Below are positions 1 to 64,000 of a DNA stretch of 64,000 nt, piece after piece. The stretch spans positions 1-64,000 of the forward strand of contig CANQBX010000016.1 in assembly GCA_947589095.1 (NCBI GenBank), in the 5' to 3' direction. This stretch comes from an uncultured Lachnospiraceae bacterium (GTDB taxonomy: Bacteria; Bacillota; Clostridia; Lachnospirales; Lachnospiraceae). Every line of letters begins with the position of its first letter. Within the stretch, counting starts at the first letter, position 1. The notes under the pieces were generated by a model. It worked only from the letters and a program-made list of their open reading frames with translations. It had not been told where the DNA came from and did no database searches. The position numbers and the translations under genes were made by a program.

Positions 1-1
1 C

Positions 2-37
2 GCAAAAGTAATGAAGAAGATTTTACCGTATTTATAA
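2..37 (+). CDS. rpmI: ribosomal protein L35, 3' end only
   Basis: The window opens inside a reading frame that ends AKVMKKILPYL-stop, which is the usual C-terminus of ribosomal protein bL35. It lies 31 bases before rplT, the normal infC-rpmI-rplT order. Only the last 11 codons are present, so the call rests on the C-terminal match and the context. Confidence 0.85.
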   Translation, partial: AKVMKKILPYL

Positions 38-68
38 GATTTCTTGAATTCAGAAGGAGGGAATATCG

Positions 69-425
69 ATGGCAAGAATAAAAGGCGGATTAAACGCTAA
101 GAAGAAACATAATAGAGTATTAAAGCTGGCGAAGGGTTACAGAGGCGCGCGCTCCAAGCAGTACCGTGTGGCCAAGCAGTCCGTGATGCGCGCTCTGGCG
201 GCATCCTATGTGGGACGCAAGCAGAGGAAGAGAGAGTTCAGGAGCCTGTGGATTGCCCGTATCAACGCGGCGGCGCGTCTGAACGGTCTTTCTTACAGCA
301 AGTTCGTCTATGGCCTTAAGCAGGCCGGCGTAGAGATGAACCGCAAGGTTCTGGCCGACATGGCGGTCAGCGACGCGGAGGGCTTCGCGAAGCTGGCGGA
401 GCTGGCCAAGAGCAAGCTGGCGTAA
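69..425 (+). CDS. rplT: ribosomal protein L20
   Basis: This 118-residue protein is bL20, an early-assembly protein of the 50S subunit that binds 23S rRNA. It begins [24 protein letters not shown], very basic and typical of the family, and has the normal length. A strong ribosome binding site (GGAGGG) precedes the ATG. In related bacteria the infC-rpmI-rplT operon is autogenously controlled by L20, but the leader lies outside this window. A hairpin terminator follows at about 443, so this is the end of the operon. Confidence 0.97.
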
Positions 426-442
426 AGCGGAATGAATCATAT

Positions 443-476
443 CCCCGGGAACATCTGTTTCCGGGGTTCTTGTTTT
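443..476 (+). terminator. rho-independent terminator of rpmI-rplT operon
   Basis: A nine-pair stem (CCCCGGGAA against TTTCCGGGG, one G-U pair) with a six-base loop is followed by a T-rich run (TTCTTGTTTT). It lies 18 bases after the rplT stop codon. Confidence 0.85.
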
Positions 477-618
477 CCGGCGGGTATAAAGGCGGTATGA
501 GCGGCGCGTTGCCGGCTTTCTGCCTGCATGGAAATTATGAACGAAAGTCCCGGGCTCCCGTTCGCATACGGACGGAAATGAAGAACGGTGCGAAACCCGA
601 AGGCTTCGCACCGTTATC

Positions 619-702
619 TGCGGGAAATGGGACTTGAACCCACACGATCATACAATCACTAGATCCTTAGTCTAGCCTGTCTGCCAATTCCAGCATTCCC
701 GC
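619..702 (-). tRNA. tRNA-Leu (anticodon AAG)
   Basis: On the minus strand the acceptor arm GCGGGAA pairs with TTCCCGC. The D arm contains GGAATTGGCAGAC, typical of leucine tRNAs, and there is a long variable arm. The anticodon stem CTAGA/TCTAG encloses the loop CTAAGGA, giving anticodon AAG, which reads CUU and, if A34 is edited to inosine, CUC and CUA as well. The CCA end is not encoded. A good promoter lies just upstream (713-741). The anticodon was read directly from the stem-loop, so the isoacceptor is fairly certain. Confidence 0.93.
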
Positions 703-712
703 AAGCCTTGAC

Positions 713-741
713 AGTATAGCACATTTTCGGTGGAAAGGCAA
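713..741 (-). promoter_or_regulatory. promoter of tRNA-Leu(AAG)
   Basis: On the minus strand TTGCCT, a 17-base spacer and TATACT precede the tRNA by about ten bases. This fits a housekeeping sigma-A promoter. Confidence 0.7.
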
Positions 742-805
742 CTGGTTTTTGAAATTTTCCGAAAGAATTTATCCCGAATTTATCCCGCGGGAAATCTTCG
801 CGGGA

Positions 806-834
806 TTGAAGGGAACGAGATTTTGTGCTATACT
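806..834 (+). promoter_or_regulatory. promoter of sortase gene
   Basis: TTGAAG, a 17-base spacer and TATACT lie about 70 bases before the sortase start codon. The element is divergent from the tRNA promoter. Confidence 0.6.
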
Positions 835-902
835 TTCTATCATAAATCCAATGCATTGCGGAAATGAGACGCTGCGAGGGAAGTCTCGGGGAGGGAGAAT
901 TC

Positions 903-1715
903 ATGAAGCGGACAGGGAAGCTGCTGATCGGGATCGCGGTGATCCTTCTGGCTGCGGCGGGAACCGCGGCGGTCGTGGGGCAGTTCGCATCAAACAGGGA
1001 ACCTGTAAAACCTTCGGAACAGCAGACAGAGCCGCAGACGACGGCGCAGACGGCGGCTGTGACGGAAGCGGAGACTACGACGGAAGCGGAGACGGAACCC
1101 TACATATCGCCGGTCGATTTCGAAGCTTTATGGGAGAGAAATCCGGATGTGATCGGCTGGATCCGGATCGAGGGTACGAATATCGATTATCCGATCCTGT
1201 ATTCCGGGGATAATGACTACTATCTGCATCATGACATCGACGGGAATGAGACCGTGGCTGGTTCCATCTTCCTGGATCTGGAGGATAAGCCGGATATGAC
1301 GAGCCGTCATAATGTGATCTACGGCCATCGGATGAAGAACGGCAGTATGTTCAGGGATGTGATCCGCTTCCGCGAGGAGCAGTTCTTTAAGGATCACCCG
1401 TATTACACGATCTACCTTCCGGACCGGGAGATCCGGCTGAAGGTGATCTCCTGCTATTACGCTGCCAACAGTTACCAGCTGCGCCGGATGTATTTCCCGA
1501 CCCAGCGGGCCTTTGACAGGTTTGTCGAGCGGAGCCTGGAGGAATGTCCTTACGCGGCGGAGGTGGAATACCCGGTGAAGTCCCTGTTTACACTGATCAC
1601 CTGCAGCTATGAGGTGGACGACGCCCGGACCATGCTGCTGGCGGTAGAGGTGGATGAGGACGGGAATCAGATCCTGGCGGAGACCGCGGCGGGCGGGCAG
1701 ACAGAGACGCGCTGA
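903..1715 (+). CDS. srtB: class B sortase
   Basis: The 270-residue protein is a membrane-anchored transpeptidase that would attach surface proteins to peptidoglycan or link pilins outside the cell. Residues 5-27 form the N-terminal membrane anchor, followed by a Thr/Glu-rich stalk to about residue 70 and then the sortase fold. The catalytic triad is visible: His142 in YGHRM, Cys234 in TLITCSYE and Arg242 in DDARTM. The ATG at 903 was chosen because GGGAGGG lies seven bases upstream; an in-frame ATG at 864 has no such site. It stands alone downstream of its own promoter. No protein with a clear sorting signal was seen in the window, so its substrate is unknown. Confidence 0.9.
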   Translation: MKRTGKLLIGIAVILLAAAGTAAVVGQFASNREPVKPSEQQTEPQTTAQTAAVTEAETTTEAETEPYISPVDFEALWERNPDVIGWIRIEGTNIDYPILYSGDNDYYLHHDIDGNETVAGSIFLDLEDKPDMTSRHNVIYGHRMKNGSMFRDVIRFREEQFFKDHPYYTIYLPDREIRLKVISCYYAANSYQLRRMYFPTQRAFDRFVERSLEECPYAAEVEYPVKSLFTLITCSYEVDDARTMLLAVEVDEDGNQILAETAAGGQTETR

Positions 1716-1810
1716 CAGGCGGCGGCTGGGCGATCGGCGCGAGGGAGAAGACATTTAAGGTGAAGCCTCCGGTATTTATCAGGGAGGAGAAGAGAACCTG
1801 ACTTGATCAG

Positions 1811-1999
1811 ACGACGGATGCGGCCCAGGGCATCGACGCGTTCTTCCCGTTTGGCGATAACATCGAGTGGGTGAAGAAAAACGGCATGAAGTATATCGCC
1901 GGGCCGGGCGGTTCCGCGAGGGACGGCCAGGCGATCGAGAACTGCGATAAGTATGGGATGGCGAGGGTGTTTACCGGGATCAGGCTGTTCCATCACTGA
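1811..1999 (+). pseudogene. purH: C-terminal remnant of purH (AICAR transformylase / IMP cyclohydrolase)
   Basis: Read in this frame the sequence gives 62 residues that match the conserved C-terminus of the AICAR transformylase domain: DAFFPFGDNI, GMKYIAGPGGSARD, KYGMARVFTGIRLFHH and a stop. An in-frame TGA lies just upstream at 1799-1801, and there is no room before the sortase for the other several hundred residues. It is therefore a non-functional tail left by a deletion or rearrangement. The match to the family end, including the final Ile-Arg-Leu-Phe-His-His, is very specific. Confidence 0.85.
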
Positions 2000-2070
2000 T
2001 AAGTTTTCATTCGTTGTGTATCAAAGTGGTGTTTTTCTAAGAGAATTAAAGAAGGATCAGGCTGTGAAAG

Positions 2071-2123
2071 AACTGCAATCGAGCAGGAAGCGGTGAGTCA
2101 CCACGTCCTGCTCGATTGCAGTT
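2071..2123. repeat. 18-bp perfect inverted repeat with nested palindrome
   Basis: AACTGCAATCGAGCAGGA (2071-2088) and its exact reverse complement (2106-2123) are separated by 17 bases. That loop itself holds the palindrome GGTGA-G-TCACC. The right arm overlaps the stop codon of the XRE gene. It may be that gene's terminator, but no T-run follows on the minus strand. Confidence 0.8.
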
Positions 2124-2458
2124 TACAGTTCCCCGGCAATCTTAGCCAAGGCTTTAATGATAGCCAGATACCGTTTATATTGTGTATCGCCGGATTTCTT
2201 AACCTCACGGATGATATTGAATACGACCGGATCAGAGTCGGGTAGATTATCCTGCAGCAGATAGTCCGGAGACAGGTTCAGCTTGTCACATATGACAACA
2301 AATGTATCCAAGGACATCTTCTTGGTACCGCGTTCGATATTGCCGTAGAAAGAAGCAGATATATCGCAGAGTTCCGCAACTTGTTCTTGGGACATGCCAT
2401 GATCCAGACGGACATGTTTAATTTTCTGGCCGATTTCATAGTAGTCGAGATATTCCAT
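2123..2458 (-). CDS. XRE-family transcriptional regulator
   Basis: This 111-residue protein has a Cro/CI-type helix-turn-helix at residues 8-66 (IGQKIKHVRL, MSQEQVAELCDISASFYGNIERG, then LDTFVVICDKLNLSPDYLL). The remainder is a short helical tail likely used for dimerisation. It is transcribed away from the Tad operon. Its upstream region holds a pair of TAAT-N3-ATTA elements, and the same pairs occur at the tad promoter and at the promoter of the second wall-binding protein gene. Inference: it is the local regulator of those promoters and of itself. Other XRE roles, such as a phage-type repressor, are not excluded, but no phage genes are nearby. Confidence 0.9.
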   Translation of the reverse strand: MEYLDYYEIGQKIKHVRLDHGMSQEQVAELCDISASFYGNIERGTKKMSLDTFVVICDKLNLSPDYLLQDNLPDSDPVVFNIIREVKKSGDTQYKRYLAIIKALAKIAGEL

Positions 2459-2520
2459 GGTTTTCCATTCCTTTCGTAATTATTTGATTGTACCTAAGTG
2501 AATTGTGACAAATAATGTCC

Positions 2521-2551
2521 TGTTAGAATTATTTAGTATCTAATAGAATTA
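2521..2551 (+). promoter_or_regulatory. distal operator pair (TAATAGAATTA type)
   Basis: TGTTAGAATTA (2521-2531, two mismatches) and a perfect TAATAGAATTA (2541-2551) are 20 bp apart start to start. The pair lies 63-93 bp upstream of the XRE start codon on the other strand, a suitable place for autoregulation. Confidence 0.55.
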
Positions 2552-2612
2552 TAGACGGAGATCGTGGCGGAATATGATTTGCAAGATGATGACAAAGTAC
2601 TGAAAACAATTC

Positions 2613-2643
2613 TAATAGAATAAAATATTGCTTAATAGAATTA
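2613..2643 (+). promoter_or_regulatory. operator pair at the tad promoter
   Basis: TAATAGAATAA (2613-2623) and TAATAGAATTA (2633-2643) are 20 bp apart. The second element starts on the last base of the -35 hexamer and lies within the promoter spacer. The geometry is identical to that at 23499-23529. Confidence 0.65.
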
Positions 2644-2656
2644 TTAGGTGTATAAT
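2628..2656 (+). promoter_or_regulatory. promoter of the Tad operon
   Basis: TTGCTT (2628-2633), a 17-base spacer and TATAAT (2651-2656) precede tadZ by about 75 bases. The operator pair at 2613-2643 surrounds the -35. Confidence 0.75.
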
Positions 2657-2730
2657 AATCATGAAATGGGGCTGTTTTAGAGAGGTATTTTGAAGAATCA
2701 GGCTCCGACAATATGCAGGAGGGATTCCAT

Positions 2731-3822
2731 ATGATTAAAAAAACATTGATTCTTGCGGATCAGGATGAGGTGTATCTGGCAAATCTTTCCAACTACTTTC
2801 TGGAGAAGGCGCCGCAGCTGGAATTAGTTACGTTTACCCGAGGCGATAAACTGAAACAGTATTTGGAATCAGAAAACAACATTGATATTTTAGCTGTTGA
2901 TGAAGGCATGTTGTCATCCTTGATTCCTCTCCCTTCACTTAATTGTGCAAGAATTGTCCTGTCAGCTTCTATGACACCGGTAGATGATTTTACACTTGTG
3001 AAAAAATATCAGAAAACAGAAACACTGCTGAATGATCTTTTGCTGAAATATGCGGAAACCACCGGAGAGATCGAGGCTATCCGAGGAAAGAACGATACGA
3101 AAATAGCAGCATTCTATAGCCCTGCCGGCGGAACCGGTAAAACAACACTGTCGCTGGCTATGGCGGCGGTGGCTGCAGGGCAGGGGAAAAAGGTATTATA
3201 TCTGAATATGGAAGAAATAGACTCTACATTTGATGTGTTTCCCGCGTCAGCAGGCAGTCTTTCAGATATTTATTTGGCGATAAAGACGAAGGGGATGAAT
3301 GTGGGTATCAAATTGTCTTCAAGTGTTGGAATAGCAACGCCCGGAGGCTTTTGCTATATATCCGGTGTGGAGAGCGTCGCAGAGCATGAGGAGATCGAGG
3401 AGAACGAGTTTGAAAAGCTGATTACTGCAATTCGGGCTCTGGCAGATTATGATTTAGTAATTTTGGATCTGTCCAGTGCGTTTACTGCAAAAAACAGGAA
3501 GCTGCTTTTAAACGCTGATGTTATATATGTTCCCGTTTTGGCTGATGAAACGTCTATTGCCAAGATGAAACGGCTTTTAAGAGAATCGGATTACCATGAG
3601 GTTTATAATCCGCTGTTTGCGCGGATGAAGCTGCTTGTCAACCGATCTATGACGAATAGTCCGTCTCCTGAGCTTTTGAACAGCGGACTTTTCAGTCAGT
3701 TGGAATGTGCTGCTGTAATTCCGAATCTGACCGTATTTGCTTCACGGAAAGCATGTCTGTCGAACGGGGAAATGTTCCGACAGATCATGGAACCGGTTCT
3801 TCAGATTGTTGATGCACTGTGA
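2731..3822 (+). CDS. tadZ: TadZ/CpaE-like pilus localisation ATPase
   Basis: This 363-residue protein combines an N-terminal receiver-like domain (residues 1-120, starting IKKTLILADQDEVY) with a MinD/ParA-type ATPase domain. The deviant Walker A motif SPAGGTGKTT is at residue 130. In Tad systems TadZ/CpaE sits at the pole or membrane and positions the assembly machine. It is the first gene of the operon and its stop codon overlaps a possible GTG for tadA. The ATG at 2731 is preferred over one at 2713 because CAGGAGGG lies just upstream of it. The receiver-like domain cannot be checked for a phosphorylatable Asp without alignment. Confidence 0.88.
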   Translation: MIKKTLILADQDEVYLANLSNYFLEKAPQLELVTFTRGDKLKQYLESENNIDILAVDEGMLSSLIPLPSLNCARIVLSASMTPVDDFTLVKKYQKTETLLNDLLLKYAETTGEIEAIRGKNDTKIAAFYSPAGGTGKTTLSLAMAAVAAGQGKKVLYLNMEEIDSTFDVFPASAGSLSDIYLAIKTKGMNVGIKLSSSVGIATPGGFCYISGVESVAEHEEIEENEFEKLITAIRALADYDLVILDLSSAFTAKNRKLLLNADVIYVPVLADETSIAKMKRLLRESDYHEVYNPLFARMKLLVNRSMTNSPSPELLNSGLFSQLECAAVIPNLTVFASRKACLSNGEMFRQIMEPVLQIVDAL

Positions 3823-3836
3823 CGAGGGGTAATCGT

Positions 3837-5072
3837 ATGGTTGAGAATATGTCGGAATATATAAGAAGGGTCCGTGAAATGGTCGCTGGGCGGCTTGATC
3901 TTACTCACAATGTGGATGATGAGGAAATCCGCCAGGTCATTTCTGAGATCGTAATGGAAGAATCAAGACGCCAGTATTTGTCCCTAACAGAGAAGAAAGA
4001 ACTCATGGAGGGTGTCTTTAATTCTATGCGCGGTCTTGATGTGCTTCAGCCGCTGGTAGATGATCCGAGTATAACCGAGATTATGATCAATGGTCCTCAC
4101 AATGTGTTTGTTGAACAGGATGGGCGATTATATAAGAAAAATGTCAGTTTCGGAAGCAATGAGAAGCTGGAAAATGTAATTCTGAATATCGTGTCCAAGG
4201 TGAATCGAACGGTTAATGAGGCGAGTCCAATCGTGGATGCGCGTCTGCAGGACGGCTCGCGTGTGAATGTAGTATTGCCGCCGATCGCTCTGGATGGACC
4301 AACCATGACCATTCGAAAATTCCCGGAGGATCCGATGACGGTAGAGAAACTGATTGCCTATGGATCCATTACTCCGGAAGTGGCGGAGCTTTTGCAAAGA
4401 ATGGTAAAGGCGAAGTACAATATTTTTATCAGCGGGGGCACCGGCTCCGGTAAGACTACATTTTTAAACGCGCTCTCTAATTTTATACCTAAAGATGAAC
4501 GTGTGATCACAATTGAAGACTCTGCTGAACTGCAGATCAGGGGAGTGGCGAATCTGGTGCGGCTGGAAACGCGCAATGCGAATTCAGAAGGAAAAGGAGA
4601 GGTGACGATCCGCGACCTGATCCGTTCATCGCTGCGTATGAGACCGGAGAGGATTGTAGTCGGCGAGGTTCGCGGCGCAGAAGCTTTGGATATGCTCCAG
4701 GCGATGAACACGGGGCATGACGGTTCCCTTTCGACGGGGCATTCCAATTCGACGAGGGATATGCTGAGCCGTTTGGAAACGATGGTAATATCCGGGAACA
4801 GTATCCCGATCGAGGCGATCCGTCAGCAGATTGCATCGGCAATCGACATTATTATCCAGTTGTCCCGTCTTCGCGATAAATCCCGCAGAACCGTGGAGAT
4901 CGCCGAAGTCACGGGATATGAGAACGGCGCCGTAGTGCTTAATACTCTCTATAAGTTCATCGAAACTGGGGAAACACCGGAAGGCAGAGTAATCGGCGAA
5001 CTGACCAGAACCTCTAATGCCATGGTACATACAGAGAAGTTTCGAAATGCGGGATTATCGGATATAGTATAG
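3837..5072 (+). CDS. tadA: TadA/CpaF-type secretion ATPase
   Basis: This 411-residue protein is the hexameric motor ATPase that powers Tad pilus assembly. It shows the CpaF N-terminal domain with PLVDDPSITEIMING, the Walker A motif GGTGSGKTT near residue 200, the Asp box ITIEDSAELQ, and the Walker B and His box region ERIVVGEVRG to MNTGHDGSLSTGHSNS. The length is normal. The ATG at 3837 follows GAGGGG by eight bases; a GTG at 3819 overlaps the tadZ stop and is the alternative. It lies between tadZ and the two TadB/C platform proteins. Confidence 0.95.
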   Translation: MVENMSEYIRRVREMVAGRLDLTHNVDDEEIRQVISEIVMEESRRQYLSLTEKKELMEGVFNSMRGLDVLQPLVDDPSITEIMINGPHNVFVEQDGRLYKKNVSFGSNEKLENVILNIVSKVNRTVNEASPIVDARLQDGSRVNVVLPPIALDGPTMTIRKFPEDPMTVEKLIAYGSITPEVAELLQRMVKAKYNIFISGGTGSGKTTFLNALSNFIPKDERVITIEDSAELQIRGVANLVRLETRNANSEGKGEVTIRDLIRSSLRMRPERIVVGEVRGAEALDMLQAMNTGHDGSLSTGHSNSTRDMLSRLETMVISGNSIPIEAIRQQIASAIDIIIQLSRLRDKSRRTVEIAEVTGYENGAVVLNTLYKFIETGETPEGRVIGELTRTSNAMVHTEKFRNAGLSDIV

Positions 5073-5100
5073 AAACTGACAGATATGCGGGAGGTACGAT

Positions 5101-5895
5101 ATGTTTGGTAAGAAGAAAGATGCCGTGGAGATGGTGGAGCGGGATGATGGCCTTATTGATTATGATGTTTATGTGATGTCAAAGAGGGAGAAGCTTTTAA
5201 ACATTCTATTTGCTGCGGTCGTTTTATTTGCGGTTGGCTATATTTTTTATCATAATCTGATTTTGTCGGCACTTCTGATGTTACTTGCCGTGAAGTGGCC
5301 GCCTATGCGAACGAAGCAGATTATTGAGAAGAGAAAAACTCAGCTGACATTGCAGTTTAAGGAACTTTTGTATGCTCTGTCATCTGCCCTTTCAGTTGGA
5401 AAATCAGTAGAAACAGGGCTTAAGGATTCCCTTCAGGATTTGAGGGTCATCTATCCAGATCCGGAAACTTATATTTTGGTAGAGCTTGAATATATTCTAA
5501 GGGGAATTGGAGTAAATAACACGATTGAAGATATGTTTCTCCAATTTGCAGAAAGGGCTCATTTGGAAGATATCGAGAATTTCGTGGATATTTTCGTGAC
5601 CTGTAAGCGGACGGGAGGAGATCTGATCGAGGTTATGCGTTCGACCTCCAGTACGATCGGTGAGAAAATAGAAGTGAAGCAGGAGATCAATACGATGATC
5701 TCCGGTAAAAAATATGAGTTTAATCTTATGATGATCATTCCGATTATTATGGTATTGTTTTTGACAGTAACATCGGGAGATTATATGGCGCCGGTATTTC
5801 AGACAATCGAAGGGAACCTGGCAATGACGGCGGCCATTGCGATATTTGGCGTTTCTTATCTGCTCGGTTCCAAAATTATGCGGATCAATATCTAA
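5101..5895 (+). CDS. tadB: TadB-like inner-membrane platform protein
   Basis: This 264-residue protein has a type II secretion F domain (about residues 75-220, LQFKELLYALSSALSVGKSVE). Predicted membrane spans are near residues 35-65 and at the C-terminus (NLMMIIPIIMVLFLTVTSG and the last 25 residues). TadB and TadC form the platform on which the TadA motor acts. The start follows GGGAGG, 29 bases after tadA, and tadC follows 13 bases after its stop. Confidence 0.88.
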   Translation: MFGKKKDAVEMVERDDGLIDYDVYVMSKREKLLNILFAAVVLFAVGYIFYHNLILSALLMLLAVKWPPMRTKQIIEKRKTQLTLQFKELLYALSSALSVGKSVETGLKDSLQDLRVIYPDPETYILVELEYILRGIGVNNTIEDMFLQFAERAHLEDIENFVDIFVTCKRTGGDLIEVMRSTSSTIGEKIEVKQEINTMISGKKYEFNLMMIIPIIMVLFLTVTSGDYMAPVFQTIEGNLAMTAAIAIFGVSYLLGSKIMRINI

Positions 5896-5908
5896 GCGGG
5901 AGGATATT

Positions 5909-6832
5909 ATGGTTACCATGATTGTTTCTATAGCGGTTTGCGCTATGTGTGTGCTGCTGTTTTTGGCCTGTTATCTGAAATCCAGAGGGCGGTATGACGA
6001 ATATATGGAATATGTGGATAAGGAAGAATATGGACTGAAGGATTTTATTCCCCTCGGTTTAGAGATGAGCGAATTCGGCTTTATGCAGAGAATGCTTCCA
6101 ATGTCATTAAAAACGGCTTTAGCCCAGCACAGGAATCAGGTTTACCAGAAGATTCTGGAGATTCGCGGACCAAGGGATGTGGAATTCTATGATTACATTC
6201 ACAGGGGATATCGGCTGGCAGCAGCTATTCTGTCCGGCGCCTTTGCTTCTTTGGTAGGGATGATCATGGTTCTGCAGGGAAGTTCAGATGGCCTGATATT
6301 AAGCGCGGCTGCGATTGCCGCTCTGGTATTAGTTCCTTTTCTGGTGGATGCCAGTCTGAACGGCGACATATCGAAACGAAGGCTGGCTATTCAAATGGAG
6401 TTTCCGGAATTTGTTAATAAACTGACGCTCCTTGTAAATGCCGGCATGACTATATCGAAAGCCTGGGAGAAAATTATCAATGAGAACAAAAAGGAACATA
6501 TCCTCTATGATGAAATGCGGTACGCCCTGGCGGAGATCAAGGCCGGTAAACCGGAAGCTGTGGCGTATGAGGAGTTTGCCAGAAGATGTCGGGTAAAGGA
6601 AGTAACGAAGTTTGTTTCCGTCGTTGTCATGAACCTGAAGAGAGGCGGAACAGAGGTAGTTCCAGTACTGCGCCAGCAGGGGAATGAGTGCTGGGAGATG
6701 CGCAAGAACGCGGCCAGGCAGATGGGAGAGGAAGCAGGTTCCAAAATATTGGTTCCTATGATGCTTATGTTCCTGGGCATTGTGCTGGTTGTGGCCACTC
6801 CGGCCGTAATCAGTATGACTCAGGGGATGTAA
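5909..6832 (+). CDS. tadC: TadC-like inner-membrane platform protein
   Basis: This 307-residue protein is the second platform component, with an N-terminal span (MIVSIAVCAMCVLLFLA), paired central hydrophobic segments, an F domain (FPEFVNKLTLLVNAGMTIS) and a C-terminal span. The ATG at 5909 follows GGGAGGA by five bases; the frame is open further upstream but overlaps tadB. It precedes the pilin gene by 97 bases. Confidence 0.87.
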   Translation: MVTMIVSIAVCAMCVLLFLACYLKSRGRYDEYMEYVDKEEYGLKDFIPLGLEMSEFGFMQRMLPMSLKTALAQHRNQVYQKILEIRGPRDVEFYDYIHRGYRLAAAILSGAFASLVGMIMVLQGSSDGLILSAAAIAALVLVPFLVDASLNGDISKRRLAIQMEFPEFVNKLTLLVNAGMTISKAWEKIINENKKEHILYDEMRYALAEIKAGKPEAVAYEEFARRCRVKEVTKFVSVVVMNLKRGGTEVVPVLRQQGNECWEMRKNAARQMGEEAGSKILVPMMLMFLGIVLVVATPAVISMTQGM

Positions 6833-6929
6833 ACGCAGCGGAGGTAAAATAAAACCACCTGAAACGGTGTTTTTATATGTTTTTCTTATGTGAGCAGTAG
6901 ATGAAAATTCTGGGAAAGGAGGAAAGGCC

Positions 6930-7130
6930 ATGGAACTGTTAAAGCAATTTTACGAGGAAGAAGACGGAATGGGAGTGATTGAGATAGTCATGATCATTGC
7001 GGCCCTGATGTGTGTGGCGCTGATATTCCGGAACACGATTATAGACTTTGTACAGGATCTTTTACAAAGAGTGCTCAATCAGGGAAATTCTTCTACCGGC
7101 GGCAACGTGAGCGGAGCTTCGCAATTCTAG
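6930..7130 (+). CDS. flp: Flp-type pilin (type IVb)
   Basis: This 66-residue protein is the likely major pilin. It has a short leader ending in EEEDG followed by MGVIEIVMIIAALMCVALIF. Cleavage after Gly13 would leave a mature protein with Glu at position 5, the type IV pilin hallmark, then a hydrophobic helix of about 20 residues and a short Ser/Gly-rich tail. A strong ribosome binding site (GGAAAGGAGG) precedes the ATG. It is the only Flp-sized gene in the operon. A stable hairpin follows at 7155, which could boost or protect the pilin message. Confidence 0.9.
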   Translation: MELLKQFYEEEDGMGVIEIVMIIAALMCVALIFRNTIIDFVQDLLQRVLNQGNSSTGGNVSGASQF

Positions 7131-7154
7131 TAGAAGATGCAGATGTAGTTTTAT

Positions 7155-7190
7155 TTCCGCCGGGAATCCTTTTCCTGGTTCCCGGCGGAA
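7155..7190 (+). promoter_or_regulatory. 12-bp stem hairpin after the pilin gene
   Basis: TTCCGCCGGGAA (7155-7166) and its exact complement (7179-7190) enclose a 12-base loop. No T-run follows, so it is more likely an mRNA processing or stabilising structure, or a partial attenuator, between the pilin and the low-copy downstream genes. Confidence 0.65.
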
Positions 7191-7212
7191 AGCTGTGGGA
7201 GAATGTAAGATT

Positions 7213-7878
7213 ATGAAAAAGATAGCAGAAATAGTTCAAAGGATAAAACGGAAAAGACAGGACGGTTATCTGACTGTTGAAGCCAGTATAGTTTTTTCGG
7301 TGCTGTTCTTTTCCCTGATTCTGATTCTGTTTATAGGAATGGTTTTGTATCAGGAGGTAAATCTGCAGAGTCTGGCGGTGCGCGCTTCCGAAAGAGGCGG
7401 TGTGATATACAGCGCAAGGGTGTCGGATATGACAACCGGAATTAAGACGCTGGAGGATTTTAAAAACCGGGATCCATACAGAAATGTTCCATTCCTGAAT
7501 ACATTCAATGATGACGCTTATGAAAATGTGATCGGAGAATATGTGAACAATTATCTAAAAGAGAATAATGTCCTGTCAGGAGAACGGGGAAGCTATAATG
7601 TGGATATCATAAACCGGCTGTTCTCTAAACGGGTGAAAGTGAATATAAGCAACAGCTACCGCATGCCGGTGGATTCTATAAGCGAGATGTTTGGCCATAA
7701 GGGGCCTTTCGATGTGGACACAACCGCGGTATCAGCAGTAGTCGACTCACCTGATTTTGTGCGTAATGTGGATCTGGTTCTTGATGTGGCAAAACAGACG
7801 GGGGTATTTGAAACGGTTGAGAATGGATATAACAAAATTATGGACGCGCTTGAAAAAGTACAGAATCTGTTGAAATGA
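7213..7878 (+). CDS. TadE-like pseudopilin
   Basis: This 221-residue protein has a basic leader, the processing motif DG-YLTVEA with Glu at +5, and one long hydrophobic helix (SIVFSVLFFSLILILFIGMVL). The rest is predicted to be extracytoplasmic and has no recognised domain. This is the TadE pseudopilin layout; minor pilins of this kind are processed by the Tad prepilin peptidase. The ATG at 7213 follows GGGAGA. It is the first gene after the pilin hairpin, and its stop lies nine bases before the next gene. Confidence 0.8.
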   Translation: MKKIAEIVQRIKRKRQDGYLTVEASIVFSVLFFSLILILFIGMVLYQEVNLQSLAVRASERGGVIYSARVSDMTTGIKTLEDFKNRDPYRNVPFLNTFNDDAYENVIGEYVNNYLKENNVLSGERGSYNVDIINRLFSKRVKVNISNSYRMPVDSISEMFGHKGPFDVDTTAVSAVVDSPDFVRNVDLVLDVAKQTGVFETVENGYNKIMDALEKVQNLLK

Positions 7879-7887
7879 GGCAGCAAA

Positions 7888-10443
7888 ATGAAATTCTTCA
7901 GGAAAAAGAGCCGCAAGGCGGCGATATCCATTTTTTTGACAATTATACTGATTCCCAGTATGCTTCTCTCGGCTGTGCTGATCGATGGCAGCCGCTATTC
8001 AAGCGCGAAGGCAATCGTACAGGAAGCGTCTGATCTGGCGGCTGTCAGCGCGCTGGCGGATTATAATCTAAAGCTGAAGAATGAGTTTGGTCTGTTTGCG
8101 ATTCAGAATCCGGACAAGCTGGACGAGGTATATAAAAAAAGCCTGAATGCGACGCTTATGGCGTACGGCCTTGATGATCAGGAATATTCGGAAATGATCT
8201 GGCAGTTCATGAAGAGCGCCGTGACAGGCACAGAGTCTTATGCGGACGCATCCTTCCTGAATCTGTATGATTTTCAGGTGGACTCTAATGCTTCAAGCGC
8301 GAAAGCCATGTATCCGCTTGCAGAGAAAGAAGTTCTTAAAACGCAGATGGTGGAGTATGCCAAATTCAGAGGAATCTATGTTGCTCTGGATCGTATGGAC
8401 ATTCTGAACAAGCTGACAGAGGTTCAGTCCCAGGCCAAAGAGAATGAGAATACTTCGGATATAATGAATGAGAAGATGGGGGTTGATGAAGAAAATGGGG
8501 CTGCGGATCAGGCGGTCAGCAGTCTGAAAGAAGCGATTGAGAAGCTGATGGCGGATATTGGCGAATATGAGGAGACCCTGAAAGGTTATTCCAAGGGGCT
8601 GCAGGCTTATATGGAAGTCATCCGGCATGATAATATCTATCCGCAGGAAGAAGAAATAGATGAGTATACCAGAACGCAGGCAAATGGTTTCGATGGATAT
8701 TCTGTCAGTTTGGCTCCGGCAGCCAGAAGTTTAAAGGGAAGCGCACATAATGTCCGCTCTCTTGCGCAGACAGCTCTTGAAGAAGCCCAAAATGCTGTGA
8801 ATCGGCTGGATGGTTTCAAAAGCAAGTATGAAGGCGGCGGCGAGGCGGCAAAGGAAATGGCGGAAGACGCTACAGCCAGTAAGGAAGCTTATGAGGATTA
8901 TGTGACAGAACTGACAAAGATCACAGAGGATAAATGTCTGGCCTTCTACGCTGACAGTATCAATCCGGACGATCTTTTTGCGATAACTTCGCAGATCTTG
9001 AATGCGGTTTCTGAGGATGCGAAGCGTGTAAAAGCGGAGAAGGAGGCCGCGGAGAAGGCGGCTGCAGAAGCGAAGAAGGCTGAAGGAGGAGAGTCCGAAC
9101 CGAAAGCTGATCCGGAAGCCGAACCGGGGACAGAGACTGAAATTTATACGAATGATCATTATGATTTCTATAACCTGGAAATGACCGAGAAAAGTGATAA
9201 TCTTTTCAAAATGCTTGACGGAGTTTACAAAATAGCGATCGCATCCTGTATGAGCAAGGGGACGGACTGTACGCTGGATATATTAAAAAACTCCCCGTGG
9301 AAGAATATTCAGACTACATATGCTTCCAACTCTGAGCCGGGAAACGCAGGTTCGGATCTGAACAGCTTTGCGGAAAATCAGTCTGAACAGGAAATTAAAA
9401 CAGAGGTGGATAATGAGAAAGGCGCGCCTCGAGGAGAGATCAATGAAGATAACTATAACAACCGTCCGTCAACATCTTATACACAGGAACCAGGAAGCAA
9501 TGTGGGGTTAGGGTTTTATAATAAGAGCGGAAATCTGACAGCATCTAAAAATATAATGAACCAGGGTAAGCACAGTATGATTCTTGACATAGCGGAAACG
9601 ATGAGAGACGATGTGCTGAGCCTGTCTTATATGTTCGGAACCTTCAAGACCCGCATGACCGGGGTAGAGAATTTTTCGTCTAAAATGCCGGAATCCGAGA
9701 AGAACAGCTTCTATATGCCTGAATGGCGTTACGCTCATGAAAATGGCGAGCTGGATATGCGTTTCCTGCCCAAAAAGGATCGTAAAACGGTATTAAGGAG
9801 CGAAATCGAATATCTGATTTATGGAAATCGCACGGACGCAGCAAATGAGGGCGCCGTATATGCGACGATTTACGCGGAGCGGATGGCAAATAATATGATT
9901 GCACTTTATCTGAACGCTGCCGTTAAGGGTTCCTGTCACGCCGCGGGAGCGGTGGCATCGACCCTTACCCTGGGAATTGTGCCGGAACCGGTATTTTTCT
10001 GGATCATACTGACGGCATGGGCAGTGGCAGAGACGCTGATTGAGATGGATTATCTGATAAACAAAGGGTATAAAATTCCATTGTTTAAGACTGGAAAAAA
10101 TGTTCTGCTGACGATATCTCCGAATGGCAGCACGGAAGGCCTCATCAGTCATTATGGACAGACAGGTTTTTTCGTGACGTATGAGGATTATCTGCTGATT
10201 CTTCTGCTGCTGAAGGGGGACGATAAGCGAATAATGCGTTCAGCCGACCTGATCGAATTTAATATGAAGGCGAATGGAGAGCCAACGTTTTCGATGGCGA
10301 AGGCCTATACATATATGCAGGCGGATACAGTTGTTTCGCTGCGTTATTTGTTTAATCAGGTAATGCCGTTTCAGGCGGTTTATGAGGAAAGCGGAAATAC
10401 GGGACGGCTTCAGTTTACCAGTTCCATATATATGGGATATTAA
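7888..10443 (+). CDS. TadG-like / DUF5702-type pilus-locus protein
   Basis: This 851-residue protein has one N-terminal membrane span (ISIFLTIILIPSMLLSAVLI) followed by DGSRYSSAKAIVQEASDLAAVSALADYN, the signature start of TadG-like proteins. A long predicted extracytoplasmic region follows, with coiled-coil stretches (residues 200-320) and a Lys/Glu/Ala-rich segment (about 373-415). A second hydrophobic segment near residues 685-715 may be another span. In Clostridia proteins of this size in Tad loci are often grouped as DUF5702. Its role is unknown; a cell-surface tether or pilus-associated protein is an inference. Confidence 0.7.
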   Translation: MKFFRKKSRKAAISIFLTIILIPSMLLSAVLIDGSRYSSAKAIVQEASDLAAVSALADYNLKLKNEFGLFAIQNPDKLDEVYKKSLNATLMAYGLDDQEYSEMIWQFMKSAVTGTESYADASFLNLYDFQVDSNASSAKAMYPLAEKEVLKTQMVEYAKFRGIYVALDRMDILNKLTEVQSQAKENENTSDIMNEKMGVDEENGAADQAVSSLKEAIEKLMADIGEYEETLKGYSKGLQAYMEVIRHDNIYPQEEEIDEYTRTQANGFDGYSVSLAPAARSLKGSAHNVRSLAQTALEEAQNAVNRLDGFKSKYEGGGEAAKEMAEDATASKEAYEDYVTELTKITEDKCLAFYADSINPDDLFAITSQILNAVSEDAKRVKAEKEAAEKAAAEAKKAEGGESEPKADPEAEPGTETEIYTNDHYDFYNLEMTEKSDNLFKMLDGVYKIAIASCMSKGTDCTLDILKNSPWKNIQTTYASNSEPGNAGSDLNSFAENQSEQEIKTEVDNEKGAPRGEINEDNYNNRPSTSYTQEPGSNVGLGFYNKSGNLTASKNIMNQGKHSMILDIAETMRDDVLSLSYMFGTFKTRMTGVENFSSKMPESEKNSFYMPEWRYAHENGELDMRFLPKKDRKTVLRSEIEYLIYGNRTDAANEGAVYATIYAERMANNMIALYLNAAVKGSCHAAGAVASTLTLGIVPEPVFFWIILTAWAVAETLIEMDYLINKGYKIPLFKTGKNVLLTISPNGSTEGLISHYGQTGFFVTYEDYLLILLLLKGDDKRIMRSADLIEFNMKANGEPTFSMAKAYTYMQADTVVSLRYLFNQVMPFQAVYEESGNTGRLQFTSSIYMGY

Positions 10444-10454
10444 GAGGAGCGGAT

Positions 10455-11582
10455 ATGAGGAAGCAAAGAGGAAAGAAGGGTTCTCTGACACTGGAGGCGG
10501 CGCTCACCTATCCGTTATTTCTGATGGTGATCGTAACGATCCTGTATATAATGCGTATCGTCTATACCTATGGCCTGATTCAGCATGCCGCGGCGCAGAC
10601 GGCCAGGGAATTGTCTATGTATACCTATATCTATCAGGTTTCAGGGTTGTCAGAGATGAATACGACGCTGCAGAGTTCCGCGGCCGGACGTACGCAGAAG
10701 TTTAACTCGGATGTAGATAATGTTGTAGATCTGTATAATAAGTTTATGGATGGAAATATGCAGGGTGTCCAGTCCTGGTCCTATACGGGGGAAACAGATC
10801 CGATCGAAATATTGAAAAACGTGGGGGCAGTCCTGGTAGGCGGAGCCACCAGGGAAGCGAATAGTCAGTTATTTCAGTTAGTCGTCCGGCCGATGATGGC
10901 AGGTTATATTGGCGCGGATTCCCAGAATAATTCAGCGGACCAGCGCCTGCAGCTTTTGCGGGTGAAGGGCGGACTGAGCGGTCTTAACCTGGACGCTTCG
11001 AGTTTCTGCGATGACGGCGTAACGATCGATCTGGTAGTCTGTTATACGATCGAGCCGATTTTTCCTATTAACATCATGCCCAGTTTGAATCTGATGAATC
11101 GCGCGTATGTCCGCGGGATGAACGGAGAAACGGTATTTCAGCGTCACAGCGGAGGAGGCAAAGCGGAAAAAGAAGACAGCGTCTGGGATAACCGAAATAC
11201 AACCGAGCGTGGAAAAATCATACAATCAGAGGATGGCACCAGAAACCTGCCGGACAATTTCCCGGTTTATTCGGCTTATGACAGTGAGAGCGGCAAGGCC
11301 ACGGCTGCCGTATCGATCGATCTTAGGATGAAAAGTTACCAGAGCAAGAGCGGGATTAAGGGAAGAATCAGCAGTGAATGTGAGAATATCGTGAATTATA
11401 AGACAAGTATCTGCGATGGTGTGACGGTTAAGGCAGAGGATATCAGAGAAAATGTGCTGATCGTTTATATTCCCTCGTCTACAGAGGACCGATCAGTGGA
11501 CCGGAGCGTTTATGACGAAGCTGTGGCGGAAGTACAGGCACGTTATCCGAAGATCAAGATCATTACAAAGGAAATTGATTAG
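10455..11582 (+). CDS. second TadE-like pseudopilin
   Basis: This 375-residue protein starts MRKQRGKKGSLTLEAALTYP, giving a Gly-Ser cleavage site with Glu at +5, followed by the helix LFLMVIVTILYIMRIVYTYG. The C-terminal 300 residues are predicted to be extracytoplasmic. It is longer than typical TadE proteins and could be a tip or surface-exposed minor pilin. It starts 12 bases after the preceding gene and ends nine bases before the prepilin peptidase gene. Confidence 0.75.
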   Translation: MRKQRGKKGSLTLEAALTYPLFLMVIVTILYIMRIVYTYGLIQHAAAQTARELSMYTYIYQVSGLSEMNTTLQSSAAGRTQKFNSDVDNVVDLYNKFMDGNMQGVQSWSYTGETDPIEILKNVGAVLVGGATREANSQLFQLVVRPMMAGYIGADSQNNSADQRLQLLRVKGGLSGLNLDASSFCDDGVTIDLVVCYTIEPIFPINIMPSLNLMNRAYVRGMNGETVFQRHSGGGKAEKEDSVWDNRNTTERGKIIQSEDGTRNLPDNFPVYSAYDSESGKATAAVSIDLRMKSYQSKSGIKGRISSECENIVNYKTSICDGVTVKAEDIRENVLIVYIPSSTEDRSVDRSVYDEAVAEVQARYPKIKIITKEID

Positions 11583-11590
11583 GTGAAAGT

Positions 11591-12220
11591 ATGGTTGCGG
11601 AGATGATGGCTGTTTGGGTGTTCGTGCCGTTGCTGGCCGGTATGCGAATCGTGTATGCAGCAGACGTACTGAAGGGAATGGAAAAGCCGTTTTACAGGAT
11701 ATGGAGCCGGGGGAGTCTGTATCTGGTTTCAATCGTATGTGTAATTATCAATTTCGTTGTATGGCTCTGCTCAGGTCACAGCGCGTATATGCTTCGGCTG
11801 TGGGATATGATAGCGTCTTATTTGCTTCTGGCAATCGTTGACTGGAAGAAAAAAATTGTTCCTGATACGGTGCTGGTGTGTTTTTTTGCAGCGCAGATGC
11901 TTTTGGGAGCAGTGACTATGGATCCGGAAAGGTTGTTCTCCATGCTTTTTACCGGAGGCGTGCTTTTCTTCTTTCTCATAGCGTTTGCATGGCTGTCCAA
12001 GGGAAGGTTGGGTATGGGAGACGCAGAGCTTTTAGGTGTGACTGCTATGGCAGCGGGATGGGCATATGTAGTTCAGATCGTGACGATTGCTCTGATATTT
12101 TCCTTTTTCTACGGACTCTGGCTGCTTTTCTTCCGAAGAATGACCATGAAGACAGAGATTCCGTTCGTTCCTTTTTTGGCGGCGGCCATGGCGGTTCATA
12201 CAGTCTATATTGTCCTTTGA
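11591..12220 (+). CDS. prepilin peptidase, A24 family (first copy)
   Basis: This 209-residue polytopic membrane protein has about six to seven hydrophobic segments. It carries the two aspartate motifs of the A24 aspartic peptidases: DWKKKIVPD in one cytoplasmic loop and GMGDAELLG in the second. It would cleave the leaders of the pilin and TadE-like proteins. A second A24-type gene occurs at 14827 in the same operon. Having two suggests that they split the substrates, or that one acts on the larger pseudopilins. Confidence 0.8.
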   Translation: MVAEMMAVWVFVPLLAGMRIVYAADVLKGMEKPFYRIWSRGSLYLVSIVCVIINFVVWLCSGHSAYMLRLWDMIASYLLLAIVDWKKKIVPDTVLVCFFAAQMLLGAVTMDPERLFSMLFTGGVLFFFLIAFAWLSKGRLGMGDAELLGVTAMAAGWAYVVQIVTIALIFSFFYGLWLLFFRRMTMKTEIPFVPFLAAAMAVHTVYIVL

Positions 12221-12256
12221 GGACTACATTATAGAAAAATACGATGGAGGTAAAGT

Positions 12257-14008
12257 ATGACAGACCAAGTGAAAACATCATACGAAAGTATCGGCACATC
12301 CAGTTACCTGACAGTAATACTGACGCCGGAAGCGGGGCTTGTAAATTATCAGATGGAAATGCTTACGTCAAATGAGATCAGCCATATCCTGCCGGTTTCG
12401 AAACGTCTTCTGAATGGGGAGATATTGGTTTATTACAATATTACGTCCAGAGTTCCTTTAAGCCAGGTGCTGGGGAGAAGAAAGCTAAAACGGGAAGAAT
12501 TCATACGGGTTGTAAAAGCGGCAGTATCGGCAGCGCGGGATGCCGGGGAATATCAGCTTCCGGCGGAAGGATTCGTGATGGAGACCGATTATATCTATGT
12601 TAATCCATCCAACTGCGAACCGTATTTTGTATATCTGCCGGTGGTTGGAAACACTGGAAAAGGAATCAAAAATCTGATTCTTGAACTGATTATGCAGGGA
12701 AAAATTGAGATGTCCGGGGATAACTTCGTGCAGGCACTTTTGGAAACAGTCAACAGTGAACCGTTGTCCTTGGATGCGTTGGAAGCGTGTGTGGACAGAT
12801 ACGCTGAAAATAAAACACGTCACTTGGGTTCACAGCCCATTTCGACTCCGGGGCCGGCATCTGTTTCAATCGAGAAGCAATATGCGGGAGAGATTTCAAA
12901 ACCAAATTTGCCGCCTCAACCGGCTTTTATTCCCGCTTCAAAAGCAGAAATGCCGGAACCTGATCTGAAGCCCCAGAATTCGAAGCCGGCGCCTCCTGAT
13001 GAAGAAGAGTCGGCCGCTGCGGCAGAAAATCGACGGAAACCGCCGGTTCGGCGGGGAGAGAAAGAGACACGGAAGGCGCTACATGGCCTTAGCGGGAAGG
13101 AAAAGGCTGCTTCGGAGGAAACATCGGATGCCGAAGAAAACGGGGATGGATTTGATCCGGAAAAGGCGAAGAAGAAGTTTCTTCTTCCGCAGGCAGTGGT
13201 GATGGTGGCTATTGCCGCAGCTGTCTCCTTTGGGTTCTTTACAGATGAGACAGGAGCGATTGTTCTGAATAATATTCTGGCTGTTGCAATTGTTGTGGCG
13301 GTAGCAGAGATCATTCTTTATCGGGAAGCATATGTGAATGGCAGGCAGCCGAAGAAAGGAAAAGGGAATAAGAAGGCGGCGAAACCATCTGCTTCAGCTA
13401 AGAAAGATGTGACGGTTCCCCAAAAGGTTCCGGAACAGAAGCCTGTGCCGACGGGGGCGAGACGGGCTCCGGCACCGCAGCGTGAGACGAAGCCTGTTTC
13501 GCGGAATGTATCAGAAAAAGTTCTGGAAAATGCCCAACCGCAGCCAGCTCCAGTGTCGCCGCAGCCAGTTCAGATGCCGCAGCCGCGCCCGATTCCAATG
13601 CCGCAGGAACAGTATCAGCAGCCGCGGGCGAATAATCCATATCCTGATAATAATGATACAGAGCTGGGGGCTGAAACAGAGCTTTATGATGAGAATGCGG
13701 GAATGACTGCGTATCTTGAATATTATGAAAATGGGACTGTTACCAGAGTCCCGCTTGATAAGCCCAGCGTTTTGATTGGCCGTCTTCGGGGGCAGGTAGA
13801 TTTTGTTATATCCAATCCAAGGGTTGGCAAGATTCATGCGGAGTTTATCTCACAAAATGGACAGTTTTTTGTAAAAGATATCAATTCGAAGAACGGAACT
13901 TATATCAATAGCGGGGAACGTATCAGCAGCAACATACCGTATCCGCTCCATGATAATGATAGGATCAGATTGGCAGACAGTGAGTTTACTCTCAGGTGTT
14001 CTTCATAA
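12257..14008 (+). CDS. DUF6382 and FHA domain protein
   Basis: This 583-residue protein has an N-terminal DUF6382-like domain (residues 1-180), a Pro/Glu-rich linker, two membrane spans (about 308-327 and 335-354), a second Pro/Gln-rich linker, and a C-terminal FHA domain (about 490-580; VLIGRLRG, NPRVGKIHAEF, DINSKNGTYINSG). FHA domains bind phosphothreonine. With both ends on the same side of the membrane it is well placed to recruit the phosphorylated kinase encoded 1.5 kb downstream to the Tad machine. The PP2C phosphatase gene follows 12 bases after its stop. The DUF6382 assignment is from memory of the family start. Confidence 0.85.
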   Translation: MTDQVKTSYESIGTSSYLTVILTPEAGLVNYQMEMLTSNEISHILPVSKRLLNGEILVYYNITSRVPLSQVLGRRKLKREEFIRVVKAAVSAARDAGEYQLPAEGFVMETDYIYVNPSNCEPYFVYLPVVGNTGKGIKNLILELIMQGKIEMSGDNFVQALLETVNSEPLSLDALEACVDRYAENKTRHLGSQPISTPGPASVSIEKQYAGEISKPNLPPQPAFIPASKAEMPEPDLKPQNSKPAPPDEEESAAAAENRRKPPVRRGEKETRKALHGLSGKEKAASEETSDAEENGDGFDPEKAKKKFLLPQAVVMVAIAAAVSFGFFTDETGAIVLNNILAVAIVVAVAEIILYREAYVNGRQPKKGKGNKKAAKPSASAKKDVTVPQKVPEQKPVPTGARRAPAPQRETKPVSRNVSEKVLENAQPQPAPVSPQPVQMPQPRPIPMPQEQYQQPRANNPYPDNNDTELGAETELYDENAGMTAYLEYYENGTVTRVPLDKPSVLIGRLRGQVDFVISNPRVGKIHAEFISQNGQFFVKDINSKNGTYINSGERISSNIPYPLHDNDRIRLADSEFTLRCSS

Positions 14009-14020
14009 AAAGGAGCGCGT

Positions 14021-14791
14021 ATGTGGAGCTATGTGTATGGAGCGTCTACAGACAGGGGAGATGTAAGAAAAGAGAATCAGGACAGCTGCCTGTGCGTGTC
14101 CGGTAGTATCGGGGGTACTCCTGCCGCACTGTTTGTACTGGCCGACGGTATGGGGGGACTCTCCTTTGGCGCCCAGGTTAGTCAGTGCATTACTTCTCGA
14201 TTTGCTGAATGGTGGCAGGAAGATTTTTCGCAAATGGTACAGGCCGGGAGAGACAGCCGGGAAGATCTGGATGAGCTTTTAGGTCAGGAAATATGGGATA
14301 TCAATCAAGAGATACGCCGGTTTAATAATCAGATGCAGTGCAGGGCAGGTTCAACGGTGGTCGTTCTGTTTATGTACGGCAGCGAATATTTCGTTAAGAG
14401 TCTGGGAGACAGTCGAATCTATCTTGCGAGAGGAACGGAATTCCGTCAGTTGACAGAAGACCAATCGCTGGTGGCAAAAATGGTTCGCGAGAAGAAAATA
14501 TCGGAAGAAGAAGCGCTTCGCTCAGAGAGAAAGAATGTTCTGACTATGTGCCTTGGAATGTTTGAAATACCGGAGACTCATTCTGCTGCCGGCCGGCTGG
14601 CGTTAGGAGATTGTTTCCTTCTTTGCAGCGATGGACTGTATAACTGCGTAAGCAGGGAACGAATAGCGCAGGTTCTGTGGGACCGGACAATGGATTGTCA
14701 GGAAAAAGTGGCCTGCCTAAGACAGAGCATTCCGCCGGGAACAGCGTCTGATAATGTGACCGTGGTAATAACTGAAGTGGGAGAAATCTGA
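14021..14791 (+). CDS. PP2C-family Ser/Thr phosphatase
   Basis: This 256-residue protein is a complete PPM/PP2C metallophosphatase. It shows the metal-binding motifs DRGDVRKENQDS, LADGMGG, SLGDSRIYLARG, LCSDGLYN and the final DNVTVVI. It has no membrane span, so it acts in the cytoplasm and would reverse the kinase encoded in the same operon. It sits between the FHA gene and the second prepilin peptidase, so pilus and phosphorylation genes are interleaved rather than merely adjacent. Confidence 0.93.
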   Translation: MWSYVYGASTDRGDVRKENQDSCLCVSGSIGGTPAALFVLADGMGGLSFGAQVSQCITSRFAEWWQEDFSQMVQAGRDSREDLDELLGQEIWDINQEIRRFNNQMQCRAGSTVVVLFMYGSEYFVKSLGDSRIYLARGTEFRQLTEDQSLVAKMVREKKISEEEALRSERKNVLTMCLGMFEIPETHSAAGRLALGDCFLLCSDGLYNCVSRERIAQVLWDRTMDCQEKVACLRQSIPPGTASDNVTVVITEVGEI

Positions 14792-14826
14792 ATGGAGAAG
14801 TCCATCTATGGAAGGAGAAACCGGCA

Positions 14827-15360
14827 ATGTGGGAAATGGTTAGAAATTGGCTGCCTCCGGTTGCGGCGGTGATCATTGCCTGTATGGGAGGATATACGGA
14901 TATTACAAGCCAGAAGATTCCTAATGAGATTACGCTTCACGCTATGTCGGCTGGTTTACTGATCAATCTCCTGCTCGGAGGCCTGGGGGGAGTGGCATCA
15001 TGGGCCGGCGGATTGCTTCTGGGCTTTGCTTTTTTCCCGCTTTATTTAGTCGGAGCATTAAAAGCCGGGGATGTAAAGCTTTATATGGCTATAGGAGCAG
15101 TTGGGGGGTGGCATTTCGGACTGTATGTCATGGTGCTTTCAGTGCTTTTCGGAGGGGTAACGGCTTTCCTCTTAATGCTTGTCAGAAAAGATGGACGAAG
15201 GGCGTTGCGGTCCCTATGGAATTATCTGGCCAATATGGTTTTGACCAGAACGTTTTCCATGTACCAGCCGCAGGAGAAGTCGGCGTATTTCAGTTATGGC
15301 TGCTGCATCAGCGCAGGCGCTGTGGCGGCTCTGATATGGATGATCATACAGAAAATGTGA
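14827..15360 (+). CDS. tadV: TadV/CpaA-like prepilin peptidase (second copy)
   Basis: This 177-residue membrane protein has the short A24 architecture used by TadV/CpaA. Motifs are GYTDITSQKIPNEIT (first Asp, with the IPN turn) and ALKAGDVKLYMAIG (second Asp). It would process the Flp pilin. Its motifs are closer to the canonical TadV ones than those of the first copy at 11591. It overlaps nothing, and the next gene begins three bases after its stop. Confidence 0.88.
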   Translation: MWEMVRNWLPPVAAVIIACMGGYTDITSQKIPNEITLHAMSAGLLINLLLGGLGGVASWAGGLLLGFAFFPLYLVGALKAGDVKLYMAIGAVGGWHFGLYVMVLSVLFGGVTAFLLMLVRKDGRRALRSLWNYLANMVLTRTFSMYQPQEKSAYFSYGCCISAGAVAALIWMIIQKM

Positions 15361-15363
15361 GGG

Positions 15364-15549
15364 ATGATTATGGAATGGCTGACAGATGAACTATTGTGTT
15401 ATGGAGGCGCGGTTTTAGCGGGCGTCACGATGGCTGCAGCGGTTCTGTATCTTCTGATTTCGAAGATTCAGTTCCTGCGGCTGGAGTCGCGGCTTGATCA
15501 TGAATACGGGACAAGCCTGCGGAAGAGAAGGAAGAAAAACCATGGCTAA
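15364..15549 (+). CDS. small single-span membrane protein
   Basis: This 61-residue protein has one hydrophobic segment (residues 11-33, LCYGGAVLAGVTMAAAVLYLLI) and a very basic tail ending RKRRKKNHG. It is translationally coupled to its neighbours: its start lies three bases after tadV and its last eight bases overlap the kinase start. No family is recognised. Its place in the operon suggests an accessory subunit of the Tad or kinase complex. An alternative start is the ATG at 15370. Confidence 0.65.
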   Translation: MIMEWLTDELLCYGGAVLAGVTMAAAVLYLLISKIQFLRLESRLDHEYGTSLRKRRKKNHG

Positions 15550-18502
15550 GATTGTTGCATCGACTTACGAAATGCTGGAGAAGCTGGGTTCCGGCGGAGG
15601 CGGAAATGTCTATTTGGCCGAGCATCTGCGTCTTAACAAAAAAGTAGTTCTGAAAGCTGATAAACGGAAGATAACGACTCGCGAAGAATTCCTGCGAAGG
15701 GAAGTCGATGTTTTAAAGGAGCTAAAACATCCGTATATTCCGACTGTATACGACTATTTTGTCGAAGAAGGAACCGTATATACGGTTATGGATTATATTG
15801 ATGGAGAAAGTCTGGACAGGCCGCTGCGGCGGGGAGAAAGGTTTTCTCAGCCGCAGGTGATCAGCTGGGCTGTTCAGCTGCTGGAGGCCCTCGAATATCT
15901 GCACAGTCCGACGCACGGCGATCCTCCAAGAGGTTATGTCCACAGCGATATCAAGCCGGCTAATCTGATGCGCCGGCCGAATAACGATATCTGCTTAATT
16001 GATTTTAATATTACTCTCGCTCTAGGTGAGGAGAATATAATAGGCTGCAGTGCCGGCTATGCGTCGCCGGAGCATTACGGACTCGACTTTTCCACAGACG
16101 GAGAAACAGAATCCAGAACGGAGCCCGTGATCGGAGCAGTTGACGAAACCGTTACGCTTATAAAACAGGGAGCGGGCGATGAGGCTGCAGAAACTGTTTT
16201 GGCAGATAATGACGCCACAGTTACCATGTCGAGAGTACTGGATCCTCAGGCAGCTGTCGTTTATGCGTCGAAAATGTCCGGAACAAGTAGCAAATCTTCC
16301 TTTTCGGGGAAAAAGATCGTAGTTCCTGATGTCCGTTCTGATATCTACAGTACCGGCGCTACGCTTTATCATCTTTTAAGCGGCCGGCGGCCGGCCAGAA
16401 ACGCAAGGGAAGTAGAACCGCTTTCTGATAAGGAGTTTAGCCTTCCGGTTGTGAAGATCATCATGAAGGCTATGAATCCCAATCCGGATCTGCGTTATCA
16501 GACGGCTTCGGAGATGCTCTACGATTTCACGCATCTGTGGGAGAACGATCCGCGCATGAAGCGGCTGAAGCGCCGGAACCGTGTTGCGGGGGCGGCGTTT
16601 GCTTTGTTGTTTGCCGGCGGAGCGGCATCATCCTTCATCGGCCTCAAGCGTATGCAGACCACCGAGAACTGGTTAAAGCTCGCTGAATATTCCCGCAATG
16701 CTCTTGAAACCGGTGACTCGGCGCTTGCGATCGACTACGCCCTGCAGGCGCTGCCGGAACGGACGGGCAGTATTCTGGAGCCGCCCTATACCGCGGCGGC
16801 GCAGAACGCGCTGACGGATGCGCTGGCGGTTTATGATCTCTACGACGGCTATAAGACGCAGGGAGCGGTGAATCTGCCGTCGGCTCCGCTTACGATGGAA
16901 ATATCGCCGGACGGGAAAACGGCGGTGTGTATCTACGCCTACGAGGCGGCGGTGATCGATACGGAGACGGCGCAGGTGCTTAAGACTTTGCTCGCGGCGG
17001 AATCTGCGCTTGCCGAGGTGCATTATCTGGACGCAGATACATTTCTGCTAGCGGGAGCGGATGGGATCACGGCTTATGATATAGCGGGCGATAAAATTCT
17101 CTGGACCGGAGGGGCGGCGACGTCCATCGCCGTATCCGGCGACGGGAAGAGAGCGGCGGCCGTGTACCGCGACGAACAGACGGCGGCGCTTTATGATGCC
17201 GCAGATGGAAAACTGGTTAAGACGGTCGATTTCGGCGGGCGAAGCCAGAGCGTTACAGTAAATGATATTTTCGCCAATCCGCGGGATAATCTTCTTGCGC
17301 TGAATGAAGATGGTTCGCTTCTGGGCGTCAGCTTCGCGGACGGCTCCCTGCAGGTATTTGATTTGGAGAATCCGGATGACGATATCATTCTTTTTGATCC
17401 GGGATCCGGCTATGCGCATTTTGAAGGGGGCTTCTATCAGGAGTATTTTGCTTTCTCTGCTACGCGGCCGGGGGATTCGATTTTCAGCGTGATCGATACG
17501 GCAAATATGATGGAGACCGGCGGTTTTGAATCGGATCAGGCGTTTGGCGTGGAGACCGACGAGACCGGTATTTATGTGCAGACAGAAAATCTGTTGGTGA
17601 AGATCGATCCGGTGACGGGCGAGCAGGAGCCTCTGGTGACGACGCCGGACGATATCCTGCGGTTTGCGAGGGGCGGAGAGCATACGCTGATCGCGTCTGA
17701 GGATAAGTTTATGTTCTACGACAGTTATGCGAATCAGATGTCTACTCACACGAAGGAGTACGGCGGCGATTTCGTCCAGCTGGCGGAAGGTGTGGCGTTA
17801 GTCGGAAGCATGGATTCTCCATTGGTGCGGGTAATGAAATACATTGGATATCCGGAAGCGGAGGTATTTTCCTATGATTCATCGTATGTGCACGACGAAG
17901 CCCGGATGAGCGCGGACGGGAAGACGGTGATGCTGTTCGCCTACGATCAGTTTCGGCTGTACGGGATGGATGGCGACTTGATAGCAGAAGTAGATATTCC
18001 GGATGCGGAGCAGGTCTATGACCAGCAGTACCGGCGGGATGCGGACGGCTCGCGGCTGGAAGTGATCTATAATGACGGACTTATCCGCTCCTACAGCGCC
18101 ACGGACGGCGCGCTTCTGGCAGAGCAGAGCGGCGACGCGCCGGATCCGGATATGTATGAGGAATTTTTTACGGACAGTCTTCGGATCACCTCGCCGCTTC
18201 ACGGGACCCCGGCGGCCTATGACAGGGAGAGCGGACGGCTGGTGCGGGAGCTGGAAAAGGACGCGTATCTGACGTACGTGACGCAGACCGGGGATTATAT
18301 CGTGACGCAGTATACGACGGCGGACGGATATTTTTACGGGCAGCTGCTGAACGGGCAGTGCGAGGTACTGGCGGAGCTTCCGTATCTTTGCGATGTGTAT
18401 GACGGAAAGCTGTATTTTGACTATCCAACCGGTCATGTGCGGGAATCCCGCATTTATGATATCAGCGAGCTGATCGAGATGGCTCGTGAAAAGAAAGATT
18501 AA
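15542..18502 (+). CDS. transmembrane Ser/Thr kinase with beta-propeller sensor domain
   Basis: This 986-residue protein has a cytoplasmic kinase domain (residues 1-330), one membrane span (about 345-367) and an extracytoplasmic WD40/PQQ-like repeat region (about 380-986). Kinase motifs are the Gly loop GSGGGGNVY, beta-3 Lys38, HSDIKPANLM (residues 134-143) and SPE in GYASPEHYG. The DFG motif is DFN (residues 154-156). An insert of about 80 residues after SPE contains DETVTL, AETVLAD and DATVTM, possible phosphothreonine sites for the FHA partner. The ATG at 15542 follows an AGAAGGAAG site; an upstream ATG at 15494 lies inside the preceding gene. Base composition shifts sharply at the kinase-propeller border. 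Confidence 0.9.
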   Translation: MAKIVASTYEMLEKLGSGGGGNVYLAEHLRLNKKVVLKADKRKITTREEFLRREVDVLKELKHPYIPTVYDYFVEEGTVYTVMDYIDGESLDRPLRRGERFSQPQVISWAVQLLEALEYLHSPTHGDPPRGYVHSDIKPANLMRRPNNDICLIDFNITLALGEENIIGCSAGYASPEHYGLDFSTDGETESRTEPVIGAVDETVTLIKQGAGDEAAETVLADNDATVTMSRVLDPQAAVVYASKMSGTSSKSSFSGKKIVVPDVRSDIYSTGATLYHLLSGRRPARNAREVEPLSDKEFSLPVVKIIMKAMNPNPDLRYQTASEMLYDFTHLWENDPRMKRLKRRNRVAGAAFALLFAGGAASSFIGLKRMQTTENWLKLAEYSRNALETGDSALAIDYALQALPERTGSILEPPYTAAAQNALTDALAVYDLYDGYKTQGAVNLPSAPLTMEISPDGKTAVCIYAYEAAVIDTETAQVLKTLLAAESALAEVHYLDADTFLLAGADGITAYDIAGDKILWTGGAATSIAVSGDGKRAAAVYRDEQTAALYDAADGKLVKTVDFGGRSQSVTVNDIFANPRDNLLALNEDGSLLGVSFADGSLQVFDLENPDDDIILFDPGSGYAHFEGGFYQEYFAFSATRPGDSIFSVIDTANMMETGGFESDQAFGVETDETGIYVQTENLLVKIDPVTGEQEPLVTTPDDILRFARGGEHTLIASEDKFMFYDSYANQMSTHTKEYGGDFVQLAEGVALVGSMDSPLVRVMKYIGYPEAEVFSYDSSYVHDEARMSADGKTVMLFAYDQFRLYGMDGDLIAEVDIPDAEQVYDQQYRRDADGSRLEVIYNDGLIRSYSATDGALLAEQSGDAPDPDMYEEFFTDSLRITSPLHGTPAAYDRESGRLVRELEKDAYLTYVTQTGDYIVTQYTTADGYFYGQLLNGQCEVLAELPYLCDVYDGKLYFDYPTGHVRESRIYDISELIEMAREKKD

Positions 18503-18516
18503 AGGAGACGGTGAGA

Positions 18517-21500
18517 ATGAGAAAATTGAAGAGACAAGCGGCAATGATTCTGGCGCTTACACTCACGGCACTGAGTTGTTTCGCACCGGGGATGACGGCG
18601 CTGGCGGAGGAACAGGGGACGACTGCGCCGAAAGAAGTAATGCAGCCGGATTCGGAGACAGAGCAGGCTGGCGGCGCGGAAGAAAAGAACGGGCAGGGGA
18701 CCGGGGAGAGTGTACCGGCGGCATCCGGCTCGAATGCGCTTAAGCCGGAAGATGAAGTGGATAATTCCCAGATCCCGGCACTGATGTCGCTGCTGCCGCC
18801 GCATAAGGAGGAGAACGCGTATCTGTTCCTGCAGGATTATTCTTATGACGGATTAACAAATATTTCCGTGACGGATATTTTATCGCGCTTAAAGCGGGCG
18901 GACGGCAGCAGTATCCAGGTGCCGGACGATGCGAAGATTCTGATGGGAATGACGCCGGGGCTGACGTTTGAGGATTATTACGAGAGTATTGACGATTTTA
19001 ATTCTGCGACTGGAATAACGCCGGAGTACCTGAATCGGATTGGTGGGTTCCAGCTTCTGGATAAAGGCGGCAGCGTTGATTTAAGCGACATGTGGAGCGG
19101 CGATACCGATGTGCTCACGTTAGAGCTGATCGTGGGAAAAGGCACACAGCTGGACGCGTCCGCAACATGGTATCATGTGAAAGTATATAGTTCCATTGTG
19201 AATGAACAGATAGAGTATCTGCTTTACGGTGAAAACGCAGAAGGACAACGTGAGCGTGTCAAGGCAAAAGAGATACTGTCGAGGAAGTCGGAAATAGGCG
19301 GCAGTACGGTGTTTTTTGTGCCCGAAAATTATGAGGAAGGAAAGACTTATTATTTCGGTCTTGAGTCCTACATAGCTTCCAGATACGAATCCGAAAAGCC
19401 GGACGGATATCCGGAGATTGAAGTAAATATTTATTCTGGACTTGAAGTGAATCCTGTAGATGAGCTTAACCCTTTGGTTCCTCAGAATTCTCTGACTTCG
19501 CAGATGCTTGGCGAGGAGAATGTGAGCCAGTCAGGGCATCCTGGACGGTATACGTTGGAAGAAAGCCTGAACGCGGATAATCATTTCTTTGTAGTGTATA
19601 CTGAGAAGCAAACAGGTAAAATGCTGGGGGTTCAGGAAATTCGTTTCGTGGTCTGCCCCGAAGAAAGGGCGCGTGCGGATATAGGCGCAAAGATATATCT
19701 TTATGATAACGGGGAACTGACGGACATTGTCAAAGGTACTGAGGAAAATAGTTGGGGGAATGTCGCGGAGTATGATGAATGGAGCGTGGAGATAGATGGC
19801 GAACTTGGCGAATCTCTTGACGGGAGAGGGTACAAACGGATAACGCTGCTGCTTAACCGGGATTATCGCACGGAAACAGGTACATTTCTTTTTGGCCTGA
19901 CGAATGAACATATTGAGGGGGTTATGGTTGGAAGAAACTTCTCCCTTAGTGGAACCGGATATAAGGAAGGAAAGAGCTTTACGCTTCCTGACGGAACGGT
20001 CTGTCCATATGGACTGGACTTGGGAAAAACGATATATAATGGAGTTGGCAATAGTTTCAGTTATCTGCAGGTTTTTTTCGATGACGGAACATCTGTGGAT
20101 TATCTTATTACATACAGGGTTGCGAGTGAAGATGCTGGTGAAGCAGAACCTCCCAGAGCCGATCTGTGGATGAAGATGACCGGCGCGGCCGGGTATGGGG
20201 GCAAGACCTATGTGGTTGAAAACTCACCGGAGATGGTTTTTGATTCCCTGAGCGGAGATTATCAGACGGTATTCATTAACGATACGGGCGTCGATATGAC
20301 TTCCGTCTGCCCGATTTTTGAAACCGCCGGTTCCGTACAGGTCAATGCAGGTTCGCTGCAGATATCGGGAAAAAGCCGGGTGGATTTCAGCGGCGGGCCG
20401 GTTCTGTATACCGCGCACATTGGAGATCAGGTCAAGAACTATGTGGTCGATTTCGTGAAGAAGGAGCAGGGAGCGAAGCTCTATGTCAACGGGCCTGTGA
20501 ACGATTCTCCGGACGGGGAGAATATGCGTGAGGTGTATCTGAATGTTATGGAAGGTCCTGCAGCACATGATATCCTGATCGCCAATGTGGGCGACGCGCC
20601 GCTGACCGGTCTGAAGGCGGAACTGTCCGCGGATGCCCAAAATGTAGCGCTCGACAGCTACTGGACGGTAGGCGGAGCCGACAATGACACGCTTCCGGCG
20701 TTCGACCTGAACGCGGAGGGGAAGATGACCAGTCTGGCAAAGATACGCCTGATTCCGGCTTATGCTGGCGGTGGGAGTGGGGAGTGGCTGGATGGGCCGG
20801 TTTCCGGAACACTGACAATTACCGCCGACGGACAGGATCCGGTATATATCAGGCTGACCGGCTACTGCGGGGCTTCTGATATCGAGACAGATGAATTGGA
20901 TCCCGCTGTAAAGTATGTGCCGTATTCCTACATGATTGCGACAAACAATATGGATGAGACGAACGAGGTTACTTTCCGCATCACGGACGGGGAGCTTCCG
21001 GACGGACTGACCCTGCGCGAGACGACGGGAGAAATATACGGTACGCCGCTTGTAACCGGAGAATTTCCATTTACGGTAACAGCGTCCTACAGCCAGGAGG
21101 GACAGGAGGATTCGGTCAGGGACTTCACGCTGATCGTGCAGGACAATACGAACAATGCGGTATTCAACGCTTCGGATGAGGGGTATGAAGTGGAGACCTA
21201 TATCGGTACCGAGACAGTTGCGGGCTCCCATGACTACCTCCTGTCCGAGATCAGCGACCAGCTGTTTGTCTCGTCCGGCGAATTCGCGGAGTTTGTGGAT
21301 GTGTGGCTGAACGGCCAGAGGCTGATACGCGACGTGGAATATACGGCGGAAAGCGGCAGCACCAGGATCACGGTTCGGGCGCAGACCTTCCGCACGAAGG
21401 CGAATCTGAACGGCAATAACACGATCGCGGCCGAGTTCCGTACGAGGCAGAGCAGCGGAGGAACATCCGGTTCCGGCGGCAGCGGTTCCGGCAGTGCGGG

Positions 21501-22038
21501 GAGCGCGGAAACAGTTGGAACATTAAAGCGCACCGCCCAGAACTTCCGGATGAATGTCGGAAGCAGCGGCGGCAACACTGGCGGAGGCGGTTCCAGCAGC
21601 GGCTCCAGCAGCGGAAGCTCTTCCTCCGGAAGCAGTATCCCGACGAAGAATCCGCCGCTCATTTATAACGGTGATATGTCCCTGTACAGCGACACGTTCT
21701 GGGTGGAGAATGAGACCGGCTGGTGGTATCGTCTGCCGGATGGAACATGGCCTGCCGGACGGTGGTGCTACCTGCCGTACGGAGGCGCAGTGGAGTGGTA
21801 CTATTTTGACGAGAACGGCTATATGGCGACGGGGTGGTTTACGGATACGGACGGCAGCCGTTACTATTTGAGCCCTGTGTCGGATGGCTCAAAGGGGCAT
21901 ATGGTCACCGGATGGCAGCAGATTGACGGAGACTGGTACTATTTCAAGGAAGAATCGGATGGCACCAGAGGTTCGCTGCAGACGAATACATGGATCGGGG
22001 AGTATTACGTGAACCGGAACGGGATCTGGAGAGAATAG
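18517..22038 (+). CDS. secreted wall-binding surface protein (copy 1)
   Basis: This protein of about 1,173 residues has a signal peptide (RKLKRQ, then AAMILALTLTALSCFAPGMTALA), a long body of unknown fold, a He_PIG-type Ig-like domain (FRITDGELPDGLTLRETTGE, then YGTPLVTGEF), a Gly/Ser-rich linker and C-terminal choline-binding-type repeats (GWWYRLPDG, WYYFDENGYMATGWF, GWQQIDGDWYYF). It is predicted to be exported and held on the wall non-covalently. It starts 14 bases after the kinase stop, so it is the last gene of the Tad operon. The ATG at 18517 fits the AAAGGAGA site better than a GTG at 18511. It is paralogous to the gene at 23593. No sorting motif is present. Confidence 0.88.
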   Translation: MRKLKRQAAMILALTLTALSCFAPGMTALAEEQGTTAPKEVMQPDSETEQAGGAEEKNGQGTGESVPAASGSNALKPEDEVDNSQIPALMSLLPPHKEENAYLFLQDYSYDGLTNISVTDILSRLKRADGSSIQVPDDAKILMGMTPGLTFEDYYESIDDFNSATGITPEYLNRIGGFQLLDKGGSVDLSDMWSGDTDVLTLELIVGKGTQLDASATWYHVKVYSSIVNEQIEYLLYGENAEGQRERVKAKEILSRKSEIGGSTVFFVPENYEEGKTYYFGLESYIASRYESEKPDGYPEIEVNIYSGLEVNPVDELNPLVPQNSLTSQMLGEENVSQSGHPGRYTLEESLNADNHFFVVYTEKQTGKMLGVQEIRFVVCPEERARADIGAKIYLYDNGELTDIVKGTEENSWGNVAEYDEWSVEIDGELGESLDGRGYKRITLLLNRDYRTETGTFLFGLTNEHIEGVMVGRNFSLSGTGYKEGKSFTLPDGTVCPYGLDLGKTIYNGVGNSFSYLQVFFDDGTSVDYLITYRVASEDAGEAEPPRADLWMKMTGAAGYGGKTYVVENSPEMVFDSLSGDYQTVFINDTGVDMTSVCPIFETAGSVQVNAGSLQISGKSRVDFSGGPVLYTAHIGDQVKNYVVDFVKKEQGAKLYVNGPVNDSPDGENMREVYLNVMEGPAAHDILIANVGDAPLTGLKAELSADAQNVALDSYWTVGGADNDTLPAFDLNAEGKMTSLAKIRLIPAYAGGGSGEWLDGPVSGTLTITADGQDPVYIRLTGYCGASDIETDELDPAVKYVPYSYMIATNNMDETNEVTFRITDGELPDGLTLRETTGEIYGTPLVTGEFPFTVTASYSQEGQEDSVRDFTLIVQDNTNNAVFNASDEGYEVETYIGTETVAGSHDYLLSEISDQLFVSSGEFAEFVDVWLNGQRLIRDVEYTAESGSTRITVRAQTFRTKANLNGNNTIAAEFRTRQSSGGTSGSGGSGSGSAGSAETVGTLKRTAQNFRMNVGSSGGNTGGGGSSSGSSSGSSSSGSSIPTKNPPLIYNGDMSLYSDTFWVENETGWWYRLPDGTWPAGRWCYLPYGGAVEWYYFDENGYMATGWFTDTDGSRYYLSPVSDGSKGHMVTGWQQIDGDWYYFKEESDGTRGSLQTNTWIGEYYVNRNGIWRE

Positions 22039-22047
22039 GCAGAAGGA

Positions 22048-22125
22048 GCGGGGTGACCTGCGAGACGAAGGATTGGGGCGGTGGAAGCGGGTTGACCTGC
22101 GAGATGAAGGTTTTGGGAGACAGGA
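22048..22125 (+). repeat. two 39-bp tandem repeat units
   Basis: Units at 22048-22086 and 22087-22125 share the core GACCTGCGAGAYGAAGG and a GCGGG start. They lie just after the wall-binding protein stop codon. The same 39-bp period occurs after the paralogue at 27220, with a different unit sequence. Confidence 0.7.
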
Positions 22126-22165
22126 GCAGACGGATCTGCCGGTGAAAATTCGGGGAAAATAGACG

Positions 22166-22210
22166 ACAGGCCGGATAGTCATGAAAGATGATGTCCGGCC
22201 TGTTTCGTTA
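22166..22210 (+). terminator. terminator of the Tad operon
   Basis: A ten-pair stem (ACAGGCCGGA against TCCGGCCTGT) is followed by TTCGTT. It lies about 130 bases after the last gene of the operon. Confidence 0.65.
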
Positions 22211-22406
22211 TGTCAGTATGCAGAAAGCGTACCAGTGGCGCCTTCTGTATTTCCATGCGAACAGAGCGCCAGTAACACGCTGTCCGTATTATATCGTATT
22301 ATATCCGTATGCAGAAAAGAGCCAATGGGATGTTCTGTATTACGCCCTCTTTCACCAGATTTTACCCGGATTTTTTAATGGGCTTTTACATAGGCGCAAA
22401 AAATCA
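22211..22406. other. intergenic region with weak repeat, no gene seen
   Basis: The stretch contains two imperfect copies, about 92 bases apart, of a segment running from TATGCAGAAA to TTCTGTATT. Small open frames exist but lack ribosome binding sites and recognisable products. Confidence 0.5.
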
Positions 22407-22436
22407 TTGCATTAGGGAGCCTGCGTGCAGTATAAT
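22407..22436 (+). promoter_or_regulatory. promoter of PD-(D/E)XK-like gene
   Basis: TTGCAT, an 18-base spacer and TATAAT lie about 50 bases before the start codon. The decayed equivalent at the second copy is TTGCGT with TGTAAT (from about 27450). Confidence 0.6.
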
Positions 22437-22486
22437 AGAAGCAGAGATGACGGAGACATATGCTGACTGCTGCAAGGGGGGATTTT

Positions 22487-23362
22487 ATGGGCGACAGGAA
22501 AGTACAATGGCATCCGGGTTTCGTGGCAGCGCTGGAGCTGGAACTACGGGAGTACCGCACCGGCCTGCAGTATGAGAAGGAATATAATCTGAATGCGAAG
22601 CCGCTGGAGATTGATCTGCTGGTGATTAAGAAAAGCAGTGACGTACACATTGACAATGAAGTAGGACGGATATTCCGGGGACATAATATATTGGAGTATA
22701 AGTCTCCGAACGACAGCCTGGATATCGATACGTTCTACAAGGTGAGCGGTTATGCATGTCTGTACAAAGCGTACGGAAAGAGCGTGGATGCTGTCCGGGC
22801 GGACGATGTGACGGTATCTCTGGTGAGGGAGCGCCGGCCGGAAGGGCTGTTTCGGTATTTTGAGGAGCACGGCGGGTATTCGGTGAGCAATCCGGATCCG
22901 GGGATTTACTATGTGGAAGGGAATGTATTGTTTCCGACGCAGATCATCGTGACGGAAGAACTGGATTCCGAAGGTCATATCTGGCTGAGGGCGTTATCAA
23001 GGCGGACAGCGCCGCAGGATATGAAGAGGCTGTTTGAGTACGCGGTGAGACTCAGCGGGAAATATGACAGGGAACTTGTGGATTCGGTGTTGGATGTCAG
23101 CGTCCGAGCCAACAAAAAGGCGGTGGAGCTGCTGCTGGAAGGAGGAGAAGAAATGAGCGGAGCGTTACTGGAACTTATGGAGCCGGTGATACAGAGAGAA
23201 GTGGATAAGGCGAGGAGTCAGGGAATCAGTCAGGGTATTCGTGGAACGGTCAGCATTTTTCGGGATATGGGGATTGATGACCAGGAGATAAAACGCAGGA
23301 TTATCGGGCAATATCATTTGTCCGAGGAAGATGCGGAGGAATATATGCAGTCTGTGCAGTAA
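22487..23362 (+). CDS. PD-(D/E)XK nuclease-like protein of unknown role
   Basis: This 291-residue cytoplasmic protein has an N-terminal segment with the layout of PD-(D/E)XK nucleases: KPLEIDLLVIKK supplies the Asp and HNILEYKSPND supplies the Glu-x-Lys. The C-terminal half is helical, with RANKKAVELLLEGGEEMSGALLELMEPVIQREVDKAR followed by a short regulatory-looking tail. Proteins of this kind are common in gut Clostridia and resemble the Rpn/YhgA-like group, but the function is unknown. The ATG at 22487 follows AAGGGGGGA. It has its own promoter. The 3' third is repeated at 27484-27783, where the rest has been deleted. Confidence 0.6.
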   Translation: MGDRKVQWHPGFVAALELELREYRTGLQYEKEYNLNAKPLEIDLLVIKKSSDVHIDNEVGRIFRGHNILEYKSPNDSLDIDTFYKVSGYACLYKAYGKSVDAVRADDVTVSLVRERRPEGLFRYFEEHGGYSVSNPDPGIYYVEGNVLFPTQIIVTEELDSEGHIWLRALSRRTAPQDMKRLFEYAVRLSGKYDRELVDSVLDVSVRANKKAVELLLEGGEEMSGALLELMEPVIQREVDKARSQGISQGIRGTVSIFRDMGIDDQEIKRRIIGQYHLSEEDAEEYMQSVQ

Positions 23363-23498
23363 ACAGTGAGAAAAACAGAGGATGATTGGGATCCGGCCCT
23401 GCGGGCGTTTGTCCGCAGGGCCTTTTCCTGTCGGTGCAGAATATATTTGCAAGAGTTTATTCGGGTTTTAATAAATCAGTTAATAATTCCATTAATTC

Positions 23499-23529
23499 TA
23501 ATAGAATTATTACTTGTCTAATAGAATTA
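23499..23529 (+). promoter_or_regulatory. operator pair at the promoter of wall-binding protein copy 2
   Basis: Two perfect TAATAGAATTA elements (23499-23509 and 23519-23529) are 20 bp apart. The second starts on the last base of the -35 and lies 18 bases before the -10, exactly as at the tad promoter. Confidence 0.65.
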
Positions 23530-23542
23530 ACAGAGATATAAT
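23514..23542 (+). promoter_or_regulatory. promoter of wall-binding protein copy 2
   Basis: TTGTCT (23514-23519), a 17-base spacer and TATAAT (23537-23542) precede the start codon by about 50 bases. Confidence 0.75.
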
Positions 23543-23592
23543 ATAACCGGACTGCATAACAGTCCAAACTAATAAACAGGAGGAAAAGAGTA

Positions 23593-26500
23593 ATGAGGAG
23601 TGTGAGAAGAAAGCTGTCGCTTCTGCTGGTTATGGCGATGGTACTGGTCTCCTGCCTGAATCCGGAGATGACGGCCAGAGCGGAGACAGACGGCAGCGGG
23701 CAGATCGGTACGCTTATCGGCGAGACAATCGACGGAGAAACCGGTGAACCGGGAGAAGACAGCAGGGGAAATACGGACGAAGAAATGAACAGCATACCAG
23801 AAGCGACCGGGTCGAACGCAATCGATCCGTCGCAGATACCGGCGGTGACGTCATTGCTGCCGGTGCATGAAGAGAGGGCGTATCTGTTTCTGAGTCAAAT
23901 GTCGGATGAAGAACTGAAGGCTGTGAAGATCAGTTATATTCTGAGTCATTTAGTGAGTGATTCTTATGACAGGACACCGATAGAGGTCGATTATACAGGC
24001 AAGAAGATTATGGTGAATCTGTATTCGAACAGTGATCCGTCCAGTGAAGAGGAATCGACGCGATATCATCTTTCGGACGAGTATATTGAGATGACGGATG
24101 ATGAGACGGTAGATCTGTCTGTAATTAGAAGAAATCTCTATACATATTATACACTGGAAATCATGATTGGCAGCGGTGAACAGTTGGATTATGAGGCTGT
24201 CAGGTACCGGATCAACGTTGTACTGGAGAACGAATTTTATGTGGATAACAGCTATACAGTATATGGCGATGCGGATAAGACGGGGCTAATCGCTGCGGAG
24301 CGCACCGAGGAGATAAAACTGGATGGAGTGGAAAATGTAGATATTCCCTCTACTTCTGTGTATTATTATATTCCGGAAGCATCTTACTCTGCAGGTAAAG
24401 AATATGTTTTTGTTCCGGAATCAGAGGTCAACAGTTCCGGAAACATGATTCGTTCGGCACTGTATAAGATGGATGATGTGCTCAGTTATTATCGCGGGGA
24501 AGCGAAGACGCTGGAAGCGGAGAAAGCTCTTTCTGAAGTAAAAGGTACATTTACCCAACCGGAAGAAGGCGCGAAACCGACGTCGGCGGATCTGTACTGT
24601 ATGGTCTATTTCCTCACGCTGGATGATGGTTCGGAATCTGTAATAGCTTATGAGGGACTGCAGTTTATCGTCGCTCCATCCGCAGCCAATCATAGATTGC
24701 CTGCGGGAGCGATTTACTCCTATAAAGATGGCGATATGGAGAAAATTTCGCGTGATAATCCATATCAGGATGAAGGTGAATTATATGCATACCGTCAGAT
24801 AATGTTATCGGCGGAAAAGAATGCTATGACGCTGAACTACTATAATTCGATAGGATATGTTGATTATAGTATGGTGAACGGACATACGGATAAAGAAGAC
24901 TATTATTATGTACTGGACAGTTCGCTGAAGGATAAGGTGAGTAAAGTCGTAGCGGGTAACTATTCTACGGAGGCAGCGGCGCAAAGAGGCGAAGATATAA
25001 CAGCGCAGGTATTCGCGGATGAAAATGCTGCGGCGCCATACGGATATAAGATAAGTTTCAGCGATGAAAATAATCGTCGTTGGAGATATTTCACGTTGAT
25101 ATATAAGGATGGTACAGTATATCGATATGAAATAGAGTTGCTTAACATATCTTCTTCTGCGGTTGCGTATAGCGACGATCCTCTCGTAAATAGCACTGAC
25201 CCCTGGTTTCGTATCAATGGCTGCGAAGAGTCTTATCGGACGTATTGCGTAGAAAATGATAGAGACAGAACACTGGATACCCTGTACGGCTATAAATACC
25301 AAACGGTTTTTGTCAATGATAAAACTGTGGATTTAAGCCAGATCAAACCAACGTTTTGGACAAATTCTGATTCCGGCTATGAAGTGAAGGTAGTCAATAC
25401 AAAAACGCAGGAAGTTCTGAAATCGGGCGAGACAGTACAGGATTTCTCCAACGGACCGGTTCAGTACACAGTCTATGTAGGCGACAGTCATCAGAGGAAT
25501 TATTATGTTCAGTTTGTGAAGAAAGAGGACGGGCCGAAGTTATTTGTAAACTATCCTTCTGATCTGATGGAGGAAGGCAGAACAAAGAGAACCATCTTCC
25601 TGACCGAGTATTTTGAGAACAGGCATGATATTCTGATCGCGAATGTCGGGGATACCGATCTGACGGGACTGAAGGTGGAACTTTCGGATGATGCTCAGAA
25701 TGTGGCTCTGGATGATTATTGGACAGTGAATGGAGAGGCGCATAGTACGCTGAAGGGTTTCGAAGAGAATATTTATTCTGGCCGCAATGACGGTGAACTT
25801 CGGAATTTAGCCAAGGTTCGCCTGGTTCCGAATGGAGAAGGCGAGATTTCCGGTACATTAACGATTTCGGCAGATGGTCAGGAGCCTTATGAAATCGAAC
25901 TCACCGGTTATGCCAGCAACCCGAAAATCGTTACGGCCACATTAAGCAACGCTGTCCGCTATGTACCGTTCTCGAATGTGGTAGCTACCAACAATATGCT
26001 GGATGATAATGAAGTTACATTTAGTATTGAGGACGGAGAGCTTCCGGAAGGTATCGAGCTCCGGCCGCATTCGGGTGAAATCTACGGTGTGCCGAAGGAG
26101 ACCGGCGATTATACATTTACGGTCAAAGCCGACTATAGCCGGGTAGAATTTGTACCTTCCTATACGGAACTGAAGCTGACGGTTCTGGACAATACCAATG
26201 AGAATGTTTATGGCGCAACGGATGAAGGCTATGAGCTGCAGGAGCATATCGGTCAGGACATGGGAAATTATGATTTCTATCTGGCTGAGTCCAGTGATCA
26301 GCTGTTTGTTTCTACCGGCGTAATGGATGAGTTTGATCATAAGGTATTCTTAAATGGTGAAGAACTGGTAGAAGGCGTAGATTATACGGCGGAAAGCGGC
26401 AGCACCAGAATTACGATCAAGAGCCAGACATTTAGCAGTAAAGCCAAGAGGGACGGTAGCGTGAATACGATCGCGGCCGAGTTCAGAAAGAAAGGTGCAG

Positions 26501-27228
26501 TGGGGACCGTAAGTGCCGGTAAAGGTACGCAGACAACGCAGGAGATGAAAGAGACTTCCCAGAACTTCCGTATGTCATCTGCCTCTGGAGGCAGTAGTTC
26601 CGGCAGTTCAGGAAGTTCCGGCAGCATCAGTACTTCGCAGTCCGTGACAGTCCCGAACAGTAACTGGACACAGGACGCGAACGGCTGGCGTCATCAGCTT
26701 GACGACGGTTCCTGGGCGGCCAGCACCTGGCAGCAGCTGACTTATAACGGCCTTACTAACTGGTACTATTTCGGCGCTGACGGCTACATGATGACAGGAT
26801 GGTTCACGGATGCTGACGGACGGAGATATTATCTGAATCCGGTATCAGACGGCACGCAGGGCGCGATGGCTGTCGGCTGGCGCTTCATCGACGGCGAGTG
26901 GTATTATTTCAATACCACGGCCGAGGGTACGGAAGGTTCGCTTACGGACAGCGGCTGGCGCTATCTGGAGTATAACGGCGTCAAAGACTGGTACTATTTT
27001 GACAATCGTCAGATCATGGCCAGCGGCTGGCTCACAGTCGATGGACACAGATATTACCTGAATCCGGTGTCCGATGGCTTCAAGGGCAGGATGCTGACTG
27101 GATGGCAGCAGATCGATGGACAATGGTATTATTTCAACGAGCAGTCTGATGGAACATGTGGAGCCATGATGACAGACACGATGATCGGTGAATACTATGT
27201 AGGTCGCAATGGCGTCTGGGTGCAGTAA
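23593..27228 (+). CDS. secreted wall-binding surface protein (copy 2)
   Basis: This 1,211-residue protein is a paralogue of the one at 18517. It has a signal peptide (MRSVRRK, then LSLLLVMAMVLVSCLNPEMTARA), matching central domains (KKEDGPKLFVNYPSD, HDILIANVGDTDLTGLKVEL), a He_PIG-type domain (SIEDGELPEGIELRPHSGE) and a Ser/Gly linker. The C-terminal choline-binding-type repeats are more numerous than in copy 1 (motifs GWRHQLDDGSW, YYFGADGYMMTGWF and several WYYF blocks). It is visibly more AT-rich than copy 1. Unlike copy 1 it has its own promoter, with the operator pair shared with the Tad operon. The start follows CAGGAGGAAA. Confidence 0.88.
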   Translation: MRSVRRKLSLLLVMAMVLVSCLNPEMTARAETDGSGQIGTLIGETIDGETGEPGEDSRGNTDEEMNSIPEATGSNAIDPSQIPAVTSLLPVHEERAYLFLSQMSDEELKAVKISYILSHLVSDSYDRTPIEVDYTGKKIMVNLYSNSDPSSEEESTRYHLSDEYIEMTDDETVDLSVIRRNLYTYYTLEIMIGSGEQLDYEAVRYRINVVLENEFYVDNSYTVYGDADKTGLIAAERTEEIKLDGVENVDIPSTSVYYYIPEASYSAGKEYVFVPESEVNSSGNMIRSALYKMDDVLSYYRGEAKTLEAEKALSEVKGTFTQPEEGAKPTSADLYCMVYFLTLDDGSESVIAYEGLQFIVAPSAANHRLPAGAIYSYKDGDMEKISRDNPYQDEGELYAYRQIMLSAEKNAMTLNYYNSIGYVDYSMVNGHTDKEDYYYVLDSSLKDKVSKVVAGNYSTEAAAQRGEDITAQVFADENAAAPYGYKISFSDENNRRWRYFTLIYKDGTVYRYEIELLNISSSAVAYSDDPLVNSTDPWFRINGCEESYRTYCVENDRDRTLDTLYGYKYQTVFVNDKTVDLSQIKPTFWTNSDSGYEVKVVNTKTQEVLKSGETVQDFSNGPVQYTVYVGDSHQRNYYVQFVKKEDGPKLFVNYPSDLMEEGRTKRTIFLTEYFENRHDILIANVGDTDLTGLKVELSDDAQNVALDDYWTVNGEAHSTLKGFEENIYSGRNDGELRNLAKVRLVPNGEGEISGTLTISADGQEPYEIELTGYASNPKIVTATLSNAVRYVPFSNVVATNNMLDDNEVTFSIEDGELPEGIELRPHSGEIYGVPKETGDYTFTVKADYSRVEFVPSYTELKLTVLDNTNENVYGATDEGYELQEHIGQDMGNYDFYLAESSDQLFVSTGVMDEFDHKVFLNGEELVEGVDYTAESGSTRITIKSQTFSSKAKRDGSVNTIAAEFRKKGAVGTVSAGKGTQTTQEMKETSQNFRMSSASGGSSSGSSGSSGSISTSQSVTVPNSNWTQDANGWRHQLDDGSWAASTWQQLTYNGLTNWYYFGADGYMMTGWFTDADGRRYYLNPVSDGTQGAMAVGWRFIDGEWYYFNTTAEGTEGSLTDSGWRYLEYNGVKDWYYFDNRQIMASGWLTVDGHRYYLNPVSDGFKGRMLTGWQQIDGQWYYFNEQSDGTCGAMMTDTMIGEYYVGRNGVWVQ

Positions 27229-27336
27229 AGATCTTGTGCAGATCGCGGCGGCATCTGAGTGCGGCGAAGATTTTGTACAGGGAGCAACGGTGCCCGAGTG
27301 CAGTAAAGATTTTGCGCAGAGCGCGGCGATTCGGAA
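27220..27336 (+). repeat. three 39-bp tandem repeat units
   Basis: Units start at 27220, 27259 and 27298, each GTGCRGYRAAGATYTTG-like. The first unit includes the last two codons and stop of the wall-binding gene, so the array extends from coding into non-coding DNA. Confidence 0.8.
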
Positions 27337-27354
27337 GCTGTAAAAGATGAAATG

Positions 27355-27400
27355 AGAGGGTATTCCTGAAATGATTCGAGGATACCCTCTGCTTTCGTTT
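27355..27400 (+). terminator. terminator after wall-binding protein copy 2
   Basis: AGAGGGTAT pairs with ATACCCTCT, extended by CCT/AGG around a bulge, followed by GCTTTCGTTT. Confidence 0.7.
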
Positions 27401-27435
27401 ATGATTCTTTTACCGCGTAATTCGAAGGTTGGACT

Positions 27436-27783
27436 GGCGCAAAAAATCATTGCGTTGGGGAGCATGAATGTAGTGTAATAGAAGCTGGAAAATGTGACGG
27501 GAAACTTGCGGATTCGGTGCTGGATGTCATCATCCGAGCCAATGAAAAGACGGCGGAGCTGCTGGAAGGAGGAGAAGAGATTAGCGGAGCGTTGCTGGAG
27601 CTTATGGAGCCGGTGATACGGAAAGAAGAAGCCAAAAGCCAGGGATTCGGACAGGGGATTCGCGGAACGGTCAGCATTCTTCGGAATATGAAAATTGATG
27701 ACTGTGAGATAAAAAGCGGGATTATGGAGCAATATCATTTGACTGAGAAAGCCGCGGAAGAATATATGTGTTCTGAGCAGTAA
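27436..27783 (+). pseudogene. internally deleted copy of the PD-(D/E)XK-like gene
   Basis: The first 50 bases (27436-27485) match the upstream region of the intact copy (22393-22442) without gaps. The sequence then jumps to the equivalent of about base 23055 of the intact copy and continues to the stop codon (KTAELLEGGEEISGALLELM, EEYMCSEQ). About 614 bases, including the start codon and the nuclease-like motifs, are missing. The joint shows a shared AGC. The promoter is also decayed. A GTG at 27517 is open to the end, but no ribosome binding site supports it. Confidence 0.82.
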
Positions 27784-27918
27784 AACCGCTTATTTACAAT
27801 GGCGATATGTCCGGCATGCCGGCACCATGCGCGTATTTATGTGTCCGGCAAGAAGAGCAGCATAAGACAATATGTGTTATGCAGCACGGAAAAATAAAAT
27901 ACGAAATGCAGCACAAAA

Positions 27919-27953
27919 AAGAAAAAGTCCCGTTATTGGGACCTTTTCTTTTT
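27919..27953 (-). terminator. terminator of tRNA-Leu(CAG)
   Basis: GTCCC and GGGAC enclose a six-base loop and are flanked by A-rich and T-rich runs on both sides, so it can work in either direction. It lies directly after the 3' end of the tRNA on the minus strand. Confidence 0.8.
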
Positions 27954-27955
27954 CA

Positions 27956-28039
27956 TGCAGAAGATGGGAGTCGAACCCACAAGGTATTGCTACCACACGG
28001 ACCTGAACCGTGCGCGTCTGCCAATTCCGCCACTTCTGC
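27956..28039 (-). tRNA. tRNA-Leu (anticodon CAG)
   Basis: On the minus strand the acceptor arm GCAGAAG pairs with CTTCTGC. GGAATTGGCAGAC forms the leucine-type D arm, CACGG/CCGTG encloses the loop TTCAGGT with anticodon CAG, and there is a long variable arm and a GGTTCGACTCC T loop. CCA is not encoded. A near-consensus promoter and a terminator flank it. Confidence 0.95.
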
Positions 28040-28052
28040 AAGAACAATAGGG

Positions 28053-28081
28053 ATTATAACCCACTTTCATGCATCTGTCAA
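28053..28081 (-). promoter_or_regulatory. promoter of tRNA-Leu(CAG)
   Basis: On the minus strand a perfect TTGACA, a 17-base spacer and a perfect TATAAT precede the tRNA. This is the only fully consensus promoter seen in the window. Confidence 0.9.
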
Positions 28082-28143
28082 CACTTTTTTCAAAAAAATG
28101 CAGATGCGGGCGGACGGCATTAGGCAGACGCGGCCGGGAGGGA

Positions 28144-28578
28144 TCAATTCACCCGCGCTTTCTCCACCGCCGTTCCGATGGCGCCGAGCACCGCCTGGGA
28201 GGTATACCGGGTCTCCATGGAGTAGGAGAGATCCTCCAGGGACTGGCTGCGCAGGATCTGCTCCGCCAGATCGTTCATGACCGGCTGCATCAGCGGGTAC
28301 ATAGTGGCGACGGACTCATCCAGAGAGACGAAGGAGATGGAATTGATCCGCTCCGCGTCCACGGCCACCTCGACGTTTACATTCTGATTCCCCACGGTCA
28401 GGGACGCGGTATAGACGCCGGGGACGAACGTGGCGGAGGAGGAGGAGACGGTCTCTTCGTGTTTGGGCCGGAACATGATCATGAGCAGAGTGACGAGCAG
28501 TATTGCAAACCCGATAAAGATAGCGGTGTAGACGATCTCCTTCATTTTCAGTACGACAATTTTGGTTTTGGAGCTCAT
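28144..28578 (-). CDS. membrane-anchored FMN-binding-like protein
   Basis: This 144-residue protein has one N-terminal span (residues 16-36, VYTAIFIGFAILLVTLLMIMF) and a domain predicted to be outside the membrane that resembles FMN_bind: GVYTASLTVGNQNVNVEVAVD, INSISFVS and the end TSQAVLGAIGTAVEKA. In true FMN_bind proteins an SGAT motif just before TS carries covalent FMN. Here that position reads METRYTSQ, so flavin attachment is doubtful. It is transcribed away from addB, and its role is unknown. The fold assignment is an inference from the pattern only. Confidence 0.5.
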   Translation of the reverse strand: MSSKTKIVVLKMKEIVYTAIFIGFAILLVTLLMIMFRPKHEETVSSSSATFVPGVYTASLTVGNQNVNVEVAVDAERINSISFVSLDESVATMYPLMQPVMNDLAEQILRSQSLEDLSYSMETRYTSQAVLGAIGTAVEKARVN

Positions 28579-28745
28579 GGCAGACCTCCGGGAAATGGAT
28601 TTGCTACAATGTATTACGGCGCTTCGGAAAATATGCCGGGAGGCAAAAGAATGAAAAAGGAATGGCGGCGCGGCGTCAACTGATGTATAATATAAGAAAT
28701 CCGGTCCGCGGCGCGTTTGCGGCGGACGAAAATCAGGGAGGTCCT

Positions 28746-31700
28746 ATGTCGCTTCAGTTCATAATCGGCAGCTCCGGCTCCGGCAAGACGCACAGATTAT
28801 ATCAGGATCTGATCGGGAGGTCCATGCGCGAACCCCGGTCTTCTTTTATTGCCATCGTTCCGGAGCAGTTTACAATGCAGACGCAGAAGCAGATTGTAAC
28901 CATGCATCCGGATCACGGAACCATGAACATCGACGTTGTCAGCTTCAACCGGCTGGCGTACCGGGTGTTTGAGGAGCTGGCGGTGGAGCACCCGGCGGTG
29001 CTGGACGACATGGGCAAATCCATGGTGCTTCGGAAGGCGGCGGCGGAACAGAGGAAGAATCTGCAGCTTTACGGAGGACATCTGAACCAGACCGGCTTTA
29101 TCAATCAGCTGAAATCCATGCTGTCGGAATTGTATCAGTACGGGATCCGGCCGGAGGAGCTGGAGGAGGTGGCGGAGCGGGCGGAGAGCGCGCTTCTCAG
29201 GGCAAAATGCGGGGATCTGGCGGTGATGTTCCGGGCCTTTCAGAGGGAGATCGACCGCCGGTTCATTACGGCGGAGGAGATTCTGGACGTACTCTGCCGC
29301 GTGCTTCCGGAGTCGGGGCTGATTCAGCGCAGCGTGATCACGCTGGACGGTTACACGGGATTTACGCCGGTGCAGTACCGGCTCCTTGAATTGATGATGA
29401 TCCACGCGCGGCAGGTGATCGTGACGGTCGGCATGGATCCGGCGGCCGGTCCGTATCGGCGCGGGAGATACCAGAATCTGTTCTACATGGGAAAGGAAAT
29501 GATCGCAAAGCTTACGGAGCTGGCGGCAGAGCATGGGATAGAAAGAGATGAGGACGTGCTGCTGGGAATGCCGGGGGCGGGAACGGACGGAGAGATCTTA
29601 TACAGATTCCGGCGCAGTCCGTCCATCGCATATATTGAGAAGCATCTTTACCGTTACGACGGCCCGGCGGACTGGGAGCCGCGGGAGACGGAGGTCTGGC
29701 AGGCGTCCGGACCGTCGGACGAGATGGCGGCGGTGGCGTCGCGGATCTGCGGGCTGGTGCGCCGGGAGGGCGTCCGGTACCGGGAGATCGCTGTGATCAC
29801 CGGAGATCTGGCCGGATACCGGCATGAGATCGTCAGCCGTTTCCAGGCGGAAGGGATTCCGTTTTTCATGGATAGCAAGAAGAGTATTCTTGAAAACGCC
29901 ATGGTGGAGTTTATCCGCGCCGGGTTGGATGCGGTGCGGCGGGATTTTGATTATGAAAGCGTGTTCCGGTATCTGAAGACGGGCCTGGCGGCAGAGACGC
30001 CGGGAGAGCGGGACGATACGGAAGAGCTGGACCGCCTGGAGAATTACTGCGTGGCGCTGGGGATCCGCGGCTTTAAGCGGTGGAGCGAGACCTGGGAGTA
30101 TACGTACCGGGGTGCGAAGAATCTGAATCTGGATCAGCTGAACGTCTTCCGGCAGGAGATCTTAAAACCGATGGCCGCGCTCAGGGAAGCCATGCGGCGG
30201 GAAGACCGGACGGTGCGGAGCATGAACGAGGCGGTGAAGGCATGGCTTACGGCGTGCCGCGTGGAGGAAAAGCTTGACCGCTGCCGGAAGGATTTTGAGA
30301 AAAACGGAGAGTTCGCGTTGGCGAAGGAGTATGAGCAGATCTACGAGAGAGTGACGGAGCTTTTCGACAGGCTGACGGGGCTTTTAGGGGATGAGAAGCT
30401 GAGCCTGAAGGAATATACGGAGATTCTGGACGCCGGCTTTGCGGAGATCCGGGTGGGCGTGATCCCCGCTACGGCAGATCGGGTGACGGTCGGCGATATC
30501 ACAAGAACCAGGCTGGATCAGATCCGTGTGCTGTTCTTTGTCGGCGTCAATGAGGGCGTGGTTCCGTCCAGGAAGGATGCGCAGAGTCTCCTTACGGATA
30601 TGGACCGGGAGGTATTTAAACGCTTCCGGGTCCAGCTGGCGCCTACGTCGAAGGAGGACAGCTTTAACCAGCGGTATTATCTGTATCTGCTGCTGACGAA
30701 GCCGTCGGAAAAGCTGATCCTTTCCTATTCCCTGCTGGACGCGGCCGGAAAGAGCCGCAGACCGTCCGGGCTGATCGGGGAGCTTTGCCGGATGTTTCCG
30801 CGCCTCGCCGTGCGGGAGACGCAGTATGATTCGGGAGAGATCGTGTCCAGGACGGCCGGAAAAGAGCTTCTGATCCGCGGGCTGCGGGAGTACGCGGCGG
30901 GAGAGCGGGACAGGACAATGACGGCCGGGGCGCGTTTCCTCGCGCTGTACCGGTGGTTCGCCGCGGATCCGGAATATTCCGGGCTGGTAGAGAAACTGAC
31001 GGACGCGGCGTTCTATTCCTATGATAAGCGGGGCGTCAGCAAGGCGGCGGCCCGGGCTCTGTACGGACAGGTGATGCAGGGCAGCGTTACGAGGCTGGAG
31101 CAGTATGCGGCCTGCGCTTACGCCCATTTCCTGAATTACGGGCTGGAGCTTATGGAGAGGCAGGAGTACCGGATCGCCGCGGTGGATATGGGCAATCTGT
31201 TCCACAGCTCCATCGACCTCTGCTTTAAGGAAATGGACGCGCGCGGGATCAAGGCGGTCCGGATGGATGAGGAGCAGAGGAAGGCGCTGGTGCGGGAATG
31301 CGTCGCGAAGGTGACGTCGGAATACGGCAGTTCGATCTTCCTGGATTCCGCCCGCAACCGGTATCTGGCGGACCGGATCGGGAAGATGACGGAGCGGACG
31401 ATCTGGGCGCTTACGGAGCAGCTTCGGAAGGGGGACTTCGAACCGGCGGGATACGAGGTGTCATTTTCCGCCATCGACGATCTGAAGGCCATGAAGATCC
31501 GCCTTTCGGACGAGGAGGCGCTGCATCTTCGGGGACGCATCGACCGGCTGGATCTGTGCGAGGACGGGCAGCGGGTATATGTGAAGATCATTGACTACAA
31601 ATCGGGCGGGACTCAGTTCGATCTGGCGGCGGTGTATTACGGCCTGCAGCTGCAGCTGGTGGTCTATATGGACGCCGTAATGGAACTGACGGAGCGCAGC

Positions 31701-32330
31701 CATCCGGGGAAGAACGTGGTGCCCGCGGGTATTTTCTATTACAATATCAAGGACCCGCTGATCGAGAGGGATGCGGGACAGACGCCGGAGAATGTGGAAG
31801 ACGAGATCTTAAAGCAGCTGCGGATGAACGGGCTGGTCAACAGCGATCTGGAGGCCATCCGTCATCTGGACAGACAGATCCGGGAGAAATCCGACGTGAT
31901 CCCGGTGGCGATGAAGGATGGTCTGATCCGGGAGAGCCAGTCGTCGGTGGCGGGAAGCAGGCGATTCGAGGTGCTGCGGCGCTATGTGCGCGGGCAGCTA
32001 GAGAAGGACGGCCGGGAGATCTTAAGCGGGCGGATCGGGGCGGAGCCGCAGAAGGACGGCGGGCATACGGCCTGTGATTACTGCCCGTATCATGGAGTCT
32101 GCGGCTTTGACACCCGGATCGCCGGGTACCGGTACCGGAGATTCGCGCCGGTAGACGCGCAGCAGGTGTGGGAGAAAATGGAGGAGGCCTGCGGCGGAAA
32201 TGGGCCGTCGGGCGGCGAAGCGGAGCAGGATACGCGGAAAAATGGGCCGTCGGGTAGCGAAGCAATGGAAAATACGCGGAAAGGAGGCGCGGCGGATGCA
32301 GTGGACGGAGAAACAGAAGCAGGTTATTGA
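28746..32330 (+). CDS. addB: ATP-dependent helicase/nuclease subunit B (AddB)
   Basis: This 1,194-residue protein is the AddB half of the AddAB double-strand-break repair complex. The Walker A motif is at the N-terminus (IIGSSGSGKTHRL), followed by VPEQFTMQTQ. The C-terminal nuclease domain has GRIDRLD and IIDYKSGG. The iron-sulphur cysteines are visible: one in YAACAYAHF and three in CDYCPYHGVCGF. The ATG at 28746 follows GGGAGG. The last 50 residues carry a 14-residue tandem repeat (NGPSGGEAEQDTRK and NGPSGSEAMENTRK) not expected in the family. The gene overlaps addA by 35 bases. Confidence 0.95.
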   Translation: MSLQFIIGSSGSGKTHRLYQDLIGRSMREPRSSFIAIVPEQFTMQTQKQIVTMHPDHGTMNIDVVSFNRLAYRVFEELAVEHPAVLDDMGKSMVLRKAAAEQRKNLQLYGGHLNQTGFINQLKSMLSELYQYGIRPEELEEVAERAESALLRAKCGDLAVMFRAFQREIDRRFITAEEILDVLCRVLPESGLIQRSVITLDGYTGFTPVQYRLLELMMIHARQVIVTVGMDPAAGPYRRGRYQNLFYMGKEMIAKLTELAAEHGIERDEDVLLGMPGAGTDGEILYRFRRSPSIAYIEKHLYRYDGPADWEPRETEVWQASGPSDEMAAVASRICGLVRREGVRYREIAVITGDLAGYRHEIVSRFQAEGIPFFMDSKKSILENAMVEFIRAGLDAVRRDFDYESVFRYLKTGLAAETPGERDDTEELDRLENYCVALGIRGFKRWSETWEYTYRGAKNLNLDQLNVFRQEILKPMAALREAMRREDRTVRSMNEAVKAWLTACRVEEKLDRCRKDFEKNGEFALAKEYEQIYERVTELFDRLTGLLGDEKLSLKEYTEILDAGFAEIRVGVIPATADRVTVGDITRTRLDQIRVLFFVGVNEGVVPSRKDAQSLLTDMDREVFKRFRVQLAPTSKEDSFNQRYYLYLLLTKPSEKLILSYSLLDAAGKSRRPSGLIGELCRMFPRLAVRETQYDSGEIVSRTAGKELLIRGLREYAAGERDRTMTAGARFLALYRWFAADPEYSGLVEKLTDAAFYSYDKRGVSKAAARALYGQVMQGSVTRLEQYAACAYAHFLNYGLELMERQEYRIAAVDMGNLFHSSIDLCFKEMDARGIKAVRMDEEQRKALVRECVAKVTSEYGSSIFLDSARNRYLADRIGKMTERTIWALTEQLRKGDFEPAGYEVSFSAIDDLKAMKIRLSDEEALHLRGRIDRLDLCEDGQRVYVKIIDYKSGGTQFDLAAVYYGLQLQLVVYMDAVMELTERSHPGKNVVPAGIFYYNIKDPLIERDAGQTPENVEDEILKQLRMNGLVNSDLEAIRHLDRQIREKSDVIPVAMKDGLIRESQSSVAGSRRFEVLRRYVRGQLEKDGREILSGRIGAEPQKDGGHTACDYCPYHGVCGFDTRIAGYRYRRFAPVDAQQVWEKMEEACGGNGPSGGEAEQDTRKNGPSGSEAMENTRKGGAADAVDGETEAGY
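32199..32282 (+). repeat. 42-bp minisatellite at the 3' end of addB
   Basis: Two units, 32199-32240 and 32241-32282, are in frame and encode 14 residues each. The addA ribosome binding site follows directly. Confidence 0.8.
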
Positions 32331-35300
32331 GACAAGAGGCTGCAATCTGCTGGTCTCCGCGGCGGCCGGAAGCGGCAAGACCGCGGTGCTGGTGGAGCGG
32401 ATCATCCGCCTGATCAGCGAGGGCCCCAGGCCGCTGGACATCGACCGGCTGCTGGTGATGACATTTACCAATGCGGCCGCGGCGGAGATGCGGGAGCGGA
32501 TCGCGCAGGCGGTCGAGCGGAAGCTTTCGGAGCAGCCGGATAACGAGCATCTGCAGGCGCAGGCGGCTCTGGTTCCCTACGCGCAGATCACGACCATCGA
32601 CAGCTTCTGCCTGAGCCTGATCCGGGATCATTTCAATCTGCTGGACATTGACCCGGCGTTCCGGATCGGCGACGAGGGGGAGCTTAAGCTTCTGCGCGCC
32701 GATGTGATGCAGAGCATGCTGGAGGAATATTACGCCGCGGGGGATCCGGTATTTGAACGGTTTGTCGATACATACGCCTCCGGCAAATCGGACAGCGGGA
32801 TCGAGGACTATATCATGCAGGTGTATACCTTCGCCCAGAGCAATCCGTTTCCGGAGCAGTGGATCGGCCGGTGCCGTGCGGAAACGGAGCAGACCGGAAG
32901 TCTGGAAGATACCGCCTGGATGCGTTTCCTGATGGAGGATGTCAGGCGGCAGCTTGGTGAGATGACGGAACAGTATGAGGAAGCCATGGAGCTTTGCCGG
33001 GAGCCGGGTGGCCCGGAAATCTATCTGCCGACGTTTGCGGAGGAGCTTCGGATGCTTGACGGTCTGGCGGGAGCGGAAACCTATGACGTTCTCTGCGAAA
33101 GACTTCGGAGCGCGGCGTTCGGGCGGCTTAAGGCGGTCCGCAGCGGAGACGTCGATCCGGTGAAAAAGGAGCTGGCCGGCGAGTGCCGGAACCGGATCAA
33201 GAAGGCGGTAAACGGCCTGAAGGCGTCCTATGGGGCGCAGACAGAGGCGGAAGCCGCCGCGGATCTTCTGGCGGCGAAGGACGTGGTCTTAAAGCTTTTG
33301 GAGCTGGCGGAGGAATTTACGAGGCGGTACCAGGAAGCGAAGAAGGACAAGAATCTGGTCGATTTTAACGATCTGGAGCATTACGCGCTGGAGATCCTGG
33401 TGGAGAGGCCGGGAGAGCCTGCGGGCGGCGCGGCGAAAATTGCTGAAGGAATGGATGAGACGGCAGGCAGGGAAGCTGAAACAGGGGCTGGGGCAGCAGA
33501 CGGCAAAACGGCGGGCGAGACGGTTGAAACAGGGGCCGGCCCAGCAGACGGCAAAACGGCAGGAGAGGCGGTTAAAACAGGGACCGGGACAGCATCCGGA
33601 GAATCGGCTTGCGGCGCGTTATCTGCGCTGCGCTATACGGAAACCGCCGACCGGCTGAGCCGCCAGTACGCGGAGATACTGGTGGATGAGTACCAGGACA
33701 GCAATTACGTGCAGGAGGCGCTGATCCGGGCCTTGTCCGGCGAACGGTTCGGACGCCCGAACGTGTTCATGGTAGGCGATGTCAAGCAAAGCATTTATAA
33801 ATTTCGTCTGGCCCGGCCGGAGCTCTTTATGGAGAAATATGATACCTATTCGGCGGAAAATGGGCCCGACCGGAAGATCGAGCTTCATCAGAATTTCCGC
33901 AGCAGGGAGACGGTGCTTGAAAGCGTCAATTGGATCTTTTATCAGATCATGACGAAGAATCTGGGCAATGTAGACTACACCGAGGAAGCGGCCCTGCATC
34001 CGGGGGCTGTGTTCGCCGAAGGGGAGCGCTGCGGGATGCCGACAGAGCTGCTTCTTCTGGATACGGGGACGGAATCCATGGGCGCGCTGCAGGATGCCGT
34101 TATGCAGGAGGAAGAAGCGGCGCCGCGCCTGCCGCAGGAGGAAGCGGCGGATTACACGGCCCGTGAGCTGGAAGCGAAAATGATCGCGCGCCGGATGCGG
34201 GAGCTTACGGATCCGCAGACCGGCCTTCAGGTCTGGGATAAGGAGAAAGGAGCCTGCCGGCTCGCCGGATACGGCGATATGGTGATCCTCCTGCGCAGCA
34301 TGGCCGGGTGGAGCGAGACCATTCTGCAGGTGCTGGCCAGGGAGGGGATCCCCGCGTACGCGGAGACGGGTACCGGATATTTTGACACGATCGAGGTGGA
34401 AACGGTGCTGGCGATGCTGGCCGTGATCGATAATCCGATCCAGGACATTCCTCTGGCGGCGGTACTGCGTTCACCGATGGTGGGCTTAAGCGATGAGGAA
34501 ATGGCCTGGATGATGGCCGCGTATAAGAAGCTGGCGGAGCACAGACAGGACCGGGGTATTTACGGAGCTTTCCGGTATCTGACCGGGACGCCGGAAAGCC
34601 GCGCCCGGGAGGATGAACCGGAGACTGGCGGGGTAGCGGGGCTGCCGGAAGACCGTGCCCAGAGGGATAAACTGGAGAGCAGCGGGGCAGCGAAGCTGCC
34701 GGGAGACCATGCCCGGGGGGATGAACCGGAGACTGGCAGGGCAGCGAGGCTGCCGGAAGAATTTGCGGGGCGTTTACATGCAGTGATTCCCAAGCTGAAC
34801 GCATTTGCCGGTCTGCTTGACAGGCTGCGCCGGCAGGCTTCCTATCTGCCGATCCATGAACTGGTTTGTCAGGTGTATGAGCAGACCGGATATTACGATT
34901 ATGTTTCCGCGATGCCCGCGGGACAGACCCGCCGGGCCAACCTCGATATGCTGGTCGAGAAGGCCTCGGCGTTCGAGAAGACCAGCTATAAAGGGCTGTT
35001 CCAGTTTATCCGCTATATCACGCAGCTTAAGAAATACGAGACGGATTTCGGGGAAGCGTCTGCCGGGCAGTATGAAAATATGGTGCGCGTTATGAGCATC
35101 CACAAGAGTAAGGGACTGGAATTCCCCATTGTATTTCTGGCAGGAACCGGGAAAACATTTAACAGGCAGGATGTACGCGGGAAGCTGATTATCGACTCCG
35201 ATCTGGGAATCGCTACGGATTATCTGGATCTTGAACTGCGGGTCAAAGGACCGACGCTCAAAAAGAATGTTCTGAAACGGAAGACGGATCTGGACAATCT

Positions 35301-36573
35301 GGGAGAGGAACTGCGCGTTCTCTATGTGGCCATGACCCGGGCGAAGGAGAAGCTGATCCTGACCGGCGCGGACCGGTCGCTGGCGAAGAAGCTGGAGAAA
35401 TGGGAGAATATGGAGTGGGGACAGGAGGGCCGGCGGCCCGTTCCCGCGATTCCCTTTACGGTTCTGTCTGCGGCGGGTTGCTATCTGGACTGGATACTAA
35501 TGACCCATCCCGAACGGAGCGGATGCATGGAAGTCCGGCAGATCCCGGTGAAGACGCTGTTTGGTGAAGAAGTGACGCGCCAGATCGAAAAGAGGGCGGG
35601 TAAGGAGGAGCTGCTTCGCCTGGTGAAAGAGGCGGACGCGGATGGGCAGGTGCGGCCACCGGAAGAAGCGGACGCGGATGGGCGGGTGCAGCCGCCGGAA
35701 GAAGCGGGCGCGTCCATTTGCGGGCAGCTGGAACGCTGCTTCAGCTACCGGTATCCTTACGAGGCGGATATCCGTCTCCATACGAAAATGACGGTTTCCG
35801 AGCTTAAGAAGCTCGGACAGGAGACGGACGATTTTACCGGTCTTATCCAGGCGGCGCCGGCGGATTATCTCGGCTATTCCGATACGCGGGAAGGCGTGCG
35901 GACGGCGGATGATCTGCTGTATGGCAGTATGGAGGAAGAAGCATCCGGGCCATTCGTTCAGCAGAGAAATGCGCATGCGGACGCGGGCCATGCCGAGCTC
36001 AAAGAAGATATAGATGCGGCCTCAGGCCCGGAGACGGACATCCGTGCCGCCATGGAACAAGCAGCCCGCCGGGGGACGGCCTATCACCGGGTGCTGGAAC
36101 TGTTGGATTTCAACCGGGCGGAGACATATCCGGATGTGGAGAATCAGATCAAAGAGATGGCGGACCGGCATCGCATCGGAGACGAAGCCGCCGGTCTGGT
36201 ACGTCCCTATCCGATATGGCGTTTCGCGTCGTCTATACTCGGAAAGCGCGTGCGCCGGGCCCAGGAAGCAGGACGTCTTTACCGCGAGCAGCAGTTTATT
36301 CTTGGCATTCCGGCCCGGGAGATGGAGCTTGCCGATTCGGATGAACCGGTGCTCATCCAGGGTATCATCGACGCTTATCTGGAGGAAGACGACGGCCTGG
36401 TGCTTCTGGATTACAAGACGGACCGGATCGCCGAAGGGCAGGAGGATATTCTGGCAAAGCGCTATAAGGTTCAGCTGGACTACTATCAGCGGGCGCTGGA
36501 GCAGATGACAAAGAAGAACGTGAAGGAGAGGTATATTTATTCTCTGCAGCTTATGCAGGTTATACCGGTATAG
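32296..36573 (+). CDS. addA: ATP-dependent helicase/nuclease subunit A (AddA)
   Basis: This 1,425-residue UvrD-like helicase with a C-terminal RecB-type nuclease shows Walker A (SAAAGSGKTAVL), MTFTNAAAAEM, the DEYQDSN box, GDVKQSIYKFR, SIHKSKGLEFP, LYVAMTRAKEKL, and nuclease motifs (IQGIIDAYLEED, LLDYKTDR). It unwinds and degrades DNA ends with AddB before RecA loading. The ATG at 32296 follows AAAGGAGG; the frame is open upstream only because it overlaps addB. It is longer than usual because of three repeat-rich inserts (about residues 395-440, 769-822 and 1113-1136), all in frame and between the conserved motifs. Confidence 0.95.
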   Translation: MQWTEKQKQVIETRGCNLLVSAAAGSGKTAVLVERIIRLISEGPRPLDIDRLLVMTFTNAAAAEMRERIAQAVERKLSEQPDNEHLQAQAALVPYAQITTIDSFCLSLIRDHFNLLDIDPAFRIGDEGELKLLRADVMQSMLEEYYAAGDPVFERFVDTYASGKSDSGIEDYIMQVYTFAQSNPFPEQWIGRCRAETEQTGSLEDTAWMRFLMEDVRRQLGEMTEQYEEAMELCREPGGPEIYLPTFAEELRMLDGLAGAETYDVLCERLRSAAFGRLKAVRSGDVDPVKKELAGECRNRIKKAVNGLKASYGAQTEAEAAADLLAAKDVVLKLLELAEEFTRRYQEAKKDKNLVDFNDLEHYALEILVERPGEPAGGAAKIAEGMDETAGREAETGAGAADGKTAGETVETGAGPADGKTAGEAVKTGTGTASGESACGALSALRYTETADRLSRQYAEILVDEYQDSNYVQEALIRALSGERFGRPNVFMVGDVKQSIYKFRLARPELFMEKYDTYSAENGPDRKIELHQNFRSRETVLESVNWIFYQIMTKNLGNVDYTEEAALHPGAVFAEGERCGMPTELLLLDTGTESMGALQDAVMQEEEAAPRLPQEEAADYTARELEAKMIARRMRELTDPQTGLQVWDKEKGACRLAGYGDMVILLRSMAGWSETILQVLAREGIPAYAETGTGYFDTIEVETVLAMLAVIDNPIQDIPLAAVLRSPMVGLSDEEMAWMMAAYKKLAEHRQDRGIYGAFRYLTGTPESRAREDEPETGGVAGLPEDRAQRDKLESSGAAKLPGDHARGDEPETGRAARLPEEFAGRLHAVIPKLNAFAGLLDRLRRQASYLPIHELVCQVYEQTGYYDYVSAMPAGQTRRANLDMLVEKASAFEKTSYKGLFQFIRYITQLKKYETDFGEASAGQYENMVRVMSIHKSKGLEFPIVFLAGTGKTFNRQDVRGKLIIDSDLGIATDYLDLELRVKGPTLKKNVLKRKTDLDNLGEELRVLYVAMTRAKEKLILTGADRSLAKKLEKWENMEWGQEGRRPVPAIPFTVLSAAGCYLDWILMTHPERSGCMEVRQIPVKTLFGEEVTRQIEKRAGKEELLRLVKEADADGQVRPPEEADADGRVQPPEEAGASICGQLERCFSYRYPYEADIRLHTKMTVSELKKLGQETDDFTGLIQAAPADYLGYSDTREGVRTADDLLYGSMEEEASGPFVQQRNAHADAGHAELKEDIDAASGPETDIRAAMEQAARRGTAYHRVLELLDFNRAETYPDVENQIKEMADRHRIGDEAAGLVRPYPIWRFASSILGKRVRRAQEAGRLYREQQFILGIPAREMELADSDEPVLIQGIIDAYLEEDDGLVLLDYKTDRIAEGQEDILAKRYKVQLDYYQRALEQMTKKNVKERYIYSLQLMQVIPV
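33478..33612 (+). repeat. 48-bp minisatellite inside addA
   Basis: Units begin at 33478, 33526 and 33574 (last one incomplete) and encode ETGAGAADGKTAGETV-like repeats of 16 residues. Confidence 0.85.
34600..34761 (+). repeat. 54-bp minisatellite inside addA
   Basis: Three units begin at 34600, 34654 and 34708 and encode 18-residue repeats of the type RAREDEPETGGVAGLPED. The middle unit is the most diverged. Confidence 0.85.
35632..35703 (+). repeat. 36-bp minisatellite inside addA
   Basis: Two units (35632-35667, 35668-35703) encode ADADGQVRPPEE and ADADGRVQPPEE. Confidence 0.85.
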
Positions 36574-36601
36574 ATCCGGCACAGAAAGGCGGTCAATCGA
36601 T

Positions 36602-36988
36602 ATGTTTTTTATTATGGGAATCAATCAGGGCATGAAAGAACTGTCGTACAATGCGGCGCTCTTTATCTGCGACCGGTGCGGCCGTTACGGCCGTTACCAG
36701 ATCTGCATGACGTATACGTACCTGTCGCTGTTTTTTATCCCCATATTCAAGTGGGGAAAACGATATTACGCGAAGACGAGCTGCTGCGGCACAGTCTATG
36801 AACTGCCGCAGGAGACCGGCCGCCGCCTCGCCCGCGGCGAGGACGTGACGCTTACGCCTGAGATGCTGACAATGGTGTCGGCCGGAAACGCCGCAGCCTC
36901 CTGGCATCCCTCGAAGCGCTGCGCAAACTGCGGCTACGAGACGACGGAGGATTTCGAATACTGTCCGAAGTGCGGGAGGAAATTCTGA
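36602..36988 (+). CDS. zinc-ribbon protein
   Basis: This 128-residue protein has an N-terminal CDRCG with a later SCCG (residues 23-62), and a C-terminal zinc ribbon CANCGYETTEDFEYCPKCG (residues 106-124). A hydrophobic stretch near residues 38-50 (YTYLSLFFIPIFKWG) could be a membrane-facing segment. Proteins of this type are widespread in Clostridia and their function is unknown. It lies 28 bases after addA in the same direction and ends before a bidirectional terminator, so it probably shares the addBA transcript. Confidence 0.7.
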   Translation: MFFIMGINQGMKELSYNAALFICDRCGRYGRYQICMTYTYLSLFFIPIFKWGKRYYAKTSCCGTVYELPQETGRRLARGEDVTLTPEMLTMVSAGNAAASWHPSKRCANCGYETTEDFEYCPKCGRKF

Positions 36989-37040
36989 TAGACACGAAAC
37001 GCAGGCAAGGCGTCACTGGCGCGCTGTCGCATGGAAATAA

Positions 37041-37083
37041 AAACAGAGAGAGCATTGCGCAGCCATATGCTCTCTCTGTTTTT
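37041..37083. terminator. bidirectional terminator between the zinc-ribbon gene and ychF
   Basis: AAACAGAGAGAGCA pairs with TGCTCTCTCTGTTT around a 13-base loop, with A-rich and T-rich flanks. It serves the two convergent genes. Confidence 0.88.
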
Positions 37084-37112
37084 GGTGAATCCTATTCAGA
37101 AATTTGAAAACG

Positions 37113-38210
37113 TTACACATTAAACCGAAACAGAATCACATCCCCGTCCTGCACCACATAATCCTTGCCTTCCAGCCGCACCAGCCCCTTATCGCGGGCG
37201 GCGGCGTAGGCGCCGCAGTCCAGCAGATCCTTGTAATTGACCACCTCGGCGCGGATGAAGCCACGTTCGAAATCGGAGTGGATCTTACCGGCAGCCTGGG
37301 GAGCTTTCGTCCCTTTCTTAATGGTCCATGCGCGGGTCTCATCCTCACCGGATGTCAAAAAGCTCAGAAGTCCCAGCAGATCGTAGCTTGCGGCGATCAG
37401 TTTCTCAAGCCCGGATTCCTTAAGCCCCAGATCTTCCAGGAACATAGCCTTCTCGTCGTCGTCCAGTTCCGCGATCTCCTCCTCGATCTGGGCGCAGATC
37501 ACGAACACCTGCGACCCGGTCTCGGCCGCGAACGCACGAACCTTCTGCACATGGGGATTGGAAGCGCCGTCGTCGGCCAGATCGTCCTCCCCCACATTGG
37601 CGGCGAAAATCACCGGTTTATAAGTAAGAAGGTTAAGGCTTCCAAGGATCGCCAGCTGGTCCTCGTCGTCGCAGACATAGGTGCGCGCCGCCTTCCCATC
37701 CTCCAGATGCGCCTTCAGCGCCTTTAAAAGCTCCACTTCCTTCACCAGCGACTTGTCGTTAAATGCACTTTTGGCCGTCTTGGAAAGCCGCCGCTCCAGA
37801 ACCTCCAGATCGGCAAAGATCAGTTCCAGATCAATGGTTTCAATGTCCCTCATGGGATCGACGCTGCCGTCCACATGGATCACATTGCTGTCCTCAAAGC
37901 ACCGTACCACATGTACAATCGCGTCCACTTCACGAATATGCGAGAGAAACTGATTCCCCAGTCCCTCACCCTTCGACGCGCCCTTCACCAGTCCCGCGAT
38001 ATCGACAAACTCAATAACCGCCGGCGTCACCTTCTTAGAGTGATACAGATCCCCCAGCAGCTTCAATCTCTCATCCGGAACCGCCACCACTCCCACATTG
38101 GGATCGATGGTGCAGAACGGATAATTAGCCGATTCCGCCCCCGCCTTCGTCAGAGAGTTAAACAAAGTGCTTTTGCCCACATTCGGCAGACCCACAATAC
38201 CTAATTTCAT
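37113..38210 (-). CDS. ychF: YchF/Ola1-type ATPase
   Basis: This 365-residue protein of the Obg-like family has G1 GLPNVGKST, switch region [14 protein letters not shown] and G3 [20 protein letters not shown]. The nucleotide-specificity motif is NVGE in place of NKxD, the YchF feature that favours ATP over GTP. The C-terminal TGS domain ends [24 protein letters not shown]-like. It binds ribosomes and is linked to stress responses in other bacteria. It stands alone, divergent from lgt. Confidence 0.96.
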
Positions 38211-38321
38211 ATATGCTAACCTCTTTCTATAAAATATTAATTCTATATCTTTTTATTATCTACGTGGAGTATATCACACCCTCAACCGAAAAGAAAGTCT
38301 TATTTCTCCAGAATCCCCCCC

Positions 38322-38352
38322 TGTCGAAGCCTGCCGCAAACTGTCGGTCGAA
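38322..38352 (+). promoter_or_regulatory. two Spo0A-box-like sites upstream of lgt
   Basis: TGTCGAA (38322-38328, perfect) and GGTCGAA (38346-38352, one mismatch) are 24 bp apart. They lie directly upstream of the -35 at 38358, where Spo0A~P activates promoters in Bacillus. Confidence 0.4.
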
Positions 38353-38357
38353 TAAGA

Positions 38358-38386
38358 TTGCTTTTTTGCCTATTTAGCGTTAAAAT
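38358..38386 (+). promoter_or_regulatory. promoter of lgt and spo0E-like gene
   Basis: TTGCTT, a 17-base spacer and TAAAAT precede the lgt ATG by about 35 bases. The in-frame ATG at 38385 lies inside the -10, which supports the start at 38421. Confidence 0.6.
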
Positions 38387-38420
38387 GGAGAAAATCCTTG
38401 AGAAGGGAGCAGATACATAC

Positions 38421-39317
38421 ATGACTGCGCCTGCTGACATCCGTTTTACGCATCTCGGAATCACCATCGAACATTTGAAAAACAGTATCTCCGTATTCGG
38501 TTTCCGGATCGCCTTCTACGGCATCATCATCGGCATCGGCATGATCGCCGGGATCCTGGTGGCCCAGTCCGACGCGAAGCGCAGGGGGCAGGATCCGGAG
38601 GTCTATCTGGACTTCGCGATCTACGCGATCATTTTCGCCATCATCGGCGCGAGAGCCTACTATGTGATATTCGACTGGGATAACTATAAAGACAATCTGC
38701 TCCAAATCTTCAATATCCGCGCCGGCGGTCTGGCGATCTACGGCGGCGTCATCGGCGGCGTTCTGACGCTTATCTGGTTTGTAAGGACCAGGAAGCTTTC
38801 CTTCCTTTCCATGGCCGATACGGCCTGCCTCGGCCTGATCACGGGCCAGATCATCGGAAGGTGGGGGAATTTCTTCAACTGCGAGGCATTCGGCGGCTAT
38901 ACGGACGGCCTTCTCGCCATGCAGATCCGCCGGGAGCTGGTCAACGAAAGTATGATCTCTCAGGAACTTTTAGACCATCTGATCGTGGATGGCGGCGTTT
39001 CGTATATTCAGGTTCATCCTACGTTCTTCTATGAGTCCGTGTGGAATCTGGGAGTCCTGCTGTTTATGCTCTGGTACCGGAAAAGAAAGAAATTTGACGG
39101 CCAGATGCTGTGTATCTATTTGTTGGGCTATGGTCTGGGAAGGACGTGGATCGAAGGGCTGCGGACGGACCAGTTAAAATTCTTTGCGACAGGCATCCCG
39201 GTGTCGCAGGCATTATCCATGGTACTGGTACTTGGCGCGGTTTTGGGTTTAGTGGTAGGTAACAGGAAAAAAGGCATGCAGAAGGAGGATGGCAATGGAG
39301 AAACTTACCAGGGATGA
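38421..39317 (+). CDS. lgt: prolipoprotein diacylglyceryl transferase
   Basis: This 298-residue polytopic membrane enzyme transfers diacylglycerol to the lipobox cysteine of prolipoproteins. It shows GGLAIYGGVIGG, the Lgt signature GRWGNFFNCEAFGG, HPTFFYESVWNL and a C-terminal EGLRTDQL. The ATG at 38421 follows AAGGGAG and lies downstream of a promoter. The 3' end overlaps a Spo0E-like gene by 23 bases, an unusual partner. Confidence 0.95.
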   Translation: MTAPADIRFTHLGITIEHLKNSISVFGFRIAFYGIIIGIGMIAGILVAQSDAKRRGQDPEVYLDFAIYAIIFAIIGARAYYVIFDWDNYKDNLLQIFNIRAGGLAIYGGVIGGVLTLIWFVRTRKLSFLSMADTACLGLITGQIIGRWGNFFNCEAFGGYTDGLLAMQIRRELVNESMISQELLDHLIVDGGVSYIQVHPTFFYESVWNLGVLLFMLWYRKRKKFDGQMLCIYLLGYGLGRTWIEGLRTDQLKFFATGIPVSQALSMVLVLGAVLGLVVGNRKKGMQKEDGNGETYQG

Positions 39318-39453
39318 GCTGATCGTCAAAATCGAATCAGCCCGGAAAAAACTGAATCAAAGCATCGATGAGAAACGGCGGTACGAGGAAATCTACCAGG
39401 ACAGTGTACGTTTAGATGAACTGATCGAACAATATATTGTGGCCGGATTTTAG
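39295..39453 (+). CDS. Spo0E-like aspartyl-phosphate phosphatase
   Basis: This 52-residue protein starts MEKLTRDELIVKIESARKK and ends with SVRLDELIEQYIVAGF. It is a two-helix protein with the family signature S-x-x-LD-x-LI at residues 38-45. Spo0E-type phosphatases remove phosphate from Spo0A~P and restrain sporulation. A strong AGGAGG lies just before the ATG. It overlaps the end of lgt, so the two are translationally coupled, and a terminator follows. Two Spo0A-box-like sites at the operon promoter suggest a feedback loop. Confidence 0.8.
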   Translation: MEKLTRDELIVKIESARKKLNQSIDEKRRYEEIYQDSVRLDELIEQYIVAGF

Positions 39454-39469
39454 AGTGAATCAACATTTT

Positions 39470-39511
39470 GAGGCAATTGCGGAAAACCACGCAATTGCTT
39501 CATTTTTTTTG
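39470..39511 (+). terminator. terminator of lgt-spo0E operon
   Basis: GCAATTGCG pairs with CGCAATTGC around an eight-base loop, followed by TTCATTTTTTTT. Confidence 0.92.
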
Positions 39512-39530
39512 ATTTTTTTTAAAAAATTCC

Positions 39531-39559
39531 TTGCGTTTTTCTGAATCTTGTACTAGAAT
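39531..39559 (+). promoter_or_regulatory. promoter of the division and wall cluster
   Basis: TTGCGT, a 17-base spacer and TAGAAT lie just upstream of the MraZ boxes. Confidence 0.7.
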
Positions 39560-39570
39560 AATTAGTACCA

Positions 39571-39620
39571 GGTGGGAAAAAGTGGTTGAATGTAGGAAAA
39601 TGTGGTAGAAAGTGGTAGAG
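39571..39620 (+). promoter_or_regulatory. five 10-bp MraZ boxes
   Basis: GGTGGGAAAA, AGTGGTTGAA, TGTAGGAAAA, TGTGGTAGAA and AGTGGTAGAG follow each other without gaps, starting about 12 bases after the -10. MraZ binds tandem TGGG/GTGG-type repeats at its own promoter in other bacteria and represses. Confidence 0.8.
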
Positions 39621-39650
39621 ATACCGCCAAGGACTGGTTAGGAGACGGAC

Positions 39651-40079
39651 ATGGGATTCATCGGTGAGTACAACCATACGGTTGATTCGAAGGGCAGAGT
39701 GATCGTCCCATCCAAGTTCCGTGAGATATTGGGCGATGAGTTCATTGTCACGAAGGGCTTGGATCACTGTCTCTGTGCCTACGAGAATTCCGAGTGGGAC
39801 AAGTTCGAGAAGAAGCTGGCGGATCTTCCCACGAACACCCGCGATACCAGACAGCTGACCCGCTTCTTCCTGTCCGGTGCCACATCCTGTGAAGTGGACA
39901 AGCAGGGACGGATCCTGCTCCCGGCAGTGCTCCGCGCGTTTGCGCAGATCGAGAAGGACGCCGTGCTGGTCGGCAACGGCAACCGGGTCGAGATCTGGAG
40001 CAGGGACAGATGGAACGAGGCGAATAATTACGATGATATCGAGGATATCGCCGAGGGCCTCGAAGGGTTCAGCATATGA
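39651..40079 (+). CDS. mraZ: transcriptional regulator MraZ
   Basis: This 142-residue protein has two AbrB-like swapped-hairpin domains: [25 protein letters not shown] and [20 protein letters not shown]. MraZ forms a ring and controls the division and cell wall cluster it begins. Five matching boxes lie 30 bases before the start. The stop overlaps the rsmH start. Confidence 0.97.
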
Positions 40080-41011
40080 TGTTTGAACACAGACCGGTTC
40101 TTCTTCAGGAGACGATCGACAGCCTTCTGGTGAAGCCCGACGGGATCTATGTTGACGGTACGCTGGGCGGAGGCGGCCACGCCTTCGAACTGTGCGGCAG
40201 GCTTGGTCCGCAGGGAAGGCTTGTCGGGATCGATCAGGACGAGGACGCCATCGCGGCTGCGGCAGAGCGGCTCGCTCCTTACCGGGACCGGGTCACGGTC
40301 GTCCGAAGCAATTACGAGCAGATGGACGAAGTGCTTGACGGGCTTGGGATCGGGAAGGTCGACGGGATCTATCTCGATCTGGGAGTTTCATCCTTCCAGT
40401 TCGATACGGCGGAGAGAGGCTTTTCCTACCGGGAGGACGCGCCGCTTGATATGCGGATGGACAGGAGACAGGAGCTGACGGCGGCCGATGTGGTGGAAAG
40501 CTACGATGAAGAGGAACTTGTACGGATCATTCGGGATTACGGCGAAGAGAGATTCGCCAGGCAGATCGCCGGACAGATTGTAAAGCACCGTCAGAAAGCG
40601 CCGGTTAAGACTACGGGACAGCTCGCGGAGATCATTAAGGAAGCGATCCCGCCGAAGATGCGGGCGGTCGGAGGACATCCGGCCAGGCGAACCTTTCAGG
40701 CGCTGCGGATCGAGGTGAACCGGGAGCTGGAGGTGCTTAACCGTTCCATCGACACGATGATCGGGCGGCTCAAGCCGGGAGGAAGGCTTTCCATTATCAC
40801 GTTTCACTCTCTGGAGGACCGGATCGTGAAGAACCGGTTCCGGGAGAATGAGAATCCCTGCATATGTCCTCCGGATTTCCCGGTGTGCGTATGCGGAAGA
40901 AAGAGCAAAGGAAAAGTGATTACCCGCAGGCCGGTCGTACCGGCGGCGGAGGAGATAGAAGAAAACAGGCGGAGCAGAAGCGCGAAACTGAGAACCTTCG
41001 AAGCGCTGTAA
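40076..41011 (+). CDS. rsmH: 16S rRNA (cytosine1402-N4)-methyltransferase
   Basis: This 311-residue SAM-dependent enzyme has [15 protein letters not shown], the motif [44 protein letters not shown] and the end [12 protein letters not shown]. It is normal in length. Translation may begin at the first ATG (overlapping the mraZ stop) or at the second ATG three bases later. Confidence 0.97.
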
Positions 41012-41033
41012 GCGGAGCGGAAAGGAGACCGGC

Positions 41034-41558
41034 ATGGCAGCCACGAGAGCATCACAGACGAGAGCGGCGCGTAGGAATACGGGACGGCCATCAAGAGAAG
41101 AGATGTATGTTCACGGGAATACTGTGAGGAAACTGGCGCCAGCGGAGGAGCCGGTCAGACAGCCGGAGCGCCGGCCGGAACACAGAGACCGGCAGCGGGC
41201 CGATTATACGGTCAGAAGGAACCAGGAGAAAGCGCTGCAGCTGGATCTGCCGTATCTGATGATGCTGGTCATTGCATCCTGCATCACACTGTGCTTCTGC
41301 GTGAATTATCTGCACCTCCAGTCTCAGATGAGCGCCCGCGTGGACAATATCAAGGCCCAGGAGCGGCAGCTGGAGACATTAAAGAGCGAGAATGATGCCT
41401 TGGAGACCCGGATCAACACAAGTATCGATCTGGACCATATCTACCGTGTAGCCACCGAGGAACTCGGCATGGTCTACGCAGGCAAAGATCAGGTGCTTCT
41501 GTATAACAAAACAGAAAGTGAGTACGTGAGGCAAAATGAAGACATCCCGCAATACTAA
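41034..41558 (+). CDS. ftsL: FtsL-like cell division protein
   Basis: This 174-residue protein has a basic cytoplasmic tail (residues 1-70), one span (about 76-98, LPYLMMLVIASCITLCFCVNYL) and a coiled coil (about 100-140). This is the FtsL/DivIC layout; such proteins link FtsQ/DivIB to the FtsW-FtsI synthase. Its position between rsmH and the FtsI-type PBPs is the standard ftsL position. Its 3' end overlaps the next gene by 23 bases. Confidence 0.85.
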   Translation: MAATRASQTRAARRNTGRPSREEMYVHGNTVRKLAPAEEPVRQPERRPEHRDRQRADYTVRRNQEKALQLDLPYLMMLVIASCITLCFCVNYLHLQSQMSARVDNIKAQERQLETLKSENDALETRINTSIDLDHIYRVATEELGMVYAGKDQVLLYNKTESEYVRQNEDIPQY

Positions 41559-43788
41559 GGAGGATACGCCAAGGCGCCGGGCTCCGAAGAAGAAAATGTT
41601 AAAACGATATATGCAGGAAAAGCTGGCAGTCACGGTCATCGTGATCATGCTGGCTTTACTTGCGCTTATCGGTGTACTTTATCATATCGTCGATACGAAC
41701 AACGAGGACTATACGAAGGTGGTCCTGACCCAGCGCTCCAACTTTGACAGCCGCACGATCCCTTACCGGAGAGGGGACATCGTGGACCGCAACGGGACCT
41801 ATCTGGCAACCAGTGAGAAAGTGTATAACGTGATCATTGACGCCAGCCAGATCTTCCATGATGAGAAGACGGAAGCGAATTATCTGGACGCGACGGTAGA
41901 CGCGCTGGTCCAGTGCTTCGGCTACGACAGGACGGAGCTGATGGAGACGCTTAAGAGCCAGAAGACGTCCCCCTATATCCGCTATGAGCGCCGCGTTTCC
42001 TACGATAAGAAGGAAGAGTTCGAAAAGCTGGCGGATGCGATCAATACGGCCAACGCCGAGGCGAAAAGCAAGGCCCGCGTCTATGGGGTCTGGTTTGAGG
42101 AAGAATATAAGAGGCTTTATCCGTACAACAGCCTGGCCTGCAATGTGATCGGCTTCGCCAGCAGCGACGGCACCACCGGCAGCGGCGGTATCGAGCAGTA
42201 TTATAACGATATGCTCACCGGTAGCAACGGCCGGGAGTACGGGTATCTGAACGACGAGTCCAACAAGGAGATCGTGATCAAGCCGGCGCAGAACGGCTAT
42301 AAGGTGGTTTCCACCATCGACGCGAATGTGCAGACCATGGTGGAGAACCGCATCGCCCAGTGGCAGGCGGAGACCGGAAGCGACCACATCGGGATCATCG
42401 TAATGGATCCCCGAAACGGCGAGATCCTGGCCATGGCCGATGAGAAGCACTATGATCTGAACGATCCCCGCGACCTGAGCTCTCTTTACACGGAGGAGCA
42501 GCTTGCGGCAATGACCGATGAGGAAAAGGTGGACGCCATGAGCCAGATGTGGCGCAACTTCTGCGTCAGCGACACCTATGAACCCGGTTCTCCCTCCAAG
42601 ATCCTGACCGTAGCCGCGGCCCTGGAGGAGAACGCGATCAACACCAACAATTATTTTTACTGCGACGGATATCAGCAGGTCAGCGTTTTCAAGATCAAGT
42701 GTACGGCCTACAGCAAAGGCGGCCACGGCGAACTGAGCCTGACGGAGACCATCATGCAGTCCTGCAATGACGCCATGATGCAGATCGCGGCACTGACCGG
42801 CAAGGAGAATTTCTATAAGTACCAAGCCCTGTTCAATCTCGGTTCCAAGACCGGCATCGATCTGCCGGGCGAGGCATCCGCCTCTTCTCTGGTCTACCGG
42901 CTGGAGACGACGGAGCCCTCGGCGCTGGCGACCAACGCGTTCGGTCAGAACTATAACTGCACGATGGTGCAGATGGCGGCGGCCTTCGCGTCCTGCATCA
43001 ACGGCGGGTACTATTATGAGCCCCATGTTGTGAAACAGATCATCAATGAGAGCGGTTCCGTCGTGCAGAAGAATGACGGCGTGCTGGTGCGGGAGACCGT
43101 GTCGGATTCCACCAGCCGTTTCCTGCGCAACGCGCTTCTGATGACGGTTGAGAAGGGAACCGGCTCCGCCGCGAAGGTGGAAGGCTATGCCATCGGCGGT
43201 AAGACCGGTACGGCGGAAAAGGTTGGGCGCAACCATCAGGATTATGTAGTTTCCTTCTGCGGTATCGCGCCTACGGATGATCCGAAGGTTCTTGTCTATG
43301 TGGTCATCGACGAACCGCATGTGGAGGATCAGGCCCACAGTACATTCGCGAGCCATGTATTTTCCCAGGTGATGAGCGACATTCTTCCTTACCTGAATGT
43401 GTTCCCCACCGGCGACGTGCAGGTGGTAACGCCGATCCGCCCATCCGGTGAATACGTGGCGAATCCGGACGGAACGGATCCGGAAGGCCAGGGCGGCGCG
43501 GAAGGGACTCCGGGAGGAGACGCCGGAACGCAGGCCCAGGGAGAAAGCAATGAAGGAGAGGGCGCTTCGGAGGGCGCGGACGGCACAACGCAGGCGGAGG
43601 ACCGGGAAGGCGAAGGCCAGACCGGTGAAAATGTGCCTGCCGGTACCGGAGGCGCCGCGGCCGGAGGAACCATCACACCGTTCCCCTACGAGACGGAGGA
43701 ATATGTCCCGCAGGATTACGGGGAGGATGGAAGCGTGCTTCCGTCGGATCTTCCGGATATGCTGCCGGCCGGCGGCGCGGAGGAGTAA
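41536..43788 (+). CDS. class B penicillin-binding protein (FtsI/SpoVD type), first copy
   Basis: This 750-residue transpeptidase has an N-terminal span (residues 33-54), a PBP dimer domain (RRGDIVDRNGTYLATS) and a transpeptidase domain. Active-site motifs are SPSK (in EPGSPSKIL), SCN (in MQSCNDAM) and KTGT (in GGKTGTAEK). It crosslinks septal or spore peptidoglycan with FtsW. The last 115 residues form a Gly/Glu-rich disordered tail ending in acidic residues, with no PASTA domain. The ordinary STxK serine motif is here SPSK. Confidence 0.93.
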   Translation: MKTSRNTKEDTPRRRAPKKKMLKRYMQEKLAVTVIVIMLALLALIGVLYHIVDTNNEDYTKVVLTQRSNFDSRTIPYRRGDIVDRNGTYLATSEKVYNVIIDASQIFHDEKTEANYLDATVDALVQCFGYDRTELMETLKSQKTSPYIRYERRVSYDKKEEFEKLADAINTANAEAKSKARVYGVWFEEEYKRLYPYNSLACNVIGFASSDGTTGSGGIEQYYNDMLTGSNGREYGYLNDESNKEIVIKPAQNGYKVVSTIDANVQTMVENRIAQWQAETGSDHIGIIVMDPRNGEILAMADEKHYDLNDPRDLSSLYTEEQLAAMTDEEKVDAMSQMWRNFCVSDTYEPGSPSKILTVAAALEENAINTNNYFYCDGYQQVSVFKIKCTAYSKGGHGELSLTETIMQSCNDAMMQIAALTGKENFYKYQALFNLGSKTGIDLPGEASASSLVYRLETTEPSALATNAFGQNYNCTMVQMAAAFASCINGGYYYEPHVVKQIINESGSVVQKNDGVLVRETVSDSTSRFLRNALLMTVEKGTGSAAKVEGYAIGGKTGTAEKVGRNHQDYVVSFCGIAPTDDPKVLVYVVIDEPHVEDQAHSTFASHVFSQVMSDILPYLNVFPTGDVQVVTPIRPSGEYVANPDGTDPEGQGGAEGTPGGDAGTQAQGESNEGEGASEGADGTTQAEDREGEGQTGENVPAGTGGAAAGGTITPFPYETEEYVPQDYGEDGSVLPSDLPDMLPAGGAEE

Positions 43789-43863
43789 AAGGCCGGGAAG
43801 CGTTCAGGCATAAAAAATGGACCGGTTCATATATTATAGCAATCATTATGTCCCGGCGGGATC

Positions 43864-45630
43864 ATGAACCGGAATTTATGCAGATATAAAACCAGGACGC
43901 TGGTCGTATTCCTGGCGGTCGGCCTTCTGCTGCTCGCAATGACCGGACGGCTCCATTACCTGATGCTTTTCAGGGCGGACCATTACGGTCAAATGGCCGA
44001 GGACCTGCACCAGCGGGAGCGGACGATCAAGGCGGCCAGAGGAAGGATCCTGGACCGCAACGGAACCGTTATCGCCGACAATCGGACGGTGTGCACCATT
44101 TCCGTGATCCACAACCAGATCGAGGAGCCGGAACAGGTGGTGCAGGCGCTTTCGCGGGAACTGGGGCTGTCCGAAGAGGAAATCCGCGGCAGGGTGGAGA
44201 AATACAGCGCCCGCGAGATCATTAAGACAAATGTTGATAAAGAGACAGGGGACCGCATCCGCAGTCTGCGCCTGGCCGGCGTGAAGGTGGATGAAGACTA
44301 TAAACGATATTACCCGTATGACAGCCTGGCGTCGAAGGTACTGGGATTTACCGGGGGCGACAACCAGGGCATCATCGGCCTGGAGGTTCGCTACGAGGAA
44401 TACCTGAAAGGGCAGAACGGGCTGATCCTTACAATGGCGGACGCCGCCGGCGTGGAGCTGGAGAACGCCTTTGAGGACCGGATCGAGCCGGTGGCCGGCG
44501 CGGATCTGACCACCAGCCTGGATGTAAATATCCAGACCTACGCCCAGCAGGCGGCGCTTAAGGTCATGGAGGAGAAGAACGCCAAAAAGGTATCCGTGAT
44601 CATCATGGATCCCCGAAACGGAGAGATTCTTGCCATGGTAAATGTTCCGGAATTTAACTTAAACGATCCGTTTACGCTGAATATAGAGCCGGAGGAAGGC
44701 AGCACCGCCTCGAAACAGGATCTTCTGAATCAAATGTGGCGCAACCCGGCGATCAACGATACCTATGAACCGGGATCCACCTTCAAGATCATTACCGCCT
44801 CGGCGGGGCTGGAAGCGGGCGTAGTGGGAATTAATGACCATTTTTCCTGTCCGGGATACCGTATAGTGGAGGATCGAAAGATCAGATGCCACAAAGTGGG
44901 CGGTCATGGTGGGGAAACCTTTCTGCAGGCGACGATGAATTCCTGCAATCCGGTCTTCATCGACGTGGGCCAGCGGCTGGGGGTGGAGCGGTATTACCAC
45001 TATTTCACCCAGTTCGGGCTCCTGGGCAAGACCGGCGTGGATCTGCCCGGCGAGGCGGCCACGATCATGCATAAGAAGGAAGATATGGGGCTGGTGGAGC
45101 TGGCTACCGTATCCTTCGGCCAGTCCTTCCAGATTACTCCCCTGCAGATGATCACCACGGCGGCCTCCCTTATCAACGGAGGGACGCGGGTGACGCCCCA
45201 TTTTGCGATAAAGTCGGTCAGCGCCGATGGAGAGAATGTCCACACCTTCACGTATCCGGTGAAGGAAGGGATCGTCTCCGCCGAAACCAGCGAGACCATG
45301 CGTTTCATGCTGGAAAAGGTGGTATCGGAGGGCGGCGGCAAAAATGCCGTGATCGAAGGCTACCGGATCGGCGGCAAGACGGCTACCTCCGAGAAGCTGC
45401 CCAGAAGCTTAAAGAAATATATTTCCAGTTTCTTAGGCTTCGCGCCGGCGGATGATCCGCAGATCATCGCGTTAATTACCATCGACGAGCCGGAAGGCGT
45501 TTACTACGGCGGAACCATCGCCGCGCCGGTGATCGCGGATATTTTCAGGAATATCCTGCCATATCTGGGAATTGAAGCCGAAGAAGTTGCGGTTGATTAT
45601 TCCCGCGAAACGACGTATACTAATTTCTGA
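43864..45630 (+). CDS. class B penicillin-binding protein, second copy with KTA motif
   Basis: This 588-residue protein is a paralogue of the preceding one, with an N-terminal span, dimer domain (ARGRILDRNGTVIADN) and transpeptidase domain. Motifs are STFK (EPGSTFKII), SCN (MNSCNPVF) and, at 45376-45387, KTAT where KTG is expected. The glycine of KTG lines the active site, so the change may alter substrate or beta-lactam binding. It lacks the disordered tail of the first copy. The gene is followed closely by mraY. One of the two is probably division FtsI and the other SpoVD-like, but sequence alone does not say which. Confidence 0.92.
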   Translation: MNRNLCRYKTRTLVVFLAVGLLLLAMTGRLHYLMLFRADHYGQMAEDLHQRERTIKAARGRILDRNGTVIADNRTVCTISVIHNQIEEPEQVVQALSRELGLSEEEIRGRVEKYSAREIIKTNVDKETGDRIRSLRLAGVKVDEDYKRYYPYDSLASKVLGFTGGDNQGIIGLEVRYEEYLKGQNGLILTMADAAGVELENAFEDRIEPVAGADLTTSLDVNIQTYAQQAALKVMEEKNAKKVSVIIMDPRNGEILAMVNVPEFNLNDPFTLNIEPEEGSTASKQDLLNQMWRNPAINDTYEPGSTFKIITASAGLEAGVVGINDHFSCPGYRIVEDRKIRCHKVGGHGGETFLQATMNSCNPVFIDVGQRLGVERYYHYFTQFGLLGKTGVDLPGEAATIMHKKEDMGLVELATVSFGQSFQITPLQMITTAASLINGGTRVTPHFAIKSVSADGENVHTFTYPVKEGIVSAETSETMRFMLEKVVSEGGGKNAVIEGYRIGGKTATSEKLPRSLKKYISSFLGFAPADDPQIIALITIDEPEGVYYGGTIAAPVIADIFRNILPYLGIEAEEVAVDYSRETTYTNF

Positions 45631-45656
45631 TATTACATAAGAGTCCGAGGTGCGAT

Positions 45657-46625
45657 ATGATCAATGAAACCATATTGGCGGTAATCATAGCCTTTGCCAT
45701 CAGCGCGGTGCTGTGCCCCATTGTAATACCGTTCCTGCACAGGCTGAAATTCGGCCAGCAGGTCAGGGAGGACGGCCCCCAGACCCATCTGAAAAAAGCG
45801 GGAACGCCCACCATGGGCGGGCTGATCATCCTTTCCGGCATCGTCATCACATCGGTATTCTATATTCCGGAATATCCGAAGATCATCCCGGTGCTGTTCG
45901 TGACCGTAGGCTTCGGCATCATCGGATTTCTGGACGATTATATCAAGATCGTCATGAAGCGGTCCGAGGGCCTCAATCCGAAGCAGAAGATGGCGGGACA
46001 GATCCTGATCACAGCGATCTTTACGTACTATCTGATGAATTCAGGGGATGTGGGAACCCGCATCCTGGTGCCCTTTACCGGCGGCTTCGACGGCGGGCTC
46101 TGGCTGGATCTCGGGTATCTGTACATTCCGTTCGTGTTCGTTGTGATGCTCGGCACCGACAACGGAGTGAATTTCACCGACGGCCTTGACGGACTCTGTA
46201 CCAGCGTGACGATCCTGGTGGCTACATTCTTAACGATCATCGCGTTGGGAGAGGGAAACGGCATCAGCCCGATCACCGGAGCGGTGGTGGGAAGCCTGCT
46301 GGGTTTTCTGCTGTTTAACGTCTATCCGGCCAGGGTGTTTATGGGAGATACCGGCTCCCTGGCGCTGGGCGGCTTTGTGGCGGCCAGTGCGTTGATGATG
46401 CAGATGCCGCTTTTTATCCTGATCATTGGTTTTATCTATCTGATCGAAGTGCTGTCCGTCATCATCCAGGTGACTTATTTTAAGAAGACAGGCGGTAAGA
46501 GGATCTTTAAGATGGCGCCGATCCACCATCATTTCGAGCTGTGCGGCTGGTCGGAGACCAGAGTGGTGGCGGTATTTTCCATCGTTACGGCGATCCTCTG
46601 CCTGGTGGCGTATCTGGGATTGTAG
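45657..46625 (+). CDS. mraY: phospho-MurNAc-pentapeptide translocase
   Basis: This 322-residue polytopic enzyme makes lipid I from UDP-MurNAc-pentapeptide and undecaprenyl phosphate. It shows EDGPQTHLKKAGTPTMGG, the Asp pair in GFLDDYIK, the catalytic region NFTDGLDGL and the HHH motif APIHHHFE. Length and hydrophobicity are normal. Confidence 0.97.
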   Translation: MINETILAVIIAFAISAVLCPIVIPFLHRLKFGQQVREDGPQTHLKKAGTPTMGGLIILSGIVITSVFYIPEYPKIIPVLFVTVGFGIIGFLDDYIKIVMKRSEGLNPKQKMAGQILITAIFTYYLMNSGDVGTRILVPFTGGFDGGLWLDLGYLYIPFVFVVMLGTDNGVNFTDGLDGLCTSVTILVATFLTIIALGEGNGISPITGAVVGSLLGFLLFNVYPARVFMGDTGSLALGGFVAASALMMQMPLFILIIGFIYLIEVLSVIIQVTYFKKTGGKRIFKMAPIHHHFELCGWSETRVVAVFSIVTAILCLVAYLGL

Positions 46626-46668
46626 GAAGCGCGGCGCCAGAATTGGAAGGAAACAGGAGGAACATTTC

Positions 46669-48027
46669 ATGAGCCAGAGTCAGAAGGTATTGGTGGCGGG
46701 AGCCGGCAAGAGCGGCATCGCCTCCGCCCGTCTGCTGCTTTCGATGGGCGGCGAGGTAGTGCTTTACGACGGCAACGCCACGCTGTACGCGCCTGCGCTG
46801 CTGGAGAATTTCGATAAAGGAGCGGCGGTGAGCGTTGTTCTGGGAGAGCTTCGCCCGGAGATGCTTGCGGACGTCACGCTCTGCGTCATAAGCCCGGGGA
46901 TATCCCTGGAGACGCCGTTCGTGGGGCTGATCCGCGGGTCGGGGATCCCGATCTGGGGGGAGCTGCATCTGGCGTATCACTGTTCGAAGGGAGCGCTTGC
47001 GGCCATTACCGGCACCAACGGCAAGACGACCACCACGGCGCTGGTGGGGGAGATCCTGAAAGCGTACTACCGGGATGTATATGTGGTGGGCAATATCGGA
47101 GTTCCCTATACGGCCGTGGCCTTAAAGACGACGGAAGAGAGCGTTACGGTGGCGGAGGTATCCAGCTTCCAGCTGGAGACCATGGTGGATTTCCACCCGA
47201 AGGCCAGCGCAATCTTAAATATCACGCCGGATCATTTGAACCGCCATCACACGATGGAATGCTACATAGCGGTGAAGGAGAGCATCACCGCCAACCAGAC
47301 GGAGGAGGATACCTGCGTCCTGAATTACGACGACGAGGTGCTGAGAGCCTTCGGACAGAGGGAGGATCTGAGGCCGCAGGTAGTGTTTTTCAGCAGCCGC
47401 AATAAGCTGACAGACGGATACTATATGGAAGGGTATGAGATCATGCGCGCGAAGGACGGCAGGGCGGTGCCCCTGATGGATGTGCGCGACATGAACCTTT
47501 TGGGACGTCACAACCATGAGAATGTGATGGCCGCGATTGCGGTCGCTTCGGCCATGGGGGTGCCGATGGAGACGATCCTTCCGGTCGTGAAAGCGTTTCA
47601 GGCGGTGGAGCACCGGATTGAATTCGTGCTGGAGCGCCTGGGGGTCCGCTATTATAACGATTCCAAGGGAACCAATCCGGACGCGGCCATCCAGGCGGTG
47701 AAGGCCATGCCCGGTCCGATCATCCTGATCGGCGGCGGCTATGATAAGGGCTCTGCCTACGACGAATGGATCGAGTCCTTTGGCGGAAATGTGAAATATC
47801 TTGTGCTGATCGGGCAGACCCGGGATAAGATCGCCGAGTGCGCCCGGAAGCACGGGTTTACGGATATCATGTACGCGGAGGATATGGCGGAGGCGGTGAA
47901 GGTCTGCGCCTACTACGCGGAGAGCGGCGACTGCGTGCTGCTGTCGCCCGCCTGCGCCAGCTGGGGGATGTTTAAGGATTACGAGGAGCGGGGCAGGATC
48001 TTTAAGGAGTGCGTGAGGAACCTGTAA
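46669..48027 (+). CDS. murD: UDP-MurNAc-L-alanine:D-glutamate ligase
   Basis: This 452-residue cytoplasmic Mur ligase has the N-terminal Rossmann GAGKSGIASARLL, the ATP loop GTNGKTTTTAL, NITPDHLNRH and the C-terminal NDSKGTNPDAA. It adds D-Glu to UDP-MurNAc-L-Ala. The start follows AGGAGG. Confidence 0.97.
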   Translation: MSQSQKVLVAGAGKSGIASARLLLSMGGEVVLYDGNATLYAPALLENFDKGAAVSVVLGELRPEMLADVTLCVISPGISLETPFVGLIRGSGIPIWGELHLAYHCSKGALAAITGTNGKTTTTALVGEILKAYYRDVYVVGNIGVPYTAVALKTTEESVTVAEVSSFQLETMVDFHPKASAILNITPDHLNRHHTMECYIAVKESITANQTEEDTCVLNYDDEVLRAFGQREDLRPQVVFFSSRNKLTDGYYMEGYEIMRAKDGRAVPLMDVRDMNLLGRHNHENVMAAIAVASAMGVPMETILPVVKAFQAVEHRIEFVLERLGVRYYNDSKGTNPDAAIQAVKAMPGPIILIGGGYDKGSAYDEWIESFGGNVKYLVLIGQTRDKIAECARKHGFTDIMYAEDMAEAVKVCAYYAESGDCVLLSPACASWGMFKDYEERGRIFKECVRNL

Positions 48028-48073
48028 CCGGCCGGAAGCCCGGACCGGGAAGAAGAGGAAGGAGGGAGACGTT

Positions 48074-49219
48074 ATGGCAGAAGAGAGAAGGAAGCGCTCG
48101 CAGCGGTTTTACGACTACAGCCTGCTGTTTGCCATCGTCTTTCTGACCATATTCGGGCTGATCATGATCTACAGCGCCAGTTCCTATAAGGCGCAGATCG
48201 ACCACGGGAACGCGGCGTATTTCATGATCCGCCAGGGAGCGATCGCCGCCGTCGGTCTGGTGGGCATGATCGTCATATCCAAGCTGGATTATCACTGGTA
48301 CGCGAAGGTCTGGAAGCTTGGAACCGTGATCGTCTGGATCCTGATGCTTCTGGTGACGTTTACCCCGCTGGGGCGCGAATACAACGGCAAGAAACGGTGG
48401 CTGGGCTACGAGTCCTTCAGCTTTCAGCCGTCGGAGCTGGTGAAGATCCTGGTCATCGTGGCGCTTGCGTCCATGATCGTCCGTTACGGGAAGGACATCG
48501 ACCGCTTCGCCGGGAAGTTCCGGGTCATGCTGCTGGTGCTTCCCCTGGCGATGATCGTGGTTCTCAACAATCTGAGCACCGGTATCATCATTGTAGGGAT
48601 CGGCTTCGTGATGATGTTCGTGGCCAGCAAGGAGAAATGGCCTTATATTCTCTGCATGGCGGCCGCTGCCTTTGTACTGGCCTTCGCCGGGCCCATCGGC
48701 AAGGCGCTGACCGGTATGGGAATCCTGCACGATTACCAGCTGGGCCGCATCAATGTGTGGCTGGATCCGGAGAGCTATTCCCAGGAGGGCGGCTTCCAGG
48801 TCCTTCAGGGGCTTTACGCCATCGGGTCCGGAGGCCTCTTCGGCAAAGGGCTTGGCCAGAGTATCCAGAAGATGGGTTTCGTACCCGAAGCCCAGAACGA
48901 TATGATCTTCTCGATCATCTGCGAGGAACTGGGGCTTTTCGGCGCTGTTTCCCTGATCCTGATCTTTATGTTCATGATCTACCGTTTTATGGTTATCGCC
49001 AGCAACGCGCCGGATCTGTTCGGTTCCATGCTGGTGGTAGGCGTCATGGGCCATATCGCGATCCAGGTGATCTTAAATATCGCCGTTGTGACCAACACGA
49101 TCCCCAATACCGGCATCACACTGCCGTTCATCAGCTACGGCGGCACGTCGGTATTGTTCCTGCTGATCGAAATGGGCATGGTTCTGAGCGTGTCCAATCA
49201 GATAAAACTGGAAAAATAG
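48074..49219 (+). CDS. ftsW: FtsW-type SEDS glycosyltransferase
   Basis: This 381-residue protein has about ten membrane spans and SEDS motifs (KRWLGYESFSFQPSE, VVLNNLSTGIII, PEAQNDMIFSIICEELG, NTGITLPFISYGG). With its class B PBP partner it polymerises septal glycan. Its place after murD matches ftsW in the cluster; SpoVE is the close alternative in sporulating bacteria. Confidence 0.92.
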   Translation: MAEERRKRSQRFYDYSLLFAIVFLTIFGLIMIYSASSYKAQIDHGNAAYFMIRQGAIAAVGLVGMIVISKLDYHWYAKVWKLGTVIVWILMLLVTFTPLGREYNGKKRWLGYESFSFQPSELVKILVIVALASMIVRYGKDIDRFAGKFRVMLLVLPLAMIVVLNNLSTGIIIVGIGFVMMFVASKEKWPYILCMAAAAFVLAFAGPIGKALTGMGILHDYQLGRINVWLDPESYSQEGGFQVLQGLYAIGSGGLFGKGLGQSIQKMGFVPEAQNDMIFSIICEELGLFGAVSLILIFMFMIYRFMVIASNAPDLFGSMLVVGVMGHIAIQVILNIAVVTNTIPNTGITLPFISYGGTSVLFLLIEMGMVLSVSNQIKLEK

Positions 49220-49289
49220 CCCGGACCGGGCAGCCAAAGCTTTTCCGGAAGCATACCATAAGATATGGAAGATTCTGGGAGGGAATAGG

Positions 49290-50570
49290 TTGTCTGGAAT
49301 AGAGATAGAGGGCCTGCGTCCCCTTGACGGGGAGGTTACGGTCCAGGGATCCAAGAACGCGGTGCTGCCCATGATGGCGGCGGCCGTTCTTCACAGAGGG
49401 ACTACGGTTCTTAAGAATGTCCCGCGGATCCAGGATGTGTTCTGTATGATCGACATCCTCACATCCATGGGATGTAAATGCAATCTGGAAGAGCACCGGC
49501 TGACCATCGACGCGTCGTCGATCGGCCGGGTAGCGATCCCGAGGGAATATGTGACAGCCATGCGGTCATCCATTGTTCTTCTCGGAGCGTTTCTGGGACG
49601 TGCCGGGGAGGCGGCTACCTATTATCCCGGCGGCTGTTCCATCGGGAGCCGTCCCATCGACCTGCATCTGTACGGCCTTGGGAGGCTGGGAGCGCAGATC
49701 AGCGAACAGGAAGGCGGAAGGATCGCTGCCGCAGCGCAAAGGCTTGCCGGCGGGCGCGTCCGTTTCCCGTATCCCAGCGTAGGCGCTACGGAAAATGTGC
49801 TTCTCGCGGCGGTAAAGGCGCAGGGCACCACCGTGATCGAGGGAGCGGCCAGAGAGCCGGAGATCGTAAGCCTGTGCCGGATGCTTGAGGGCATGGGGGC
49901 GAGGATCTCCGGGATCGGGGAAGAGACGGTCGTCGTGGAGGGCGTAAATGAACTCCGCGATTCGGAATATACGGCGCCGGGAGACCGGATCGTGGCCGGA
50001 ACCTACCTGGCCTGCGTCATGGCGGCGGGGGGACGGGCGTATCTGCGGGGCGCCGACGCGGCCCAGCTGGAGGGAGTCCTTAAAGTCCTGCGGCGAATGG
50101 GCGCCGATATTCAGACGCAGCCGTCGGGTATCCGCGTACGGATGGGCCGCCGCCCGAAGCCGGTCAGCGTGAGGACCGCCCCTTATCCGGGCTTCCCGAC
50201 GGATCTTCAGTCGCCGTTGCTTTCCCTTCTGGCCGTCTGCGACGGCCGCGGACAGGTATGGGAAACGGTATTTGAGGGAAGGTTCGCGACGGCCGGACAG
50301 CTTCGCCGGATGGGAGCGTGCATCGAGCTTGACGGAAACCGGGCGGAGGTGCGCGGCGTCTATCCGCTGCGCGGGACCCGCGTGGAGGCGCCGGACCTGC
50401 GTGGAGGCGCCGCCCTGGTAGTAGCGGGGCTTGCCGCGGAGGGCAGAACCGGGATCGTCGGCTGCAGCCATATCCTGCGCGGCTACGAGGACATTTGCGG
50501 CGATCTTAAGGCTATGGGGGCGCGGATCCGGCGGCGGACGGAAGCGGATGAGGGCACGGACGGGAGATGA
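49290..50570 (+). CDS. murA: UDP-GlcNAc 1-carboxyvinyltransferase
   Basis: This 426-residue enzyme performs the first committed step of peptidoglycan synthesis. It shows SKNAVLPMMAAAVL, the active-site Cys116 in GGCSIGSRPIDLHL (fosfomycin target) and GFPTDLQSPLL. The start appears to be TTG, eight bases after GGGAGGG, because no ATG fits the conserved N-terminus. MurA is usually outside this cluster; here it takes the position where murG often lies. Confidence 0.95.
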   Translation: MSGIEIEGLRPLDGEVTVQGSKNAVLPMMAAAVLHRGTTVLKNVPRIQDVFCMIDILTSMGCKCNLEEHRLTIDASSIGRVAIPREYVTAMRSSIVLLGAFLGRAGEAATYYPGGCSIGSRPIDLHLYGLGRLGAQISEQEGGRIAAAAQRLAGGRVRFPYPSVGATENVLLAAVKAQGTTVIEGAAREPEIVSLCRMLEGMGARISGIGEETVVVEGVNELRDSEYTAPGDRIVAGTYLACVMAAGGRAYLRGADAAQLEGVLKVLRRMGADIQTQPSGIRVRMGRRPKPVSVRTAPYPGFPTDLQSPLLSLLAVCDGRGQVWETVFEGRFATAGQLRRMGACIELDGNRAEVRGVYPLRGTRVEAPDLRGGAALVVAGLAAEGRTGIVGCSHILRGYEDICGDLKAMGARIRRRTEADEGTDGR

Positions 50571-50652
50571 TCCGCGGCAAAAGCGGAACCGGCGGCCTAA
50601 ACGCCGGGATTCGGGAACGGATGATAGAAGGGATGTCGCGACGGGAGGAATT

Positions 50653-51387
50653 ATGGGAGACATATTGGGCAGAAAAACGCATATGGGACTGTTTATCCTT
50701 GCCGTGGCAGTCATTTCCGCCGCGGTGGTGCTTCTGTCCGTCAATATACGCCAGGTGACCGTCATCGGGAACAGCCGTTATACGGAAAATGAGATCGTAG
50801 GCATGCTTTTTCAGAAGAATCTGGACTGGAACAGCGCCTATTTCCTGCTGAAGGAGAAGACGAAGGAGCACATTCAGATCCCGTTTGTCGAGGATTACCA
50901 GGTGGATTTTATCGGGCCGACCCATGTGGAGGTGATCGTCCATGAAAAGAGCGTCGTGGGATATGTTTCCTACATGGGCAGCTATATGTATTTTGACAAG
51001 GACGGGATCGTGGTGGAGAGTACGGATACGGCTCTTCCGGGGATCCCGGAGGTGTCCGGCCTGAAGTTCGGACAGATCGTCCTTCACCAGGCCCTTCCGG
51101 TGGAGGACAGCCGTATTTTCGAGGGGATCCTGAATCTGACCCAGCTGTTGTCCCTGCGTAAGATCGAAGTGGACGGGATCCAGTATAATTCCAGAGGGGA
51201 GGCAAACCTGTATATCAACAAAGTAGAGGTGGTGCTTGGCGACGGTTCGCAGATGGACGGCAAGATATCCCTGCTCGCCGATATGATGCCGCAGATACAG
51301 GATCTGGACGGAACGCTGTATCTGGATAATTACGATGAGAATAAGGAGGATCTGGTCTCGACATTCAAAAAGAATTTTTCAGATTAG
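50653..51387 (+). CDS. ftsQ: FtsQ/DivIB-type cell division protein
   Basis: This 244-residue protein has one span (about residues 11-32) followed by a POTRA domain (VNIRQVTVIGNSRYTENEI) and the FtsQ-like beta domain (VEVIVHEKSVVGYV, YMYFDKDGIVVE). The ATG at 50653 follows GGGAGG; the open frame extends upstream but overlaps murA. In Firmicutes DivIB forms a complex with FtsL and DivIC. It ends 127 bases before ftsZ. Confidence 0.88.
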   Translation: MGDILGRKTHMGLFILAVAVISAAVVLLSVNIRQVTVIGNSRYTENEIVGMLFQKNLDWNSAYFLLKEKTKEHIQIPFVEDYQVDFIGPTHVEVIVHEKSVVGYVSYMGSYMYFDKDGIVVESTDTALPGIPEVSGLKFGQIVLHQALPVEDSRIFEGILNLTQLLSLRKIEVDGIQYNSRGEANLYINKVEVVLGDGSQMDGKISLLADMMPQIQDLDGTLYLDNYDENKEDLVSTFKKNFSD

Positions 51388-51409
51388 TTAAAATTTCTAA
51401 AAAAAGTGG

Positions 51410-51438
51410 TTGATATTTTGTATGAAATCAAATATGAT
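51410..51438 (+). promoter_or_regulatory. promoter of ftsZ
   Basis: TTGATA, a 17-base spacer and TATGAT lie about 75 bases before ftsZ, in the AT-rich gap after ftsQ. Confidence 0.65.
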
Positions 51439-51514
51439 ATTAGGTAGGCTAGTTATACGGAAGGTACAGAGAAAATATGCGTGGGGGTACACGTAAAAAA
51501 AGGAGGACATCACC

Positions 51515-52702
51515 TTGCTGGAGATTAAGATAAATGAGGCGGAGAGTTCTGCCCGGATCATAGTAGTGGGAGTAGGCGGCGCGGGGAACAACGCGGTGAA
51601 CCGCATGATCGATGAGAATATTGCAGGAGTAGAGTTTATCGGCATCAACACGGACAAGCAGGCTCTGCAGTTCTGCAAGGCTCCGACCGCGATGCAGATC
51701 GGCGAGAAGCTGACCAAGGGACTGGGCGCGGGCGCCCGGCCGGAGGTAGGCGAGAAAGCGGCTGAGGAGAGCTCCGAGGAGCTGGCACAGGCGCTGCGCG
51801 GGGCCGATATGGTGTTCGTCACCTGCGGCATGGGCGGCGGTACCGGTACCGGCGCGGCTCCCGTGATCGCCAGGATCGCCAAGGATATGGGCATTCTGAC
51901 CGTCGGCGTGGTGACCAAGCCCTTCAAGTTTGAGGCCAGGACCCGTATGACCAATGCCGCCCAGGGCATCGAGCGCTTAAGGGACAGTGTGGATACTCTG
52001 ATCGTGATCCCCAACGACAAGCTTCTTGAGATCGTAGACCGCCGGACGACGATGCCGGACGCCCTCAAGAAGGCCGACGAGGTTCTCCAGCAGGCCGTAC
52101 AGGGCATCACGGACCTGATCAATGTTCCGGGACTTATCAATCTGGATTTTGCCGACGTGCAGACCGTCATGATCGACAAGGGCATCGCCCATATCGGTAT
52201 CGGCCGCGCGAAGGGCGATGAGAAGGCTCTGGAGGCCGTGAAGCAGGCGGTATCCAGTCCGCTTCTGGAGACCACGATCGAGGGAGCTTCCCACGTTATC
52301 ATCAATATTTCCGGCGATATCAGCCTGATCGAGGCCAACGAAGCCGCGAGCTATGTACAGGAGCTGGCCGGCGAGGATGCCAACATCATCTTCGGCGCCA
52401 TGTATGACGAGAACGCCCAGGACGAGGCGACGATCACGGTCATCGCGACCGGGTTGGACGAGCAGGCCGGCGGTTCCGTTGCCAAGGCCATGAGCGGCGC
52501 GGGCAGCGGATTCGCATCCTTCCGTCCTTCCAAGACGCCGGGAGCCGCTGAAGCGGCGGCGACCGCTCCTGCGTCTCCGTCCTCCTTCGGTACCCGTCCC
52601 GTGCCGATGGGCGGCATGGGCAGCCAGACAGGCCAGGGTTACCGCCCGACCACGAATATGAAGGATATCACGATTCCGGATTTCCTGAAGAATAAGAGAT
52701 GA
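51515..52702 (+). CDS. ftsZ: cell division GTPase FtsZ
   Basis: This 395-residue tubulin homologue forms the Z ring. It shows [14 protein letters not shown], the tubulin signature [11 protein letters not shown], and the C-terminal peptide [12 protein letters not shown] used to bind membrane anchors. The start is TTG, eight bases after AGGAGG. No ftsA gene precedes it; SepF is probably the anchor but is not in the window. A terminator follows. Confidence 0.98.
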
Positions 52703-52722
52703 TCTGTATACGAACGTAATTT

Positions 52723-52756
52723 AAGGCGTCCCCTTTATGGGGGCGCCTTATTTTCT
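52723..52756 (+). terminator. terminator of ftsZ
   Basis: AAGGCG and CCCC pair with GGGG and CGCCTT across one mismatch; ATTTTCT follows. Confidence 0.85.
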
Positions 52757-52830
52757 GTGTCGATTCTTTGCCTTTTTCTATGAAAATTCCCGATTTCAGA
52801 CGAGAAAAAAATCGATTTTCCTTCCACCGT

Positions 52831-52863
52831 TTGACAAAATCCGAAAGAGAAACTGTCTATAAT
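52831..52863 (+). promoter_or_regulatory. spoIIG-type promoter with 21-bp spacer
   Basis: A perfect TTGACA (52831-52836) and a perfect TATAAT (52858-52863) are 21 bases apart. On the minus strand 52830-52836 reads TGTCAAA, one mismatch from a Spo0A box. The spoIIG promoter of Bacillus subtilis has the same features, with 22-bp spacing and Spo0A~P activation. Confidence 0.65.
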
Positions 52864-52891
52864 GGACGATGTGAGACAGGGGGTTCGGGCT

Positions 52892-53818
52892 TTGCGGTAT
52901 GAGTTGTACATAGATGTGTTCTTCTTCGTGAACTATCTGATGGATCTTCTTTTGCTGCGCCTGTCCGCCCCGATCCTGCGGCAGAAACCAGGCGCCGGGC
53001 GCATGCTGGCTGCCGGAGCGGCGGGAGCGGCCGCGGCCTGTGCGGTCGTGTGGGTCCAGGTACTCTCGCTGGGGAAACCGGAGAACGTGGTCCTGAGGGC
53101 GTTTGGCAGGGCGGTATCCGCCGCCGGCCCGGCGGCGACCGCGCTGCTCCTGAGCGCATTGGCATATCGGCCGCGCAGCGTGCGGGAGCTTCTGAAGGAG
53201 ACGTTTCTGCTCTTCTTCCTGGCCGCTGCGGCAGGCGGGCTTATGGAATTTCTGCTGGAGCATACGGATGCGGGATACTATGCGGTACTGGCCGTAAGGG
53301 GGAATACGGCCGCGAAGCTTTCGATGCTTACATGGCTGTTTCTGGCGGGCGGCGGGGCTTTCCTGCTCCGGTATCTGTGGATAGCCGCCGACGGGACGCG
53401 CAGGGAGAGGACGGCGCTTTGTCCCGTGACGCTTTATGTCGGGAAAGCGGGCCTGCAGGTGACGGCGTACCGGGACAGCGGGAATACGCTTACGGAACCG
53501 GACAGCGGGCGTCCCGTGAGTATCGTTTCGGAACGGGTTTGGACGGAGCTGAAGCGCGCGGCAGCCTCGCAGGGAAAAGAGCTTTCGATCGGTCATATCC
53601 GATATCGGACCATAGGATGCCCTTATGGAGTAATGGAGATCGCACAGATCGATTCCCTGGAGTTATACTTACAGCCTGGAGCGGCTGTACCTTCGTCCTT
53701 GAGCCCGGCATCCTCTGCTGCAGGGATGGAAAGGGAAAACCACCCCTGGATCGCCCGGGCGCCATTCCCCCTGTCAGGGGAGGGCAGTTACGAGATGCTG
53801 CTTCACAGAGATTTATAA
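52892..53818 (+). CDS. spoIIGA: sporulation sigma-E factor-processing peptidase
   Basis: This 308-residue protein has five predicted N-terminal membrane spans (starting YELYIDVFFFVNYLMDLLLL) and a C-terminal aspartic protease-like domain with the active-site motif YRDSGNTLTEPDSGRPV. It cleaves pro-sigma-E in the mother cell after a signal from the forespore. A TTG at 52892 follows AGGGGG by eight bases and matches the family start; an ATG at 52862 lies inside the -10. The sigE gene follows 29 bases later. Confidence 0.93.
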   Translation: MRYELYIDVFFFVNYLMDLLLLRLSAPILRQKPGAGRMLAAGAAGAAAACAVVWVQVLSLGKPENVVLRAFGRAVSAAGPAATALLLSALAYRPRSVRELLKETFLLFFLAAAAGGLMEFLLEHTDAGYYAVLAVRGNTAAKLSMLTWLFLAGGGAFLLRYLWIAADGTRRERTALCPVTLYVGKAGLQVTAYRDSGNTLTEPDSGRPVSIVSERVWTELKRAAASQGKELSIGHIRYRTIGCPYGVMEIAQIDSLELYLQPGAAVPSSLSPASSAAGMERENHPWIARAPFPLSGEGSYEMLLHRDL

Positions 53819-53847
53819 ATCAGATCAGATAAAAGGAGGAATCACCC

Positions 53848-54588
53848 ATGGTGGTCAAGGTATCAATTCCGAACCGCTTTCATTTCAAGGCGGTGCCAAG
53901 TTTCAAGAAAATGCTGTTTCAGAAGGAAGGAGAGATCCATTATATCGGCGGCGCCGATATTCTGCCGTCGCCTCTCGGAAACGACGAGGAGAACCACATG
54001 ATCCGGCTTCTGGGAACCGAGAGGGACAAGGAAGCGCGTCAGACGCTGATCGAGCATAATCTGCGGCTGGTCGTCTACATTGCCAAAAAGTTCGACAACA
54101 CAAGCGTAGGCGTGGAGGATCTGATTTCCATCGGAACCATAGGACTGATCAAGGCCATCAATACATATAACAGGGACAAGAACATCAAGCTGGCTACTTA
54201 CGCCTCCCGCTGCATCGAGAATGAGATCCTTATGTATCTGCGGAGAAATAATAAGACGAAGCTGGAGGTTTCCATCGATGAGCCGCTGAATGTGGACTGG
54301 GACGGCAACGAGCTGCTTCTGTCGGATATCCTGGGGACCGACGAGGATGAGATCTACCGGAACCTGGAGCAGGAGACGGAGAGGGATCTTCTCAATATGG
54401 CCATCAGCCGTTTAAGTCCCAGGGAGAAGAAGATCGTGGAGCTGCGCTACGGTCTGACCACGGATGACGGTGAAGAGATGACGCAGAAGGAAGTGGCGGA
54501 CCTGCTGGGGATATCCCAGTCCTATATCTCAAGGCTTGAGAAGAAGATCATGAAGCGGCTCCGGCGGGAAATCGTGCGGTTCGAGTAA
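53848..54588 (+). CDS. sigE: sporulation sigma factor sigma-E
   Basis: This 246-residue sigma-70 protein is made as an inactive precursor. The N-terminal pro-sequence (about 30 residues) precedes the [15 protein letters not shown] cleavage region. Region 2 is [16 protein letters not shown] with [14 protein letters not shown], and region 4 is [22 protein letters not shown]. It drives early mother-cell transcription. In Bacillus and many clostridia sigG follows directly; here the next gene is an MFS transporter. Confidence 0.97.
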
Positions 54589-54931
54589 GCAGGGACAGAT
54601 ACGGCCGGGAGCGTGCGGATCCCGGGCTCCGCAGGAATGGATTCCGGACCGAATTTTGAATGAATGATCAGAAAAATGTGGACAAACGGGCGGATACTGG
54701 TATAATGAATGAGACTTTTCATGCCGGTTCCGCCCGTTCGGGCGTTTGCCGGCGAAATGCGCATGCGGAGCCGGACGGGGACGATCCTGAGGCGGGATAC
54801 GAAAGCTGCGAGTGTAGATTCCGCGCGGGCCGCGAGAAAAGCGCGGCGGGAAAGATTCCGCCGCGGGGGACTTGCGCCGGCGCCGGGTGCGGAATATGAT
54901 AAAGAGAAGAAAGATACGGTGAGGATAGACA
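54589..54931 (+). other. 343-base gap between sigE and MFS gene
   Basis: Apart from the promoter at 54679-54706 nothing firm was seen. Two overlapping short frames (from about 54660 and 54709) have Arg/Ala-rich products without recognisable motifs. No remnant of sigG was found. Confidence 0.5.
54679..54706 (+). promoter_or_regulatory. promoter of MFS transporter gene
   Basis: TGGACA, a 16-base spacer and TATAAT lie about 225 bases before the start codon, giving a long leader. Confidence 0.55.
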
Positions 54932-56164
54932 ATGAAGAAACGTCCGCTGTCTTACCAGCATACGATATGGGCCAGCTATTTGGGCTATGTAACGCAGGCG
55001 ATCGTCAATAACCTGTCGCCCCTTTTATTTCTGACCTTCCAGTCCCGTTACGGGATATCCCTGGATAAGATCACCTGGCTGATCACGCTTAATTTCGGGA
55101 TCCAGCTTACGGTGGATCTGGCGTCGGCAGTTCTGATTGACCGGATCGGTTACCGGACGGGGGTCGTTGCCGCGCATATAAGCGCCGCGCTGGGGCTGGC
55201 CGGCATGGCGGTGCTGCCCGCACTTACCCTGCGGCTTCTTGGGAGCGCTTACGCGGGACTTCTGGTCTGCGTGGTGTTCTACGCTCTGGGCGGCGGTTTG
55301 ATCGAGGTGCTTATAAGCCCCATCGTGGAAGCGTGCCCGACGGAAGGAAAGGCGGCCGCCATGAGCCTCCTGCATTCCTTTTACTGCTGGGGGCAGATGG
55401 CTGTGGTGCTTTTGTCCACGGCGTTCTTTGCCGTGGCCGGGATGGGAAGCTGGCGGATCCTCTGCGTCCTGTGGGCTTTGCTTCCGGCCTGCAACGCGTT
55501 TTATTTCCGGCAGGTTCCCATAAGGACGCTGGAGGAAGGGCAGGAGACAATGCCGATCCCGCGCCTGCTTCGCCGGAAAATGTTCTGGGTGTTCTGCGTG
55601 CTGATGCTGTGCGCGGGAGCGTCGGAGCTGGCCATGAGCCAGTGGGCGTCCGCTTTCGCGGAGGTCGGCCTGCATGTGGATAAAGCGATAGGAGACCTGG
55701 CCGGTCCCTGCATGTTCGCGGCGCTGATGGGGACGGCCCGTGTGCTGCACGCGAAGCTGGCGGAGCGGATCCCGCTGATGCGTTTCATGGTCGGCTGCGG
55801 GCTTCTGTGCGTTGTGAGCTATCTGCTGGCGGTATACGCGCCTGCGCCCGTGATAGGGCTGGCCGGCTGCGGTATCTGCGGCTTCTCCGTGGGCGTCATG
55901 TGGCCGGGCACATTCAGCCTGGCAACTGAGACGATCCGGGGCGGCGGTACGGCTATGTTCGCGCTTCTGTCCCTGGCCGGCGATATGGGCTGTTCCTTAG
56001 GCCCGACGGTGGTGGGAATGGCGTCGGTGGAATCGGGGGACTTAAAGAGCGGGCTTATGATGGCGGTCCTGTTTCCCATTCTCCTGTGCATCGGAATGCT
56101 TCTGTGGAAGAAGCTGAAAATCGAGGAGGAGCTGCAGCTTTCGCCGGAACGAACAGTAAAATGA
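54932..56164 (+). CDS. MFS transporter
   Basis: This 410-residue protein has about 12 membrane spans and the MFS loop DRIGYRTGVVAA between spans 2 and 3. Features such as NNLSPLLFLTFQSRYGIS and GGGLIEVLISPIVEACP recall the FucP/sugar permease branch, but the substrate cannot be told. The short gap (79 bases) to the MerR-methyltransferase gene suggests a shared transcript, which would fit an efflux pump with its regulator. Confidence 0.85.
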   Translation: MKKRPLSYQHTIWASYLGYVTQAIVNNLSPLLFLTFQSRYGISLDKITWLITLNFGIQLTVDLASAVLIDRIGYRTGVVAAHISAALGLAGMAVLPALTLRLLGSAYAGLLVCVVFYALGGGLIEVLISPIVEACPTEGKAAAMSLLHSFYCWGQMAVVLLSTAFFAVAGMGSWRILCVLWALLPACNAFYFRQVPIRTLEEGQETMPIPRLLRRKMFWVFCVLMLCAGASELAMSQWASAFAEVGLHVDKAIGDLAGPCMFAALMGTARVLHAKLAERIPLMRFMVGCGLLCVVSYLLAVYAPAPVIGLAGCGICGFSVGVMWPGTFSLATETIRGGGTAMFALLSLAGDMGCSLGPTVVGMASVESGDLKSGLMMAVLFPILLCIGMLLWKKLKIEEELQLSPERTVK

Positions 56165-56243
56165 ACAGCAGAATAAGCAGCAGAGCCACCAACAGGGGTT
56201 GATCCGGCAGCGCAGAAATCGAAAGACAGGGAGGAGACAAGCG

Positions 56244-57575
56244 GTGAAGGAGGGCTATTACACGTCCGGTGAGTTCGCGAAGAAGGCGAATGTGACGATC
56301 CGGACCATCCGGTTCTATGATAAGCTGGGAATCTTAAAGCCCAGCCGGGTAGGCGAGAACGGCTACCGGCTGTATACGGACGAGGATTTCGGGCGCCTGC
56401 AGCGGATACTGTCCCTGCGCTATCTGGGCTTTTCTCTGGACGAGATCATGGCTATGCCGATGGGAGACGACGCGGAGGATGTAGTCCGTTCCCTGGCGAT
56501 GCAGAAGGACCTGATCCGCAAGCGCATCCGTCATCTGGAAAGCATGAATCAGGCCCTTGAGGATACGGAGCGGATGGTGGGCGAATCCCGGCAGGTGGAC
56601 TGGAGCCGGATCCTGCATCTGATCCATCTTACGAATATGGAGCACGCGGTGGTGGAGCAGTACAAATCTGCCGTCAACATCGAGGTGCGGATCGGGCTCC
56701 ACCGGCGCTTCTCCCGTAATCCGGCCGGGTGGTTTGCCTGGCTGGCGTCGCAGATCAACTTCGGCGCGGCGAAGGATATCCTGGAAGTAGGCTGCGGAAA
56801 CGGGGAGTTGTGGCAGCATGTGGAGCCGGAGATCATTGCTTCGAGGAATATCTGCGTGACGGACGTGTCGGAGGGCATGGTAGAGGACGCGGCTGCGCGG
56901 CTGGGGGCCGGCCTGCGCAGGCAGAAGAAAGATGCGGACGACGGTAGCAGGTGCGGCTGTGCGGCGGATGAAGACGGCAGCAAAGGGGCAGACAAAGGTG
57001 GCAGAACAGATAGAGAAAACAGTGTCAGAACATATGGAGAAGGCAGCGGCTGCAGCGGTGCGGACACCGGGCTGCGTTTCCGCGTGGAGGACTGCCAGAG
57101 GCTGTCCTGTGAAGACGCTTCCTTCGACGCGGTGATCGCCAATCATGTCCTGTTCTATGTAAAAGATATCCCGCAGGCGCTGCGGGAGATCCGGCGGGTG
57201 CTGCGGCCGGGAGGCGTGTTCTACTGCAGCACCTACGGGCGGGAGCACATGAAGGAGATCACTTCTCTGGTACAGGAATTCGATCCCAGGATCACGCTTT
57301 CCGACGTGGCTCTCTACGAGCTGTTCGGCCTTGAAAACGGCCGCGCCATGCTCGGACAGGTCTTCGGCCGGGTGGAGCAGATCCTGTATGACGATTATCT
57401 GCTGGTGGACGAGGCGGAGCCGCTTCTTGATTATATTCTTTCCTGCCACGGCAATCAGGGAGAGTATTTGAACCAGCGGAAGGATGAGTTCAGGAGGTTT
57501 TTGCAGAAGAAGATCGAGGAAAAGGGAGGCATCCGGATCACGAAGATGGCGGGGATGTTTGTCTGCGGGGCGTAA
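56244..57575 (+). CDS. MerR-type regulator fused to SAM-dependent methyltransferase
   Basis: This 443-residue protein has an N-terminal MerR helix-turn-helix (YYTSGEFAKKANVTIRTIRFYD, ENGYRLYTDEDF), a helical segment, and a class I methyltransferase domain (about residues 150-443) with ILEVGCGNGELW, a motif II-like NICVTDVSEGM, and VIANHVLFYVKDIPQALREI with RVLRPGGVFYCSTYG. A Gly/Asp-rich insert of about 50 residues (near 228-275) interrupts the methyltransferase between motifs. The GTG at 56244 follows GGGAGGAGA. A MerR-type 19-bp-spacer promoter lies 55 bases downstream, in front of rmlA. The methyl acceptor is unknown. Confidence 0.88.
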   Translation: MKEGYYTSGEFAKKANVTIRTIRFYDKLGILKPSRVGENGYRLYTDEDFGRLQRILSLRYLGFSLDEIMAMPMGDDAEDVVRSLAMQKDLIRKRIRHLESMNQALEDTERMVGESRQVDWSRILHLIHLTNMEHAVVEQYKSAVNIEVRIGLHRRFSRNPAGWFAWLASQINFGAAKDILEVGCGNGELWQHVEPEIIASRNICVTDVSEGMVEDAAARLGAGLRRQKKDADDGSRCGCAADEDGSKGADKGGRTDRENSVRTYGEGSGCSGADTGLRFRVEDCQRLSCEDASFDAVIANHVLFYVKDIPQALREIRRVLRPGGVFYCSTYGREHMKEITSLVQEFDPRITLSDVALYELFGLENGRAMLGQVFGRVEQILYDDYLLVDEAEPLLDYILSCHGNQGEYLNQRKDEFRRFLQKKIEEKGGIRITKMAGMFVCGA

Positions 57576-57629
57576 AGGGCAGAATTTTAATCTTCCCTGC
57601 AGGAAAAGCAGATATATTTAAAAAAGCAC

Positions 57630-57660
57630 TTGACAGTGACGTAACGTAACCCTTTATAAT
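57630..57660 (+). promoter_or_regulatory. MerR-type promoter with 19-bp spacer before rmlABD
   Basis: A perfect TTGACA (57630-57635) and a perfect TATAAT (57655-57660) are separated by 19 bases. The spacer contains the dyad GTgACGTaACGTaAC (57636-57650, only the central and one outer pair unmatched). Long spacers with an internal dyad are typical of promoters switched on by MerR-family proteins. Confidence 0.7.
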
Positions 57661-57784
57661 GTGTCCAGATGGTACATTTTGCATATGACGCCGATCCGGG
57701 TGTTATTACAAATGGACGCATGATAAAGGGTTCTGTTTTGTCTTAAGAGGAACCGAACCCGTGAAAGAAAAGGAGAATGCAGTC

Positions 57785-58675
57785 ATGAAAGGCATCATAC
57801 TGGCCGGAGGCTCCGGCACCAGGCTTTATCCGCTGACCATGGTCACATCCAAGCAGCTGCTTCCGATCTACGATAAACCGATGATCTATTATCCGCTGTC
57901 GGTGCTGATGAGCGCCGGCATCCGGGATATCCTGATCATTTCCACGCCGGACGACACGCCGCGTTTTGAACATCTCTTAGGCGACGGCCATCAGTTCGGG
58001 ATCCGTCTGTCCTATGCGGTGCAGCCGTCGCCGGACGGGCTGGCGCAGGCTTTCATTATCGGTGCGGATTTCATTGGGGACGACCATGTGGCCATGATCC
58101 TGGGCGACAATATTTTCGCGGGTCACGGGCTGAAGAAGCGGCTTCTGAAGGCGGCCAACAAGCAGCACGGCGCTACGGTGTTCGGTTACTATGTGGACGA
58201 TCCGGAGCGGTTCGGCATCGTGGAGTTCGACTCCGACGGACACGCCATTTCCATCGAGGAGAAGCCGAAGAACCCCAAGTCCAACTACTGCGTGACCGGG
58301 CTTTATTTCTACGATAACCGGGTGGTGGAGTACGCGAAGAACTTAAAGCCGTCGGCCAGAGGCGAGCTGGAGATCACGGACCTGAACCGGATCTATCTGG
58401 AGGAAGGCCATCTGGAGGTGGAGCTTCTGGGACAGGGCTTTACCTGGCTGGATACGGGGACCCACGAGTCCCTGGTGGACGCGACGAATTTCGTGCGCAC
58501 CATGGAGTCCCACCAGCACCGCAAGATCGGCTGCCTGGAGGAGATCGCGTATCTGAACCACTGGATCACCAGGGATCAGCTTCTGGAGAACATCGAGCCG
58601 CTTAAGAAGAACCAGTACGGGCAGTATCTGATGGACGTGCTGGCGGGGAAATTTATTGACAAGGAATTCAAGTGA
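57785..58675 (+). CDS. rfbA: glucose-1-phosphate thymidylyltransferase
   Basis: This 296-residue enzyme (RmlA) makes dTDP-glucose. It shows the nucleotide-binding [38 protein letters not shown] and [20 protein letters not shown]. The ATG at 57785 follows AAAGGAG. It is first in the rml operon. Confidence 0.97.
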
Positions 58676-58850
58676 GCCGGCTGATCAGCTTGATGCAGAG
58701 ACAGGCTTTCGCTGCTGAACCGGGGAAAGCAGTGTTGGGTAGAGTTGTCAGATACCCGGACACATCGACAGAGCGAAAGCAATTAAGAAGAAAACACAAC
58801 AGAAGTAAAGTATAAGCGATGGAAAAGACAGAAAGAGAGGATGACAGAAT

Positions 58851-59885
58851 ATGAAAATTCTGGTAACAGGCGGCGCCGGCTTCATCGGCGGCAATTTCGT
58901 ACATTACATGGTGAACAAATACCCGGAGGACCGGATCGTGAATCTGGATCTGCTGACCTACGCCGGCAATCTGGAGACCTTAAAGCCGGTGGAGGATAAG
59001 CCAAATTACAAGTTCGTGAAGGGCGACATTGCCGACGAGCCGTTCATCATGGACCTGTTTGAGAAGGAGAACTTCGATATTGTCGTGAATTTCGCGGCGG
59101 AGACCCATGTGGACCGGTCCATCACGAATCCGGGCATCTTCGTGCAGAGCAATGTGATGGGAACCCGCGTCCTTCTGGACGCATCCCGCAAATACGGCGT
59201 GAAGCGCTACCATCAGGTGTCTACCGACGAGGTCTACGGCGACCTGCCGCTGGACCGGCCGGATCTGTTCTTTACTGAGGAGACGCCGCTTCATACCTCC
59301 AGCCCCTACAGTTCCTCCAAGGCCAGCGCGGATCTCTTCGTCCTGGCGTATCACCGGACCTACGGGCTGCCGGTGACCATTTCCCGCTGTTCCAATAACT
59401 ACGGGGCCTATCAGTTCCCGGAGAAGCTGATCCCGCTGATCATCAGCCGGGCGCTGGCGGACGAGGAGCTGCCGGTCTACGGTAAGGGAGAAAATGTCCG
59501 CGACTGGCTCCATGTGCTGGATCACTGCGAGGCCATCGACCTGATCATCCGGGGCGGCCGTGTAGGCGAGGTCTACAATGTGGGCGGTCATAATGAGCGG
59601 ACGAATCTGGAAGTGGTGAAGACGATCCTTAAGGCGCTTGACAAGCCGGAAAGCCTGATCCGCTTCGTCACCGACCGTCCCGGCCACGACCGGCGCTACG
59701 CCATCGACCCGACAAAGCTGGAGACGGAGCTTGGCTGGAAGCCGAAATACACCTTCGACACCGGCATCCGCCAGACCATCGACTGGTATCTGAACAACCG
59801 GGAGTGGTGGGAGCATATCATTTCCGGGGAGTACGCCAATTATTTCGATAAGATGTATGGGAAGCGGCTGGAGACGAAGGAATAA
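58851..59885 (+). CDS. rfbB: dTDP-glucose 4,6-dehydratase
   Basis: This 344-residue extended SDR enzyme (RmlB) has TGGAGFIGGNF, the active-site TDEVYGDL, and YSSSKAS with the YxxxK pair. It converts dTDP-glucose to dTDP-4-keto-6-deoxyglucose. Gaps of 175 bases before it and 167 after it contain no gene; in particular no rmlC remnant is visible. Confidence 0.97.
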   Translation: MKILVTGGAGFIGGNFVHYMVNKYPEDRIVNLDLLTYAGNLETLKPVEDKPNYKFVKGDIADEPFIMDLFEKENFDIVVNFAAETHVDRSITNPGIFVQSNVMGTRVLLDASRKYGVKRYHQVSTDEVYGDLPLDRPDLFFTEETPLHTSSPYSSSKASADLFVLAYHRTYGLPVTISRCSNNYGAYQFPEKLIPLIISRALADEELPVYGKGENVRDWLHVLDHCEAIDLIIRGGRVGEVYNVGGHNERTNLEVVKTILKALDKPESLIRFVTDRPGHDRRYAIDPTKLETELGWKPKYTFDTGIRQTIDWYLNNREWWEHIISGEYANYFDKMYGKRLETKE

Positions 59886-60052
59886 GAGCTGCGTGTATTG
59901 AAATTATGTGAACCGATCTGCGGCAAAGCCGGGGGGCGGAATCTGCGAAACGATAAACGGCAGGTGCAGGGGTCTGCAAGACAGCAAGAGCCGGAAGTCC
60001 GGAATCGGGCAGCCTGAACCGGATAGCCGGAAATAAAGGAGAAAGATCGAAA

Positions 60053-60895
60053 ATGAAAGTCCTGGTAACGGGCGTCAAAGGCCAGCTGGGCCATGACGTG
60101 GTAAATGAACTGGAAAAACGCGGTCACACCGCGATCGGCGTGGATATCGACGAGATGGATATCACGGACGCCGCTTCCGTGGAGCGTGTGATAAAGGACG
60201 CGGCTCCCGACGCCGTGATCCACTGCGCGGCTTACACGGCGGTGGATGCGGCGGAGGATAACGAGGATCTGTGCCGCCGTGTCAACGCGGGCGGTACGGC
60301 AAACATCGCCCGGGTTTGTAAGGAACTCGACTGCAAACTGATGTACATCAGCACCGATTACGTCTTCAACGGTCAGGGCGCCCGCCCCTGGGAGCCGGAC
60401 GATGAGCGGCAGCCGCTCAATGTCTACGGCCAGACCAAGTACGAGGGCGAACTGGCGGTGGAGGAGCTTACGAAATATTTCATCGTACGCATCGCCTGGG
60501 TCTTCGGCGTCAACGGAAAGAATTTCATCAAGACCATGCTGAATCTTGGCAAGACCCGCGATACCCTGACCGTGGTCTGCGATCAGATCGGCTCGCCTAC
60601 CTACACCTATGATCTGGCGCGTCTCCTTGTGGACATGATCGGGACCGACCGCTACGGCCGCTACCACGCCACCAACGAGGGACTGTGCAGCTGGCATGAA
60701 TTTGCCGTGGAGATCTTCCGTCAGGCCGGCATGAACGTGAACGTGGTCCCGGTCACCAGTGACCAGTACCCGGCGAAAGCGAAGCGGCCCGCCAACAGCC
60801 GCATGGACAAGTCGAAGCTGGACGCGGCGGGATTTGAGCGGCTGCCTTTGTGGCAGGACGCGCTGGGGAGGTATCTGAAGGAGCTGGGGTACTGA
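60053..60895 (+). CDS. rfbD: dTDP-4-dehydrorhamnose reductase
   Basis: This 280-residue SDR enzyme (RmlD) has VTGVKGQLGHDVV, HCAAYTAVDAAE, STDYVFNGQG and YGQTKYEGE. It makes dTDP-L-rhamnose from the RmlC product. It is last in the rml group; the start follows AAAGGAG. Confidence 0.96.
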   Translation: MKVLVTGVKGQLGHDVVNELEKRGHTAIGVDIDEMDITDAASVERVIKDAAPDAVIHCAAYTAVDAAEDNEDLCRRVNAGGTANIARVCKELDCKLMYISTDYVFNGQGARPWEPDDERQPLNVYGQTKYEGELAVEELTKYFIVRIAWVFGVNGKNFIKTMLNLGKTRDTLTVVCDQIGSPTYTYDLARLLVDMIGTDRYGRYHATNEGLCSWHEFAVEIFRQAGMNVNVVPVTSDQYPAKAKRPANSRMDKSKLDAAGFERLPLWQDALGRYLKELGY

Positions 60896-60907
60896 AAATT
60901 ATAACCA

Positions 60908-61117
60908 TTAGATTTCTTCTTTACGGATGATGGGGCCTGTATGAATGCAAAGGTTATTCAGGTTTAGAAAAGAAAGTTCTTTATTTAGCTTTGCAATAAA
61001 AGGCTGTATGTTTTCTTTCTGATCATGAAATATCATTGTAATGATGTAATAAGGCGAAAGCGGAGTATATTTGCCAAAGTCGCCTGATTCATCGACGAAA
61101 ATGCTGAGTTCTTTCAA
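60908..61117 (-). pseudogene. truncated DUF3800 gene (N-terminal 69 residues)
   Basis: The reading frame starts with TTG after AGAGG and gives KELSIFVDESGDFGKYTPLS, the characteristic DUF3800 N-terminus with its DESGDFG motif. The family is normally a few hundred residues, probably RNase H-like; here it stops after 69, only 13 bases from the end of rmlD. The 3' part was evidently lost. The region is AT-rich compared with both neighbours, and the upstream leader is structured. Confidence 0.75.
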
Positions 61118-61174
61118 TTTTTGACCTCTGTGATAGTTGGGCGGAAAGTGCGTTGTTCGCGCTTTTTTGCGAGG

Positions 61175-61201
61175 AAATAAAAGGCGGGGAACTTCCCCGC
61201 C
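61175..61201 (-). terminator. GC-rich hairpin with T-rich tail in the DUF3800 leader
   Basis: On the minus strand GGCGGGGAA and TTCCCCGCC form a near-perfect stem followed by TTTTATTT, as in a rho-independent terminator or attenuator, 60-90 bases before the DUF3800 start. Confidence 0.75.
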
Positions 61202-61252
61202 GGAGATGGACCTGGGTCTTACGACCAGCCCAAATGAAATCAGAGATTTCTA
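61183..61252 (-). ncRNA. candidate structured leader RNA of the DUF3800 gene
   Basis: Three hairpins follow one another on the minus strand: GAAATC-TCT-GATTTC, GGTC-GTAA-GACC (a GNRA tetraloop, with TGG/CCA outside), and the GC-rich stem at 61183-61201. A promoter lies directly upstream. Structured RNA motifs upstream of DUF3800 genes have been described; whether this is one of those classes needs a covariance model. Confidence 0.45.
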
Positions 61253-61258
61253 ATAATC

Positions 61259-61287
61259 AGTATACACTATGATAGACTAAAAAGCAA
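61259..61287 (-). promoter_or_regulatory. promoter of the DUF3800 leader
   Basis: On the minus strand TTGCTT, a 17-base spacer and TATACT lie just before the first hairpin of the structured leader. Confidence 0.65.
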
Positions 61288-61701
61288 TAAATAATTTTGA
61301 AGAAGATTCTCTTTCCGGGCAAACTGGCGAGATTTCTGGACGATAGTCTCCAGTTGGTCAGTAATAAGAAACTGAATGACCGGTTCCCATCTGCTCGCGG
61401 GCAGCCGTGTCAGCCCCACTCGTCTGCGGTCAGAAAATCCCGGATATTCCCGCCGAACACCGCCTCACGGATGCTTTCGTATATGTCAGATACGGTGAAA
61501 AATCAGGAGAATGATCAGAATTTTATAAGATATAACTGATAAAATACAATTTTCGACACAGATCGAAGATTATAGAAAGACTAGTTGACATTGCAATTCG
61601 CTTTTAATATACTGAATAGCGAATCTGGTTCCTGGCAAGATATTATTATCCGTGTCGGAACCGTCCCATGGAAGACAGAGGACAGAGAGAAGGAAATAGA
61701 A
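61288..61701. other. AT-rich gap before MATE gene
   Basis: A short plus-strand frame (61297-61539) has no ribosome binding site or family. On the minus strand about 61410-61490 reads SDIYESIREAVFGGNIRDFL-like and then stops, perhaps the end of a lost gene; it was not identified. Together with the truncated DUF3800 gene it suggests a rearranged site. Confidence 0.4.
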
Positions 61702-63096
61702 ATGCTTTTTCACAATGATCCACTGATACATACCCATCGCCGTCCCCACCCGGTCACCGAGGAGGGGACGGCTTACTTATTCTCCAATCAGGATCTGGCC
61801 CGGCTGATCGGGCCGCTGATCGTCGAGCAGATCCTGGCCGTGACCGTAGGCATGATGGACACGATGATGGTGTCCAGCGCCGGCGAGGCGGCGACTTCCG
61901 GCGTGTCGCTGGTGGACATGATCAGCAACCTGATCATCAATATCTTCGCGGCTGTCGCCACCGGCGGCGCGGTGGTCACGTCCCATCATCTGGGGAAAAA
62001 GGATGAGCGGGAGGCCAGACGGTCGGCGGGGCAGCTGCTGGTGATCACGGCCCTGATCGCGGTGCTGATCATGGCATTCGCGATCGTATGCCGTCGGCCG
62101 CTTATGAATACGCTTTACCGGGGCATTGAGGAGGACGTGATGCGCAACGCCCTGATCTATCTGGTGATCTCGGCGCTGTCCTATCCGTTCCTGGCGGTGT
62201 ACAACTCCTGCGCGGCGCTGTTCCGTTCCATGGGCAATTCCCGGATCTCCATGCAGGTGTCCATCGTGATGAACCTGATCAATGTAGCCGGCAACGCCTG
62301 GTTCATCTTCGGAATGGGCTGGGGCGTGGCCGGCGCGGCGCTGGCCACGCTGATCTCCAGGATTGTGGCCTGCGTGGTATTGTTCGTGCGGCTGCATAAT
62401 CCGCGGCTTGAGGTGTATCTGGAGCGCGGCTGGATCCGCTGGGACGGCGCGACGATCCGCCGGATCCTGCATATCGGGATCCCCAATGGCGTGGAGAACA
62501 GCATTTTCCAGCTGGGACGCGTGCTGGTGGTCAGCATTATCGCCACCTTCGGCACCGTGCAGATCGCGGCCAACGCGGTGGCCAATAATTTCGACGGCAT
62601 GGGCGTGCTGCCGGGACAGGCCATGAATCTGGCTATGATCACGGTTATCGGCCAGTGCGTGGGCGCCGGGGATTATGATCAGGCCGACTATTACGCGAAG
62701 AAGATGATGAAGATCACGTATCTGATCAACAGCCTGACCTGCGCGGCGGTCATTCTGACCCTGCCGCTGACGCTGCGGCTTTACAACCTGTCCTATGAGA
62801 CGCTTAAGCTGTCGTTTTTCCTGATCCTGATCCACGACGGCTTCGCGATCCTCATGTGGCCGTCGGCGTTCACGCTGGCCAATGTCCTGCGCGCCTCCGG
62901 CGACGTGCGTTTCCCGATGGTGGTGTCCATCGCGTCGATGATCATTTTCCGCATCGGCCTAAGCTATGTGATCGGCGTCGGAATGGGCCTCGGCGCCATC
63001 GGCGTCTGGATCGCTATGGTGGTGGACTGGATCGCGCGGATGAGCTGCTTTATCGGACGGTACATGAGCGGGAAGTGGAAGACGATGAAGGTATAA
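61702..63096 (+). CDS. MATE-family efflux transporter
   Basis: This 464-residue protein has about 12 membrane spans and MATE features: LFSNQDLARLIGPLIVEQIL, VGMMDTMMVSSAGEAATSGVSL, a repeat of the same pattern in the second half (RILHIGIPNGVENSIFQLGR) and YNSCAALFRSMGNS. It would exchange cations for drugs or metabolites. The ATG at 61702 follows AGAAGGAAA. The stop codon lies inside a perfect 11-bp hairpin (63090-63115). Confidence 0.93.
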   Translation: MLFHNDPLIHTHRRPHPVTEEGTAYLFSNQDLARLIGPLIVEQILAVTVGMMDTMMVSSAGEAATSGVSLVDMISNLIINIFAAVATGGAVVTSHHLGKKDEREARRSAGQLLVITALIAVLIMAFAIVCRRPLMNTLYRGIEEDVMRNALIYLVISALSYPFLAVYNSCAALFRSMGNSRISMQVSIVMNLINVAGNAWFIFGMGWGVAGAALATLISRIVACVVLFVRLHNPRLEVYLERGWIRWDGATIRRILHIGIPNGVENSIFQLGRVLVVSIIATFGTVQIAANAVANNFDGMGVLPGQAMNLAMITVIGQCVGAGDYDQADYYAKKMMKITYLINSLTCAAVILTLPLTLRLYNLSYETLKLSFFLILIHDGFAILMWPSAFTLANVLRASGDVRFPMVVSIASMIIFRIGLSYVIGVGMGLGAIGVWIAMVVDWIARMSCFIGRYMSGKWKTMKV

Positions 63097-63115
63097 TCTC
63101 GTCAGAGATTATACC
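63090..63115 (+). other. perfect hairpin over the MATE stop codon
   Basis: GGTATAATCTC and GAGATTATACC enclose four bases. No T-run follows, so it may protect the mRNA 3' end rather than terminate. Confidence 0.55.
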
Positions 63116-63224
63116 CGCGCCGGTTCGCGCCTGACCGAAGGGAGGGCAAACACCGAAGCGAACCGTGCGCATCCCCCGGAGGGAGCATGTCCGGAGGACA
63201 TGGTATAATGATACATGGAAGTTC

Positions 63225-63254
63225 TTGACAGTATCCGTCAACATATGCTATTAT
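63225..63254 (+). promoter_or_regulatory. promoter of the SAM hydrolase-like gene
   Basis: A perfect TTGACA, an 18-base spacer and TATTAT lie about 54 bases before the start codon. Confidence 0.65.
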
Positions 63255-63307
63255 GCGAAAGGTGAGTGTTTTCGGAAAATTAACGGAAATCAGAGGATTT
63301 ATCATAT

Positions 63308-64000
63308 ATGCGTGACAGTGAAGAATTAAAGGCATTGGTGCTTCAGACGGATTTCGGCCTGGCGGACGGCGCGGTGTGCGCGATGTACGGCGTGGCGCGT
63401 ACGGTTTGTCCGGGGCTGCCGATCTTCGATCTGACGCATGAGATCGAGCCGTATCATATCTGGGAGGCGAGCTACCGGCTGATCCAGGCGGTGCCGTACT
63501 GGCCGGAGGGGACTGTCTTTGTGTCTGTCGTGGATCCCGGCGTCGGCTCGACCCGAAGAAGCATCGTAGCCAGAACGGCCGGTGGCCACTATGTGGTGAC
63601 GCCGGATAACGGCACGCTGACCCATGTGAAGCAGATATTCGGGATCGAGGAGGTCCGCACCATCGACGAGGTGGTGAACCGCAGGCCGCACACGGAGCGT
63701 TCCTATACCTTCCACGGGAGAGACGTCTATGTGTTCAGCGGAGCCAGGCTGGCGTCCGGGAAGATCACCTATGAGGAAGTGGGACCTTTGGTGCCGGTGG
63801 AGAGTATCGTGGAACTGCCGCTGCTTCTGCCTGAGAAGGAGAACGGCGGTATCACAGGCACCGTTGACGTTCTGGACGTGCGTTTCGGCAGTCTGTGGAC
63901 CAACATCGATTGTGAGGATTTCGACGAACTGGGGATCGCTTACGGCGACCGCGCGGAGATTACCATAAGCTGCGACGGCAGGACCGTCTACCAGAACCGC
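63308..64000 (+). CDS. SAM hydrolase / SAM hydroxide adenosyltransferase-like protein, 3' end outside
   Basis: The reading frame runs off the window after 231 codons. It starts LKALVLQTDFGLADGAVCAMYG and shows VSVVDPGVGSTRRS, VTPDNGTLTHV and HGRDVYVFSGA, the conserved motifs of the DUF62 family related to fluorinase and SAM hydroxide adenosyltransferase. Characterised members split SAM to adenosine and methionine. The ATG at 63308 has a weak AGAGGA site upstream. It has its own promoter. Confidence 0.9.
   Translation, partial: MRDSEELKALVLQTDFGLADGAVCAMYGVARTVCPGLPIFDLTHEIEPYHIWEASYRLIQAVPYWPEGTVFVSVVDPGVGSTRRSIVARTAGGHYVVTPDNGTLTHVKQIFGIEEVRTIDEVVNRRPHTERSYTFHGRDVYVFSGARLASGKITYEEVGPLVPVESIVELPLLLPEKENGGITGTVDVLDVRFGSLWTNIDCEDFDELGIAYGDRAEITISCDGRTVYQNR

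Follow-up and report, generated by a model that had tools for sequence, protein, structure and literature searches.

Genes of the locus

The window, a stretch of 64,000 nucleotides, contains what is, judged by its genes alone, a Tad (type IVc) pilus operon carrying its own predicted phosphorylation module. The first-pass annotation had placed a Tad motor and platform, a pilin, pseudopilins, two prepilin peptidases, a kinase, a PP2C phosphatase and an FHA protein here, and we found all of them in one tightly spaced run on the + strand (2713-18502). The run opens with a TadZ-like ATPase (2713..3822, with a further in-frame ATG at 2731), in which AAA_31 scored over its cut-off and the TadZ receiver model (TadZ-like_ARD) under its own (26.5 versus 27.4). 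Behind it lie the TadA/CpaF motor ATPase (3819..5072; T2SSE, E 8e-61, and TadA trees), the platform proteins TadB (5101..5895; T2SSF over cut-off) and TadC (from approximately 5903 to 6832; T2SSF, E 2e-10) and the Flp pilin (6930..7130; Flp1_like, E 5e-16). A first TadE-like pseudopilin (7195 or 7213..7878) scored 17.4 bits with TadE, under the cut-off of 22.9, and recurs at the same position in relatives. It is followed by a TadG-like protein with DUF5702 (7888..10443; E 6.5e-34), which fell under the cut-off for Tad/PF13400 (21.7 versus 22.3), and by a second TadE-like pseudopilin (10455..11582; TadE over cut-off) with a PF21111-like C-terminal domain (E 9.9e-8, over cut-off). The Tad core (TadA, TadB/TadC, Flp pilin and TadV) scored over the Pfam cut-offs throughout, and the order of the TadZ and TadE/TadG-type genes was the same as in relatives.

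The signaling genes are interspersed with two prepilin peptidases (TadV). The first of these (11591..12220; Peptidase_A24, E 1.5e-10) precedes a DUF6382-FHA adaptor (12257..14008; both domains over the Pfam cut-off) and a PP2C (PPM) phosphatase (14021..14791; PP2C and PP2C_2 over cut-off), which at 173 bits fell under the cut-off of 230 for the Stp1/IreP family. The second peptidase (14827..15360; Peptidase_A24, E 1e-12) is followed by a 61-aa protein in which visual inspection shows a single hydrophobic helix (15364..15549), known as an open reading frame with profile matches in L160, L036, L041, L060 and L192, and by a Ser/Thr kinase (approximately 15536..18502; Pkinase, E 1.2e-32). Eight bases past the kinase begins a + strand gene for a secreted 1175-aa protein with Ig and choline-binding repeats (18511..22038; He_PIG, Choline_bind), into which the operon probably extends. 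The strongest + strand terminator-like site in our scans is a hairpin with a 12-bp stem and a T run at 23395..23422. Among nine further proteins scanned in the rest of the window, seven could be named: AddB-like, UvrD-type helicase/nuclease, YchF-like GTPase, Lgt, MraZ, MraW and a penicillin-binding protein.

Distribution across Tad loci

TadA was found in 194 of 200 Lachnospiraceae genomes (E 1e-60). DUF6382 occurred in 109/141 Tad neighborhoods (91/121 plus 18/20), and kinase and PP2C jointly in 15 loci, all in one TadA lineage; because family loci were chosen down a list ranked by similarity to the window TadA, with long contigs preferred, and some genomes contributed two loci, these fractions are not population frequencies. 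This recurrence agrees with the earlier view that the signaling genes are unlikely to be passengers. That view was to be refuted if these genes lay next to Tad genes in few genomes, and here the outcome is mixed: most Tad loci sampled lack kinase and PP2C, whereas most loci of the window's lineage in the family have both. Loci were sorted into lineages I, II and III by the order of their genes and their rank among the hits, and the labels were afterwards compared with two TadA trees, in which the branch holding all of lineage II had an SH-aLRT of 86 or 81, not a starred value.

On the TadA tree the association was seen in 19 of 34 rows of the window's lineage and none of 107 elsewhere. The same partners were shared by many genera of the family and by another order of the phylum, and in the window and L160 the trio sits among pilus genes. 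All of this argues against the trio being a chance or mobile insertion without pilus function, a reading we regard as highly improbable even though the kinase and TadA trees do not agree closely, kinase and PP2C are missing from most sampled loci, and L039 and L177 have parts upstream of TadA rather than downstream. Kinases of different lines occupy the same slot, and in the rearranged L177 kinase, PPM phosphatase and DUF6382-FHA are still together. PP2C was not detected beside the kinase in L039 and L119-L121. No kinase was found in 3 of 18 loci (L038, L043 and L044), where coverage upstream of TadA reached about 2.4 kb; in L039 a propeller-type kinase, together with a choline-binding-type protein, lies upstream of TadZ, so these three may likewise have a kinase farther upstream.

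The adaptor and its kinase

The DUF6382 half of the adaptor (12257..12808) looks like a minimal pseudokinase, with a kinase fold in the predicted model, a likeness that was out of reach of the first-pass annotation. A Foldseek search with this model gave TraF-N as first match, with modest TM-scores of 0.41-0.66 among the matches listed. EssB/YukC was absent among the best 50 matches listed of either fold search, which says nothing against a likeness. An hhalign run on three ill-chosen template ORFs gave a P of only 0.079, and when PDB sequences were searched with the profile of the adaptor, the hits fell almost solely on its FHA half (among 60 of 78 matches). Catalytic motifs are scarce across the 91 DUF6382 ORFs, with HRD-like motifs in five, DFG-like in four and both in none. 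An attached FHA domain is missing from 21 of these ORFs, and two of the 21, in L036 and L102, have FHA on an adjoining ORF.

In the window the FHA domain (residues 505-583, 13769..14005; E 3.4e-16) was compared at the Arg, Ser, His and Asn positions, which we take to be the binding face of canonical phosphothreonine-binding FHA domains. Arg509, His and Asn are kept and the usual Ser is Gly524, a replacement found in 12/16 kinase loci including the window. The key Arg was likewise kept in 12 of the 16 kinase loci and missing in four, versus 4/48 lineage I adaptors in which it was kept. By hydropathy only, the window adaptor has two membrane helices ahead of its FHA domain, and among the 23 FHA-bearing adaptors of lineage II, 12 have none.

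Alignment and family motif counts revealed a threonine motif, conserved in the family, in the linker before the FHA domain (residues 467-478, DTELGAETELYD, 13655..13690), which is a candidate phosphorylation switch. The window carries variant letters (TELG and TELY) that match neither counted pattern. The narrow pattern, which like the other was picked after the alignment had been seen, occurred in 20/48 linkers of loci without a local kinase versus 14/24 in the window's group. As the motif is also present where there is no local kinase, it is not specific evidence for the window kinase.

The kinase has active-type motifs (an HSDIKPAN loop and IDFN, with HxD and a DFG-type sequence) and is predicted to be active. 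Long activation-loop inserts (52-118 aa) were present in the propeller-type kinases among those cut for comparison and in L058, and absent from the other eight; L040 and L048 were left out. TxxL/TxxD-type motifs in this segment numbered 12 in 14 kinases versus 2.1 expected, with none in L036.

In the 988-aa form one membrane helix is predicted around residue 359, leaving a tail of about 620 aa, possibly a large beta-propeller. The first-pass annotation had described a large propeller outside the membrane, suggesting that contact or ligand sensing controls pilus assembly. Support for the propeller itself is indirect: window matches to WD40/PQQ models were weak and under cut-off, and the AlphaFold model of the tail was poor (mean pLDDT 44.9), whereas relatives L036 and L041 pass the ANAPC4_WD40 cut-off. 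The same tail profile was matched in six relatives (L160, L036, L041, L059, L192 and L039), and a choline-binding-repeat protein adjoins the kinase both here and in all of these except L041; both points speak for the sensing view. Tails elsewhere are TPR, LRR, weakly solute-binding-like, or soluble and ParA-like without a predicted membrane helix; the ParA/TadZ-like tail of four kinases gave weak scores (1.3e-7 to 5.7e-6, 4-sequence search) and no Pfam match. Since the tail varies between relatives, we rejected an external propeller as the essential component; given also the poor tail model, contact or ligand sensing by the propeller as the trigger of assembly seems improbable.

Related systems and a proposed switch

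The closest published relatives are, in the available text, the sets found in subtypes e and j of type VII secretion (T7SS), comprising a TsxD kinase, TsxF PPM phosphatase, TsxJ DUF6382-FHA protein with no or two membrane helices, and one-helix protein TsxK; subtype f has the same parts minus the kinase (PMC11217815). Like the window and its relatives, subtypes e and j combine phosphatase and a DUF6382-FHA adaptor, with either no or two membrane helices, with a membrane kinase whose outer part varies; our 61-aa protein fits TsxK in size and place. They differ in the machine, which is the EssC/WXG100 secretion apparatus there and a Tad pilus here. The same text notes Tad genes adjoining T7SSg and T7SSh, a link its authors left open. 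A T7SS in this genome as the true partner of the trio was rejected: WXG100 had no matches in the genome, and the EssC model reached 102 bits versus a cut-off of 778, with none over.

Type VI secretion systems use a threonine phosphorylation pathway, PpkA-PppA-Fha, and as in the window kinase, PP2C and FHA are encoded with a cell-envelope machine. The likeness drawn to them earlier is apt as analogy, with T7SS e and j the closer relatives, and the window FHA protein is not a member of the TagH family (TIGR03354; 33.1 bits versus 120.25). Type VI threonine phosphorylation is mentioned in the available text of PMC11217815 and PMC8460266 and in the abstract of PMC3224232.

GarA and OdhI are metabolic regulators that are not known to have a pseudokinase. 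Their FHA domain is preceded by an N-terminal ETT motif phosphorylated by the kinase PknG, and docks on autophosphorylated kinase segments, according to the available text (PMC8546545). In the window, by contrast, the motif lies in an inner linker and its phosphorylation is what we infer; the adaptor scored 29.9 bits against the OdhI family model, whose cut-off is 200. Kil of Myxococcus is a Tad-like machine with many FHA proteins, for which its authors suggested a signaling cascade, in the text available to us (PMC8460266). Unlike in the window, FHA is also found there on the motor ATPase KilF itself, and the words kinase and phosphatase are absent from the text. In the literature we found neither this control layout, known from secretion machines, described for Tad pili, nor regulation of Tad pili described in Lachnospiraceae.

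In EssB/YukC of T7SSb and TraF of pIP501 conjugation, as predicted for the window adaptor, a component of a membrane machine carries a minimal, degenerate kinase fold; in the available text the YukC pseudokinase acts as a hub that contacts the FHA of the motor YukB, a contact between two proteins (PMC13037476). Those proteins have a transmembrane two-domain build that lacks FHA. Here the pseudokinase is instead fused to FHA, with two helices or none by hydropathy, and PF10140 was absent from the window adaptor's matches and from the genome. The YukC precedent, DUF6382 in most Tad loci without kinase or PP2C, the ORFs lacking FHA and the frequent Ser-to-Gly replacement would suit an adaptor that is mainly a structural hub with a phosphate-free FHA, kinase and PP2C being only co-regulated and acting on other targets (for example pilin, TadZ or cell wall). 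We think this unlikely, though less so than the two readings above: kinase, PPM phosphatase and DUF6382-FHA are linked in T7SS e/j too, in the available text (PMC11217815), and in L177, and the FHA Arg is kept far more often in kinase loci than in lineage I.

We favor, with fair confidence, a phosphorylation module (kinase, PP2C and pseudokinase-FHA adaptor) that controls the pilus motor. The adaptor probably docks on the TadA/B/C motor and platform, by analogy with YukC and YukB, and its FHA domain could fold back on the pseudokinase or the threonine motif of the same protein. Threonines of the motif would be the targets of the kinase, which may also phosphorylate its own activation-loop insert and so give the FHA domain a place to dock. 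Phosphorylation of the motif would flip the adaptor between closed and open forms, so that pilus extension is permitted or blocked, and PP2C would reset it; the tail would serve as exchangeable input. The switch direction and the signal behind it are likewise what we infer. More tentatively, Bacillota may use an exchangeable cassette (active kinase, PP2C and pseudokinase-FHA hub) on two unrelated envelope machines, T7SS and Tad pili, while conjugation would employ a related pseudokinase in bare form (TraF). The Tad adaptor would then have fused the two-protein pseudokinase:FHA contact of T7SSb into a phospho-switchable motor gate, with varied kinase tails changing the input.

Matched kinase, phosphatase and kinase-like adaptor probably switch a pilus motor on and off in a gut-type bacterium. 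The module is a testable candidate regulator for the near-universal Tad motors of the family, and a fold is proposed for DUF6382, a domain of unknown function in most Tad loci sampled. Tad pili, T7SS and conjugation would be joined through one kind of pseudokinase adaptor, and, if this is true, the kinase tails would amount to a list of the signals that run the same pilus in different bacteria.

Genes of the window's Tad operon

Open reading frames and profile matches confirmed that every gene named in the first-pass annotation, which had described a Tad operon interleaved with kinase, PP2C and FHA genes, is present in the window, which belongs to contig C16 in a draft genome of 4.1 Mb. Across the operon intergenic gaps are short and several genes overlap. 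A scan of 1700-21600 found 13 terminator-like sites against 16.0 expected, which is chance level; on the + strand our scans showed a single long, terminator-like hairpin with a T run, at 23395-23422. The nearest named relative found, an uncultured Lachnospiraceae bacterium whose adaptor (the DUF6382-FHA protein) is 88% identical to that of the window (12257-14008), keeps the window's order of TadG, peptidase, adaptor, PP2C, second peptidase, small protein, kinase and choline-binding-repeat protein. On contig C39 the window's genome carries another Tad locus (L111). A DUF6382-FHA gene is present there, and neither kinase nor PP2C was seen within the 20-kb stretch examined.

A sortase gene (864-1715) lies upstream of the operon, and genes at 18511-22038 and 23593-27228 each encode a large secreted protein that contains Ig-like and choline-binding-type repeats. 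Relatives of the choline-binding-repeat protein adjoin the propeller-type kinase in L160, L036, L059, L192 and L039. These proteins may be a surface partner of the pilus or the kinase.

Linkage of the signalling genes to one Tad lineage

Among 200 genomes of the family, 194 have a TadA relative (E 1e-60), as do 147 of 249 from the phylum (E 1e-40); a profile search found DUF6382 in 23 of the 249. By coordinates, 16 of 22 DUF6382 matches over the cut-off in phylum genomes lay within 20 kb of a TadA match; in genome G156, which holds one of the remaining six, a contig end separates the two genes. We annotated 140 fetched TadA neighbourhoods, reaching only 2.4 kb upstream from TadA, together with the window, using the window's own proteins as profiles. 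DUF6382 was present in 109 of the 141, PP2C in 17, the kinase in 18, and kinase and PP2C together in 15; 4 kb of further sequence added a 19th kinase, of propeller type and upstream of TadZ, in L039. In one relative, two additional, weaker DUF6382 copies lie about 15-17 kb from a Tad adaptor (G222:C3:57396-59695), and a partial YukC-family match under the cut-off (E 2.9e-4) was seen in a relative from the window's family (G142:C12:245996-246265).

Three gene orders were found among the neighbourhoods examined. Lineage I has the order peptidase-Z-A-B-C-Flp-G-E-peptidase-E-adaptor, with neither kinase nor PP2C; lineage II, that of the window, has Z-A-B-C-Flp-E-G-E-peptidase-adaptor-PP2C-kinase, with variants; and lineage III has Z-A-B-C and lacks DUF6382. 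When 121 TadA rows were placed in a tree, the 16 kinase loci identified by then all fell inside 30 rows (SH-aLRT 86), and none in clades of 67 (SH-aLRT 98) and 20 (100). With 141 rows, kinase loci were confined to a set of 34 (SH-aLRT 81), with none in 83 rows beyond a well-supported branch (SH-aLRT 97), in 20 lineage III rows or in four further rows.

The set of 34 includes 21 loci from the window's family, of which L035 (PP2C present), L179 and L188 stop at a contig end. The kinase is present in 15 of the remaining 18, in 14 cases together with PP2C; neither was found in the stretch examined of L038, L043 and L044. Other families contribute 13 rows, four with a kinase (L118-L121) and PP2C detected among these only in L118; L116 reaches a contig end after PP2C, and no kinase was seen in the remaining rows, some of which are short stretches. 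L116, L118-L121 and L124 come from the six DUF6382-bearing genomes among ten sampled from one order. These results show that the link between signalling and Tad genes proposed in the first-pass annotation is real and conserved within one Tad lineage.

Several loci depart from these arrangements. L177 is rearranged, with the adaptor upstream of TadA, then a leucine-rich-repeat kinase, and PP2C at the far end. L043 carries a row of several TadG-like pieces, with no adaptor seen in 20 kb, and in L118, L123 and L125 the first adaptor is followed, about 3-5 kb further downstream, by another TadZ-TadA pair. Several lineage II loci, the window not among them, have an extra gene separating peptidase from adaptor, whose product of about 430-450 aa starts with an N-terminal helix; that of L041 (8234-9541, - strand) encodes TPR and WG repeats.

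Variable kinases and adaptors, and apparently swapped pilus tips

Kinase tails are propeller-like in the window, L160, L036, L041, L059, L192 and, by profile, L039; TPR in L053, L055 and L058; LRR in L177; weakly solute-binding-like, under the cut-off, in L048; without a convincing Pfam domain in L037, L040 and L045; and soluble and ParA/TadZ-like in L118-L121. The kinase domains do not share one simple line of descent: in a kinase tree the propeller types group together, the ParA-tailed types make up a second group, and L048 and L177 stand apart on long branches with one other kinase of the window's genome. Pilus tip domains seem to be swapped. The second TadE-like pseudopilin (10455-11582) has a C-terminal domain matching PF21111 (CDI_toxin_EC869_like, E 9.9e-8) whose sole match besides itself among ORFs of 121 loci was in L035, and five lineage I copies among the matches listed carry a cysteine-rich tail instead.

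Comparing 15 loci by hydropathy only, with the FHA half of L036 looked at separately, we found that the adaptor has two predicted membrane helices wherever the kinase has none (4/4), and the kinase at least one wherever the adaptor has none (9/9); in the window and L036 both proteins have them. Because the four soluble-kinase loci are close kin, this complementarity represents few evolutionary events.

An acidic threonine motif precedes the FHA domain; it is frequently present twice and takes the form ET[TV]xL in many adaptors. Two patterns, picked after viewing the adaptor alignment, were counted against shuffled expectations. In lineage II the narrow T[TV][VILTM]L matched 19 times, in 14 of 24 linkers, against 0.29 expected, and in lineage I 21 times, in 20 of 48 linkers, against 0.34; the wide T[TVE]x[LIM] gave 25 against 3.3 and 32 against 6.7, respectively. 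The window's linker, DTELGAETELYDE, is a variant matched by neither pattern, which weakens what the motif says about the window. The threonine motif is similar to the ETT motif of GarA/OdhI; according to PMC8546545, kinases phosphorylate that ETT motif, and the FHA domain of these proteins docks on autophosphorylated kinase segments. At kinase loci the FHA domain retains Arg in 12 of 16 and has Gly for Ser in 12 of 16; in lineage I Arg is gone in 44 of 48 and Ser retained in 48 of 48. These binding-face residues would count both for and against phosphate binding, and the pattern represents few evolutionary events because the states are mostly lineage-wide. We infer a phospho-switch mechanism of adaptor, kinase and PP2C.

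Parallels in type VII secretion

Type VII secretion offers a close published parallel to this linkage. A T7SS survey (PMC11217815) assigns a kinase, a PPM phosphatase, a DUF6382-FHA protein and a one-helix protein to subtypes e and j; subtype f is kinase-free and includes a TadZ-like protein, and Tad genes adjoin T7SSg and T7SSh. Beyond that survey, the papers searched contained no mention of DUF6382, and none named a pseudokinase together with a Tad pilus. Tad pilus and FHA domain are named together in four papers, PMC11418510 among them. In archaea, ArnA/ArnB tie an FHA protein and phosphorylation to archaellum expression (PMC4858521). Neither a review on the pili of one-membrane bacteria (PMC6916266) nor a survey covering type IV filaments (PMC6668835) contains the word 'kinase' or 'FHA'; by word search, a bacterial pseudokinase review (PMC12599244) names EssB, and neither Tad nor pilus. 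In the mostly open-access journal papers searched, we found no report of the module as part of Tad pili. What is new is the module's place on a Tad pilus, together with the variable kinase input, the reading of DUF6382 as a predicted pseudokinase, and the fusion of this predicted pseudokinase with FHA in one protein.
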